DNA of 64,000 bases, taken from Physcia stellaris. Taxonomy: Eukaryota > Ascomycota > Lecanoromycetes > Caliciales > Physciaceae. The position numbers were made by a program, and so were the translations under genes. Below the pieces are notes generated by a model. It ran no database searches, was not told the DNA's origin, and worked only from the letters and a program-made list of their open reading frames with translations. Of the stretch, positions 1-64,000 are shown one piece after another (the first letter of the stretch is position 1; the number at the start of each line of letters is the position of its first letter). The stretch spans positions 124,001-188,000 of the forward strand of contig JABSSW010000001.1 of the NCBI GenBank assembly GCA_018902385.1, in the 5' to 3' direction.

Positions 1-559
1 ATCGACTGAGAAATGCGTCAAACAAGAACTGCGCTACAAGCGAAAAGATCTTCTCACAGGAGCCATTCCCGATCCCGAGATCGACTATTCTATCAGCGAG
101 GTTCTCAATCAACGCCCTTATGTTTCAGAGCTTCGCATCCAATCTCTGGAGTCTCATCCCAACAACTATCTCACATGGGCAGTACAAGTTCGCATGTACC
201 TGCTCGCACGCGGAGTCCTCTACGTCCTGGAGGAAAGCGACGAGGAAAACCTGCCGGGCATCTACGACAGCTTAAACACCACGCTGAGAGATCGAGACGA
301 TGCATTGGCGCGGTTTATCATCTCCACCGCGCTCACACGGCTTCAGTGTGTCCACGTTTATGACAAATCCACTGCGAAGCAATATTGGACCGCCGTTAAG
401 TTCTGGTACGGGCCGATGAGAGACGATACTGTTGAGAAATACGTTACCCCTACTCAGTTGATGGCGAAGATGGATGAGGATGTGAAATTGAACGAGGATG
501 GGAATGACGGAAAGGTGAAGAGGAGACGTGGGAAAGGGAGACGACGGGGACGCTCATGA
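1..559 (+). mobile_element. Gag-like fragment, Ty1/copia (UBN2-type), cut by window edge
   Basis: An open frame runs in from the left edge and ends at 559. It carries the layout of the gag-like domain of Ty1/copia elements: a segment with NYLTWAVQVRMYLL (a Trp and a short hydrophobic helix) followed about 60 residues later by a segment ending STAKQYWTAVKFWY, which resembles the 'TAKELWDAL' end of that domain. The C-terminus is a run of Lys/Arg, as in nucleic-acid-binding gag tails. No protease, integrase or reverse transcriptase is seen in the 2 kb to the right and no terminal repeat was noticed, so this is either one end of an old element, most of it outside the window, or a host gene derived from a gag. 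Age cannot be judged from one copy. The domain call is from memory of the family and is tentative. Confidence 0.4.
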
Positions 560-2736
560 TTAATCTGCTCGGTCAATGAACATTCATGGTGGATAGCACG
601 GTCTGCTGGTTGCTTGCAAATGCCCGAGAAAATGCTGAAGGGTTGACTACCTCCGCGTACAGATCCGCGTCCCCCTATTCCCACCATACCGACTTCTCCA
701 ATCCACTGAGAACACGAGGTCTACCTGGCTCCTGCAACGCTCAATATCAATAATTCAGCTTAACACAAAACCTACGTACTCTCTGGACATCATTTCGGCT
801 TCAAAAATCATCAAATTAAATACCATATCATCTCTAGAAACCGATCCACCATTCGCCATCTCGGCAGTTCCACAACCTGGAAACCTACCCTCAACCATAG
901 ATCCCTTTAAGAAGTTGCCCACGGAAGTACGGTAGGTAGTACTCCTCCTTAGTCCGCATCTTCAGACAAATTAACTCAAGCCGCGTCTCAGCCACGACCG
1001 TTCCTTTCGGCAGTGCAGTCCTTTCCAGTGTCATAGTTATAAAACAAAAATAACCAACCAGAATCATAGCTGGTGGCAAGGGCTAAAACAAGTAGCCTAT
1101 GAGATTGGGTCTATGAGTTGAATTGATACCCATGCCTACATATATTCAAACACCACCGTCGAGCGCATAGAACGAATAGGAACCAGAGTTTAGTATCCTG
1201 CATTGGGAGATCTCCGGACAGTATCCAGAAAATCCACTTGAGACGGCCAATCTCGATATTCCAGCCCGTCGTTCAATTCTTGTCAGCTGCTTTACCGGAA
1301 GAGTCCTCCTCCTTAACACCCTCTACGCCTCCCCCTCCACCCACGAGAAGCAAAGAGAACGAAGAGCGGCAGAGGTGTGATATCCAACCCAAAAAAAGTC
1401 GAGCTAAAGCCAAAGCGAACCCAATTTCCTGAAAAAATCAGGTCCCACATGACAGAGTTCCATCCCAATCTCTTCCCCCGCCCCTCCCTCCCCTCCCCCT
1501 CCTCTAATATGCACAGGGGGCCAAAAATACACAGAATATAAAGCTACAGCAGTCGCAGCCGCTGAAACCCCCAATGCAGTATTGAAGCCCCTGAAATCCC
1601 TCCAAACATCCGCTCCGCAAGAAAAAAAGGGGGGAAGGCCATAACGGAGAGCAATATTCCAAGACAGACCAGAAGACGGCGAAGCTATATATATGGGGAT
1701 GTCACCAAGACTCATTACAGGGCGAGGTGTGGTTCTCAGTGAAAACGGCCAAGGAAAGCATTCTGAATGTTAACTCCTCCCTCTTCTCACTGATACCTAA
1801 GCATCACCCACCACGCATGACGATCCGCACTTATCTCATGCTAATGCCTTCCTTGATAGTATCGTACAATCGAATCCACCTCCTCTTGAATCCCCTCCAA
1901 AATCAGTCCTTCATTATCTCGTCATCGATAGTTCATCTCTCCATTACTTCAAGCTCCGTCACAGTTTTCTCCCGCTTTAAGCAGCTCAAGAGGTATCCTC
2001 GGAACGGAACGTATAAGTGGGCTGCGTGAACATGGGAGTTATTCTCCAGACTTCAACTCCACAACGACACAATGACACAAACAATTCTCTATCCCTCATC
2101 CCCCTCCAATCCCCAAACCCATCCCCGCAAGCCCAACCCAACAGAGCGCCTTTCCCCTTCCCCTTCCCCTCAGCCTCAAGCCTCAACTCAATACGCAAAA
2201 GCATCCACTTCCATTCCTTTCTTCCTGTTCCAGAGAAATCGAATCGACACAACCAGCGTACTCCTCCCCAGAACCCACTTCCCCTTGCTAGCACCGGCGA
2301 TAGCGGAAATGCAAGTAGGAGAAAGATCAGGGCTCCGGGTGGAGTGGCAAAGACTAGGACTTGGGAAGCTAGATAAGGAGGGAAAGAGCGAAGGGAGAAC
2401 AGCATGCCGTAAGCGAGAGCATTTATAAAAAACACAAAGCGTGCCAGCGGTCCATAGAAACACCGATGCCAATCAGCGTAGCCGGGCTAAAGGTTGAATA
2501 CAAGGGGAGGGAGATTTTGGTAAGAAGCATTTATACATACACACATACATACACACGAACGTTGAAGTTTCCCGCTGAGGATGTAACAAGTGACGCTGAA
2601 TACTCCATGCTTGAACCAGACGCCGCAGACACATAGCCCCAGCGCTAATATGACATCCCCACAGCCCAGCGACGCCCGCTCCATAGACCATCGAAGAACA
2701 CAAAGTAATCCACTCTCAATTCACCACCCCCGGTCT
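560..2736. other. Gene-poor intergenic stretch
   Basis: No conserved reading frame is recognised on either strand in these 2.2 kb. The open frames present are short, overlap each other and are of pyrimidine-rich low-complexity composition, for example around 1470-1510 and 2080-2180. The stretch lies 3' of the LRR gene that ends at 2737. A small unrecognised membrane protein on the minus strand cannot be excluded. Confidence 0.5.
2532..2557. repeat. TACA/CA microsatellite
   Basis: A short array of alternating TACA and ACAC units, about 26 bases, visible directly in the sequence. It lies in the intergenic region just 3' of the LRR gene. Confidence 0.8.
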
Positions 2737-5700
2737 TTAGGAACCCACCTCCCCACCCCCACCCCCAATCCTCCCCATATTCAACAACTTCCCCACCATC
2801 CCCTCCCTAACCCTCGGATCCCTCTCCTCCAACTCCCTCAACTCCTCCGCCGTAGTCCCCAACCGTTCCAGCATCCCCTCCATCCCCACCTCCTTATACG
2901 CCTGCCTAATATCCTCCCCCGTGAGCGCCTCGCACCGTTCCCTCAGCTCCCTCAAATGCTGCGCCTCCGGCTCCTCCTCGCCCGTCGTGCCGTGCGCGTA
3001 ATCCAGCGTCTGGGGGCGCAGGATGTCGCGCCGGAGCTGCTGCCCGAAACGGTGCATGCGGCCTTCCTCGGCGGCTTGGCGCGAGGCGAGGGAGGTGTCG
3101 GAGGGGCGGCGGGAGATGATGGGGACGATGGATGGGGAGGAGGGGGAGGGGGAGAGTTGGTCTGGCGCGAAGGCTTCGGTGCGGTAGGTTGTGCGGGAGG
3201 AGGGGGAGAGGGGGTTGGTGTCGATTTCTGGAGCGGAGGGGTCGGAGGAGGAGAGGGAGGGGAGGGGAGCGGTGTTGTGCGCTGGGGAGAGGCGGCATTC
3301 GGGGTATTCGTTCTCGAAGCGTTCGATCATGCGCGAGAGGGTCGAGTCGAGGAATTGGAGACGTCCTTGGGGGAGCGTTAGTAATTGTTGAGGTAGGGGA
3401 TAGAAGGAAGGCTTACTGTAACTCATTACGTCGCCGGCTCGGGCTTCTTTGACTAGAGACGGCTGAAGGCGGGCTTGAATCTTCCTGGCACTGCCTAAAA
3501 GATTTTTCGACATCTCTTTCGCTTTGCCTTGATTGACCTGGCTTCCCTGTAGAACGTGCTTCGGCGTTGCTGTACCGCTGGCCATTGGGGACACATCGTG
3601 CGAGCCTCGTCGTCCATCGCGCGACCTGTTCAGGCAGACTCCCAGCGCCTTTACTACACCGGTGCCTCCAACGATGTAGTCATCGTCTGGTGCTGGCTCA
3701 TCACCCACATCTGGATCGTCATCTTCTATATGGCCAACAATGTGCAGCAGTACGTCAGGTACGGTGACATGTTTATCTTCTTCATGTGCATCATTCATTG
3801 CGGCGACCGCAGCCTCGTTATTCTCATTGAGGGGAAGACGTTCAAGATTCCGCAGAGAATAGGCAATAACCTGCTTCGCCAGTGCCTTGACCACTTCACT
3901 CGAGTCTGCACTTGGTACGTCAATATCGATACAGATGATCGTTCTAGATACTCTGACCGCAGCCATTAGAGAAGCGTAAAGAGCACAAGCTTCTTCCTGA
4001 GTGGATTCATCCTTTGCAGAAGCCAGAGGTGACAGAAGATGATTCTCGAGGATATTGAGATGTGCAAGTGCTTTGGTTTCCGGTAGTACCTCCGCCAAAG
4101 CGATGGCATGGTCGGGGGTCATTGCGACGTCCATCAAATGTACCCTTTTAAGGATAGGCAGCTGCGGGAGATGCTTGCGTAGAAGACTGAGAGCATTCGG
4201 CTGATTGGCGAACAGATCACGGTTGTGGGACAGGTCGATGAAGCGGAAATTCGGAAGCTTGACGAGTGCAGGGAACAGAGGTTCCAGAGACGACGCTTTG
4301 AGATTACAGTCTGCCAGACTTAGAGCGTACAGAGGGTTCTTCTCGTCCAGTGCATCGGCCAAAAGATGAAGATGTTCACTAAGATCATTTCCTCCAAGGT
4401 CGAGTCCTTCGCATTTCCCAGATTTCACATATCGTAAGATGTGGTGGAATCCATCCAAATTGATGCCGTTACTTGCAAGACCTAGCCTTGTCACACCGCA
4501 TTGCATGACTGAGTCTACAATCTTCTCGACCGTACCAAGCGGCAGACGACATTCACCCATTACTAGCTCCTCCAGATGTGATCCAGCAAGCCGTCCTGCA
4601 ATCGACTTTTCCAGAAGTGTAGATACGTCAATAGCGCCTTGTGTGCCTTCAGCACCCGTGCTTGGCTGCGGCAATGCTATGCCGGAGATATCTATAGCTT
4701 TGAGGGTTCTAGACATGTACAAGAAGAGACAGATGTGTTGCCACCCTTCTTTGCCTATCTTGGGATTATTCTTGAGCGAGACTTTTTCGACGACGCCGAG
4801 CTTCTCTGCTTTACCATGTTTGATGTCCTCAATCGCTTTTTTAGAAAGCTTCTTGTTGTGCTTGGCTTGTTCTGGTGTCTTTGCTGCCAGGAGTCCAGCA
4901 AGAATTACTCGCACAGCTTCATCACCCAAACCGCAATCTTCGAGTATCAGTTTCTTAACCGGAACAACAGCCAGATAGTCACTGAGAGTAATGATATCCG
5001 GCAGCTGCATCCAGAATCCAGATAGATCCAGACATGATACGATTCCTGGAGTAGCAACTGGACAGGCATTTGGTGACGAGATCTGCTCTGAGATCCGCTT
5101 CAAGATTGGCGTCTCTCGCAGTTGGCAGCAACGTCGATAAATCCGGAGAGGGTCGGTGGTAGGGCGGTCCGAAGCTTTAGGCGGTGTATTGGCTCCATTA
5201 GGTGGTGATTCTGCCACGTCGCTACTGTTGCTGCTTTCTTGCTTAATTTCTCTAGGCTTCTCACCGTTGGATATACTTTCCGCTCGCTTGCGCTCCTTTC
5301 TTTCTTTTCTCTCCGCTTCCGACCGTTTCTTCTTTTCCCTTTTTCGAGTTGGGCCTGCTTCACCTTCGACTGAGCCTGCTGCAGTGTAATTCTGAGAATT
5401 TAAATTTTCCCCCGACTCTTTCACCACTCCTTCCGCTTCCTTCTCACATGTAACCGCCTGTGGGTTTTTCAGCGCAGCACCTTCACCCTTCTTAAGCTTT
5501 TGATCTTTCCGCTTTCTGGAGTCGACTTGATTCTCCAGAACCGTGAGACTTGGTCTTCGCCCTGGTGGAGGTGGAGGCGGTGAAGGTTCATCCGGTTCTT
5601 CCTCGCTGTACTTCGCTGGAGCAGCAATCTCCACATCGACTGAGAACGAGACTCGCCGTAACTTTGCTGCCGCTAGATCTGGAATTTTGCACCGCTCACG

Positions 5701-6484
5701 GTATGGATCAACGTTCATGACTTTTCGTGGGACTATTCCACCTGTGCTTGAAGGTTTCGCGGCAAGGGTTGCTCCACCACTGGATGATAATCTTCTGAGC
5801 GCACTTGACAAGAAAGACGGATGACTAGATTTAGGTGGTGTGGCTGACGGTGAGGGACTTGGGGACTCGGACTTCTTGACGTCTTTAGGACCTGGAGAGC
5901 TAGGAACGCTGAGTGAATTCGGAGACTCAATTTGCGGACTTGGGCTTGTCATTGAAGTTGAAGTTGATGCCGGAGACGCAGGGGTGGAGGAGCTGTTCGA
6001 GCTGGAAGAGAATTTAGAGCTGATACTAGACATCCATGAGTTCCGTCGACCCAGTGAAAGTGCGGGGCTGGGTTTTGGATCCTTGGTGCCTCTCTGAGCT
6101 GCTTGTGCTGGGGTTGAAGGCGCATCCTTGTCGGTATTCGCTCGGGTTGGGAGATGAGGTCGATGTATATGATGACTGGCATGGTTCGTTCCCGAGACAT
6201 CTCCGTTGCTGGTCTTTTCTGGGATTGAATTGTCTTGTCGCTGGCTTGGGGTCGGCGTTTCCTCTTTTGTAGGCGCATCGGCGATGGGACTTGTTTCTGC
6301 TTCTGATGTCTTTATGTGCTCATGAGGATGGCCTAATGAGCGAAGTGATCAGCGAGACATTCCAGAACGGTAGACAGACTATCCCAGCTTCGACTCTTGC
6401 TCTCGGTCATCTCTCATGGGCATTGTGCTTACCTTTCTTCGTGTGGTGCAGCCAGCTGACATCAACCCCATGGATGCCCTCCAT
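2737..6484 (-). CDS. Leucine-rich-repeat protein with PP1-docking motif (PPP1R37-like)
   Basis: Model: exons 6484-6433, 6332-3417 and 3365-2737, giving about 1198 residues. Exon 1 encodes MEGIHGVDVSWLHHTKK; its GTAAGC donor joins TTAG at 6333 in phase. The second intron (3416-3366, 51 nt) has GTAAGC, a perfect TACTAAC branch point and CAAG; because 51 is a multiple of three the unspliced frame also stays open. The N-terminal third is Ser/Pro/Lys-rich and disordered. At about residue 244 lies RRVSFSVDV, a textbook RVxF docking site for protein phosphatase 1. The middle (about 430-800) holds irregular leucine-rich repeats of the RNI type, and the C-terminus is again charged and low-complexity. 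LRR plus RVxF is the arrangement of animal PPP1R37, so a PP1 regulatory or targeting role is inferred. Long open frames on the opposite strand at 2590-3452 are shadows of its biased codons. Confidence 0.85.
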
Positions 6485-7071
6485 GATATTTGACGTCCAA
6501 AGCTGTTCAGAGTGGCAGTTCCAGCAACTCGCGCGTCTCGTGAGAAGTCGGAGGCGATTCGGCGAGCGGGGTCGAGCTACATCATTGGAGATGGTGTGAC
6601 TGTCGAAAACATATCGTGGGCAAAGTGCTTGTCGACATGGTGTTACGAAGCGATCTTGACATGCGAGCAATCCGGCGATGTGATCGGGGGATGACCAAGA
6701 GTGCGACGTTGGATCCGATTGCTGAGCTGACTCGGTTGGCTAAGTACGAGGTAGCTAAAGTACCCCGAGTGAAGCGGGGGAGGCGAGAGGATGCTCGCTT
6801 CCAATTCCACGCTCAACTGCATGAGATTCCATCTTTACTCGATGAGCAATCCTAATTAGTAATATAAAGGTCACGACAATGCATCAGGATGCAAGATTAG
6901 AATGATCCTGTCCAACTCTGCCACTAGAACAACGCTAGAGAATAATGCTAAAGTATCACGGAATCTACCAACAACTCCAATTTTCTGATCATGATGCTTG
7001 ATACATCCTTTCATGTCCATATATCACCCGAGATGCAGCCTGTCTCTTTTCTATCCTTGGTGTTTCCTGAT

Positions 7072-9413
7072 TCAACCACAAGCACTCAAGCCGCTCGGCT
7101 TTACCGCAGTGTCGTCGACCTTCAGCATTTCCCTCCCAATTCCTCGACCCTTGCCCTCCTGTCTGGTGATTTCTTCCACAGCTTTCAAAAGCTCGTACTC
7201 TATCTCTCCCGAAACCACACTGTCGTTTTGGTATTCTTGATGGTTGCGAACAAAGTGTCGTATCCATTTGGCGCCCGTCCATAACTGCCCGGAAGCTCGC
7301 TTTCGAATCAGATCAAGATATCGTGCAAGCTCACACCTGGTCTCCACATCGACGTTTACACTGTTGAGATAGGACTCAACAAGTGGGATCAACCCAGGGA
7401 AGCTTCCCGCGCCTGCTTGACCGTTGATGATTTCATTGATCGTCATGAGGGAGTGTTCGTCTTCCACAGGGCCTGTAGGTGTTGGTGGTCGAGAGACCGG
7501 AGCAGGCGTACAGGTACCGGATGCGCTGCCATTCGTTTTGACAGGCCTCGGAGGCAGTGGATCGTTGCGGAAGTGGAATTTCTGATCCAATACAGCGTCA
7601 CGGATGTGGGCAGTCTCCATATTCTGGGTCGTCAATGGTATGGGAATGTAGAAATTGAGGTCGAAGCTGAGGATCGCCCGGGTGACGAGAACAATGAAGA
7701 CTGAGAATGCTGCATTCTCGAAATCAGTGATTTGGATCTCCATGGGTCGGAATTCCACACGCCAGCCCGTATCTTTGTCGGGAGGAGGCGGTTTAAAGCG
7801 CATGTGCTGCCAGTTGGTTGACTGCAGATTTTCGAAATGGTCCGTCTTGGTAAGGTCGAGGGTCTGTAAGTCTTCACCAAAGATGACGATAGGATCCCGT
7901 ATAAAGAGATGTGCGAAATGTGTAGCCAGGAGATCGTCCATTCCACCATCCAGTAGCCGCCGTTTCAACTTTTCGTCAACAACCAGGTCTGGGTCCATGT
8001 ACTCCTTCCGCAAACGACGGTCCTGAGATATGTATGTTGAATTAGAGGCATACCTCGATTTTGGTACTCTCCAACGGTCGTTTTTCAGTGGCTAGGACGC
8101 ATTAGCAAACCACCTCCCAGGACATGGACAAGTCATCGGTATACCTTTTCGCCCAGCTCTTCTGGTGTTCGATCATCGACCGCTCTGCTGATCTGATTCC
8201 ACCGGACGTCCGTATCTGCAAGAAAGCCCTTATAGATAGGAGTAGCAGCGGTCAAGGCCAACATTATAGGGCCAAGCGGACTCAATTGATCATAAAGCCG
8301 TCGACCCTCGGTAATGTTCTTAGCTTGAAATGTAATCTGCAAGCAACAGCTCCCCATCCCAAACGCCATAGCGTCCATGTAAATGTGATCCTCCTTTGCA
8401 GCACCATTCCTCACATCGTCGTCTTCCGGCCACTTGTGTAAGTCATATTCCACAGTAGGGTCGTTGAACGGACGAGATGTGTTTATGTCCTGGAAAATTG
8501 GGACATTTATCTCCACCTTCCGTCCTCTTCGGGACCTAATGTTTGCAGCCAGTGTTGGAAATCTAATGTGCGGATTCGCGATCTCATCCGGCAGAAACTG
8601 CGACCTAAGCCTCTCGCCGGAAGGAGGATAGTAGGGTGTAGTGAAAGTATCTCTTGTACCCAGTCGAGGGAAGGTAGTCAACGTTATAGGATACTCGTTG
8701 GGTTCCATGTGATCGATCGCGATTTCGCGCCTGTAGCACCAAATCAGGCCCCACCCGCCTTAATATAGCGATGGAGCTTTTGACAAACCGCCATTTCATG
8801 TTCGGCTCAACGTCGAGAAGATCTTTGAAACCTATTCCCCATGGCCTTCCCGGTGTTGCTTCCAACATGAAACGGCCAAACTCGGGGTGAAAAATGGGTA
8901 ACGCATCGCCATGGCTGTCGACCGTCAGAACTTTATCTGAGTATTAATTGAGATGCTTCCTACCTGGCAACAGACTGGAGGTCAGGCACGCATCCCCCCT
9001 GCTTGCACAACTCTTCATCTTTTGCGAGTGCATCTAGAATATCGGCTTGCCGTAAAGATAGCTTGGCTTTTTGTGCTCAGTATCGTAAACCACAACTAGG
9101 TATTCGATCTATTGAGTGTCAGACCCTCCCTATACTCTCATGTGACAAATTCTCCGTACTTCATCTCCCCATAACAGTGCATCCCGCTCTTTACCCTTGG
9201 CACGGTTCCAGATAGCGAGCAATTGCTGGAGTCGAATGAGCCATTGCTGGAGGGTAAGTGTAGCGACATTCACACCTCAATTCCCCATTCGCGAACTTGA
9301 TTGGCTTTTTGCTTGGCTTCTGGCCAAGCTAGAGGTGTACCAGTGGCCCTACGAAGTACGAGTTAGCTGTAAGCTATCGTAGCTGGGTGCTATAAGACAT
9401 ACAAAAGTCCCAT
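7072..9413 (-). CDS. GSH1: Glutamate-cysteine ligase catalytic subunit
   Basis: First and rate-limiting enzyme of glutathione synthesis (ATP + Glu + Cys to gamma-glutamylcysteine, cytosol). Seven exons: 9413-9403, 9348-9276, 9225-9160, 9108-8964, 8914-8789, 8730-8145, 8091-7072; introns are 49-58 nt. The start MGLLATGTPLAWPEAK follows an 11-nt first exon. Family landmarks seen are LLWGDEIEY, FHPEFGRFMLEATPG, EPNEYPITLTTFPRLG, CCLQITFQA, and WRVEFRPMEIQITDFENAAF. The assembled product is about 675 residues, normal for eukaryotic GCL. One anomaly: within exon 4 the frame changes between YDTEHKK and AKLSLRQADIL at a run of five T (five A on the coding strand, 9068-9072); one extra A would restore it. 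All other exon phases agree, so an assembly error is likelier than a dead gene. A TTACTAA site lies about 110 nt upstream. Confidence 0.93.
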
Positions 9414-11536
9414 GGTGGAAAGGTCAAGGTGTTGAGATGTTCAGATCCCTAAGAAACTTTACGAGGGCGGACGGACAGATTCTCAAAGACAGCCGATGGC
9501 TTTCGAAGAGTTCACCCCGGATTACTAAACGTCTGACACGGCCATATGAAATCGGTGTGTGGAACGTAAGTATTATGTGACTTTAAGCTAGACTCTGGAA
9601 GTTGAATAAGAGTGTTGATTAGCGCATCCAGAAAATTTCGAAGACACCTTATCCTTGGCTGCGCGACTCGGTGCGCAACAGGACTATGGATAGGATTGGG
9701 CAAAGTATCAATTGGAGACTTTGCTGCCGCTTGCAAAGCCAACGCCTCGTGAACGGCATTGGTGAAAGCCGTCATTCTGGCGCAATAAGAAGATGACGAT
9801 GACCAAGCCGACCGAGGGCGGGAATGACGATTTGTTCTGGCAGCTCTTGGCGCCAAGAGTTGGACAGCAGCAAAGCAAACCTTAGGGCTATCTCAGGGTT
9901 GAACATCCGGCTACCAAATATCTCTCAACTCTAAGTAAGTGTAATTTTACTTAACCCTTCAAATATCAATGTTAGAGAAACGAGGGCGATGTGATGCCAA
10001 TACATATGAGTGATCAAAATGACGAAGAAGTATCCTACTTTTCGGCTTTGACTTCAAACGTCTTCTAGATTGATTATATTTGTACTCTATCAAATCCCTA
10101 TTATAATGTATCAGAGCTCCTTCCAAGGTGTATAGTTACAGCCTCCACGATTGATAATCTTGAAAATTAAATGTCTGGAGACAACAGTGACTGGTCCTCC
10201 GCTTTCTTCGAAACAAGATCTACGAAAATCTTTATGCATGTAGGTTAACGGACTTCAACGACATGTGAAAAAGCCTTCCAGGATCTAAATCGCGCGAGAT
10301 CGACCCTAATAACGGCACAGGACTTGAGAGTCTGCTCTACAATCTGTGAAAACGGCTGGCTAAGACCAAGACAAGGAGAGTCATAGTGGTCATCCAATCT
10401 CACACAAGTGGTAGACCAGAGATTCTACTAGGCTCAAACAGAAAATGTTATGAAGCATTATGAAGCACCCGAAAGTAGAGGTTGTTCAAATCCGTACGAG
10501 TAAAAACGGGCAATAAAACATCGGAATCGATGAACTTATAGCCTGAATGCGACTGTCCAGAATCCGATTCTATCTACAACAGTGGTGATAAAAACTGATG
10601 AGGAACATGATCTGAAAATGCTGACGTGGAAGAAGGCTTCTTTGGAGAAAAGTGCATATTATTGCTAAATAGCGCTACAAAAAGTGGCATTGGAACAAGG
10701 ATCACAATCTACATCTGTAAGAAGACGCCATCCAGAACGTGGGGCAGAATATATGGAATAAGACGGGAGCGTTTTTATCTTAGGAAGCCTAGGTTGGGTA
10801 GCCGTCAGATGACAGTAGCCCCTTCTACTTCCTGTCATGGGGCTTATTGAAGGGACCATCGTCTAAAGCAGAGGTAGATGGTGTGATAGGGGCGGTGGCC
10901 TGAGGCGCATTCGATAGGATGCATAGAGACCCGGGATTCTGATCTGTTCTTTCGAACGAAGCATAGTCGTGAGATATTGACATCGCCAGAATCTTTCTAT
11001 GAAGCTCTCTTTAACGACCTGCTACCTCATAAAGCTTGATGAGTCGATTATTTACAGCAACAGTTTTGCTTGATGCATTCCAGACGAGAGTGAACATGAA
11101 ATGCTCACGATTTCTCGATTTCGAGAGGTGGAATCTCAAACCAAAAGTCACAAGACGCCAGATGCTTGGCACGCGCCTACTAGCGCTTTTGGCATTAGCG
11201 CGCAATCGCGATCGCTGTCGTCTTCAGATCTTGGGCAGCCAGTCAGGGTGTCTGAATCCAGCTTTGCGTACCGAGTACATCATGAAATTTGGTCAGTGAA
11301 TTACGCACGCGAGCACAGCAACATTCAACCGTACCAGTCGTGCATCAGATGAAAAGATTGCCAATGGCTGACCAGAAGCTATGCTCGTGCTGCATGGCTA
11401 GTGTCGACCATCCGAGGCTCTGACGTTGACGGTTGATGCATGGAGAATAATGGAGAATAATGAATGAGAAGCGTCTACTACCTACTCGTAAGACTAGCAC
11501 CTCATCCCAAACATCGTCACCGAAAGAACTCAAGCC
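9414..11536. other. Intergenic stretch without recognisable gene
   Basis: Apart from the GSH1 promoter at its left end, nothing conserved is recognised over 2.1 kb. The longest open frames (9512-9856 minus, 10626-10850 plus, 11036-11299 plus) have no familiar domains and no supporting splice structure. The composition is more A+T-rich than the neighbouring genes, as in old non-coding sequence. No tRNA-like fold or terminal repeats were noticed. Confidence 0.5.
9522..9528. promoter_or_regulatory. Candidate Yap1/AP-1 response element
   Basis: The heptamer TTACTAA lies 109 nt upstream of the GSH1 start codon. This is the preferred site of Yap1-type bZIP oxidative-stress regulators, and GSH1 is a known Yap1 target in budding yeast. 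A single 7-mer can occur by chance, so the support is its position and the identity of the gene. Confidence 0.35.
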
Positions 11537-12323
11537 ATGTCTGAATCCCGAATCCTAATCATCAATCCCAACTCCAACGCCTCAATGACCGACGGCCTCC
11601 ACGCACCCATCGAAGGACTCGGATACAACAACGTATGCCCCCTCCAGCTCCAGCCCCTCAACCCACGAACCCTGACACCACAGCCTCCAGACAACCTACA
11701 CGTACCACACCGCCCCCGCACCCTCACCACCCTCAATCAACAACCTCGCCGACGCCGAGAAATCCTCCGAAGTGACCTTACCCACCGTGCTCCCCCTGAT
11801 CTCCACGCACGACGCCTTCCTCGTAGCCTGCTACTCTCCGCACCCACTCGTCCCTGCCCTCAAAGAACATACCTCGAAGCCCGTGCTTGGGATCTTCGAA
11901 GCCAGCGTCGCAACCGCTATCGCTCTCCTCGGTAATAAAGAGCGTTTCGGGATTGTCTCGACGGGGAAGGTATGGCGTGAGATCTTAGGGAATGCGATGA
12001 GAGAGGAGGTGCTCGGAGCAGAGAAAGCGGAGAAGGTGTTCGCGGGCGTGGAGACGTTGGGCCTCAATGCGGGTGATTTGCACGGCGGAGAGGGAGAAGA
12101 GGATGTGAAGAAGAAGGTGCAGGCTGCCACGGGACGGCTCATTGAAAGTGGCGGAGATGGAGAGGGTAAGGTGAGTGTTGTGGTCCTGGGCTGTGCGGGC
12201 ATGGCGGGGATGGAAGAATGGGTTCGGGAGGAGGTGAAGGAGAGGGGGAAGGATGTCAAGGTTGTGGATGGTGTTAAAGCTGGGGTGGGGATATTGCAAG
12301 GACTTGTGAGGGGGAGATTTTAA
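11537..12323 (+). CDS. Asp/Glu/hydantoin racemase family protein (DCG1-like)
   Basis: Two exons, 11537-11632 and 11691-12323, joined by a 58-nt intron (GTATGC, branch CTGAC, CAG) give 242 residues, the usual length for DCG1. The N-terminus MSESRILIINPNSNASMTDG is the family signature. The two cysteines used by this fold for racemisation are present: the first in VACYSPHP, the second in LGCAGMAGMEEW. The C-terminus ends VVDGVKAGVG, also typical. Budding yeast DCG1 is expressed with allantoin/nitrogen-catabolite genes and bacterial relatives racemise hydantoins, so a role in purine or allantoin breakdown is plausible but unproven. The gene stands alone; no other allantoin-pathway enzyme is next to it, although a nucleobase/allantoin-type permease lies 18 kb away. 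Confidence 0.9.
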
Positions 12324-13258
12324 AGGTGCTTCTGGCAACTAAATCCTCCCGAATATTCCCTTGTACATTATACAAATCAAAAGTCTTTGCCGCTCTTTAG
12401 AACCAAATATCAGCATCAATTCCCGCAGGGCTACATACTCAGCCAATCCACACGACTACAAATCTCCCACCATGCAGCCAGCCCAGAAACAACCAGCCCG
12501 CGTCCCCGGGTATCACGAAGCAGATCGGCAGTCACCCTGTTCGACCCTACGTTGTAGCCAATCTTCCGCTCCCGCAAAGAACCTGATATTCTTCTGCTTT
12601 TTCCCACGATGAACTTCTGAATCTCATGGCCCAGTGCTGTGCAGATACGATGCGCTAGACCTCACACCTAAACTTTCAATGGAACAGAACATAGGAGTGT
12701 GATAAAGTACCGAGTCGTCTCCATCCTAATTTCTCACAAATTGGGGAAATGTAAGATCCCAGCGTATAGAAAAAGGGGTATAACTTGCTACCTACCTACC
12801 TAGGTGTGGGATAAGAGTAAGGTAAGGTGATATGTCTTGATGCTATTGAATCGTGATCGGGAAATACATGACAGAATCCTAAGATGCACAGATTATTTCG
12901 ATTCTGATTGGCTTCGCTGGGTGATCAAAGTCGGACATCTAATGACCAGGAGAAAAGGAGCAGCTCAGACATAAGATGAACGATTGTTCTGGAGCTAATT
13001 AATAGAAAAACTAAGGTGAGATGGTGTAACTTCCTGTTTTGAAGATGTACGCTTAGTATAAATAGAGTATGCGACCCAAAGCTCTAGCACCAACTTCGCT
13101 AGCGTTCCAATACGGGAAGTAGCATCCAAATCCCACCCAGGCCGTCTTCGAGACGTGAAAACTGAGTGCTGACCGCGGAAATGACCGCCTGCGCAGATTC
13201 CGAAATGTGTGTCTCCAAAGATGCCTTCCAGGACCAAAGGCAAATCGTATCAGCGGCC
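12324..13258. other. Convergent intergenic region
   Basis: This lies between the 3' ends of the racemase-like gene and the BRCT-WGR gene. No conserved frame is recognised. A short TACC repeat (about 12790-12803) is the only simple structure noticed. Terminators and 3' UTRs of both genes presumably lie here. Confidence 0.5.
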
Positions 13259-14446
13259 TCATGAGCCCAACCCGAAAAGCTTAGGACGATCATCCGGGTA
13301 TTCACCACTCGTCATCCCCAGCTCCCGCCCAACAACCTGTCTCCAGACGCTCTCCACCGCCACGGCATCACGCTCCGAGATCTTCTCCTCCACCACCCCC
13401 TGAGCCACCCCCTCCCCCGGCGGTCTATACTGATACGCCTCCGGATCGGTGCCCCTAGACTTGAGTCTATCTTCCCACAAAACATGCGTCTTGAGCAAGA
13501 AGAACATCTTGAACGCATTCATCGCCCCTTCAAAGCCCGATCCCGGCGGGGCAAGCACGTCGGCCAAGCGCGCACATCCGGGTTCGGAGTACCGCACGAA
13601 GCAAGCGTAGTACTTGGGAACGGAATGCGATTCGTAGAGCTGGAGACGTTGAGCACGGACATTGATGATGTGCACGCGAGCGCGGTAGAGATGGGGGGGC
13701 CGTGGCATGGGGAATATGGGGGTGCTAAAGAATGATGGTAGAGGGGGAGGGCGCACCTTGAGGTGACAAGCTTTGTTTTTGTTTTCGAGGAGGTTGGCGC
13801 GGACGAGGGTAACGTCGTAGAGGAAGGTAGTGTGATCTCGGTAGATTTGATAACCGTCTGCTGAAGGCTTCAGCTTTATGTGCGCCTTTCCTCTGATGAG
13901 GGTTCGAAGCTGAAAAGGTTATAGAAAGACGTACCTGTGCCCATTACTTCCTTAAATTCTTGGCAGCTACTCTCGAAACGCTTTACTGTCATGCTGATGA
14001 GCTACAGTTCTTTCACCAGGGGATTAGGCGACTTACAGCCTTTCTTTATGTTCTGCCTCCGCTGCTGCTTCTTCTCTCTGCGGTTCTTGACTGCTTCTGC
14101 CCTCCGAGGTTTCATAAGGTATGACGCTTCAGGCTGAGGTCTTCGAAGCATCAGCGAGTCCTCGAGCCAATCGTAACTGACAATGGCTATGGAGGATATG
14201 CGTCTCGCTTGAAGCACTACCACAGATGTTAAAGGCTTGCATCAAATGCGCAGCACAAGATGTACCCAGAGGTGCCTCGTCCTTGTAGTCCTCTTTACTG
14301 CATATGAGATGCGTAACATCTTCGGAAATCGTGCGGACGAAGTTCCCTCCGTTCTTCTCTGTCCACTGCTTCAATTTATCATGAGTGCGGACTCCTCCGA
14401 AATCGCCAGTGACCGCGATGGTAAGTTGCCGAAGAGGATACTTCAT
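13259..14446 (-). CDS. BRCT and WGR-like domain protein
   Basis: Five exons: 14446-14266, 14216-14037, 13985-13935, 13857-13757, 13639-13259; about 297 residues. Residues 5-85 form a BRCT domain: LTIAVTGDFG, a central GGNF, VTHLICSKED, and the closing IVSYDWLEDSLM with its conserved Trp. A Lys/Arg-rich linker follows. Residues about 120-230 resemble the WGR domain of poly(ADP-ribose) polymerases (FVRYSEPGCAR, then an A..AFK.FF..KT...WEDR pattern), but the WGR triplet itself is not conserved and no catalytic PARP domain follows. Related BRCT-plus-WGR proteins occur across Pezizomycotina; a nuclear role in DNA-break sensing or repair is inferred from the domains. The exon at 13857 has a tandem TTCAGCAG acceptor, giving products that differ by one Ala. 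A 5' extension through another intron cannot be excluded. Confidence 0.8.
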
Positions 14447-15172
14447 CTTCCCCGAGTCGTGGATGTAACTAGCTATCAGCCAAGTAACCCAGCTTTGTTG
14501 ACCGAGCTAGTCAAAGCAGTGAGGCCGGTGGTTGTCCTCAGAGACCACACCGGCTTTGTGAAGCTATGTGACCATGTCGGATGATCTTGACTTCAACTCC
14601 CTGGCGCAATTTTACAATACAGTTGAAAGATGCAGCGACCCGAAAAGCCCAAGGGACAAGTGAGGTGATGAGCTGAAGCACTCTTGATGTTTTCTGTGAT
14701 CTCCCTTGGAGATAAATGGAACGTCAGCAGCTTTCGGAAACCTCCTTCTGATTCGCGGGAGAGAGAGACGATGATTCCTGGTGACACACGTGTAAGCGAC
14801 CAGATAAAAATGAGTGGACCATGGCACCAGAAACAATCGACCATGGACTAGATGGCTTACCCGTGCAGGCTGTCTCTTATACTGTGCTTGATGAGTGAAA
14901 AATCAAAGGCTGTGACTCACCTGGTGAATATGGATCAGAAGTAAAGCCTGCAATTACTTCCTGGATACATATGATGTGACCGCATCAACAAGCCTCAAGT
15001 CAATATTCAAGTGCGTAGACACAAGCCCAAGAAATGCTAGACGTGAAGAGCAATCGAGGATTGCAACTCGGTAATCTTACTGTGAATTGAGCCGATATAG
15101 CTAGCAAATAGATACTTTTGACATACTAGCTAAGAATAGAGGCGTAACCTTCAAAGATCAGGCCTGACCAGT
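14447..15172. other. Intergenic region, nothing recognised
   Basis: About 0.7 kb between the start of the BRCT-WGR gene and the 3' end of TRP1, both on the minus strand. No conserved reading frame or RNA fold is recognised; it must hold the BRCT-WGR promoter and the TRP1 terminator. Confidence 0.45.
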
Positions 15173-17606
15173 TCATGTTGCACTTTTAGCAGCAGTTATG
15201 AACTGTCTGATCTTTTCTAAGCTCTGCACACCATCTTCTTCGACCCCACTGCTAACGTCAACTGATATGACTCTGAAATGGCGGCCTTGGACTTGTTGAA
15301 TGGACTCTCTCACATTCTCGGGAGTGAGTCCGCCAGCAAGAATAATCCGCAACCCATGGTCTGCTTCAAGTCGTCTCCGGACGGCGGTAAGATCTTGCTT
15401 TTCGCCTGTTCCACCAGCAGCTGAATCCATCAACGGCAATGCGTGGTATCCTCTTTTAGTGAGTCCTTTGTCTTGAGGACCGAACCGGCGGATTACCGGG
15501 ACTGGAATCAACGAAGCCCATTCAAGCGGCTCGGACCCGTGAAGTTGCACGACATCAAGATCGACTGACTTGCATTTCTCCAAAATGTAACCGAGGGGCT
15601 GATTTTGGAATACACCAACAAGAAGTGCTCGACTGTTGTTCCTAAAGAATGCCGATTTGTGCGCAAAATAATCGGTAGCCTCTAGATTAGCTGTTGATTC
15701 ATTTTCAGGCCCCTTTCCACGCATAGGCCTTGTTGTCTCATGTACCACCTTGGATATGGCCTGGGCGGTTTCTGAATTGACACAACGCTTCCGGCCTTCT
15801 ACCAGAATTATTCCTATGAGATCAGCACCAGCTTCGATAGCTGCTTTAGCGGCATCCGGAGTCCTCGTTCCACAGATCTTGACTAAGACCTCGCTTTTTG
15901 GTGGCCAGTGGATACTTGGGGTGACCCCAGAAGTCTCTCAGCAAAATCCTTAGTGTTCTTGGCGCGCATCAAAGCTTCACCAACAAGTACGGCGTCTACT
16001 CCGCTCTTCTTGTACGCTTCGACGTCTTCTGGACCGGAGATTCCGCTCAGTGCGGCGATGATCATGTTGTCGGTTTTCATGTTCATCAACCGCGTAGTTG
16101 TGTCAAGATCTACCTCGAAATTGGTCAGATTGCGGTTATTTACTCCAATAACGCAAGCCCCTAATTTTGTTGCAATGGTCATTTCTGGGATGTTATTTAC
16201 TTCAACTAGAGGCTCCATTCCTAGTTGACGAGAGTAATCGTACAGCCGCTGTAGCTGGCTTTCCTCTAGCATCTTAACGATTAAGAGTACCGTATCAGCA
16301 CCTGCAAGTCGAGCCTCAAGTATCTGATCTGTACTTTTGTCAATACGCGCATTCGGCTGCAAGCCATTTTGGAAGGTATTTCTTACATTCATCGAAGATG
16401 AACTCTATGTCCGATTAGCGTTATAGACAAAAAGGGGCTGGTCATTTACACACCTTTCCGTAAAACAGCGGGTCGATTAGGCATGCCTTCAAGACTTTGC
16501 CGAACCATACGAAGGTCTTCGATGCTGCCTTTGAACCACTCAGGCTCAGTCAGTACGGAAATAACGTCAGCACCAGCTACTGCGTATTCTCTCGCCTGAG
16601 CCGGAGCGCAACTATCCAACGCAATTATTCCTTTACTTGGAGACGCACGCTTCACCTCCGCCATCAAACTCAAAGAATAGCGGGATGATCTTAGTCTTTG
16701 AGGAAAAGAAATCTGTGGAGGTGCAAGATCCAAATTCAAGGCTGCCTGTAGGTCATTGAATCTATAAGAGGGTACCAACTTCTGTGCGTCTACTGCAAGT
16801 TTTCTGTGACGGTAAATAGTCTCCAGTATTGATTCTTGCTTGGAGGATTGGGACGTGGTTTCAGACTGCTTGTCAGCCCCATCCACTTGAGTCGTTCCGT
16901 TTACATGACTGGACTGTTGAGACTTGTTGTTTTCAGCCCAGGTTCCTCCTTTCATCTGAAGGAAGTTCTTAAGCATAGATCTTCCTTCAGCCGTCAGTAT
17001 ACTCTCGGGATGGAACTGTAACCCCTCCACAAGTAGCTCCTTGTGCCGTACACCCATGATAATGCCTTGAGAGCCTTCGGTCTTGCCTGCAATCCACGAC
17101 GATACTTCTAGACAGCTGGGTAGGCTGGTGTGTGTACCCGCTAGAGAATGGTATCGTGTGACGGGAATATTCTGCGCCAGTCCTGCATAAATACCTTTTC
17201 CGTCATGGATTAGCTCCGAGGTTTTACCATGCAGGATTTGGCCCGTGACTTCAACCTTTCCTCCGAAAACCGAAAAGATGCATTGCTCTCCCATACAGAC
17301 TCCCAACACGGGTATCTTGCCAGCAAAATGCCGGATTGCTTCGGAGCTGATTCCTGCATCGGTCTCTGGGTGGCCAGGTCCTGGGCTGATCACCAGTTGA
17401 GTTGGGTCAATTGCCACTAACTCGTCAATGGTGATTTGGTCGTTGCGATGGACAATGACTGTGGCACCCTCAAGATGTAGATATTGATACACATTCCATG
17501 TGAATGAGTCATAATTGTCTATCAAGACAAGCCTTGAGGCGCTGGCAAGCCGTGGAGCTGCTTCAGGCTGTTGAGGAGAGTGATCCACAAGCGATGAGGA
17601 ATTCAT
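15173..17606 (-). CDS. trpC: Trifunctional tryptophan biosynthesis protein (GATase-IGPS-PRAI)
   Basis: Fused enzyme of tryptophan synthesis in filamentous ascomycetes (also called trp-1). Exons 17606-16454, 16404-16387 and 16328-15173 give about 775 residues. Residues 25-230 are the class I glutamine amidotransferase of anthranilate synthase ([17 protein letters not shown], nucleophile Cys in [12 protein letters not shown]). Residues 285-550 are indole-glycerol-phosphate synthase ([32 protein letters not shown]). The rest is phosphoribosylanthranilate isomerase ([20 protein letters not shown]). The middle exon is only 18 nt and encodes EFIFDE. The start [14 protein letters not shown] matches relatives; the frame stays open upstream to an ATG at 17735. 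One anomaly: frame changes between STGHQK and EVLVKICGT at a run of five T (15895-15899); one extra base would restore it. No splice signal explains it, so an assembly error is likely. Confidence 0.93.
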
Positions 17607-17904
17607 CACATCGAGCATTATGAATGTGTACTTGTGATTGACCTCGCATGGCTGAGAATTGTAGGTTTGAATGCCATAGGGCGTTCCGGAATACTCCGTC
17701 GTAGCGCACGGAACCCTCGGGCCGTCAAATTTCACTAGAACTAGGGTTAGGACTCAAGCATAGTGTGGAACGTCGCGTCGCCCAAAGTCAGACAGAGCGA
17801 AACTACGATAGTAAAACAGCATCAATTCACGATATTTTACTGTATGGATCTTCACCCTCAATCGCTCCCCGTGTCTTTGCCTGTTCGGCTCCTAGGGAAG
17901 CCCA
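17607..17904. promoter_or_regulatory. Divergent promoter region of trpC and NUP188
   Basis: Only 298 nt separate the proposed start codons of the two outward-facing genes, so both promoters and both 5' UTRs share this segment. No perfect Cpc1/Gcn4 site (TGACTCA) is seen in it; the closest match, GGACTCA near 17750, has one mismatch. Confidence 0.5.
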
Positions 17905-20900
17905 ATGGCGCCTATAGAGAGCGACATCTATCTACCCCCACTTGATAAGTGTTTTAGTGGGGAGCATCAGTTATTGTAAGTTTAGCTAGGACGTGTACCT
18001 GGTCGATCTCTGATATGCGCAGATCTTGGGAGGCGACTTATACAGCTTTATCTCAGCTTGACAAACCTCTAGAGGACCCATACCTACGAAAACATCTCAC
18101 GAACCCTCATGCATTCCAGATACTCTCCACCCCGTTCGCGTCCTTTGAGCCTCCCAGTCCCCAGACCAAATCCTCATTTGAAACGAGGACCTCAGCGATC
18201 AACGTCTCGCCTTCGCCGCATGGGCGATATGATATCAAGCAGATACGGGAAGACAGCCTCTGGCTCAGCAAAGAGACGAACATTGATGAGGTGGCCGCGC
18301 TAAGGATAGCCGTCCTGGAATGGCAGTCAAGGCCGGCTTTAACGTTGTTGCAAGGTGGCGTTTCCGAGAACAAAGTCAGCTTCAGATCCACAGTAGGGGG
18401 CATAAACCTGCAGTTGTTGGAAGGATCCCAGTCTCTGAATCAATCCATAAGTGCAACGCAAGCTGTGGGTAACACGGACTCTTCTAAGGATTCGAAGGCC
18501 AGACGGATAATGCTACTCAAAATCTATCTTTCAGAACGACGCTACATCATTAGGGTTTCCCAGCATGTTATTTTTGCTGCATTAGTGGCCGGTGGTAAAG
18601 GCAAGGCTCCGGAATCAAGTAGCCCGCTCGAAAATCTAGGGAACGGTATTCTCTCTATATGGAATATCCAAGAACAGTCTCAAAATAGCAAGAAAAACTT
18701 TTTCGTCGGAAGTGTGGAGGCATTAAGGTCACGACTCCACGGTCTAGAAAAAGGGAGCGGCTGGTTAGAGGATGACTTCCAAGAAGACCTCGAGCTAGCA
18801 TGGGCAAGGAATCAGTTGTTGGAGGTACTGCACATCCTTCAGATAATGCTAATACTTCTTGAGTCAATGGCGGATCTGACGAGATCGGATGCCTTTCTTA
18901 CATGGTTCAGATTCATGGGAAGTGTCGGCTTCTTTGAGACTTTTGAACCGGTGAGTCTATGTGCTAATTTCCTGGAAGACAACACGACTGATTAGATAGC
19001 CATTGCCCGAGTATCACCAGATGTACTCACTACCGCTGCAATCACTCTCAAGCCTCGTTTCAGTGGCCATGCTTCAGGTACCAGCAGCCCTTGATACTTT
19101 ATCGGAGCTGGCTACTGCAGGTGTATCAGCAGCAAATGCGACAGACGAGGCCCCATATCTTCTGAATATAGCAGCAGTTGATGAGGTCAACGATGTTTTC
19201 ATTGAGTCAGCTTCTGTATGCTTGTTGAGCGCGAGCCCTGCAGTCCTTGCTTGGGGGATCATTATGCAGACTATGCGAGAATTAGCTCTTGCAAACAAAG
19301 AATCAAGAGAACTTCGACAGTCTCAGCGAGCAGTCGACAAGTATGGCACGGCAGATACTTACGACCCCGATGGCGGGGATAAGGCTACACAGCGGCGAAC
19401 TGGCTCTCTGTCTAGACGTTCTTCAACTGGTAGCGATACTTCACAGCAATCTTCCTTCCTTGAAGAACTCCTTGATAGGGTGATGGATACAGCCCTCGAT
19501 CAGGATCCTATAAGTTATCTAGCTAGGAGTGCAGTCGACGGTAGTCATGTTCTTGATGTCATAGCGGCACTAGCGGTTGACTTTTGCACTCCGTTTGGAG
19601 GTGAACATGGTGGTAAAGTTGGATTAGTGATGCGAAAAGTGCTTCTGGACCTTATCCGTGTAACACTCGATTGGATACCATACCAGCCAGAGCTTCTTCT
19701 CGCTGCTTTGGCAGTATTGACTGGTGCTGAGCGATATTGGGATCTCTGGCAACCGAAACCCCAAACCTCTGAATCTACCGAGCGCGTTCTAAAAGACGAG
19801 TTATTCTTACAGAAAATGTTTATATCTGCGCAATCTCGGTTTCCACACGAGTCTTTACCATTCTTCAAACTTTGTAACGCATTAGCGACATACACACCCT
19901 CCAACGTCCACCAATTCACTCCAGTCTCGCAGAGGTTATTATCAGTAGACTCTTTTACATGCGCGCTTCCCTCAGACTTCAAAGACTACGAATTAATCAG
20001 GGAGGACGAAGATTCGAACTACATACAGCTCACGGAGGACTTCAGTTTCGTCAGTCCTCGTACTGGTGCCGCTTCCATCAAGCCTAATAGGTCCACGAAG
20101 ATGTCGCGTGCCCTACCATTATCGAATTGGTCGCCTTGTTTGCAAGTCATACCGAGAGGAACAATTGGACGGGTAGTCTCCGAGTCCCGACCCTTTATAG
20201 TGCTTTGGCGTCTGGACTATCCCGGCTTGGAATTTATAGGAAAGGTGCTCAAGCTGGCCTCACAGAATGACAACACATTTACAGGTAATTCTACATCGCT
20301 ACAGTCAAGGGATATGGTTGCAGAGATCATTGGGCTCATCAATACCATGACTATGTCCGCTATGCGCTCTGATGTCTTCAGCACATCGGGCGACAATAAC
20401 GCTGAGGCCGCAAGGAAACTCATCGAAAATCTCAGCGATGGATTGGATCGTAACGGAGACATAATTACTGTTGTTTTCGAAATCTTCGAGGATGAACTGT
20501 ACCGTCGGCGAAAGATCTCCGAAACAGAGGGTCCTAACGATATTTTGGTCCAATGCATTCAATTTGCGTATGCCCTTCTACCTGTAATGCCCGACCGAGT
20601 CTGGCCGTTCCTGGGTAGGAGTGGGTTGCTTGGAATCGATGGTGGCGAAAGCCAACTAAGCAGTGTTATTGCTGCAACAGAGATAGTCACAGGCCAGTAT
20701 GACTTTCTGCTTGGTTGCGTCCATGTTTATGAAAGACTTGTTGAGGATGCTATCACCCACGCCGTGTCTCGAAAGGTTCCTACTAAAGCAGTCGCTCGTT
20801 TCGGAAGTACTGACGCCTTAGGAACTGGCGTGTCGCAGGCAGCCGTGAAGAAAATTCTCCTTGCTTTCACCCGGTCAATGCTGGATGTCTTCGGAAGTAC

Positions 20901-23562
20901 GATGACCTGGAAATTTGTAAAGCAGGAAGAAAGGCTCGAGCTCAACAGCTGCATATGCTCAGTTTTCGAAACGATACTCAGCCATTGTTACGCAGTTGAT
21001 GACAGCCTGGCAATCTTGCATAAACTCACGGAATCCCTGGGGCCCGCAGCTGAACTTCTTGTGCATACTTTCCTCTCAGTAAACGTCGAAACCATTGCCA
21101 GTCCATTATTACGGATTTTCACCGAAGGCGCAAATCCTCCAGATACAATCATTGCAACTCCTGTGCTTGCCTTTTTGACCGCCCAAGTAAGAGCAGCACT
21201 CAATCTATCAACGACCCTGGTTCGTATCAACAGTCTACTTCAAAATCGACCAAAGAATTTCCCACTCAAGCTTCTTGAAGCCGCTCCAATATTAGCAAAG
21301 CTGTATGTTGCTCATGAAAGCTACAAACGCTCAGTCCTTGATTTACTCGAGGCTGTCGTCCAAGAAGCAGCCATTAGTGAAGAGCAGCCGCCATCATTGC
21401 TTGCTCATCTAGGTCAAGCAACAGCCAGCCACTTTCTTGAGGTTCTTTCCGTGCTTGATCGACCCATGACTGACGTCGCTTTGTCTGTGAGTATATGGAG
21501 ATTTTTGTCTGCCGTTGTTAGTAAACGTCAGCAGTGGTTCGCTATCTTCGTTTTGACAGGGACATCACCGAGAGAGACCTTCAAAGACCGAAAACATGCT
21601 GACAGGCCTGAAAATCCTGAACCTATTCTCAATGTTGCTTTGAACGAGCTTACGAACATCGAACGATTGCATCCTCAGAAAGTATTGGGCATGCTAGAAT
21701 TCGTTGCACGTGCCGTTGATAATTGGCCGTGGATCGTGAACGAGGTTGAGCAACGCTCCAATTTCCTGACTGCGCTGCAGGACTTTGTTGCTAGTATGAG
21801 CAATACCTCAAGCGAACAGCCCCAGACTTTCAGCCAATATGTAAAAATTCAGATTTGCTCTCACATTGTGGACATCTTAGCAATCACCACTCATCATACC
21901 CAACACACTGGCACGCCTTCATCTACCAAGAACATACTACCAAAATTAACGTACCTCACCACCAACGGGGTCTGTTCGCCCGGTTACAATAGCTCTCTTC
22001 ATAGCAATCTACGTCGAAACTTCGAGTCGAAGTTCCCTGTATGTCTTATAGCTAACTTTAAGCGTACAACACTCAAACGACCGTTGCTGGGGAGTTCATT
22101 CTATTACGACATGGAAATAGCTAACCAAATGTTATCTTTTGATCCTGCGTGGACTGGACGACGAAGTTCTGGATTGGGGTTTGCAGATGAATTCAAAAGG
22201 GCCAATATCAACTTGTCCCTCGTTGAAGCACAGATAAACCTGTTATACAGCTGGAAGTGTTTGGCGATCCAGCTAAGCCGATCATTAGCCACTGATTCAA
22301 ATTTCCAGAAGGTCATTGTCGGAGTCATTCTAGATTGCTTAAGAGAAAACCTCGATGAGAGCAGCAAGAGCTTGGCTGTTTTTGAGAATCTGGCACAAAC
22401 ACGAGCAGAATTAGCCTTTACGCTATTGCAGCGGCTCATAGAAGCAAAATGCGAAGACACGCAGTTGAAGAGCATATTACCTGCAGCTTGGGATACGCTA
22501 CGAAAATATGACATCGACGTTGAAGCTGCGTTACGAGGCGAAGGTTGTGATTATTACAGACTCCTTCTCAAGATTTTGCTCCTGGCACTTGAAGGTCACA
22601 CGATCGGAATAGCACCGGACACAGAAAGCTCAACACCAGCGACCCAATCGAACGTTCTTGAAATCTTAGACCTTGTGGTAGCTCGAGGGTTTCGAGCTTT
22701 GATCACCCTCCTACACGAGGATGCTTCACTCGTTCAACCGTCAGATTTTGCCCTGGTCACTGCTATCTTGCGGACAGCATTCTCCATCCCAGGCATAACG
22801 CGCAATACGGCTCATCTCCTCACGTCGTTCTCAGATGCGTCTACCGCGCGTTGCGCAAGTACTCTTCTTTCGTGGTCGGATCAACTAGCCACAAATCAAG
22901 ATCCCATCTATGGAGAATTGAGCGTCCTCTTTCTCCTCGAACTCTCCAACGTCCCTTCGATCGCTGAATCTCTTGCAGTAGAAGGTGTCCTCTCACACAT
23001 CACCAGCACGAACTTGATGAGATACTTGCGTCAAGAAAAAGCACTCGGGCCCTTTGACGCACCTGTCCGGATATACCAGATCTGGTCTCGCGGCCTTCTA
23101 CCTCTCTTTCTCAATCTCCTCCATTCCGTGGGCCCACCCATGGCAGCAGAAATTGCAGGAGTGCTTAACTCGTTTCCCCAACAGCTTGCTAGGGCCTCCA
23201 ATGCTTTCGATGCTGACGCTAAATCATCTGCATTAACACTCAGCCTTACTTCCGAGGCGCAGACTTTGGCTGTGATTACAGCTATCCTCGATACCTTTAG
23301 GGAGGCTGGTGCGAGCGCAGGGATTGTTGCAGCTGATGTTGCGCAAGTAAAGTGGGACCGAGCGCAAGTCAAAGATGATATTGAAACTTGGTTGGGGAAG
23401 AGGACAGTGCTGCGAGATTCTATCGTACCTACTACAGAGAGCGAGGAGCTACTTCTAAGGATGCCGGCACAAAGGAAAGAACAGTCGGAGAGCAGGTTGG
23501 AGGAGAAGATCGTCGAGGCGCTGAGGGAGACTCTGTCACTGCTTGGGAACGGTGAGCAGTAG
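17905..23562 (+). CDS. NUP188: Nucleoporin NUP188
   Basis: Large inner-ring scaffold subunit of the nuclear pore complex. Exons 17905-17975, 18023-18950 and 19000-23562 give about 1853 residues, the usual size in filamentous fungi. The start MAPIESDIYLPPLDKCFSGE and the next SWEATYTALS match the family N-terminus, and the whole length is an alpha-solenoid of Leu/Ala-rich helices without transmembrane or catalytic motifs. Both introns (47 and 49 nt) carry CTGAT/CTAAT branch points and GTAAGT/GTGAGT donors. At the second acceptor TTAG and ATAG are four bases apart; only the second keeps frame (FEPPLPEYHQ). The 4.5-kb last exon is uninterrupted, which argues that base-level errors are not uniform over the window. 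Its promoter is shared with trpC. Identification rests on remembered family sequence, length and architecture. Confidence 0.88.
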
Positions 23563-23956
23563 TGTCGGCGTTGTATTGTGTGGAATGAAGCCCTATTGCC
23601 TCGAACTCTCTGTGTTTTGGATGTTAGGAGCATACTCAGTTTCAGCGGTCTTGTTTCTTTTTGTTCTAACGAGATACCCAAAAATTCATGTAGAGTGCTC
23701 GTCTTGATATCAGAGATGGTCAAGACCAGAATAACGCTTCTGAGTCAATTGCGTGCTTATGGATGCTCTATTGTCCTTTTCACCTGATGTCCGTAGTCTA
23801 TCGTTCTGGGTTTCATTCCACAGAAAGTTTACCCGATCTGAGCCTCTTGACTACCAGTACAGAATATGTACAGCCGACCACAGCCCGGCGTCTATCATGC
23901 CCCACAACTCTTGTGATAATAGAAAGTAAAGTATGCCTTCCCCATCCCTTCCTCTC

Positions 23957-24483
23957 TCACGACCTCGCAACCCTCAACCCCTCCCTCCCAACTCCACCCC
24001 TCTTAAATGACGCTGTTCCCGCAAAAGTCAGCCCACGACTTCCTTCTCCAATAGCATGCCACGAGCAGAAGAGACAAACATACCATCCGCCTCCTCCCAC
24101 GCCCGTCCGGCCCCAAAACCGAATCCCACAAAGGCAGGCCATGCTCTTCGCTTGAATAGCAGTACCGAGAAGATAACGCCGAAGGAGAGACCGAGGGTAG
24201 ATCGTACGAGGAAGGAGGATATCGCGTGATCCCACTGAATGAGGTAGAGGGTTAGCTTTAGGTTACCCTTTTGGATTTATTACGTGAGAAGCGGCGCGCG
24301 GAAACGGAGATGTAGAGGGACGAGCACAGGAGCGGCTTGCAGAGCTTCGAGTTGCGGACTGGTTTTTCGGGCGCACAGAGAAAGAGAGTGAGATGTTACC
24401 TTGTCGTTGAGTAATGCCTCGCTGGCGGGTCTGGAGGGTCGCGTGGGTTGGAGGGGGGGTGTGGAGGCGGGTGTATCTGCCAT
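23957..24483 (-). CDS. MIC10: MICOS complex subunit MIC10
   Basis: Small inner-membrane protein that bends cristae junctions in mitochondria. Exons 24483-24400, 24234-24084 and 24012-23957 give 96 residues, the family size; introns are 165 and 71 nt. After a Pro/Thr-rich start come ASEALLNDKWDHAISS and then two membrane segments with glycine motifs: STLGLSFGVIFSVLLF, a short KRRAW loop, and PAFVGFGFGAGRAWEEAD. The paired GxxxG-type glycine runs are what MIC10 uses to oligomerise. The C-terminal tail is basic. The gene is too finely split to show as one long frame, but all phases agree and the protein is unmistakable. Confidence 0.9.
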
Positions 24484-24878
24484 TGTGGGGAGTAGGGTGG
24501 TGAAAGAGCTCAGGGCGGTGCTGCGCAAGGTTGGCAGGACGAATGATGGCTTCTAGGGCGTTTGGATGAGTGTTGTAAAGCTTGGAGTTGGAGGTGCTTG
24601 TTGTCGAAGTTGAAGCTCAGGAACAGCCGGCTGCAGGTCCGAAATTTCGGGCCAATCAGCGTGCGGGACAGCAAAAATTTTTGTGCTCACTCCGAGAGCT
24701 TAGGATACGCGATTCTCATTTACTCGGTCGCGAAAGATTATCTTTCTCTCAGGATCAAATTGGGATTTCTTTTTCCTGATTTTGGCGAGTTTCCAATGGC
24801 ATTTGTGACAGAGTGCGCCCTCAATGGCTCTCTAAGCGAGTCACAAACTCTTAGGGAAGCAGTCTGGCACCTTAAGCT
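24484..24878. promoter_or_regulatory. Divergent promoter region of MIC10 and URB2
   Basis: About 395 nt between the two divergent start codons. It must hold both promoters. No known factor site was recognised with confidence. If URB2 starts elsewhere than proposed, the right border moves. Confidence 0.4.
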
Positions 24879-27800
24879 ATGGTACATCCCTCTCCATGAT
24901 TCGAGCAATCATCCATAATCTTCAGTGCTAATGTCGTGATAGTCGTCACTCGGCGGAACTTCCCAGCGCAGCATCCTCTCCCTCGACAAGAGCGACGCCC
25001 CATTTTCGACATTGATCGATGAAGCATGCGAAATCCTCGACATACAGCTGGAGGAAAATGGCCTCACTCTTCTCTATGAGAATGATGACAGTAGAAGAAG
25101 CCAGGGATCGAACCCACGGATCGATTGGACGCTGAGATGGCTACTCAAAAATATGCAGACGACAGAAGTACGGCCTGGGAGGTACGAGAGACGGTATTCG
25201 ACAATCTTACAGACAATGGCCCGGCTGACACTTGCAGTGTGTGTCTAGACTACCGAGCATGGATGCTTCTTCGCGAGCTCGTCCTTCGGACTCCTCTTAC
25301 AACCGTCGCCCGCTTGTTGAGCGCTCATAAGCTGACACGGACCATCCAAAGCACGCTTCAATGGCTAGCAGAAAAATGCAGATCCATACCGGAAGACCTC
25401 TTCTGGCTTACAGAGGCAGACATGTCGGGCCCAGACTCAACTCTTCAAGAAGCCTCACCAGGAAGCCTCTCACAGCCGTCTAGAAAAAGGAAGCGGGATG
25501 GACAATCGAAGGTTACTGCAATATGGACAGCCAAAGATGTTCGGATTTTGTATACTTCTATCTGCTGCAACCTCATAGAAATGCAAGATATCATTACAGA
25601 CAGTTCTCAAGGATACGCCGTTGAGCATCTCAAAGCAGCTCTCAGGTGCCCAATGGAAATCGCTGCCTCTACCCTGGATTGCGCTGCCATTATTGTTGGC
25701 TTTCTTGTAAGATACAGATGTGATCGCTCAAAAATGGGATATGATGGCGCTTGGGTACTGCCCATGGTTCAATTTTGGCAATCTCAGTTGCCTGGTTTGA
25801 GAGAGGACCTGAATCAATCAGTCAATGTTAGTCGAAACCATCTCTTCATATGCTTCATACTAATTGACTTTCGAAGCTTGTGTTCTCGAAACACTGCTTT
25901 CAGAGTGTTCTACATTTACTTCTTTCATACCACAAAAACCCCGAACCTGAAGACGAAATACGGCCAGTCTCTGCTAGACTGGTTGACTTGCTACGCAATC
26001 ACATTCTGAGTCCGGCTCGATCGTCTTGTCTGAATGCGTTACGGCCAAGAGATGTTCGGGATCCAGACATCCCCACAGGACTGCTCGAAACGCTCCTAAC
26101 TCCACTTATGGACAGCCTGATTGTGGATGAAGTAGTGAGATCAGACAATCTCGAGTCCGTTGCCTTTTTGTTTGAGATTGCGGCCGAACATTCGATGCGA
26201 GTCGTACCCAAGGATAGGAGAAACGAGATCGCCTGGTTACAGAAATTGCTGAATCACATCATGCAAAGAGCCCATGCTTTCGATTACTATGACCTAGATG
26301 ACGAACGACAAATAATCACCGTTGATTTTTCAGTGAAGATGTTAGATTCATGCGTTCAATCCAAGGTAACCCTGGATACAGCGACTCTCGAAAGGATTAT
26401 ACGGCCTTTATTTCATCATCAGCGGATATTCACTGAACAAGAGTGGAAAGTGGTCAGTTTATGCATACAGCTTGACGCTACTATATTTGTAAATCCTTCA
26501 GGGAATGTTCAGGTCAACAAAGAGTGCTTACAGCAAGTGCCTAGCGACTTGTTGTCGTTGCTTCTGAATCAGATTACTCGAGATGGCCAAAAGCTGCTAT
26601 TGGCCAATACAAACTCTCAACTACAATCAGAGACAAGACTTCCATATGACATGATACGCTCCACAGTTGTCATGCCACTGGCGAATGCTTTCATTCGTAC
26701 TCGACAATTTCCCAGATTCCTTGACATCTGGCAAGGGCAACTTGAACAGCACTATTCATCAGATAACGAGAACGTCAGTATATGGAGGGACGACCAACTC
26801 CTGCACGCAGTTGCGCACCTTGTCGAGTCCGCTTTATCAATCAGCGAGATCGAGAAAAGACTTCATGTAGTTGTGGGCGAGCTGGAGTCTATAGCTGGAG
26901 AAACCAGTGCTGAGCCAGCCATTCTTGGAAAGTTGACTTCTCTAGCAGTGACATTAGAATGTCTATTATCAGGCAGTACTAGCAACCGGACTTTACAACA
27001 GCTTGGAGAGCCGGTCCTCGTATTATACAAGCTCCTATCACGACTGACCACAGACATTACAGAATATAGCAATGACTTTGAAGAATTTCAAAATAGTTGT
27101 TGGAGAATCATGACCATTATCAATGATCGATGGTCCTTACCCCACCAGTCACTTGATTTCGAGATCAATACTGTAAAGACAGCCAAGACTCTGATCATGA
27201 ATGTCATAGATGACGCATGTGATCTAGAGCGACCATCCCCTAAATATAGTGCAGGCTTCTACGCTTTTCGGTTCATGCTGAGCCTGGCAGACGTCGAGAC
27301 CGCTATTCCGGACGCATATTGGTCAGCTATGGGAACCGCCACTGAGCATATCCTAGATCACAGTAGCGCATGTATTAGGCCAGGGACTTTTCATCATCTA
27401 AAATGGAATGGACAAGATGACCTTATCACTCAAGGGTCCCTATTTGGTCTTGCCTGCTGTGCACAACTCACTACTATACCTCGTACACTCAAGTAAGTTC
27501 CCCATTTGCGACATTTGCAATCAGGGCAAACTTCTTTAACGTGATATAGTCTGATGAACAAAGTCATACAATTTCAGTTCTTACACTATATATGGTCCTT
27601 GGCGTGGTCTGGCCTGAAAGAAGAATCGATAGCTTCTAGCGAAGGCCTTATTGAAGACTCAAGGTGGACAACCTTCAATGAGAGTAGTCAAGTCTCCGCT
27701 TTACAGTTATGGCAGAGACTTTCCCGCTCTATGATGCTGGACGAGTACTCGCAGTTATCGGGTAAGGATATCGAGCAGTACCAAAAGATCCTTTAGCTGA

Positions 27801-29973
27801 CGAGTACAGCTTGCTATCGCGACTTTCAAGTGTCGAAATATTTGCAGCACAGCTCTCTCGACAACGCAGACACTGGAATGCCGGAGGCTGACGGCCATGG
27901 CGACCAAGTCCTGTGGCATGATATTTGTCTAACGCTTCTTATGACAACACCTTTGCATCTCTTCACGAAGACACAGAAAATCAATCTTTCGAATCGCTTG
28001 CTTCAAGTGCTTGTCAATAAATCGATCGGCATTAGCTCAATTGCCGGGGCATTGAATTTACTAGTTTTCTTCACCAAGACTCCCAGTAGCTCTATGCTTC
28101 TTCTGAAGAAGCCATATATGACATCAGATGATAACCGGTCAAATAGCCAGGGCATCTCCACGACATGGCTATTCGAGATTGCAGCGTGGCTTGACGAGAT
28201 TGGAAGCGCGGCAAGTCCAGATGTCCAAGCTCTCATACAACTGAAGCACCTCACAGATCTAGTATTACAGTAGGTTCACTCTCCTTACTAACCCCTTAAA
28301 CTGCTCTAATTTAGTCTAGATATCTTTGCTTCGGGGCAACGGGAAGCTCGAGAGCTGGGTACCTTCGGACGATATACCAACAGGTAGACCAAAAATTAAA
28401 TTTGACAGCTGAAGTTGTCGGTGTCACTCACATATCGATGATAAGCGTTATTCAAACAATGGTTAATTTTTATATCTTGAATTACGACCATGTCACACAA
28501 TTGATTCCAGAGTTCAGCCAGAGGATGGATGGGTGGCGAAGCAAGCTAACCGAAGTATCAAATAATTTGGAGCGAATAGCGTTGGATTCGGGGAACGAAA
28601 ACTCAATTACTGGCATTTCTTACGATGTCACAGATGCACAGCGAGCGGCGGCAACACCACTCACTGAGAGCCAGCCATTGCCGGCTGGGGATGGTCCCAC
28701 ATCTTTATATACCGTAGACCATTACAGTGAAGGCATCCTCAGGACGCAGAAATTCAGACGCAAGCATCTACTTTCCGAAGAGGATGGACCGTTGATCGAC
28801 GAAGCTCTCGCTACTCTAGACGGCTGTAGGTGACATGTGTCAAGCTGGATACCTCTAGGCTAACGTTGTTTGCAGTAGAAACTCCCGAAGAGGAGAAGTA
28901 CTTACTCAATACCTTTCAAGGCGTAACGCAAAGGAGAGATCAGGACGCACTCCTGCGAGCATTTTGTCAAAAGCTTCCTCGCGATACGAGTGATCAGGGT
29001 GACAGCCTGGGGCGAAATACGCACGAGTTCAGTATCTTACGCTTGTTAGAAAGAGTATTGATTGGTCTAAAAGGTGACTTTGATCAAAATATTTACATCC
29101 TAACTGTGCTGACTATTCAGGCTTGCATCAATCTACTGATACTCTAGGGTCAAGCCTGTCTCAAGTACTTGCGAGATTATGCGACATGTTGCACAGATCT
29201 CTAGACTGCCATGCAGCTGTTCAGGCAATGCGCTGCATAAGCATCATCCTGCGCTACCAGGTATGACAGCAAGGGTTCAAAATAGTTGCACAACTAGCTT
29301 ACAATTGATCTAGGGGAAGGTCATATCGCAGTTTCATATCGATAGCCTAATGTCGGCAATCACAGTGAAATCATCAGCCATGAACCGTCAAATACCTGAG
29401 TTTGGTGATGGAGGCGTCTATCTAGGGCTTTGTAGGCTCTTTGAGACGAGCATCGTCCTACAGCGATCGAAACTCGGTGGGCGCTATCACCTCATCCTTC
29501 AAGCGCTACAGTGCTTGCTGCGCTGCCTTTTTGTACCTTACAAAAACGTAGAGCACAGCCAAACCACGGCAGAAGAGATCATGGCCGACGCCGGGTATGG
29601 GGAGACTCAAGCAACGGCGTATGCTCGCCTGCTCACGACACTCTGCGACCCTACGGTTTCCGCCGTTAGCCGGTCGCGGCAAACATCACGGCAAGAGCTC
29701 AACGACGAGACGCAAAAGGCGCGCAGTATCGCGGGCCAGCATCTGCAGTATGTCGTCGAAGATTTCTGCATCTGTCAGCTGCAAGGTCGCCTGCTCCCGG
29801 AGATGAAGGTGGCGCTGAGTCCCGGCTTGTGGGCGATCTTTGAGGTCATGAGTCAGGGGGTGATGCGCAATCTGAACGCATCGATGGGATCTGCGAGTCG
29901 GGCCGTTTTCAAGGCGCTGTACGATGAGTACCGAAGATCTGGACAGTGGAAGAAGAACAGTAGTGGCGGCTGA
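24879..29973 (+). CDS. URB2: Nucleolar pre-ribosomal protein URB2 (Npa2 family)
   Basis: Acts in the nucleolus in early 60S assembly and 27S pre-rRNA processing. Ten exons: 24879-24881, 24943-25181, 25238-25826, 25877-27492, 27550-27761, 27810-28269, 28320-28825, 28876-29073, 29121-29260, 29314-29973, giving about 1540 residues; every junction keeps phase and has a branch point (CTGAC, ACTAAT, TTAAC, GCTAAC). The C-terminus carries the Urb2 signature: EEIMADAGYG, LQGRLLPEMKVALSPGLWAI, LNASMGSASRAVFKALYDEY. The N-terminus LDKSDAPFSTLIDEACEIL also fits. The rest is helical solenoid; SRKRKRDG is a likely nuclear signal. The least certain part is the start: a one-codon exon ATG|GTACAT is the only upstream ATG that joins in phase at TGATAG. 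No frame break was found along 5 kb. Confidence 0.85.
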
Positions 29974-30578
29974 TAAGATGGTGTAAAGTCGAGACGGGAG
30001 AGGTACAATTTATGCGATGTATGTGCATAAGGCTTGTGCAACTACTAGTAGCACGTGCCGCCTTACCGGAATTAGCCCTAGCTTGGTTCACTGATCGGCT
30101 GTCAATCGCCTCTGATAAGATCCAGAACCGCCCGTGGACGTAACCATCACGGCATCTGGAACAAACTGGAAGTATTATGATCTAAACGTGCAGCTCGAGT
30201 ATGCGACATGTTCAGTCCTCGAACCTTTCCCGTGCTTCAATTCGGCTCTGGTTTTTTTGGCCGAAAAAGCAATCAGATACTATCGGCACGATAAGGATTA
30301 CCCCACGCCGAGCAAACCTCCAAGCCAAGCTAAACTCCCCTCGAGCTACATACTTTGGCAGAGCACAGGGCAGGTGATAGAAATCATTGCCCACCAATGG
30401 CGACCGTACAGCACACTACTGCAAAGCTATGAATCTTTCTTACCTCTCAGAGTTTGACCTGCCGGGCCAGATGCCCGGCTTTCGCTTTGGCATGCTGCTG
30501 GATCACCATCTTATCAACCGCGGGAAACGCCGATCACCAGCCCCCCCAGGAGCTCAGGTCACTGGGTATATTTGATAA
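29974..30578. other. Intergenic region upstream of the NCS1 permease
   Basis: About 0.6 kb between the URB2 stop and the permease start on the same strand. An open frame at 30134-30457 (107 codons) begins with ATG but resembles nothing known and lacks supporting features. The segment presumably contains the URB2 terminator and the permease promoter. Confidence 0.4.
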
Positions 30579-32715
30579 ATGCCCTCTGCTCGCCGTCTGA
30601 ACGTGCGACCTCCAATAGGTGATACCCCGGTTGAGGAACATCCACCGACCGCCTCCTCGCATCGCCAAGCCGGATCGTCCATAGACATCTCTCACGACGT
30701 CGAGTCTGAGCCTTTGCTGGCTAATCCTCTCCGAAGTATAAACCTGAGCTCTGTTAGGCATAGCAGAGACTCCCTTTCTCCATCAAATCGCCATCGTCCA
30801 CAGCAGTCTTGCTTTCTCGCCGCTATGGAGAAAATCAACGATAGCAAAGCTGGGCGCTTTCTGAAGAAGCTTGAGGTAGAGAGCGAGGATGGATTGACCA
30901 ACGCCCAATTGATGTTGACGAACCACGATCTAAAGCCAGGTACAGCCTGAGCTCAGAATCGAAACTACCTAAAGCTAAAGTCACGCAGTTGAACCTGAAC
31001 GTCGTCAATGGGGAGCCTGGAACTTTGTGGGCTTTTGGATCGCGGATTCTTTCAATATTGTACGTGAAGAACGCCGAATATTAGCGAGCACCATCGCTTA
31101 CAAGACTTACAGAACACTTGGATGATAAGCTCGACTCAGGTTGCCAACGGTCTCTCCTGGTGGCAGTCGTGGCTTTGTGTCTGGATTGGTTACACTATCT
31201 CTGGTACTTTTATCTGCATGACCGGACGAATAGGCGCGACCTACCATATCTCTTTCCCGGTCGTAAGCAGAGCTTCTTTCGGCATCTGGGGCTCCCTGTG
31301 GCCTGTCTTCAATCGTGCCGCTATGGCTTGTATCTGGTATGGCGTTCAGTCTTGGATTGGAGGTATGGCATATTCAGACGTTAAAAAGACCATGCTCACA
31401 AGTATTAGGTGAATGCGTCACTCTTATGCTCCGTTCTATCTGGACGTCATATAAGGATGTGCCAAATTCCATGCCCGTAAGCTCCGGCACAAATACGAGG
31501 GATTACCTCAGCTTTTTCCTTTTCTGGCTTTTCAGTTTGCCAGCCATTTGGTTCCCGGTCCATCAAATCCGTCATCTCTTCACTGCCAAGGCCTATATCG
31601 TCCCTGTGGCAGGTCTGGTGTTCTTTATCTGGGCTATCGTGCGAGCTCACGGCATTGGACCAATCGTGCATCAACCGTCGTCAAAGAGTGGAAGTGCACT
31701 TGGCTGGGCTATGGTTCAGGGTATCATGTCTTCAATCGCCAATTTTGCGACATTGATCGTCAACGACCCGGATTTTGCCCGTTTCGCAAGAAAGCCCAGG
31801 GATGCCCTCTGGTCTCAATTCATCACCATTCCCGTCGGCTTTGCCGTTACCTCCTTCATTGGCATCATTGTGTCTTCATCGTCGACGGTTATCTATGGAG
31901 GTGACCCTATCTGGAATCCGCTCACATTACTCAGCAATTTCCTTGACGGAGCAAATGGAGGTGCACGGTTCGGAGTCTTCTTTATCTCATTTGCGTTCGC
32001 CTTGGCCCAATTAGGCACAAACATCGCTGCCAACTCCGTCTCGGCTGGTACGGACATGACTGCACTGCTACCTCGCTATCTCAACATCCGCCGCGGTGGT
32101 TATATCTGTGCCGCCGTTGGTCTTGCCATGTGCCCCTGGTAAGTGCTCGAACCTAATCACATCCTTACAGCTAGGGTCGTTAACATCCGATCCAGGAAAC
32201 TCCTCTCCACCTCCAACAACTTCACCACCTATCTCAGCGCTTACTCCGTCTTCCTGTCGTCCATCGCAGGCGTCATCATCTGTGATTACTACGTCGTCCG
32301 TAAAGGCTACCTCCAGATCAAAGATCTCTACTCGGCCCAACCGCACTCGCCTTACTACTACACCTTCGGCTTCTCGTGGCGTGGCTACACGGCCTACATT
32401 TGCGGCATCCTCATCAACATCGTTGGGTTCGTCGGGGCCATTGGCAAGCCGGTGCCCAAAGGGGCAACATATATCTACAATCTGAACTTCTTCTGTGGCT
32501 TCCTCGTGGCGGGGACGACGTACTATCTCCTGACGCGATTCTTCCCGATCCCGGCGACGAGCACGTATTGGAATGAAGTCGGGGAGGAGATCCGGAATGT
32601 TAGTGTGGCGTATGGGGCGGGTGAGGGGCCTTTTGACGAGGAGAGCGTTAGTGGGAGTGACCGGATGAAGGACGAGGGCGAGTTGAGAGAGAGGAAGGTG
32701 GCGGATAAGTACTGA
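30579..32715 (+). CDS. NCS1 nucleobase/allantoin-type permease (Fur family)
   Basis: Plasma-membrane H+ symporter for nucleobases or related compounds. Exons 30579-30939, 30989-31059, 31113-31362, 31409-32138 and 32196-32715 give about 643 residues with all phases matched. After a roughly 120-residue hydrophilic N-tail come the NCS1 signatures: [16 protein letters not shown] at the first helix, [20 protein letters not shown] in helix 1, [20 protein letters not shown] in helix 3, and [14 protein letters not shown]. About 12 membrane segments are visible, including [20 protein letters not shown] in helix 10. The Trp-Tyr motif and FNINTWM resemble the Fur branch (uracil, uridine, allantoin) rather than the purine-cytosine Fcy branch. 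The substrate cannot be read from sequence alone. The acidic C-tail ([20 protein letters not shown]) is of the kind involved in endocytic turnover. Confidence 0.92.
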
Positions 32716-33574
32716 GTACTCGTATCTGTTTGATACCCATGTTTTGGAACGGAAAATTCACGATATTGTGGCGGTATTTGTGTGAGGTTCAATTGGTTGT
32801 ATATTCGGGACGAGATCAATGCAAATCTGCAAAAAATTATGATGAGCCGAGTCTTTCGAGCAAAACATCTCGCCGCAAATACTGGTTGAATGTTTGATGG
32901 ATACGGCACGTGACGTAGAGATCTCGATCCGGTCGATCTTGTCACCCCCACTTCCCCACATGCTCATGTTGCTCAGACCTCGGATGAAGCGGGGAACGCT
33001 CTGTCGGCTTCCTATTCGCTGATCTCCCATTCTCTCTCTGGCGACAACAGAAATCAGAGGACGAGAGAGAAGCTCCAAGTATCTCCTGCAGCTTGGACCT
33101 TTGCCCTGCTTCTGTTTCATCTCGTCTTCTGTGACCCTGCTTTTGTGCGACCTCTGAGATATACTGACGACATCATTTCGAGCCCTCATTACGTCTCGAG
33201 TCGGAGTACCTTGGTTTTGGCTCGTTTTCGCTCTTTGTTCGAATCACTGCCCAGCTCATTAGTCGAGATTGACTGCTCACGGACTTTACTTTTCTGGAGA
33301 TTGGAAGGGCATACATAGGGTATGTTGTGAGCTCGTTTGTTTAAAGGAAAGACACGGCGAAAAAAACACCGCTCGCTCGAGACCGCTCGTTACTCGACAA
33401 TCCTTTACGATCTGTACCTCTCGCTCAGAGAGCGACGCAGCAATCAGCTCCTGCCTCCTCCTCCTTCAACTATACCTCACCACCACCACCATCCATCCTC
33501 CCAAACCGAAACTCTCTCCCCCACCAACACCGAATCCAGCACCCCACCAAACCTCCCACCCTCCCCCGAGCAAC
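32716..33574. other. Intergenic region with pyrimidine-rich right end
   Basis: About 0.86 kb. The left part holds the permease 3' end. From about 33440 to 33574 the plus strand is strongly C/T-rich with CACCAC runs, typical of fungal promoters and 5' UTRs, and leads directly into the small gene at 33575. Frames here are low-complexity. Confidence 0.45.
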
Positions 33575-33832
33575 ATGTCTACCTCCGCTACCACCTCCTC
33601 CACCTCCTCATCCTCCTCCTCCACATCCCTCTCAAACCCCTCAACCTCCACAACGCTGCAACACCTCTCCCACCCCACCCAGCCCCGCCACAGACACCGG
33701 ACCAGTTTCGTGGAGCCGATACCGAGGGCGCAGGAGGGGGTAACTGGGAAAGACTTTTGTGTAATAGCTGAGGCGGCCAAGAGGGCGCAGATGGAGTGTG
33801 TGGTTAGGGATATGGGGGAGTGTGGACTTTGA
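33575..33832 (+). CDS. Small Ser/Thr-rich protein of unknown function
   Basis: Single-exon frame of 85 residues. The first half is a Ser/Thr low-complexity run that begins MSTSATTSS. The second half is of ordinary composition and looks like a real short conserved segment: RTSFVEPIPRAQEGVTGKDF followed by CVIAEAAKRAQMECVVRDMG. It is preceded by a C/T-rich leader of the type found before fungal start codons. I do not recognise a function; no signal peptide or membrane segment is visible. The opposite-strand frame at 33466-33897 is a shadow. It could be a chance frame in low-complexity sequence, but the second half argues against that. Confidence 0.5.
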   Translation: MSTSATTSSTSSSSSSTSLSNPSTSTTLQHLSHPTQPRHRHRTSFVEPIPRAQEGVTGKDFCVIAEAAKRAQMECVVRDMGECGL

Positions 33833-34828
33833 AGGGGGTGGTACGGGGAGGGGAGGGGGAAAGAGGGGGAGGGAAGGAAGGGAAGAGGGGTTGCCATAAC
33901 GCTTTTCTTCCCTGGGAAATAATAAACCTCCCCTCTCTAAACAAGAAGAAAAGAAGCATATCTATAGACCAAAAAGCCGGACAGGAATGGCAGGGCGGGG
34001 CGCTACTCTGGCCTGGGGCACTCTATGGAATACAGGTTCTAATATGAACCCAGCAAATCAGGCCTTGCCTACGAGAAGATGGTTTTAGAAGGATCGAAAT
34101 CTGTCTGTACAATAGAGTAAAGTAAACCACAAAACCCAAAACAAAACAGAGACAATGGGAAGCAAAACACGAATCTCGGTTTTTATAGGCATCCAGTTCC
34201 GAACATTCTCTAATATTTTCTCGATTGTTGTGCATCCGTTCTTCATCCTCCCAACCCAATTAAGTTTAAGCCTCTATCAATTGAACGGTTTACACTGACA
34301 TCCCCCTGACTCTTCTGACCACCCGCCCTTTTACCATTCTGCCGCCCCTACTCAGAACGCCTGCTGATAGGCATGTTCGCGAATAAGAATGAGGGCCTAA
34401 TCGAACGCAGACGTCCTCCATCCAGGTATCTTCCCCTCAACCCTCGCCCGTCGCCAGAACTCCTCAAGGCCCCAACGAAGAAGAGGTACTAGAGAAAGCC
34501 GCGAAGAAGACGTGAAGGGCTGAATAAACCCGCTCACAAGACTTCTTCGTTTCAAATATTATTGTAACGAAGTCAGAGCTTTAGAATGTTTCTTGTCGGA
34601 AAATCTGCATACTTCTCCCATTGACTATGATACAAGAAATACCTATGTTATGGACCCCACACTACCCTTTTGCTCATCGAAAAACCTTTTCGAAAAAAAT
34701 CTTGGGAATTCTTGGCCGGTCGTTGCCGTAGGATAAAAAACTTCTCCGCGCATCTAGAGAAGAATTCCGCTCATGTGATATACCACATCTCCACTCGATG
34801 GGATATCGCCTCAGAACAGCCAAAAAAA

Positions 34829-34888
34829 AACATCAACCCCCCCCTCCCCCTCCCCTTCCCCCAACCAAAAAAAAAAAAAAAAAAAAAA
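34829..34888. repeat. Polypyrimidine block and A22 homopolymer
   Basis: A C-rich block with CCCCT units (about 34829-34866) runs straight into 22 consecutive A (34867-34888). The long run shows that the assembly does not simply truncate all homopolymers. It could be a slipped A-tract or the tail of an inserted retroposed sequence; no target-site duplication was recognised. Confidence 0.8.
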
Positions 34889-35362
34889 GCTACCAACCCT
34901 ACTCTAATTCATCTCTCCTCCTTTCTCCCCATTACTCATTAATTTGCACTTTCCTACCCCGACACCCCCGCGACATCCCCAAATCGCCACCCCCCATCCC
35001 ATCCGCCTACCTCAATCTATTCAACCCAATCGTCGCTCGAAACTCAGAACGAAGAGGGAAGGGGGAAATGCCATGTAACAGATCTCCAGCATGGAAAAGT
35101 CGAAGAATCTTCGGTATTGTATTCCGAGATCATGGGCTCATTGTTGGTTGATGGAGACGTTTTAATTGAGTGGAGAGAGGGGTCGGTGTAGTAAAAACCT
35201 TTAAGTCGAGATGGGGGGTTTTTTGTTTGGGCACGGGAGGATTATGATACTTTTTTCGAAATATGCTTTTTGGACTTGGAGATAGATGAGTTTTGGTTTG
35301 TTTTCCTATTTATTGGAGGTTTTGAGTTCGATATAGAGAATTGCGAAAATCTTTGAAGTCAT

Positions 35363-35676
35363 ACCTGGATGGTAGATGAAGTTCCTTGGTTGCGAAATCC
35401 CATCTGGATGACACAAGAAGACTTTTTGGGTATGAAGTTTCACCTGGATTCTGGATGGCAGAAGAAGAGGTTTTGGGTATGAAATTTCATCTGAATGACA
35501 GATGAAGTTCCTTAGTTGTGAAGTTTCATCAAGATGGCAGGTGAAGATTTTTTGGGTATGAAGTCCCACCTAGATGGCAGATGAAGTTCCTTAATTGTGA
35601 AGTCCGACCTAGATGGCAGAAGAAGAGTTTTTGAATGTGAAATTCCACTTAGATAGCAGAAGAAGAACTTTTTAGG
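35363..35676. repeat. Minisatellite, about eight 39-47 bp units
   Basis: Tandem degenerate units that begin with ACCTGGATGG / ATCTGGATGA and contain GATGAAG or GAAGAAG. Two unit types can be told apart: one with GAAGTTCCTTRGTTGTGAA and one with a T-rich core ending TTTGGGTATGAA. The two types partly alternate, so the higher-order period is about 80 bp. Because units are not multiples of three, the apparent minus-strand frames across it are not believable as protein. Confidence 0.85.
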
Positions 35677-35985
35677 AAAAAAAATCAGAAAAGGAAAAAA
35701 GAAAAGAGAGAAGAAGAAGAAAACGTCAAAGACTCGATATGAAAATTCAAACGCAAACCCCTTCAAGAAAAATTAAAACAAAATTTCCCAATGGATTGTA
35801 CGATAGGTAGGAGAATGATAAGGCTGACTCTTGGATATATCTTCATCTCCCTTATGTACGTCCTCTTCCCTTTGAAAACCGGTTTCCTATACAGCGCGCT
35901 CGGGGGGGAAGCTCAAACCCCACCTCTATCTCCTGCGCTGGTCGTTGATTTGAGTGTAATGCTCGATCTTTCCACCCCACCACCA

Positions 35986-38413
35986 TCAAAGACGAAACTC
36001 TGCCCCGACTCCGCTCCTGACCCAACAGCGCTCAGACCACATCCATCTCCTGTCCTGGCCGTTGATTAAGGTGTAATGCTCGTCATCTACCTCGTCGTCC
36101 ACCACATTCCCCGCCTCCAACCCCGCGCCCATCATCCTGTTCCTCCAATCCGCCATTCGGGCTTTGAGTCTTGCTGGCGCGTTGGTGTTTGTGTTGGTAC
36201 TGATGGAGGAAGAGGAGAAATAGGAGAGGTGTTTGCAGAAGCCGATGGTGCGGTCGAAGGAAATGAGGGTTATTGCTTGTCTGTTTGGGGTTTGAGTATT
36301 GATCTTAGGAATGTCGGCGCAATCACGACATTGCGGTTGGAGGAAATATTTCAAGGCTGAATCTACTCAAGAGAGAAAATGAAGATCAGGGAGGACAAGA
36401 AGAGATGATTCTGGGAGGAAATGAAGATGATGTAGGAGGGAAATGAAGAAGAATGAAAGAAAGGAGATATTTCGAGAACTCACCCCAGCGACCCGAACGT
36501 GCCTCCACCCATGATCACAATACTTCTCTCATCCGCAACAGCTTTGATCCCGGGATCCGGCCCATCCGCACCAGATGGATTAAGCACTATCAGTCGCTAG
36601 AGTCAGCATTCCAATCCCATGACGCGGTACTTTGCAAGGGCATATAGCGTCGCCCTTGTCAAACGAGAAGTTCAATGGACATACCCTCCCTCAGCACCCC
36701 ATCCGCATCAGCCGGAGGCCACACCACCGTCTCACGATTAATAAACGCTAATTCGGAGTCCTCTATCACCATATTACTCGCCTTGTCCCACAAGGGGGCC
36801 GGAGCAGCTGAGTGTCCGGATCGACAGGCCACGCGAGATAGCGCGAGGAGATACGGAGGCTGATATGCGGGCTCCCGCTGGCCTGAATGAGATCTAGAGA
36901 GCTGGCGGCGCTGGGGATGTAGGTGCGGTATTTGTGTGCGCTTGGCAACGCTGCTGGGAGATGGGGTGGGGGGTGGGGTTCGAGGTGGTAGCGGCAGGGG
37001 ATGCGGATTGGTGGCTATTAGGACGGTGGATATCAGCTTCGAGGTCTGTAGATAGATTGCTGAATTGGGTTTTCTTTTGGGTATTTATAGGGGTATAGGA
37101 GGGAGGGGCTTACCTCCTCGAAGTTGGGCTTGTCGTCTTTGGTGAGGGTCCTGGCGAGCACGTCGTTTGCTGGTGTATTGTTGATATCCGTAGAATTCGG
37201 TACCGCGATCACGGCCCCTGCCGCCGGATCATAACACCCCACGACATTATCTTCTCTATCACCGAACTCTAGAGGCTGGAAGTAGAAAGTCCGAGCCGAT
37301 TGACTGCTGTTTTCGAGCCACTCCCGCCGCGCTTCAATGATAGTTACAACACCCGTCTTCTCATCCCTGCGCAGGCTGAGATCCGTGAAATCATCCCTAA
37401 TCGGCCCTTCTCGGTGCTGCCGCCGCCATACCCGTCTATGCTGAATTCTATCAGGCTCGGACAAGTTGATACGCCAGCAATGATAGTACGACGTCCAATC
37501 GACCTCCTCGACCTCGAACGTCGACTGGTTAGAAACCGCGTACAGGTGCCCGTCGAATATCTCGAACGCAACTGTTTGCCCAACGTCGATGCCGAAGAAA
37601 TCGCGCAGTTGGATAGGGTGTGACCAAAACGCCCCGGAAGAGCATCCAGGCCGCTCGATGAATCGGATTTGCCATTCATGCCGACTTAGTCCGCGCTGAG
37701 GCCAGAAAGTCCCCGTGTAGGTGGCAACGACTATGTGAGTACCGTCGTTTCTGACGAGAAGTTGGCGGGTGTTCCAAGGGATTATCTGTACAAGAGGGCC
37801 ATCGCAAGGGCGGACAACGGCCGTTTCGACGGCGATGACGAGGTGGGTCCGGATGCCTTGGGGTGGATGTTGCGTGAAGCGTAAAGTTACCAGGTCATTG
37901 CTGTGGTAAAGGATCTCGGTCCCAATCGTCTGACCAGGGTTATTGATCTGATTGTTCAGGATCGCGGTGTCGATGACTTGTTCGCGGAGAGGATTACACA
38001 AAACATCCAGGATCCTTACATATCGGCCAGATAAATAACAAAGATAGCCAGCTCTGTATGCGAGAGAACTGCCATAGCCAATGTTCACCACCGAAGAGGG
38101 CTTTCCCAGAGCAAAGGCCTGTTTACGCAGAAAAGCATTCACAACGGCATTTGAGTAATGGAGATCGTTATTCGCCGTATCCTCTGCTTCAAACGAGTAT
38201 GGGATGTGCTGCTGGATTCTATGTTAATATGAATCTCGATTGGTGAAATGGGTAAGTAACCTCGGTCATGAGCTCACATAAGCCTTCATCTTTCAGGAGA
38301 TTACGCAATGGCTTGCTTACGCAGCGAAGGCTCATGCAATCTTCAAAGTTCAGAAGAAGCACAAGATGTACTAATAATTCTGGAGGTAGCGCTTCGAGCC
38401 TGGAGACTGTCAT
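35986..38413 (-). CDS. F-box protein with long C-terminal region
   Basis: Exons 38413-38261, 38211-37114, 37014-36685, 36586-36484 and 36280-35986 give about 659 residues. The N-terminus MTVSRLEALPPELLVHLVLL is an F-box that would bind Skp1 in an SCF ubiquitin ligase. The rest is the conserved body of a family seen widely in filamentous ascomycetes: KPSSVVNIGYGSS, HSNDLVTLRFTQHPPQG, EVEEVDWTSYYHCWRI, RRIWRRQH-type RRVWRRQHREGPI, and LARTLTKDDKPNFEE. No leucine-rich repeats or WD repeats are apparent, so the substrate side is unknown. The first acceptor is a CAGCAG tandem. One anomaly: in exon 3 the frame changes from LLRPP to LWDKASNMVIEDSELAF at a run of five G (36794-36798); one more base restores it. 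The last intron (203 nt) is the weakest junction. Confidence 0.82.
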
Positions 38414-39505
38414 GACTTTAATTGTTACTGGATTCTAATGATGCTGGTAAACAGCTTTAATGGGAAAATATATGCACTCAAATGGATTCCATAAGAGCTC
38501 AACTACCAGGAGAGTATAATATAAAGGTGCGATATCACTCCAAATTTAGCTAGTCCAAAAAAACGCACGAGAAGAGAGATGAGAAGGAGGGACCCGGACT
38601 GAGTGGATGCCAGTCTAACGTGAAATTCATGAACAGGGAGATGACATGGGGGAACATCTGAAAGTCAGATGATGACTACTGGGACAAAGATGACATAGTG
38701 GGAGGTAATGGAAGTGCAGAGCCTCCAATTGAGTAGTCCAAGGCTGAGGTGACCCATTGAGGACCATCTAAAGATGAGATACTGGAGGGATGCATTAGAG
38801 CCTGTGGTGTATCACAAGCATCTTTTAGAGGATGATTAATGCACGGAGCTACAGCGGGATGGTAGTACCGCTGCAGCCACATGTTTGAAAGCTCTGGATG
38901 TGGGTGATGGAGGGAGGTGGTGGACGATGGGAGAAAGATGCGACGACGATTGTGCGGCTCTGCTCCCACTCGACTCTGCCAAGACCGTCGGAGGAGGCGA
39001 AGTTGCATTTGCTGCGCCTTTCCATGAGGCTCAAAAGCTCGTACAATTGACCAGCCGATTCCATTCAATCACCTCTCCTTTCGTCAATTCTTGCGATGTG
39101 CAAGTGTGGTTGCACCTATGATGCACATACGGCACACACCCAGTTCCTTCATCATCCTATCCTCCCTGCTGGCACGCCAGATCGAGACTCCCATCGGAAT
39201 GCTGAGGCTCTGCTGAACCTTCCACTGTCCCTTCACCTGCGCTTTGACACTCTCACCATACTGCGAGTCGATTGCCCTGCCATGTGTTGCGCGACTAATT
39301 GGTAGCCTTGCACCGTGAATCGTCGTGGAACGACCTTCTGTGCGTCAATTACTCATCTACGAATCAATTCATGTCCCCCAAATCAGATCTATATCCAATC
39401 ATGCCCATCCACGCCATGCTCGTACTTTTCTATCTATTCAAAAGCCACCTTCCCCTCCAATTAATCCGAATTCGTCAGAACCTTCGATTCACACCCACCG
39501 CGCGA
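38414..39505. other. Intergenic region, nothing recognised
   Basis: About 1.1 kb holding the F-box gene promoter on its left and the IDO 3' end on its right. Several short frames exist but none resembles a known protein or shows splice structure. Confidence 0.45.
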
Positions 39506-41035
39506 TTACCAATGGCAAATGCCTCCGGTATCCTCGTCCATCGCCCACGTCCCGGCAAGCCCAACAATCTCCGTCTCTCCATTGGCATGCTCGCCCAGTT
39601 TGCCCAAGGCCGCAAAATTGGCCCCCCCATCGGCCGGTCCATTGCTCAGGATCCGTCGGGCCCAAGCGTCGATGGCTGGCTCGCCGGTCTCGTCACGTGC
39701 TTGTTTGAGAAACGGGATCAGCGCTGTGCCACCTGTGCCTCGTAGCTTCTTGCTTCCAGGCCGTGTGTCTCGGGCGATTTGCTTCGAAGCCGCTGCCAGG
39801 TTTTGCATCTTGGGTGCTTCACGCGGGCTAAGTGATCGAGAATGCGAACGGCTTTCTCTCGACTTGACGATGATGTAGCGGGATACCATTTGGATATGCT
39901 TATCCCTTAATGAGCGGAGCATGGCCAGACATGCATCATACGCAATGCTTAACGCTCTATCTGAAGTGTGAGTCTCGACATATTCGCGGATGTTGGCGAT
40001 GGTGGCAACGTGCTCAAGGAACCGACGATGTGGGCCTGGCATGTAGGAGCGCATTTCGTGAATGAAGTTATGACGTGATGGCGGCGCGGTACCCTCTTGC
40101 TCGCTTCCAGAGCTTTCGTTGCGTCTTTCACCCGTCGGCCGGTGCTCGACCCCTAAGACGACGTCGAAGAATTGAATAAGTGAGCTCTGCGCATTGCTTC
40201 CACCGCCATATTCCCGGTATGGTTCATTCCCAATTCCAGTGTCGTACAGCACACCCCTCGGTAGCCCTGCTTCTGCCATGTTCTTTCCACCAGCAAGGAA
40301 TGGCCTTATTCTGTGGAAGAAGACATGAGGATCACAGTTTTCATACATCCTTGTCAACAGCGTTCCCAGCTCATCGAGTGTCTCTGCGAAAATATGGAGG
40401 CATCCTGTCACCGTCCTGCTGTCATTGATACGAGCAGCTCCGATGGCGTTGAGCATGAGCGGAAGGAGAGGCGCTCCTCGTGCTTCGATAGCAACTGATA
40501 CTAAATAGAACCATGATTCGTCCAGAGACCCTGTGAAGGTAGAGAGTGTAGATAAATTATCCAAGGTATTGATAGACTCATCCGCAAATATCGGCTTGAA
40601 ATTCCATAAGCAAACGGCGGAGTATGTAGCAACGGCAGGAAGCTCAAGGTAGGTGCAGATCTTAAGATAAGGTATCGAGATAGGCGGCGGTACTCTCTAG
40701 CTGCAATCAGCGAGCAACTTGACAGTGATTGGAGTAAGACTCACCTCCTCTGGTATATCCCCTCCCCAGATATAGGCGTGGGTCATGAAAGAAAGGATTG
40801 AGTAAGCCCGCCGCCATTCCGCAGGATGTTGAAGATTTAGAGTCGATAAGATTGGGAGGCGGTCAATCACCCCACGTAGACGCTTACTCAGGATCAGCGC
40901 TTGCAAATTGCTTGCTATAGCCTCCCATCGTCCGTAGTAAGGATCTGGGAGCACATCCAATGGCAACTCCATCGGTAGGAAGCCATGACTCGGAGAGATG
41001 CCGTAATCCTGCAAAGTGGGAATAGGTGGAATCAT
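39506..41035 (-). CDS. Indoleamine 2,3-dioxygenase
   Basis: Haem enzyme that opens the indole ring of tryptophan to N-formylkynurenine, the first step of the kynurenine route to NAD. Exons 41035-40745 and 40696-39506, joined by a 48-nt intron (GTGAGT, branch CTGAT, acceptor GCAGCTAG), give about 493 residues. Family features: MIPPIPTLQDYGISPSHGFLP start, EWRRAYSILSFMTHAYIWGG, FHRIRPFLAGGKNMAEAGLP, IQFFDVVLGVEH, PHRRFLEHVA, and the C-terminal half with the proximal haem histidine in RDKHIQMVSRY followed by KKLRGTGGTALIPFLKQ. The frame is intact. A tryptophan-making enzyme lies 22 kb to the left but the two genes are not co-oriented neighbours. Fungi often have several IDO paralogues of differing affinity; which one this is cannot be told here. 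Confidence 0.95.
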
Positions 41036-41905
41036 GCCGCTGATGAGAATTCTGAAGAAGGGATGGCTGTAAGAAAAATGACTTGCTGTGTTCTATAAGT
41101 AGTAACAATTCATAAAGTTTTGGAGAGAATAAATGACGACAGCGTTGTGGCAATTCAAGCAATTGATGTTGTAGGCTTGGTCGACCACAATGGAGATGAA
41201 ACAGCCGTAATAGAAAATCAGCCCGATCGCAATGGGCAACAGCCACGTAATATAATAATGTGAAGAAGAAATAGATCTGAATTGGTCAAGAAGAGGACCT
41301 TGACTCGCAGAATCGCATGAGTGTTGGGAGTAAGATATGGAGTTTTCCGCCCGCTATCTCATTTATTAATCAGCCTGGTCAGTCATCAAGTCTGGGCAGC
41401 AACCATGCACATGAGCGATCACGGCGCGTCAGGCCGGTCGGATCTGTCTTCCAAATGATTACCAGGAAAAGGAAACAATGAACTTTCCATTCGAGCTCAT
41501 AGCGTTCCGCAAAGAAAGGAAGACAAGGACGTTGAGGAAGAAGCTTCCGACCGAGACCGGCGGAGGGAAACCCGACTCCGGGTAAAGGGAGTATGACGAA
41601 AACTCAAGGCAGCTGCTAGATCGCTCATGATGAGCTGGTCTTGGCTGCGTATTCCCCATCGTTGCAGATCAAGGTGTTGTAAGGGAATTGCTGTACGCTG
41701 AAGAGATGCGCCAAAACGAATCCCTTGATGCAGGGGGAAAATGTGCGCATTTGGCTTTCATCGCCGCTCACGTGACCAACATTTAGGAACTGCCTCTAAA
41801 AATGTCTTGAGTAATCTCTACTGTCTAGCATTCGACTTGAACCATTGATTCCTGCTAGTGTATGCTATGTTGATGTTGGTAAAAAGAGCAGATTTGTGCC
41901 TCTTA
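41036..41905. other. Intergenic region, nothing recognised
   Basis: About 0.87 kb between the IDO start and the NFS1 stop, both on the minus strand. It must hold the IDO promoter and the NFS1 terminator. No conserved frame or RNA gene is recognised. Confidence 0.45.
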
Positions 41906-43502
41906 TCAGTGCTGGCTCCACTCAATAGTGTTCAAGTCCACGCCTTCCTGCACCAGCTCCCACAGTGGACTCAGCTCCCTCAAGAAACTAACTCTCTCAG
42001 TAACCGCTTTGAGCACATAATCAATCTCGCTTTCCGTCGTGAACCTCCCAATACCAAACCTAATGCTGCTGTGTGCGCTTTCATCGCTGTTCCCCAACGC
42101 TCTCAAAACGTAGCTCGGTTCAAGCGACGCTGATGTGCATGCGCTGCCTGAAGATAGAGCAATGTCCTTGAGCGCCATCAATAACGATTCACCCTCCACG
42201 TATGCAAACGAAACATTCACACAGCCAGGGTAAAAGCGTGTGGGATCGCCGTTCTGCGATGTGTGTTCCAGAGCCAGCAGGCCTTTCAGCAATCGATCTG
42301 ATAAGGCTTTGATCCGTCGAGTGTCGTACTGCCACAAAATTCAGTATTTGAACCTCACTAAACCACTAAAAGACTCACAGCCATCTCCTCCTTAGCTATC
42401 CGGCAAGCCTCGCCGAACCCTACTACCAACGGTGGCGCCAGAGTTCCGCTCCTCAGACCTCTCTCCTGGCCTCCGCCACTTATGATAGGATCAAGTCTGA
42501 CCCTTGGCCTTCGTCGTACGTAGCAAGCTCCGATCCCTTTTGGCCCATAGATCTTGTGGGCCGAAATCGACATCAAGTCCACGTTCCACTTATTGACGTC
42601 AATTGGCATTTTGCCAACGGCTTGCGCTCCGTCGGTGTGGAAGAAGACCTTTTGGATCTGCAAAGCTTTCCGATCTCTTCCATCGGTTGGATGACTCCGA
42701 TTTCATTGTTAACTGTCATGACGCTGACAAGCGCAGTGTCTGGTCGGATCGCAGCTTCCAGCTCTTGCATATCAATGAGACCGCTATTCTTGACTGGTAA
42801 GTATGTGACATCAAAGCCTTCGTCTTGAAGATGCCTTGCGCTGTCTAACACACACTTATGCTCCGTCTGAGTTGTGATTATATGCTTCTTCTTCCCAGAC
42901 CGACCAAAAAACCTAGCGACGCCTTTCAAGCTCATATTGTTACTCTCTGTTGCGCCGCTTGTAAAGATAATTTCCTTCGGATCGGCTCCGATCAAACTCG
43001 CGACATGCTCTCGAGCCTGTTCTGCAGCCTTATCTGTTTCCCATCCATAAGCGTGCGTCCGTGAGTGCGGATTTCCATAGAGGCCTGTAAGAAAAGGAAG
43101 CATGGCATCAAGAACGCGAGGATCTGTAGGCGTTGTGGCCTGCATATCTAGGTATATTGGCCGCATTCCTTGGTCCATTACTGTTGCTTGCTTCAGGATG
43201 CCAGCAGCTGGGCTCATCATCGCGTCTGCTGACATGCCCGTGCCAGGCATGATGGCTTCTTCTGGTAAAAGACCAGTTTGTGAAGTGAAGGCATGCTGAT
43301 CTGCCTTGATCGTGGTATCGACGTTGACCTGTGCTCTGGCGGGCTTCGACTCTGAGACGTAGGATCTTTGGCAAACATGGCCTATGGCCTTTGGTGGCGC
43401 TCGAACCCCGGTAGGAGTTCGAAACAAAGCATTGGAAGGGAAAGGTCGCTTGGTGGTAGCTCTGAGCGCCTGCCTCAGGGCGATAGGTGGTAAGTTCGAC
43501 AT
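41906..43502 (-). CDS. NFS1: Cysteine desulfurase, mitochondrial
   Basis: PLP enzyme that takes sulfur from cysteine for Fe-S cluster assembly on ISU in the mitochondrial matrix, and for tRNA thiolation. Exons 43502-42379 and 42328-41906 give about 515 residues. An Arg/Ser/Ala-rich N-terminus of about 100 residues is a typical presequence. Core landmarks: [48 protein letters not shown], the PLP-binding Lys in [24 protein letters not shown] and the catalytic loop Cys in [14 protein letters not shown]. One anomaly: the frame changes between IGKLCRSK and [12 protein letters not shown] at a run of four T on the plus strand (42650-42653); one extra base restores it. NFS1 is essential, so sequence error is the preferred reading. 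An in-frame ATG further upstream (43616) is less likely. Confidence 0.94.
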
Positions 43503-43977
43503 TTGATTTTCTACAGTATGGAGTAAGTGTAGTGGACGATCCAGGATGAAGATGAGGCGAACTGATAATCTGATAAACCCCGATCGCGGATATCTTGGCG
43601 CGCTAACCGTCAGCAAAAGCCGAAATGCCGGAGACCTTCATGAAAGTCACTATTATTGATTCTTGTGTGAAACGGTGGGCTTCATCTGGTCTGTCAATAC
43701 CGGCAAGAGAGAGACGGGTAACGGCACTAGAATCTGCAACCTAGATTACAACATTGTTTGCCACATGCTCCAACGGTGACGCAAGCATTGCGGCGCGCTG
43801 AAGCCCCACCGCCAAGCTTGGACTGTTTAACTACTGTAGGTAGAGGCGACCACATCCACAGGTCTCCCAGGCTGTGCCTCTTCGAAGAAAGAGCTTGGAA
43901 CGATATCTTTCGAAACTGCTCAAGAGAGGCACAAAGATTAGAGTCCACCACTTTGTCAGATACTGCAGGGCAGCGGG
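43503..43977. promoter_or_regulatory. Divergent promoter region of NFS1 and RVS167
   Basis: 475 nt lie between the two outward-facing start codons and must carry both promoters and 5' UTRs. No specific factor site was recognised. An open frame at 43758-44036 spans the RVS167 start out of register and is not credible. Confidence 0.4.
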
Positions 43978-45692
43978 ATGAGTTTCAAGGGCTTTGGAAA
44001 GGCCGCCGTGCGGGCAAGTCAATAGAAACATCTTGAGGGGAGCTTGGTGCTAAACCACATCTTACATAGGCTCCACAAACCATCAAGCAAAGATTCAATA
44101 TTGTATGCCCAACCGGAGCACATGACAAGCTGGTTTAGTCAAAGGGCACTCCGACATCCGCTGACGACTTGGGCCTCGACAGGGAGAAAATACCAAAGAT
44201 GCTGTCTATATTGATGCCGAAAGAAGATTTGAGGAGCTGGAAAAGGCAAGAGCTTCAAATGTCCCGTTTAAGGGCGAACGCTGACGGGCAATGTTGGCAA
44301 CAGGAGACGAAAAAGCTACATGATGAATCGAAAAAGTGAGTTAGCAACGGACATACTTGCTTGATGGTATGCTGATTTCCATAGATACTTCGATGCCATT
44401 AATGGTCAGACCTTTGTACCAATTCCCGGTTTCCGCCAATTGACCGGCTAGATAGGCATGCTAAACCATCAGATCGAATTCTCAAAGGCCATAGCAGAAA
44501 TATACAAGCCAATCTCTGGCCGGGTCTCAGATCCCGACTCTGTCATACCAGAAGGAAATCCAGAAGGCATTCAAGCCTGCGAGGAGTATGAGAACATCGT
44601 CCGTGAACTCCAGGCCACCCTAACCCCCGAATTGGAGATGATCCAAGCCCGCGTTATTGGCCCAGCAGACGAACTCCTTACTGTCATAAAAATGGTTCAG
44701 AAAGTAACCCTCAAACGCTCCCACAAACAACTGGACTACGACCGCCGCCGAGCCACCCTGAAGAAAATCCAAGACAAAAAAGAAAAGTCCCTCAAGGATG
44801 AAAAAGCCCTCTACAAAGCGGAAAACGAAGTGGAGCAAGCAACACAAGAATTCAACTACTTCAACGACCTCCTCAAAGAAGAACTCCCCCGCCTCTTCGC
44901 CCTCGAACGCGAATTCATCCGCCCCCTCTTCCAATCCTTCTACTACATGCAACTCAACGTCTTCTACACCCTGCACGAAAAGATGCAAAGCATCGACATC
45001 GGCTACTTCGACCTGACCCTGGACATCGAAGACGCCTTCGAGCGCAAACGCGGCGACATCCGCGAAGCGACCGAAGCCCTCGCAATCACCCACTTCAAAA
45101 CCACCGGCGCGAAGAACAAACCCGCGCTCAAATACGGCAGCAACCAGCGGCTCCTCGAAGGCCGCAAATCAACTTCCTCAGCAACCGCTTCCCAACCCTC
45201 GCCATCGAAGGCCCTACCTCCCCAACAACTCGCCAATCCCTCGACTCCGCCCCCTCGCGAAGACAAACGCACGACTTCCTCGAAAACCCGCCGCCGCCCT
45301 ACTCCTCCCCGTTACTGAACGGCGATACATCGATAGCGCGCGCCAACAGCACGGGCAGCCAATGGGGCGCCGCGGCGAAGAAAAAGGGCGCCGCCCCTCC
45401 GCCGCCGAAGCCGAAACCGTCGGGCTTGAGAGGCACGCCGACGAGCCCGGTGCTACCGACCGCGACGGCGCTGTATGATTACGAGGCGCAGGCGGCCGGC
45501 GATCTGAGTTTCGCGACGGGGGACGTGATTGAGGTGACGCAGAAGGGGGCGACGGAGAATGAGTGGTGGACGGGGACGCTGAATGGGAGGCAGGGGCAGT
45601 TTCCCGGTAAGTCTTCCTTGTGAACGAGGTACGGGTTGAGAAAAGAGATTGCTAACTTGTGGCGTGTAGGGAACTATGTAAAGATGAATTGA
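43978..45692 (+). CDS. RVS167: BAR and SH3 domain protein (amphiphysin-like)
   Basis: Membrane-curving protein of endocytosis and actin patches, partner of Rvs161. Exons 43978-44013, 44070-44102, 44183-44246, 44304-44335, 44385-44404, 44456-45606 and 45670-45692 give about 452 residues. N-terminus [20 protein letters not shown], then BAR helices ([51 protein letters not shown]). A Pro/Ser/Ala linker leads to the SH3 domain: [31 protein letters not shown]. Two introns, at 44014 and 44247, start with GC (GCAAGT, GCAAGA) rather than GT. Two frame breaks: one surplus A in a run of four (44220-44223, between YIDAE and RRFEELEK) and one missing base near 45166-45168, between LLEGRK and the linker that leads to SH3. 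The second position is less certain because the linker is poorly conserved. Confidence 0.92.
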
Positions 45693-45907
45693 GAAAGAGT
45701 ATTGTTGACGTATCTGTGGTTTTTAGCGGCATCCCTTGTGCTGAGTGTGTTCGAGGGTTTGAGGAGAGGGGAGGGAGTTAAAGCTGGAGGTGCTTTACCT
45801 TTACTGTTCATTCAATACCTAGAACAAATATACTCTATTTGGACACTCGGCTCCTCCTCGATCCATAGAAGTGCAACGCCGCATGACCATGCTCAGAAAC
45901 CACAAAT

Positions 45908-47919
45908 CTACCCACGCGCACGCCCAATATCCCCTTCACCCATCCCGCAACAACAATCATCTATACCACCCCTCTCCCCCGCCGCACCAGCACCTCCCAT
46001 CCCCCATCCCTCCCCCACCCCCTCAACCACCAACCCCAACCCCCTCGCAATCTTCCTCCCAAGCACCAAAAACCCAAACTCCTCCCTCGCCAACGCCCTC
46101 GTCTGCCTCGCCCAAACCTCCCCACCCACCCTCCCGCGATCAAGACACCGTCCCAAAAACGCCCTCGAGTCCCTCACCGCGCGCTCCTCGCAAACAACCT
46201 CATAAAGCTGTCCCTCGACCCTCGTCGGCGCGACCAGCACCGCGTCGATATCCGGCACGGCGCGGGTTTTCGCGTCCGCGAGCACGGCGTCCGCGGACGC
46301 GGTGGAGGAGTGCAGGATCTGTTCGTTGCTGGTTAGGAGGCTGGAGAGGGCTTCCAGGGAGCTGATCTCTGAGTTGATGCTTGTGAGGGTGCTGGAGAGG
46401 GCGCGGTGTTGGGCGAGCAGCGCGGGCAGGGCGGTGCTGTTTGAGGTGTGCATTTCGGTGGCGAGGGTGGTGAGGGTGCTGGAGAGGTGGGAGAGGAGAG
46501 CGTCTTTTTGGGGTTTGGCGGGATTGGTGGGGCGGGGACTGTGGATTGGGGGTTGTTGGTGGGAGGGGGTGTCGAAGGGGGAGGTGAGGAGGTCGGTTGG
46601 GGGTGGTTTCTTTGGCTGGGAGGTCGGAGGGGGAGGCTGGGTTTGGGATTGCGGCGGGTATCTCTCATTCGAGCTTTGAAACTGCGAATTGTGTGAGGGT
46701 TGTTGGTAGTAGTGATTGTTGAAAGGCTGCTGAGGTGGTTGGCGTGGGAATTGATGCTGGTTTGAACCTAATGGTGGATCTCCGTTTGGCAGTGGGGCCA
46801 GTCGTTGGTTGACGTATTGAGGTGGTGATATTCGGGGTTCGCCATGAGGAACTGGTCCAGGATGCCCGTCACCGATATCAAATCTGGGGCTTTGCTGCAT
46901 CAACGACGGGTTTCGAAATTCCGAGGGTTCTGGGCCGAAGCCGTGTCTGAGGCTACTAGTCCTTTGCGGAGCACTCGATGGTATTGGAGGTGGCGGTTTG
47001 CCGTAGATGCTTGATAATCGATCTCTTCCTGCCCCAGCAGCATCTTTATCCTGTTGTGGACGTGGCGGTACTGGTGGCGGGCCGTCCCCACCTTGGTATA
47101 TCGACGACTGAGAGGTCCCTTCATATTCTTTTGGAGGGGTGGTGGTGGCCCGTAACCTGTAGAAGTACCTGAACCAGACCTGTCCATCTCCGGTGGTAAC
47201 GGGGGGACAGGTGGGGGCCCTCCGTTGGTTTGGCGCGGAGAAGGTAATGGAGGTGGTTCGTGTTTTGCAATCAGAGGCGGCTCCCGAGAGAAAATCTCTT
47301 GAATTATCGACACAAATTGAAGCAGATTGGATCTCTAGACAAGTCACCATTAGCCTATCATTTCGTCGAAGGACAACGGAAGCTCCGAACGCCCCTATTC
47401 CTTCATGCTTCTGAGCTCAACCTTCTTGAAAATACTCACATCATCTCTCCACCCAGCCAAATACGGGTGGTATATCCTACCTTCTCCGCTCACATATTGA
47501 CCAGCTCTAACGACCATATTCTTTGTTGGGGTTGCGAAGCCCATAGGGACATCTCTCGGGTATTCGTGAGGGATCCATAGCGATATGGGGAACATGTACG
47601 TCGTACCACGGAAGGAGGTAGGTAAAGTGCCTGAAAGATTCAACAGAAGGGATGGCCGGCCATTCTCGTAAGCTTGATGCAATCAGCGCGGGCATCGATG
47701 CGATTTGGATATTGAGCGAGGCGGCGGCATACTGTACACGCTGGTGCGGACTGAAAGGCTGGGGTATTGTGCAAGGGTTTGAGCAACGTCCGAATATGTT
47801 CGATCAGGGTCATGATATTCCTGCAAAGTTTAGCACATGTTCTCAAGGTGTTCGGCGAAGTCTACCCCTTTCAGGACATTGTACATCCAGTTGAGCACTT
47901 TCTGAGGAACGGCGGCCAT
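45908..47919 (-). CDS. VPS23: ESCRT-I subunit VPS23 (TSG101 homologue)
   Basis: Binds ubiquitinated cargo and Vps27 at endosomes and starts multivesicular-body sorting. Exons 47919-47866, 47820-47733, 47672-47440 and 47334-45908 give about 600 residues. The UEV domain spans residues 1-150: MAAVPQKVLNWMYNVLKG, YHDPDRTYSDVAQTLAQYPS, LLLNLSGTLPTSFRGTTY, FPISLWIPHEYP, IYHPYLAGW; as in all Vps23 the ubiquitin-conjugase cysteine is absent. A 200-residue Pro/Gln-rich linker follows, then a coiled-coil stalk and the C-terminal steadiness box (DIDAVLVAP, QLYEVVCEERAV, ALAREEFGFLVLGRKIARGL). One anomaly: the frame changes in the proline linker between TGYGPPPP and PKEYEGTS at a run of four G on the plus strand (47136-47139); one more base restores it. 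The final exon acceptor is CTAG at 47335. Confidence 0.92.
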
Positions 47920-48183
47920 GGTGATAGCTAGTGTGTAGCAAGAGCGAGGAGGATGAGAATGTTATTGGGCCATGGAACTATCGCTGAGCTTCGGCCGGAA
48001 ATAGGATGCTCTTGCAGAAGCTGTTACGTGTTGATGGTATTGCTGTGGATGGGATTCATCGAATCCGATTCGAGCGATGACGCGGAGGACCCTCGAGCCT
48101 TGGTGCACATGGCATCAATTGAATTGTTCACCCTGAATCCCGCCACTCTCAAGCTTACTAAATTCAAGACTTTGGTATCAATC
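47920..48183. promoter_or_regulatory. Compact divergent promoter of VPS23 and EFM7-like gene
   Basis: Only 264 nt separate the two start codons. The plus-strand frame is open from 47953 into the methyltransferase, but the start at 48184 (MSEVSSDEDHLPVDLFQEP) is where family similarity begins, so the upstream part is taken as promoter and leader. Confidence 0.4.
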
Positions 48184-49209
48184 ATGTCAGAGGTATCCTC
48201 AGACGAGGATCATCTTCCCGTTGATCTATTTCAAGAACCTCCCAACTACTTCCCACCTCCTCCACCCCATACCTTCACTTCCTACACTCTAGCATCCGGT
48301 CAAATCCTGAACCTCCGCCTGGTCGGGCACAATCCGCTGTGGGTATATCGATCTTTCACCATATCGCCCTTTCCTTCTCGAGAATGCGAATGAACGCCCT
48401 ATTGCCGTTGATCTGCCTACTAAGCTCAGACAGGGTCACCATGTCTGGAACGCCGCTCACTCCATCTCCGCCTACCTACAAACCCCCTCCAACGCCGCAC
48501 GACTGATCCACTCCAAAACAACCCTCGAGCTCGGCGCCGGAGCAGGTCTTCCAAGTCTAGTCGCAACGACCCTCGGCGCCCAACGCGTGGTGATTACAGA
48601 CTACCCCGACGCAGACCTCGTCGACAACATCCGCTGGAACGTGGACAACTGCTCTGCACTCACGCCTCCGCAGCGCTCAGCCATCGCAGTAGAGGGCCAT
48701 GCATTCGGGGCACCCCCGAGCCCCTACTGGCGCATCTGAGTGAAAAGCCGGACCACCGGAAAGCGGGATTCGATACCCTGATTCTGGCCGATTTGCTCTT
48801 CAACCACCACTGCCACGCGCAATTGGTTTCCACCATCCAGCGCACCCTAGCGCCCACGCCATCGGCTCGGGCGCTGGTCTTCTTCTCGCCGTACCGTCCG
48901 TGGCTTCTCGGTGCTGATCTGGCCTTCTTCACCTTGGCTGAGGAGGGGGGGTTGGCGGTGGAGAAGATAGGCGAGGAAGTGACGGAGAAAGTCATGTTTC
49001 GCGACGATCCGGGGGTGAGTGCTTCTTCCTACGGGAGGGTCAGGACGAGGATTCAGGATCACGGCTTTGAGGTTGGTGGCACTTGCCGACTCGCGAGTTG
49101 GTGATTTGGACTGGTTGCTGACGTTGAGAGTACTTTGCAGGATGAGAAACTGCGGCGAACTATCTTCATGTATGAACTTAGATGGAAAGAAGGGACAATG
49201 GGGATATAG
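48184..49209 (+). CDS. EFM7: Protein N-terminal/lysine methyltransferase, EFM7 type
   Basis: SAM-dependent seven-beta-strand methyltransferase; the budding yeast member modifies the N-terminus and Lys3 of elongation factor 1A (formerly named NNT1). Exons 48184-48342, 48434-49014 and 49141-49209 give about 269 residues. Features in order: acidic start MSEVSSDEDHLPVDLFQEP, FTSYTLASGQILNLRLVGHN, PLW, then HHVWNAAHS, the SAM-binding LELGAGAGLPSLVA, acidic strand-2 motif VVITDYPDADLVDNI, DTLILADLLFNHHCHAQLV, and the terminal RRTIFMYELRWKEG. One anomaly: the frame changes between EGHAFGAP and PEPLLAHLSEKP at a run of five C (48713-48717); one extra C restores it. Homology is by family pattern, so a closely related methyltransferase of other specificity is possible. 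Confidence 0.87.
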
Positions 49210-50106
49210 CTTGTTAATGGAATTTCTAATGACGGGGACGAGAGGCACAGACAGTGGGCCACCAGTACAGATCGCTACTTATCCTGTCTTGGTATCATAC
49301 CTCAATGATATCGAACACGAGTAATGACTCAAAAAGGCAAAGATCCGATACGCCACGCAGTCTCCTCCACATCACATCTATCACGCTACCTTAATAAATC
49401 AATCCCCTCTCGTCTCCTCAGGACGTGTCAATCTCCGCTTGTATTTCAAGTAAGCATAAGAGCAAACATACACTTTCCCAACCCAGAACCAAACAACCGT
49501 ACCCAAAGCCAAAAAGCTACCTCAAATACCCTATGTCCATGTCTGACAACCCACCGCACCTCCACCTCCCTTATCCCACTTTCAAAATAAAAAAGAACCA
49601 ACGATATCCACAAATAATCCCCCAAAGTAGAAGACGAGACAGTATGTAGACTGGAGGGAAAGAGAAGATCTCTTGAGCTGTTGCTTTCTTTCGTGGCAGC
49701 AGTGGCGTGTCCTTTGTGGGACGTACTTGGTTTTTGATAATACTGGAACTCCTCACGGCGGAATAGATCATTATTACCGGTGGGGAGCTAAGCGAGGGAT
49801 TTGGAGTGTTGATTGGGCTGATGAGTGCAAGCGTAGACGGATACGTAAGAAAAAGGAGAATTGACCGTGTGAGAGGGAAATGAAAGGAATGACGAAGGGG
49901 GAGAGGAAATGAAAGCAAAAGACGAAGGATGAGAGACGCTGCTGGATTGCCTTGCTTGATAGGTGGAGAGAGGCCAGTTGGTTTCGTTGTTCTCTACAAA
50001 AACATTTCTTTTGCTGCATGTCGGTGAGATAGTAGATTCAGTCCGCTTCGATGCCTTTCCCACCTTGAGTTCTGTCCCCTTTTCGTGGACGTTGAGTACG
50101 CAACTC
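49210..50106. other. Convergent intergenic region
   Basis: About 0.9 kb between the 3' ends of the methyltransferase and the F-box gene. Short frames are pyrimidine- or purine-rich and overlap on both strands. Nothing recognisable. Confidence 0.5.
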
Positions 50107-51510
50107 CTACTCCGAATGATGCAAAGCCGCGAGTCGGCCACTCAAGGATAGACGCTCATATCTCTCTCTCACCGCATGTTCCGCCCTCCGGGCGCCGTCG
50201 GGGTCAATACTCGTGTCGCACGTGATCATCAGCCCTTGGTCCTCCGCTTCCTTCACGAACGGCTGTTGCAAGACAGTACTCGCGGCCTCTGCCTCAATAT
50301 GTACCAACTTGAAATCAGCTAGGGCTTCGAACTTTTCTTTTCGGACGTCCACTAGTTGAGAGATCATATCCAGATTGCTCCTATTGGTGTCGAATGTCGA
50401 ATCGACTTTCAAGTGCACGCTTTGGATGGAAGATGGCAAGGATTTCGCTAATTGACCCTTAGAAGACGGGTCCGATTCGTTGATTAGCAACCGCCAGTCT
50501 GTATGGATGGATAGTAGCGTCTTGAAACTAGAGAGGGGGCCCATCCATGTGCGTTTGCGGCATCGAGCATGCAGATTCAGATGCTTCAGAGAGTGCTGTG
50601 AATGGTGAAGCAACCCGGCGACGATGCGGCGTACGTCAAGGTCCCCAGGCTCGTTGCTTGGTACGAGTGTAAATGTCTCCAGGCCGTGGAAAATACAGAA
50701 AAAGCCTCGACTGCTTCCCGAGATTTCCTTGCAATTCTCGAGGATGAGTTCCTTGACGTTTGAGCTTTTTGGTTTGAAAGTTTTAGGAACAAGGTCGCTC
50801 TCAATCAGCCCTTCTAACATGATGGACTCCAGAGACGGCAGTACGAGCGCCTTTGCTAGATGTTCCAAGTTTCGGTTCCCGAGCTGAAAAATCTGGAGTC
50901 GGTGTAGTTTGCAAAGAGCCGAAGCTTCTACATCACGAGCTATACGGTAAATCATGCGAAAAGCTGACTTGCGATCATGGGGAGATGCAAATTCGAAGCG
51001 TAGCGTCTGAACATCGCAGAGAAGGTATAACAGGAGTCCAAGCAAAGCCGCTTCTCCGCCAGTTTCGATACTCTGGATCCATTCATCATCTACCGAATAC
51101 GGGAGGTTGTCGATGATCGCTGCCAGTACACTGAGTTTGTTCTTTGTAAGCTCATATCGAGCTTCGGCCAAGCGGCCGTCAGAAAAGCTATGACGCAAAT
51201 TGTCAACAACCAAATGTTCGACATATTCGGCCAAGACGGGCTCTTGGTAGATCTGACACAAGACGCTGACAAGGAAGTCGTCGCTATTTCTACGAGAGAT
51301 TCCATGGTGTCCTTGCTGGTTCCTTTCCGATCTTATAGGAATGTGGAGTACGGAATATCTCTTTTTCCGAGCAAGGTGCTCCGCGATCCGTTCTGCCCCA
51401 GCATTGTGAGCAATCCGACAGGTCAGCGAGAAGCTCTCGATGTCCCTGAAACCCACCAAGGTCCATATCTGCTTAAGGATCTCGATGGGTAGTGTGGTGA
51501 ATTTGGCCAT
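50107..51510 (-). CDS. F-box protein with leucine-rich C-terminal half
   Basis: Single-exon gene of 467 residues if started at MAKFTTLPIEILKQIWTLVG (51510), where the F-box begins; the frame is open 67 codons further upstream to 51711, but that extension looks unlike protein and is probably leader. After the F-box (residues 4-45) the protein is helical and then shows irregular leucine-rich segments such as LHRLQIFQLGNRNLEHLAKA, LPSLESIMLEGL, VKELILENCKEI, and LETFTLVPSNEP, resembling the LRR arrays of substrate-binding F-box proteins. The family is of the large, fast-evolving F-box type common in filamentous fungi; a specific substrate cannot be inferred. Its start lies 650 bp from the first of three F-box/zinc-knuckle genes on the other strand. 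Confidence 0.8.
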   Translation of the reverse strand: MAKFTTLPIEILKQIWTLVGFRDIESFSLTCRIAHNAGAERIAEHLARKKRYSVLHIPIRSERNQQGHHGISRRNSDDFLVSVLCQIYQEPVLAEYVEHLVVDNLRHSFSDGRLAEARYELTKNKLSVLAAIIDNLPYSVDDEWIQSIETGGEAALLGLLLYLLCDVQTLRFEFASPHDRKSAFRMIYRIARDVEASALCKLHRLQIFQLGNRNLEHLAKALVLPSLESIMLEGLIESDLVPKTFKPKSSNVKELILENCKEISGSSRGFFCIFHGLETFTLVPSNEPGDLDVRRIVAGLLHHSQHSLKHLNLHARCRKRTWMGPLSSFKTLLSIHTDWRLLINESDPSSKGQLAKSLPSSIQSVHLKVDSTFDTNRSNLDMISQLVDVRKEKFEALADFKLVHIEAEAASTVLQQPFVKEAEDQGLMITCDTSIDPDGARRAEHAVRERYERLSLSGRLAALHHSE

Positions 51511-52159
51511 GTTGCAGTCTACGCCTTCTGTCGAAGGGAAAAGAGTCGCGTTGTGCAGTAGGTAGAAGCTCTGAAGATTTGGATTGTTGTTAGGTGCGAT
51601 AAGACTTTGAACAAAATCTAGTTTGAAGCACGCTGAGAAACCAGAAATTTTTGTGATGAAATAGAAGCATTTGAGATTTGAACCGCGGGGAGGATTGTCA
51701 AGATAACACATGGCGGCAATTGCCGACTAAGCGAGCACGTGATGGACACCTCGTTCACTTGACAACTCTTACCTCTAAGCATAGCCACACACTTTCAATA
51801 TCTTGAAGTCAGGAGGAAGACACTGCCATCACGAGACTTAGTATTTTCCTTCTTGTCTCGCCTTGCGGATGCCTCTTTCTGATGCTGCAGCGATACAAAC
51901 ATCATTAGCAGACAGCATACGACTGACTTCTGATCAACGTAAGTGAGCCCTCACGTACCTTGAATACACCCTCCTTAGCAGAATTGGAATTCTAGGGCTT
52001 GTTTACTTGTAGCGCTACATACTCGCGTTTATCTCTTTGAAATTAGCCATTCAGTCTCTTACCTTCGATCACCTCAACCTGAACCTCACGTATCGATATT
52101 AGCGTCGGTCTCTGTTTACACATGAATTTACCTTAACCTACTCATCATTTCAAGAAGAA
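51511..52159. other. Divergent intergenic region of two F-box-type genes
   Basis: About 650 nt between the start codons of the LRR F-box gene (minus) and the first zinc-knuckle gene (plus). No conserved frame besides the unlikely upstream extension of the minus-strand gene to 51711. It must contain both promoters. Confidence 0.4.
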
Positions 52160-52894
52160 ATGGCTCCTCGACGCAAAAAGAAAGCTGATACCGGGTAAGC
52201 GAAGAACTTACGTCTGTTTCGTTTACTGACAAAAGGCCAATTTAGCAACTCTCCCCTGGAGCGCCTGGCTCCTGAGCTCTTCAAAATGGTCACCGAGCTT
52301 TTATCCCTGGAGGATCGCTTCGTTTTCCAAATGGCATCCCCTGCTATTTATGGGATGATGTCTCGCTTGCCACGTTTGAGTAAGGCAGAGTGGTATCGCG
52401 TCAACCAATACTACGACTCCAAAAGGAACCCACGTAAAAAGCTCAGCGCGGCCTGTGGAGGCTGTTACAAGCTGCTTCCACTAAAAGTATTCTGGGATAT
52501 ACATAGAGGCAGGCGTCGCCTCAAATGTTATGAATCGAGAATGTGTATCAGCTGTTGGGGAGCATCATTTAAAAGTTCCGCCCGTGAAGTAAACATGGAC
52601 TACGAGGGCGTAAAGAGCTTTGCCTGTGGTGGATGCAGAAAGGCGCAACCGTTAGTATGTGACTCCCTACCATGCACTATGTCTTCAATTCCTATGTAAA
52701 GGGAGCTGGCAAATCTGACGTTCCTCTCCTGTTAGCTAGAAGAGGTGAAAGGACGGCGTGCTAAGAATCTGGTGTGGGATTTATTATTCGATTTACCGTG
52801 TTACGGTGACCGCTTCTGTCGTGGTTGCTATGAGACTGCAAAAGAGGCCAAAGACCAAGAAGAAAGGGCATTGAAAGAGGACGCGGTTCAGTGA
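52160..52894 (+). CDS. F-box-like CxxC zinc-knuckle protein, tandem copy 1
   Basis: Exons 52160-52194, 52246-52654 and 52736-52894 give 200 residues. After a basic start (MAPRRKKKADTG) comes an F-box-like helix pair, SPLERLAPELFKMVTELLSL through FQMASPAIYGM. The C-terminal half has four regularly spaced cysteine pairs, ACGGC, CISC, ACGGC and FCRGC, which would coordinate two zinc ions. Charged low-complexity sequence ends the protein (KEAKDQEERALKEDA). Intron 2 falls directly after the AQPL residues that follow the third pair, the same place as in copies 2 and 3. It lacks the intron those copies share after the first pair. Function unknown; F-box plus zinc knuckle suggests a ubiquitin-ligase adaptor, which is inference. 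Confidence 0.78.
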
Positions 52895-53881
52895 AGACAG
52901 AGCAGATCGAAGCAATGGGATCAGGCATGGTTCATCTGTGAAGAAGAAAGTTAGGAGCTATGGTCGGATCCTAATGCGTCTGTGAACAACACAGAAGTGC
53001 ATACCTGGCTCATTCTGGGAATCGGAAGACAAGGAATATCGAAAACACAACTCTGACAAGAGCTTCAAACGCTGATTTGAACCAATACTCACAAAAAACT
53101 GAGGGGTCAAATACCTTGTTTTCGTCTTTTAGCTTTCAAGGAGATCAGACTTCCAAGAGACATTCATGTCATGCTTACTCTGTCAATTTTCTTCGATGCT
53201 CCTGTCCGACTAATTGATCAATGAAAAGGAAAACCTATATCTCAAAACTCTACCTTGCACTGTTTTCAACCCTATTGATGCTCATTTGCAAAACCTGCCA
53301 ATCCGCAAAAAAGAATGTGACTTACTCAATCATGTTAATTTATTATTCAATCCCTCTTCCCCTCAACCCAAGTGCAATCTGATTTCGACTCTTTTGTCTT
53401 GGGACTTCCTTCAGCCCTCTAGATCTTAAGAAACGACCTTCCGTTGATTGCGAATTGAATTAGTTCATGTCGTTGACGTGAGGTGTGCTCGCCGTGGGAA
53501 AGAGACAAAGAGACAGAAGAGCGACATGGATGAAGACTTTTTCCTGAATTTGAGTTTCAGATTTAGTTGTCGTCAGTCGGATACCTGACAAGAGTTGTGC
53601 GTCATCTAAAATCAGACCATTGCAAAGGATTCAGAATCTGGGATATCATAAGCTGGAGAGTACGTGTAAGGTTTCCGAGATTGTTGAGAACCATGGAATA
53701 ATCTGAGGTGACATTGACCGTCGACACTCACAGCTTAGATCCCTCTCTTTTCTCTTTACATGTTATAAATCGGCATATACCGTTTTACACACTGAATTCA
53801 CATTTTTTTTTTAGGTTCTTCCAAGCCCACGATCATCCACATGGACTTCAATCTGATAATAATACTATTGCTCGTCCTAGT
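52895..53881. other. Intergenic region between tandem copies 1 and 2
   Basis: About 1 kb with no recognisable gene. An open frame at 53214-53429 is short and featureless, and another at 53708-53950 overlaps the start of copy 2 out of register. A run of nine T lies near 53805. Confidence 0.45.
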
Positions 53882-55060
53882 ATGTCAGCCAGTGAGCCGA
53901 GCACTGCGGTCAATACTCAGCAAGTGACGACTTCTTCCAAACAGACGTGAGAAAATCCATCAAGTCCCCAGGTCAGGTCTGGCTCAGGAACTTAAGATTA
54001 TTGACTCATTGCACCTCAGGATGTCACCAATCGAGCGGCTCCCACCAGAGCTTTTTCACCTGATACTGGGCTTTTTGGAGTTCGAGACACGCCTGCTTGA
54101 TGGAATCCCTGAAGCTGATGCGGACATTATTGCTATCTTGTTCGAACCGACCAACACAACCGAGACCAACACAATCGAGTATGTCTGGGGTGACCTCACC
54201 CTGACAATCAAAGATGACATTTTCTACTATCGTTATCCGAGACGCAATGAACAAAGAGTCGACCATCTTGCTCTTCGTTTATGTTCTCGTTCCGTCTATT
54301 CTTTGACACCTCGTCTTCCACAGTTGAAATCTCCGGAGGAGTGGGTAAGTCTTCTCCAAACATTCCATGATAGGGTTTTGTAGGGGCTTAGCAATGCTGA
54401 CTCCAAGTTCTTGTTCAACAGGAAAGGCTCCATGGAATCTTCGAGGCCAGGACAGGCGTCAAGGCACTGCTGAGTTTAGCTTGCATGCAATGTCACAAAT
54501 TGCTGCGTAGGTCCTTTCCTTCCAGAGTCAACATCCCAGAATACTGACCCCTACAGGGTCGGAAGCCTTCTCAGACTCCAAGCAGCATGCGGCGCCGAAA
54601 GGACGTTTCTGCATCAGCTGTGGTTTACAGCGCAAGGTGTACAGCAAGCGAAGCTTTAACCATGGAGGTGTGAGCAGTTTCGCTTGCTTTAGCTGTCAGC
54701 TGGCAAAACCTTTGGTAAGTGCACTATCCACCCTGCTGCCTATCCACTCATCTAGCCTTTCGATCTTTCCACGAGCTACATGAGGTTCCTTGTAAAGTCC
54801 GGGTATCCAGTATCAGGACCAGATATCAATTGGAGGGGATCCCTTCAACGGTAGAAGAATGCTGACATCTACCCCTTCCGCAGGCAGAGGAGACCGTGAA
54901 CGTGGACAAGGCAGTAAAGGAGTCCCTGTTAGGCTACGAACTGAAGGGTAGAGATTGGCGAAACACGCAGCGAATCTGCTGGACATGCTACGAACCTGCT
55001 CAGGCAGCGATCCGAGCTACTATCAACAACTGTCGTGGGCAGTCAGAGCTGAACGATTGA
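53882..55060 (+). CDS. F-box-like CxxC zinc-knuckle protein, tandem copy 2
   Basis: Exons 53882-53946, 54020-54344, 54422-54506, 54557-54714 and 54884-55060 give about 269 residues, the longest of the three. The F-box-like segment MSPIERLPPELFHLILGFL is followed by an extra block of about 55 residues (from ETRLLDGIPEADADII to YYRYPRRNEQRVD) that copies 1 and 3 lack, then LALRLCSRSVYSLTPRLPQL. Cysteine pairs: ACMQC, FCISC, ACFSC and ICWTC, with RKVYSKRSFNHGGVSSF between the second and third. Introns after the first pair (HKLL) and after AKPL match copy 3 exactly, so the two share recent ancestry. All phases agree; no frame break. Function unknown. Confidence 0.78.
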
Positions 55061-55705
55061 CAATCAGCCATTTCATCCTAGCATGACTTGTGAGGCGGGG
55101 CCGGGGGGGGACCATGAGCTTCGATATCGAATTTCGATAGGTGCAGACTTCGGTAAGCAGTAGGCTTTTATGCTGGCGGCCAATGCGGTGGCAAATGGTG
55201 TGATGGAAATAGGATGAAACGGATACAGATTCTCGAACATTCGTTAGGAGTTGGTGGCCATCAGTATGAGGCCCGGAAGGACATAAAACGTAGGCTTCTG
55301 CTTCTCTTGTTCCGCAGCTTTTGTTACTTCGCGAGCATCAGCCACTTTTAAGGTGCCGAATCGAAAGAATGCTGATCGCTAGACCTGGCACTTTATTTCT
55401 CCATGGCTGACCAGTTGCCCTGGAATGGTTTCCAGTAGAATCAAGATACTTCTGGCAATGTGATACCCGGAATTCGTAGGCTAGAGTTCAAGACGGGGTT
55501 TGGCATCTGGCGATAACTCAAAGCCGATAGCGTTTTGGAGGTCTTGCGCTCTGTTATTAAGGGTCTGAAAGTCTGATCGTGATACCTACGTCAACACTTA
55601 GACTTTAACATCACATGCAGAGCCATCTAGGTAATCTTACCTATTCTTCCACGTTCACCCCCAGCCCGATTAGCTGGGCAAAGCGTACCATCACCCCCAA
55701 CCATC
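55061..55705. other. Intergenic region between tandem copies 2 and 3
   Basis: About 645 nt with no recognisable gene, containing a G-rich tract at about 55096-55110. It should hold the terminator of copy 2 and the promoter of copy 3. Confidence 0.45.
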
Positions 55706-56593
55706 ATGGCTACCAAGGATGCAGATGTCAAGGATATCAGGTGAGTCTTATGAAAACGCAAGACTAAATCGAGCTCGAAAGCCCACTAGTCCACTCTCTT
55801 CAAAGACCGGAGAAAAGAAACTAAGTACTACTCACCAGCTCCTCACCTTTCGAGCGGCTTCCCCCGAGATCCTGAACATGATCTTGAACAGCTTGGAGTA
55901 TTACACCGACGATCTCGCCTTCCGCCTATCCTCTCGCAACGTCTACGCAGCGACGCCCCGCCCGGAGGTCGTTGAGAGATATGTCTGGGACCAGGTGCAG
56001 CAATCGTATGAAAAGCGGGTAGGCCCTAGAAATCTATTGAGCTTGGCATGTATGGACTGCCACAAGATACTGCGTAGGTGCTCTCTACGAGAGTTTTCCT
56101 TGCTCAATGGTCGATCAGCTGCTCCGGCCGTGTCTTGAAACTTGCATCTTCGTTGAGAAGAGCTGACTCTTGTATCACTCATAGCAGCGAGTGCGTTCTC
56201 GGACTCTCAGCGTTATCGGCGTGTAACACAGAAATACCCACAGACAAGATTCTGCATCAGTTGTGGGCTGAAGAAGAGGACGACCTATGACAAGCGCAAT
56301 TTCAAGCACGAGGGAGTGGAACGCTTCGCGTGTTACGGATGCACACAAGCACGACCTCTGGTGAGTACATCAACCACTTGGTACAATCTGGCGGGGAAAA
56401 TGCAGAAGAATACCAATGCTGAATGCTTATCTATTTTCCACAGGATCAAGAAATCAAAGTCGCAGACTTCCTGGAGAAAGAGTTTCAAGTCAGTGTCGGA
56501 TTGGGCTATCTACGTGATATGGCGACAAAGCGATGGTGCAAGAGCTGCTACAAGATCGTAAGGCAGGAAGTTATGCAGCACCTTACCCCCTAG
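55706..56593 (+). CDS. F-box-like CxxC zinc-knuckle protein, tandem copy 3
   Basis: Exons 55706-55740, 55790-56073, 56185-56360 and 56444-56593 give about 214 residues. The F-box-like region runs from TFRAASPEILNMILNSL to AFRLSSRNVYAATPRPEV. Cysteine pairs: ACMDC, FCISC, ACYGC and WCKSC. Between the second and third pairs GLKKRTTYDKRNFKHEGVERF closely parallels copy 2. The acceptor of exon 3 is a tandem TAGCAG that would give products differing by one residue. Introns follow KIL and ARPL, as in copy 2. The protein has a short N-terminus compared with copy 2 and ends soon after the last pair. Function unknown. Confidence 0.76.
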
Positions 56594-57006
56594 TCTAGGT
56601 CGGCGACACGAGGAGAAATCGTGTGAGAGCTCAGCATAGCTTGAAGGGAATGCTACCGAAAGGGATGGTGTTGATTGAGACAGATGCGGTAGCAGGTAGA
56701 GTGATTTCAATTGCGCAGTGTGAGGAATCGACACGACTTCAGGATAGGACGGAGACCCGTATTCATGCTGCTGACCAGGCACGAAAAGTTGAAGTCGTAA
56801 ATCGACATGGGTAGGACTAAACGAGGCCAAGAATCGATCGGGTCCCGATCCCAGGAGAGTCCATAATCTTGGATGAGTGACTCTGACATGTGAAATTCAT
56901 GAGTCTGTCCAGAACTAAGACTGACTCTAGTCGTCCAGCGTCGACTTCGAACCCGAGTGTGATAACAATCTTATTGGAAAGGTGTGATACCCTCGACCTA
57001 CCCAGG
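56594..57006. other. Convergent intergenic region
   Basis: About 410 nt between the 3' ends of copy 3 and KTI12. Short overlapping frames on both strands; nothing recognisable. Confidence 0.45.
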
Positions 57007-58091
57007 TCAGCCAAAATTACTGTTCAAATACTCCACAAACGAGCTCCGAATCCTCGCTTTTGGAAATCTGTGCTGTCGATTTACTGATATGAACTGCCTT
57101 CGTATCCTCTGCAGCTGCGGCAGTGAGACAGCTGTAGCTGGCAATTCCACGACATCGCCCTCTGCAAGCGCAAGATCTTGGCCGCCCTCGCCGGGATGGT
57201 CTTTCTGCCAGTCCAGTATGGTGGTGAGGATCTCCTGGGTAGACTTGTCCAGTTCGTAGAGGTAATCGGAGTCCGTCGCTGGTTGCTGGTCGGATGTTAG
57301 TCAAGTACTTAGTCGGCGAGAAAGATGGGGCGGTAGGTGATATGAAATCGTACAACTGCTGTAGCCGTGTTCGGCTTGACCACCTTCGCCTTCCCTTCCG
57401 AACCAATCATGGCTTCCCAAATATCCTCATACGGCGGGGCCTCATCATCGAACGGCACCGTGAACAGCGGACTGTCCCACCTCGTCATGCCATTCGGTTC
57501 CTCATATCGATAGATCAGGTTGTCAAAGACATCTTTCTCATAACCTCCATCCCGCTCTTCATCTCGCACCAACATCGTGTTGATCTCGCGACATTTGTCA
57601 ATCGGCGTCCCTATATGAACCTCTTGCAACATCAGCCCAAGTCACTCCCTCATCCTCCCCCATTTCCCGCAGCACCTCTCGTAGGAAGCAGGAAATACGT
57701 ACAACACAACTTGGCGTCTTCAGGGCTTTCGCCTCACAGTAAAGCTGATACCGAAAGCCCTTGATGTAGTTCAGCCCATCAGCAACAACGATGGTGTCTC
57801 TTCCCAAGGCGCGCTTGATGGCGGAGTATTGGGCCCCGCGGGCTTCTTTCTCGGTGCGGGCTTCGCGGTAGACATCTCGAGAGATGCCGAGGCTTTGATC
57901 GTTGATGTGGCAGACTATGAGGCGGGACGTGGATGCGTCGGAAGAGGATCGGATTTTGGCATTGAGTTGGGAGACGAGTTGGTTGGCGCGGTGGGTTTTG
58001 CCGGATGATGGATAGCCGGAGATGAGGATGAGCTGACGGTGATCAGTAAGTCTGTCAGTTGCATACAGGCATAGAGATGTTGTACTGGCAT
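57007..58091 (-). CDS. KTI12: Elongator-associated P-loop protein KTI12
   Basis: ATPase-like partner of Elongator needed for wobble-uridine modification of tRNA; related to the kinase PSTK. Exons 58091-58086, 58032-57703, 57620-57354 and 57285-57007 give about 293 residues, the normal length. Exon 1 encodes only Met-Pro. The second exon opens LILISGYPSSGKT, the Walker A motif. Next come HINDQSLGISRDVYREARTE, the ADGLNYIKGFRYQLYCEAKA motif, VHIGTPIDKCRE, and the highly conserved RYEEPNGMTRWDSPLFTVPF. The C-terminal tRNA-binding part ends LPQLQRIRRQFISVNRQH and FVEYLNSNFG. Introns of 53, 82 and 68 nt have clear branch points; all phases agree with no frame break. This is among the cleanest gene models in the window. 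Confidence 0.94.
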
Positions 58092-58357
58092 GGCTTGAGA
58101 GATACCGGTACTGGAGAAAGTGGGGCAGGTAGATGGGCAGAAGAAAAACAATGGCAACCTTAAGCGGTGGCGATTATGACGACGACGCTCTTTCAGCACA
58201 GCACTCCGCGTATGTCGAATAGAATCTGAATTGTTGAGAAACTTCTCAGAAGTAAGCAAGACACTTGCTATGTGAGATATTGCAGGCCGTGGGTATCCAT
58301 CTCCCCTCAATCAACTCTCATGTCCCCGCACACCCCACCACAGACCGTAGCCCCTCC

Positions 58358-58984
58358 CTACGACTGCTTCTGAATATCCGCCTCTGCGCTCCTCTGCGCC
58401 GTCTTGCCATCATCGTGCATATTCCGATACTTCTCCTGATTCTCCCTGTCCCCAGTGATCCCAGATACCATCCCTCCCACAGTCCCCTGCACGCGGTCAC
58501 CGACTCCCTTACCGAAATCACTCAGCTGTCCTTGCGCCTCCTGCCCTTTGCCCTCAGCGTTCTGCTGCTGGCCCTCCTTCTTGAGTCCTTCCGCCCCGAG
58601 CAGGTTCCCTACTGTTTCTTTACCAGAGCCGACCGTCTGGTTCCAAGAGCCTTCAGAGCGGTTTGGGTCGTCGGCGTGGACACCACCTGAAGATGAGAAG
58701 GCCATGGGGCCTACTTTGCCGACGGAATGGGATTCTTCTTTTTCTGCCTCTGCTTTGGATTTAGTTGCCTGTGCATTTGCCTGAGGAGTTGTTAGTATTT
58801 GTAGAATTAGGCAGGCTGGTAGACATCGCGAGGGGATTTTCCAGTTCAGGGAGGTGAGGCATGGAGTAGGTTGTTGCCATACCTTGTCACCGGTGCTGCC
58901 CGTTACCTTCCCAAGTAGAGACTGGCCTGCGCCAACGGCAGAGTCGGCGTAGGCCTTGAGGGAAGAAGAGTTGCTGTCAGACAT
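58358..58984 (-). CDS. Hmp1-type CsbD-like protein
   Basis: Exons 58984-58883 and 58780-58358, separated by a 102-nt intron with a TACTAAC branch point, give 174 residues. The start is MSDSNSSSLKAYADSAVGAG. The body is hydrophilic, rich in Gly, Gln, Lys and Glu, with CsbD-like repeats: GSWNQTVGSGKETVGNLLG and LSDFGKGVGDRVQGTVGG. Fungal proteins with this pattern are annotated as mismatched-base-pair and cruciform DNA recognition protein Hmp1, after the Ustilago maydis protein; CsbD in bacteria is a general stress protein. It is likely a disordered, stress-induced protein, but DNA binding is known only for the namesake. The frame is intact. Confidence 0.85.
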   Translation of the reverse strand: MSDSNSSSLKAYADSAVGAGQSLLGKVTGSTGDKVWQQPTPCLTSLNWKIPSRCLPACLILQILTTPQANAQATKSKAEAEKEESHSVGKVGPMAFSSSGGVHADDPNRSEGSWNQTVGSGKETVGNLLGAEGLKKEGQQQNAEGKGQEAQGQLSDFGKGVGDRVQGTVGGMVSGITGDRENQEKYRNMHDDGKTAQRSAEADIQKQS

Positions 58985-59985
58985 GACTGCTTGATTGTTT
59001 ACAGATATGCTTTGTTTGTGCAAAGGCTGATGGAGAAGTTGTTTGAGTACAGTAGATTTGAGGTCTGGAAGTAGAGAGCAAGCTGGAGTGGGTGAGGTAG
59101 AGAAGGAAAGGGTTTATATGCTCTTGCCTAAACTCATAACACGTGAATCTGAGGGGGCGCGTGAATCTCAACAGGCGCTCGCTATGACATCGATCTAGCA
59201 TGTGATTCAGGAAAGTACTCGGTGGACCAGGCTGAAGTATTCAAAGTAATGTACGTTAAACCCATCTGTGTTAGATGGCAGAAGAGCTTGAAGTCTTGGA
59301 GGAGCCTGTCACGCGAGCTGTCTTACCTAGATGGACGAGGGTCCTGAATTTTCAAAGATATATCGCACAAAGCGGCCGTTGGAGGACGTAAAAATGGAAC
59401 TTCTTTTGTGTATATAAACCCACTGTTCGACCTAAATACAATTGGCACCGCCATTCGCAAAAAGTACCAGACAGCCAGCCTAAGCAACTACTGCCTAATT
59501 CTACAAGCAAAACGATCCCAAGAGCTTAGGTCTCAGACAGCCATCCACGACCGACGACGTAAATTTTTGTTCAGATAACCTTCCATCAGATAACGACAAG
59601 GAAATAAGATAAATCCTCCGAATAACGCAGAACAATATATAGTCAGCATACACAGAAAAGCACTCATCGTCACTCATAAGGTAAACTTTCAAAGGCATGT
59701 AACAGAGAGCAGGTAACACGACAGATGTATCCCGTTGAGCTGTCCTCCAGATTGTAGTATAAGTAAGAAAGCGCAGATAATCCAGTCGAGTGAATCCAAG
59801 GTGTTCCATCCAGGTGGCTGATGTTGGACCATAACCGGGTCCAAGAAGTAGAATTCACGGTTGCCTCCAGGCAATAATGACAAAAGAAATTCCGACATGA
59901 CGGTTGTCATGGTGCGCAGCCTGTATTCTGCGACTGTTTCTGTAGATTAATCCTAAAAGTTGCTTGCTGTCGTAATTTGCACTGC
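58985..59985. other. Intergenic region upstream of Hmp1-like gene
   Basis: About 1 kb between the Hmp1-like start and the zinc-finger gene stop, both minus strand. A TATATAA at about 59410 and pyrimidine-rich stretches are visible, but no conserved frame. Open frames at 59501-59910 (minus) do not resemble protein. Confidence 0.45.
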
Positions 59986-61920
59986 TTATACGCCAGCGAG
60001 CTGACCAGCCTCTTGCAAACGTATGTTCATCCCGATGGTCTGGAGTACCGCGTAGTCCGCATTGATCTGTTCCGATGCTGGTGCATCATTGGGATCCAGG
60101 TTATCCAATCGGGCTTTGATTGCTGCTTTCTGGTCGTACCACATCTTCTGCATCGTCTGACGTTTCCCTTGAGAGCTTGTGGCTACAGGGCCCTTGGTCG
60201 TCTTGACGGTTGCTTTGCCACCAGCGGTAGCTTTAGTGCCAATGGTGGATTTTGCCCTTTTGGGAACGTCAACCTGCATCGGACTGGAAGGTCGACGCTT
60301 TCGGACTGCCAGCGTTGCGGTACCATGATAAGAGCTGGCAGTAGACGGCGTCGGCGAATTGCTGGAGCTAGATGATCCTGGTCCAGTGTAATCATGTACT
60401 CTCTTCATGTGGTCAAACAAGTTCCACCGGCGTGGGAAGCCATTTCCAAGGACGGAGCGGTCACAATCCGGGAAAGAACACAGATGTGGCTTTTCGCCAT
60501 GGCCATGCATACCGTGGGCTTCTCTCTCATGTCGCAAAAGACACGCAGTGGAAGAAAATTGCAATTCAGCACAGGCCGAGATCTTGCACCGGTATGGCTT
60601 CAAATGCGAATCCAAGTGTTTGCTAGAGATCGAGATTAGTTGAGTCTAGAGCGGGATGATTTGCACTTGTCTCACTCGTAGTTGCACTTCAGCTTTTCAG
60701 GCTTGTGAGTGCAATCTTCGTCCGCAAAAGGACAATGATACAATCCATCGGCTCTGGGTCCAACCTGGTAAAAGTGGTGTTCCCTGGCTGTTGAAGGTTC
60801 ACCCTCACTTGAACGCCTGAGGAAATTTGTCCCCGGGAAAGCAGAATCCATATATGGCTGGGTTACCTCTTCGCCTTGGGGCCAGACACCGGAAAGTGAT
60901 AGCCTTTGCATTGGCCGTCCAGGTTTGACAGTGCTGTAGAAACGTTAGACATTGATAGACTAGGCTTTTCAGGCATAGAACCAACCTTAATCCATCATCT
61001 TGTTGCTCAATAAATTCCACAGGTGATGGGAATTGCATCGGTTCGCCAATATTAAACCCTTGGAAGGCAGCATGTTCTGGTTCCAAATTACCTTGTTGGT
61101 CGGACGACCATGTTCCATCTTGGAATGCCTGTGATAGTGGTGTGTCCGGTTGGGGGCCAACATAACTGCTTTGAGAATATGACGAAGACACAGAGGCATC
61201 AACAGCAGACAAAGGAGACCAGGACATTGGGTTTGAGGTACAGGGAACTCCAGTGGCAGCCGTTTCCTGATTTGGTGGGCAAGACATCTGTGGCCAAGAG
61301 TCCATGAACGTACTCGGCATTGCTGCATTGTTTGGGTACATCATATCCTCGGCGACGGGAGTGGGATACGACCACATTTCCTCTTGATATAGCGCTCCAG
61401 GTATGTTGACGTCCAAATTTAGGCGAGGAGGCTGTTGAGGATTCAGGCAAGTAGGCAATCCATGGTGGATGGCATTTGCAGAAGAAGTGGCACACATTTC
61501 ATCGAAGCCTGTTCTAAGTCCAGTGTCGAACACCTGAGCAGATTGTGGGACAGAGAAACGAGAAACGGAAGAGCGCGACATAGGAAAAGATCCGGGGAAA
61601 TGTCCCTCAGTCCTGGTGATAAGCGCATCGTCGCTGGACGGGGCAGAATATTGGTGCCGAACAGAATGATCCTCGAAGGGAGCATAACCTGTAGTACCAG
61701 CAGCCCATTGTTGGACCTGGGCTGGGTCATTGGAGTAAGTCCTAAGTCCTTGTGAAGCATTGGTATGCCCATTCCTGGATGAGCGCTCAACCTGGGTGGA
61801 TCTTTGGCCTTTAGGAGCATCCTGTCTCTTGGGGAGAGTTGCCTGCTTCGAGCGTTGCTTAATTGAAGCATTCTCGCAGCGGCTTCCAGTGCCAGAAGGG
61901 TTCTTCTTCTTGACTGCCAT
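59986..61920 (-). CDS. C2H2 zinc-finger protein, probable transcription factor
   Basis: Exons 61920-60986, 60933-60676 and 60622-59986 give about 609 residues; introns of 52 and 53 nt with TCTAAC-like branch points. Residues 1-310 are disordered, rich in Ser, Pro, Gln and Asn, and begin with a basic MAVKKKNPSGTGSRC, like an activation region with a nuclear signal. Around residues 370-480 lie irregular zinc fingers: YHCPFADEDC with a HLDSHLKPYRC partner, YRCKISACAELQFSSTACLL then RHEREAH, and HLCSFPDCDRSVLGNGFP then HMKRVH. The third finger has the long FPRRWNL loop seen in a fungal C2H2 family. After a Ser/Thr/Pro linker with VPKRAK, a C-terminal helix (MWYDQKAAIKARLDNLDPND) may mediate dimerisation. 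Target genes unknown. Frame intact. Confidence 0.85.
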
Positions 61921-64000
61921 TTTGGACGACTGTCCCTTGCTAATGGCAGTTGAGTTTCTACAAAAGCTAGAATCACAGATTAGTGTATGCTACGGGTTGA
62001 CGATGACTACTGAGTATGACAAGCAATAAAGCAGCAGAATAAAGTATAACAATAGATCTGTTTGTTGTTAGCTGGGGAACTTTCGACGCGTGGGATATAC
62101 ACACACAAGAAGGACGCCAGAATTTTTGTCCGAATCGCCCAGGGGATGTCCAGATCCGTGGTGAGGGTATTCAAGACAAGAAGCCAAGGACCCAAGAATA
62201 ACACTAAGAAAGCCACTGTGAAAGCGCGGCAAGACCCTGTGTCCCTGGATACTCCTAGAAGATATGCTGATTATTCCAAATGTTATCGAACCAGGGATTG
62301 CCAAAAGTGGCATGCCTAATCTTTGAAAAGGGCCGTGGTGCAAATCTCCAGAGTGCAGTCGAAAACGGTCAAAGATCATGCGGATGCAAGGTCAAGGCAG
62401 GTTGAATTCCTTACGAAGACAAAGGAACCACGGGTAGGCCACTGTCATAAGACAAATTTCAAAGTACTCTTGATAGTACGAAGCGATGAGGGATCCAGAC
62501 ATGGGTTAGGCTGACTAGCTTGGTTGTCGACTGTGGTCCAAACCCACAACAAGAAAGTAAATTTCGTCGCTCCAGGTTCACTATTGGAAGGATTTGAAGG
62601 TAGCATCAGAGGCAATACCAAAGTCTAACAAGACAGTGGCACGCTTCATTTGAATGCATGTGCTTCAGTAAAAGGCCGCTGGCGCGGTCCAGTCCATTGC
62701 TCTGCCCCAAAAACAGACTCCGCCCAGTGATGAGGTGCTCGCAGGATGAGTTCGATTCCAAGAGATGGCAGAGTAGTCCAGCTTTCATCGAGTTTACTCC
62801 GGCGACCCGGGTGCCCAGCCAAGGCTCCCAGAGTGGGACCTGCTGTCCATTACAGTACTTACATTCAGCGCATGGAGCGCCAGTCCCTTGAAAGCGGTCC
62901 ATTTCAAGAAGCCACGAAGCCGAGGGCACGGATATCCAGGGAAAAGAAAAGAAAGATCTAACCAAGAAAACGCATACAAAAGCGATCCAGGCAGAAAAGC
63001 AAACAAGACAACACCAGTGGCATGCTGAACAACAGAAAGGGTAATACCTCATAGTCATTTGAAGTCCAACGAGAGCGGACGCTCAATTGCGCTAGAGCTG
63101 TATGCGGCTGCAGTGACACGCTCTCTTGCTGTTCTTGATCCTTGGGTAGATGATCCTGGTAAACAGTGGAAAAACAAGCAGCAAAGCAATGGATCCAGTG
63201 GCAGGATTGCCAGATATATTATGAACCGAAGCGACAAGCAGGAAAGAGGTCGAGATCCGAGCACGATACAAACGATTGCAAAGTATAATGAGTTTGTTTG
63301 GGGAAAACCGAAGTGGGAGGGGGGAAGGAGGAAGACTTAAAGCAGATGGGGGACAGCACACGGGCGGGTCTCCCCTCGCCTGGAAAGGACCAAACAAGCA
63401 TGAGAGTTAGTGTCACCATTTCCCTTATCGCTGGTGTGATGACTTTTGCAGGAGACAGCAATAAAAGATGCGTGCAGCAACCGGGGTGCTTATTCGATCG
63501 TCAAGGGCCAGTCGCGAGAGGAAGAAGTGCAGCGGGCGTGAGCGTGCACATCGTCTTGTCTCCTTTAGGAGAAGATCGTCTGACGTGTCAATCCCGCCCA
63601 GGAGTCGTTTAGCGAACTTCGACCATCCAGGGCGTCAAAAGTTGGACAGCTTCAGACAAACACCCTCTCCGAAGCAGTCATGCGTTGACAGTGGTTGGCA
63701 GTGACTTGTCCCATCGGGTTAACCCATCATGCATTCCGTGCCGTCGTCCACATCTATCACTCGGATCCTGTGTGCTCCCCGCTGCCATCCCACGCACCCT
63801 TCCGTGAGCTGGCCTTTGCCTTTTCGAGCTGCATGCCAGACTCTCACAGGCTGTGCTTGGTTCTCGCGAGCAATTCTGACTGCCGCCGAAGCTCACAATA
63901 GAAGGGATCGTCAGGGCAAAATACTGAGATCTGGGGCATCCTACCCAGCACCGTGGACGACGAGCTCGAAAGTACAATGATGACACCGGTGGATCTGAAA
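61921..64000. other. Right-edge intergenic region, nothing recognised
   Basis: About 2.1 kb upstream of the zinc-finger gene. No conserved frame, splice structure or RNA fold is recognised on either strand; frames such as 62606-63058 (minus) and 63059-63340 (plus) are low in similarity to anything known. It may be the long promoter of the zinc-finger gene together with the flank of a gene beyond the window. Confidence 0.5.

Follow-up and report, generated by a model that had tools for sequence, protein, structure and literature searches.

Net one-base frame switches, most of them at or near short homopolymer runs, in seven Physcia stellaris genes, very probably residual length errors of the assembly

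The window, meaning the whole stretch of 64,000 nucleotides analysed here, is taken from contig C1 (bases 124001-188000) of a genome assembly of 43,974,083 bases (43.97 Mb) and 147 contigs, probably that of a filamentous fungus to judge by its genes and spliceosomal introns. The genes claimed to be broken were read by eye in three frames and their pieces compared with Pfam; parts of some other genes were read as well. A coding model that allows for frameshifts, with the window and fetched loci as its training set, was run at penalties of -11, -9, -7.5 and -6.5. Frame-switching introns of 35-159 nt were sought within each interval open in both frames, and their signal scores were set against 257 model introns (5th percentile 3.9), a partly circular yardstick since these had been chosen by the model with the same signal scores.

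Seven frame switches were found in seven genes, one net switch per gene, and in each the net effect is that the assembly is one base short. An earlier note had counted eight breaks in the same seven genes, one of which called for the removal of a base and the other seven for an added base. The genes are as listed there, but the breaks number seven, two of them explicable by a weak intron; the net loss of one base extends to all seven, and no case needing one base fewer was found. Five switches are firm: GSH1, trpC, NFS1, EFM7 and, as a net change, RVS167. In their searched intervals no frame-switching intron of 35-159 nt scores above 2.2, against the threshold of 3.9. Those in VPS23 and the F-box gene are not firm, frame-switching introns scoring 5.4 and 5.2 being available to them.

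GSH1, the glutamate-cysteine ligase gene (7072..9414, minus strand; Pfam GCS), changes frame at a run of five A on the gene's strand, at 9068-9072. Read in two frames, its N-terminal part aligns through the switch with residues 1-330 of yeast 3ig5; the sequence at the switch is itself weakly conserved. A single glutamate-cysteine ligase copy is expected in a fungal genome. Judged by match coordinates alone, a second GSH1 copy lies at G000:C1:1270006-1270888, with a best piece 59% identical and another piece, 44% identical, that runs over the switch position uninterrupted by a stop. Because of this second copy, stop-free at that place, loss of the window GSH1 alone would be tolerable. The trpC gene (15173..17735, minus strand), a glutamine amidotransferase-IGPS-PRAI fusion, switches between its IGPS and PRAI parts, whose Pfam matches fall in different frames; the interval includes a run of five A at 15895-15899. 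The PRAI part was aligned from its first strand on and the IGPS tail was unaligned. The coding model calls its shift some 40 nt away from this run, at 15937. A second break apparent near 16.4 kb at first look reads as two ordinary introns.

NFS1, encoding cysteine desulfurase (41906..43637, minus strand), has its Pfam Aminotran_5 pieces in different frames, with the switch at a run of four A at 42650-42653. Placed end to end, the pieces align to residues 2-406 of 5wkp, and the alignment is free of gaps at the switch. The sole NFS1 copy found in the genome is the broken one. Here the coding model placed a false intron or, at -6.5, two shifts with opposite labels. In the EFM7-like lysine methyltransferase gene (approximately 48034..49101, plus strand; Methyltransf_16) the switch lies at a run of five C at 48713-48717, and the pieces, once joined, can be aligned across it with 3bzb. 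In GSH1, NFS1 and EFM7 alike, alignment to solved proteins continues through the switch.

RVS167 (44199..45692 for the exons traced, plus strand) encodes a BAR domain in one frame and an SH3 domain in another, according to Pfam, with one net switch in the linker, somewhere between 45130 and 45315. The coding model calls a single shift, at 45305. Two breaks had been claimed in this gene. A second was looked for by eye and not found: the 5' exons join by a GC-AG intron and the last exon by a normal one. The apparent GC-AG intron joining the 5' exons, read by eye, occupies window positions 44246-44303 and has the donor GCAAGA.

The VPS23 gene (approximately 45912..47916, minus strand) has its UEV and Vps23_core domains in different frames, and changes frame in the proline-rich linker either at a run of four C (47136-47139) or through a weak candidate intron of 41 nt with a signal of 5.4. 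In the gene called an F-box gene in the earlier note (approximately 36480..38410, minus strand), a probable switch lies at a run of five C at 36794-36798, with candidate frame-switching introns of 47 nt (signal 5.2) and 44 nt as a weak alternative. The scores of 5.4 and 5.2 lie between the 10th and 25th percentiles of the 257 model introns. The coding-model shift in the F-box gene, at 36789, appears only at a penalty of -7.5 and looser. Homology is unable to decide this case, because the pieces have no Pfam match and no paralogue was found for the one piece tested. An apparent opposite-sense switch near 37.0 kb in the same gene vanishes with an alternative splice acceptor.

The placement of the breaks within well conserved exons, as first described, holds for NFS1 and EFM7 and fails for GSH1, trpC, RVS167 and VPS23, where the switches fall in weakly conserved stretches or linkers. 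Among the genes said to be unbroken, the permease and IDO genes run in frame through their introns in the parts read, and the start of KTI12 reads as an ordinary intron. Another possible frame switch, absent from the earlier list, lies near 14.58 kb (window 14460-14670) in a short unnamed gene and is called at the loosest penalty only.

Runs of four or five identical bases are present in six of the seven switch intervals (A5, A5, C5, A4, C4 and C5, those at NFS1 and VPS23 being only four long), which bears out for these six the association with runs of three to five bases claimed previously; the RVS167 switch can be located only to its linker. Intervals hold a longest run of unusual length both at the four homology-placed sites GSH1, trpC, NFS1 and EFM7 (Fisher p = 0.009) and at eight sites, namely six in the window together with the invertase and CCT1 genes described below (p = 0.0001); interval lengths were set by eye, and RVS167, parvulin and the remaining candidates outside the window were excluded because their intervals were too wide or ill-defined. 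A homopolymer therefore lies at or beside the switch more often than expected by chance, as in long-read homopolymer error.

Frame switches also occur in unrelated genes elsewhere in the genome, again as long-read homopolymer error would have it. An invertase gene on contig C17 shows a clear switch at a run of six C and aligns to 9tdv across it. In CCT1, on contig C19, a switch is likely: blocks matching yeast TCP1 lie in different frames on either side of an unconserved insert. A parvulin gene on contig C4 has a probable switch near its start, the frame differing between the start and the Rotamase domain, which are separated by sequence holding a run of six A. None of these three has a fitting intron scoring 3.9 or more, and among seven outside candidates an ordinary intron fits none of six, the seventh being fitted only by one of 37 nt. 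The switches in TAF10, in a methyltransferase gene and in an unnamed gene correspond to one base too many or two too few. Outside the window, 13 calls were made at -9, 11 in random pieces and two at one chaperonin locus. Three are true or likely (invertase, CCT1 and parvulin), two are likely with the other net sense (TAF10 and the methyltransferase), one is false and seven are undecided, all but one of these (L005, position 84) having been read by eye. The false call is in TSR3, where by eye the sequence reads as an intron of 53 nt that has a branch site. Pieces L015, L016 and L021 were also read by eye at -7.5. A hydrolase gene in L016 may change frame at about 4680-4790, inside a short CCAAAT-like tandem repeat.

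The coding model gives no clear enrichment of breaks in the window over 25 random 10-kb pieces, and so lends no clear support to a local hot spot; the window was chosen because breaks had been seen there. Shifts per 10 kb of coding sequence, window against random pieces, were 0.50 and 0.40 at -11, 0.50 and 0.88 at -9, 0.76 and 1.12 at -7.5, and 2.25 and 1.68 at -6.5. The counts at -9 were two calls in the window and 11 in the random pieces (7 losses and 4 gains), while nine chaperonin loci gave two calls, or 0.91 per 10 kb coding. The model is weak, recovering two of the seven window switches at -9 (trpC and RVS167) and three of seven at -7.5 and -6.5. On model-made sequences it made no false call in 170 kb of coding sequence and found 47 of 69 planted losses at -9, 55 of 68 at -7.5 and 66 of 73 at -6.5, a benchmark that is too kind, real data having given at least one false call (TSR3).

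Match coordinates were also surveyed genome-wide for seven conserved families (22,665 profile positions). Junctions between pieces were intron-sized or larger in 39 of 41 cases; the other two, both HSP70-like, look like breaks when judged by match coordinates alone. The likely CCT1 break is counted among the 39, which shows that breaks lying in inserts escape this survey. For kinases (124 of 199 candidates scored), 30 of 31 junctions were intron-sized or larger and one was break-like by coordinates alone. The open frames that hold adenylation domains (14 of 113 candidates scored) reach 4855 aa. From these coordinates, breaks inside conserved domains elsewhere look rare, and on the conserved-family and kinase surveys the window may be worse than the genome average. 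At G000:C8:120373-121250, two HSP70-like pieces overlap one base off the profile expectation, with stops inside one of them, as in a broken or decayed copy.

Run lengths in the assembly are not grossly compressed, as judged from non-coding A/T passage and the long A/T runs. Passage from five to six bases is less frequent than passage from four to five in three of four classes: coding A/T (0.155 vs 0.239), coding C/G (0.167 vs 0.245) and non-coding C/G (0.180 vs 0.241). The exception is non-coding A/T, with 0.407 vs 0.400 and no drop. The drop in coding DNA could reflect natural selection against long runs. Seven A/T runs of at least 14 are present in the non-coding part of the 25 random pieces, and the genome contains open frames of 4855 and 3617 aa. 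Given these frames, the surviving long A/T runs and the predominance of intron-sized or larger junctions in the conserved families, the description of the assembly as unpolished is too strong.

That some of the switches are short or weak introns overlooked by the reader, the genes concerned being intact as assembled, is an unlikely but quite conceivable explanation. Both VPS23 (41 nt, 5.4) and the F-box gene (47 nt, 5.2) offer introns of this kind, and the TSR3 call outside the window turned out to be one. It does not extend to GSH1, trpC, NFS1, EFM7 and RVS167, where no intron in the searched intervals fits; in NFS1 an intron would in addition delete residues aligned to 5wkp. True one-base losses, whether in decaying genes or in a mutator strain losing bases at runs, are improbable. 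Mutators do lose bases at runs, and with a second GSH1 copy (59% identical in its best piece) one of the two could decay. Against decay, no second NFS1 copy was found, and Pfam or solved-protein matches persist on either side of each firm break. As regards features of pseudogenes, each gene has one net switch, copies having been searched for NFS1, GSH1 and one F-box piece only. A mutator is countered by six MutS_V matches free of stops, five covering 163-188 of 188 positions and one covering positions 2-92, a set that does not span the whole repair pathway.

Decoding by one-step ribosomal or transcriptional slippage at the runs would account for the common net sense of all seven window switches and for the runs of four or five in six of the seven intervals, yet it is very improbable. 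Base (A or C), length (4 or 5) and flanks all vary among the six runs, in agreement with the earlier statement that no slippery context is shared, and most conserved-family pieces elsewhere carry no switch. Programmed -1 frameshifting takes place at a shared slippery heptamer, X XXY YYZ; none was found among the six printed switch contexts. Slippage genes in such number are not known from any fungal nucleus. The window switches resemble transcriptional or ribosomal slippage in that the frame moves by one step where a base is repeated. They are unlike it in lacking a common slippery sequence, in involving two different bases and runs no longer than four or five, and in lying in unrelated genes. 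Less credible still is a fungus in whose genes many A and C runs have truly contracted by one base and are read through by polymerase or ribosome slippage.

The best account is the one originally put forward, homopolymer errors of a long-read assembly, and the frame switches are very probably residual length errors at short homopolymers. It is favoured because the longest run exceeds chance expectation, the only NFS1 copy found is broken and matches continue on both sides of the firm switches; the common net sense, the runs of four to five bases and the switches on other contigs agree with it. At runs of roughly four to six, the assembly consensus would lack one base and thereby make an intact gene seem to change frame; the living genome would carry the longer runs. 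The cause would be long reads without full short-read correction. A counterweight to uniform one-base loss is that 4 of the 11 random-piece calls at -9 carry the opposite label.

A parallel is provided by the nanopore-only assembly of Drechmeria coniospora. There, as reported in PMC7500977, most errors lay in homopolymers, counted for runs of four or more, and altered the reading frames of conserved genes; short reads corrected them, and after polishing insertions were commoner than deletions. The same study holds PacBio assemblies to be largely free of the problem. In another ascomycete study, indels in three test genes are reported to have fallen with depth (PMC9453082). The D. coniospora assembly and the present one share the breakage of conserved fungal genes at homopolymers. 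They differ in that insertions were commoner in D. coniospora after polishing and short reads provided the correction (PMC7500977), whereas the switches seen in the window assembly are net losses in all seven genes.

These switches bring nothing new to fungal biology and are very probably not a real feature of the organism. What they carry is a caution on the source assembly, in which claims of pseudogenes or gene loss, as well as gene models, need checking at runs of four or more.
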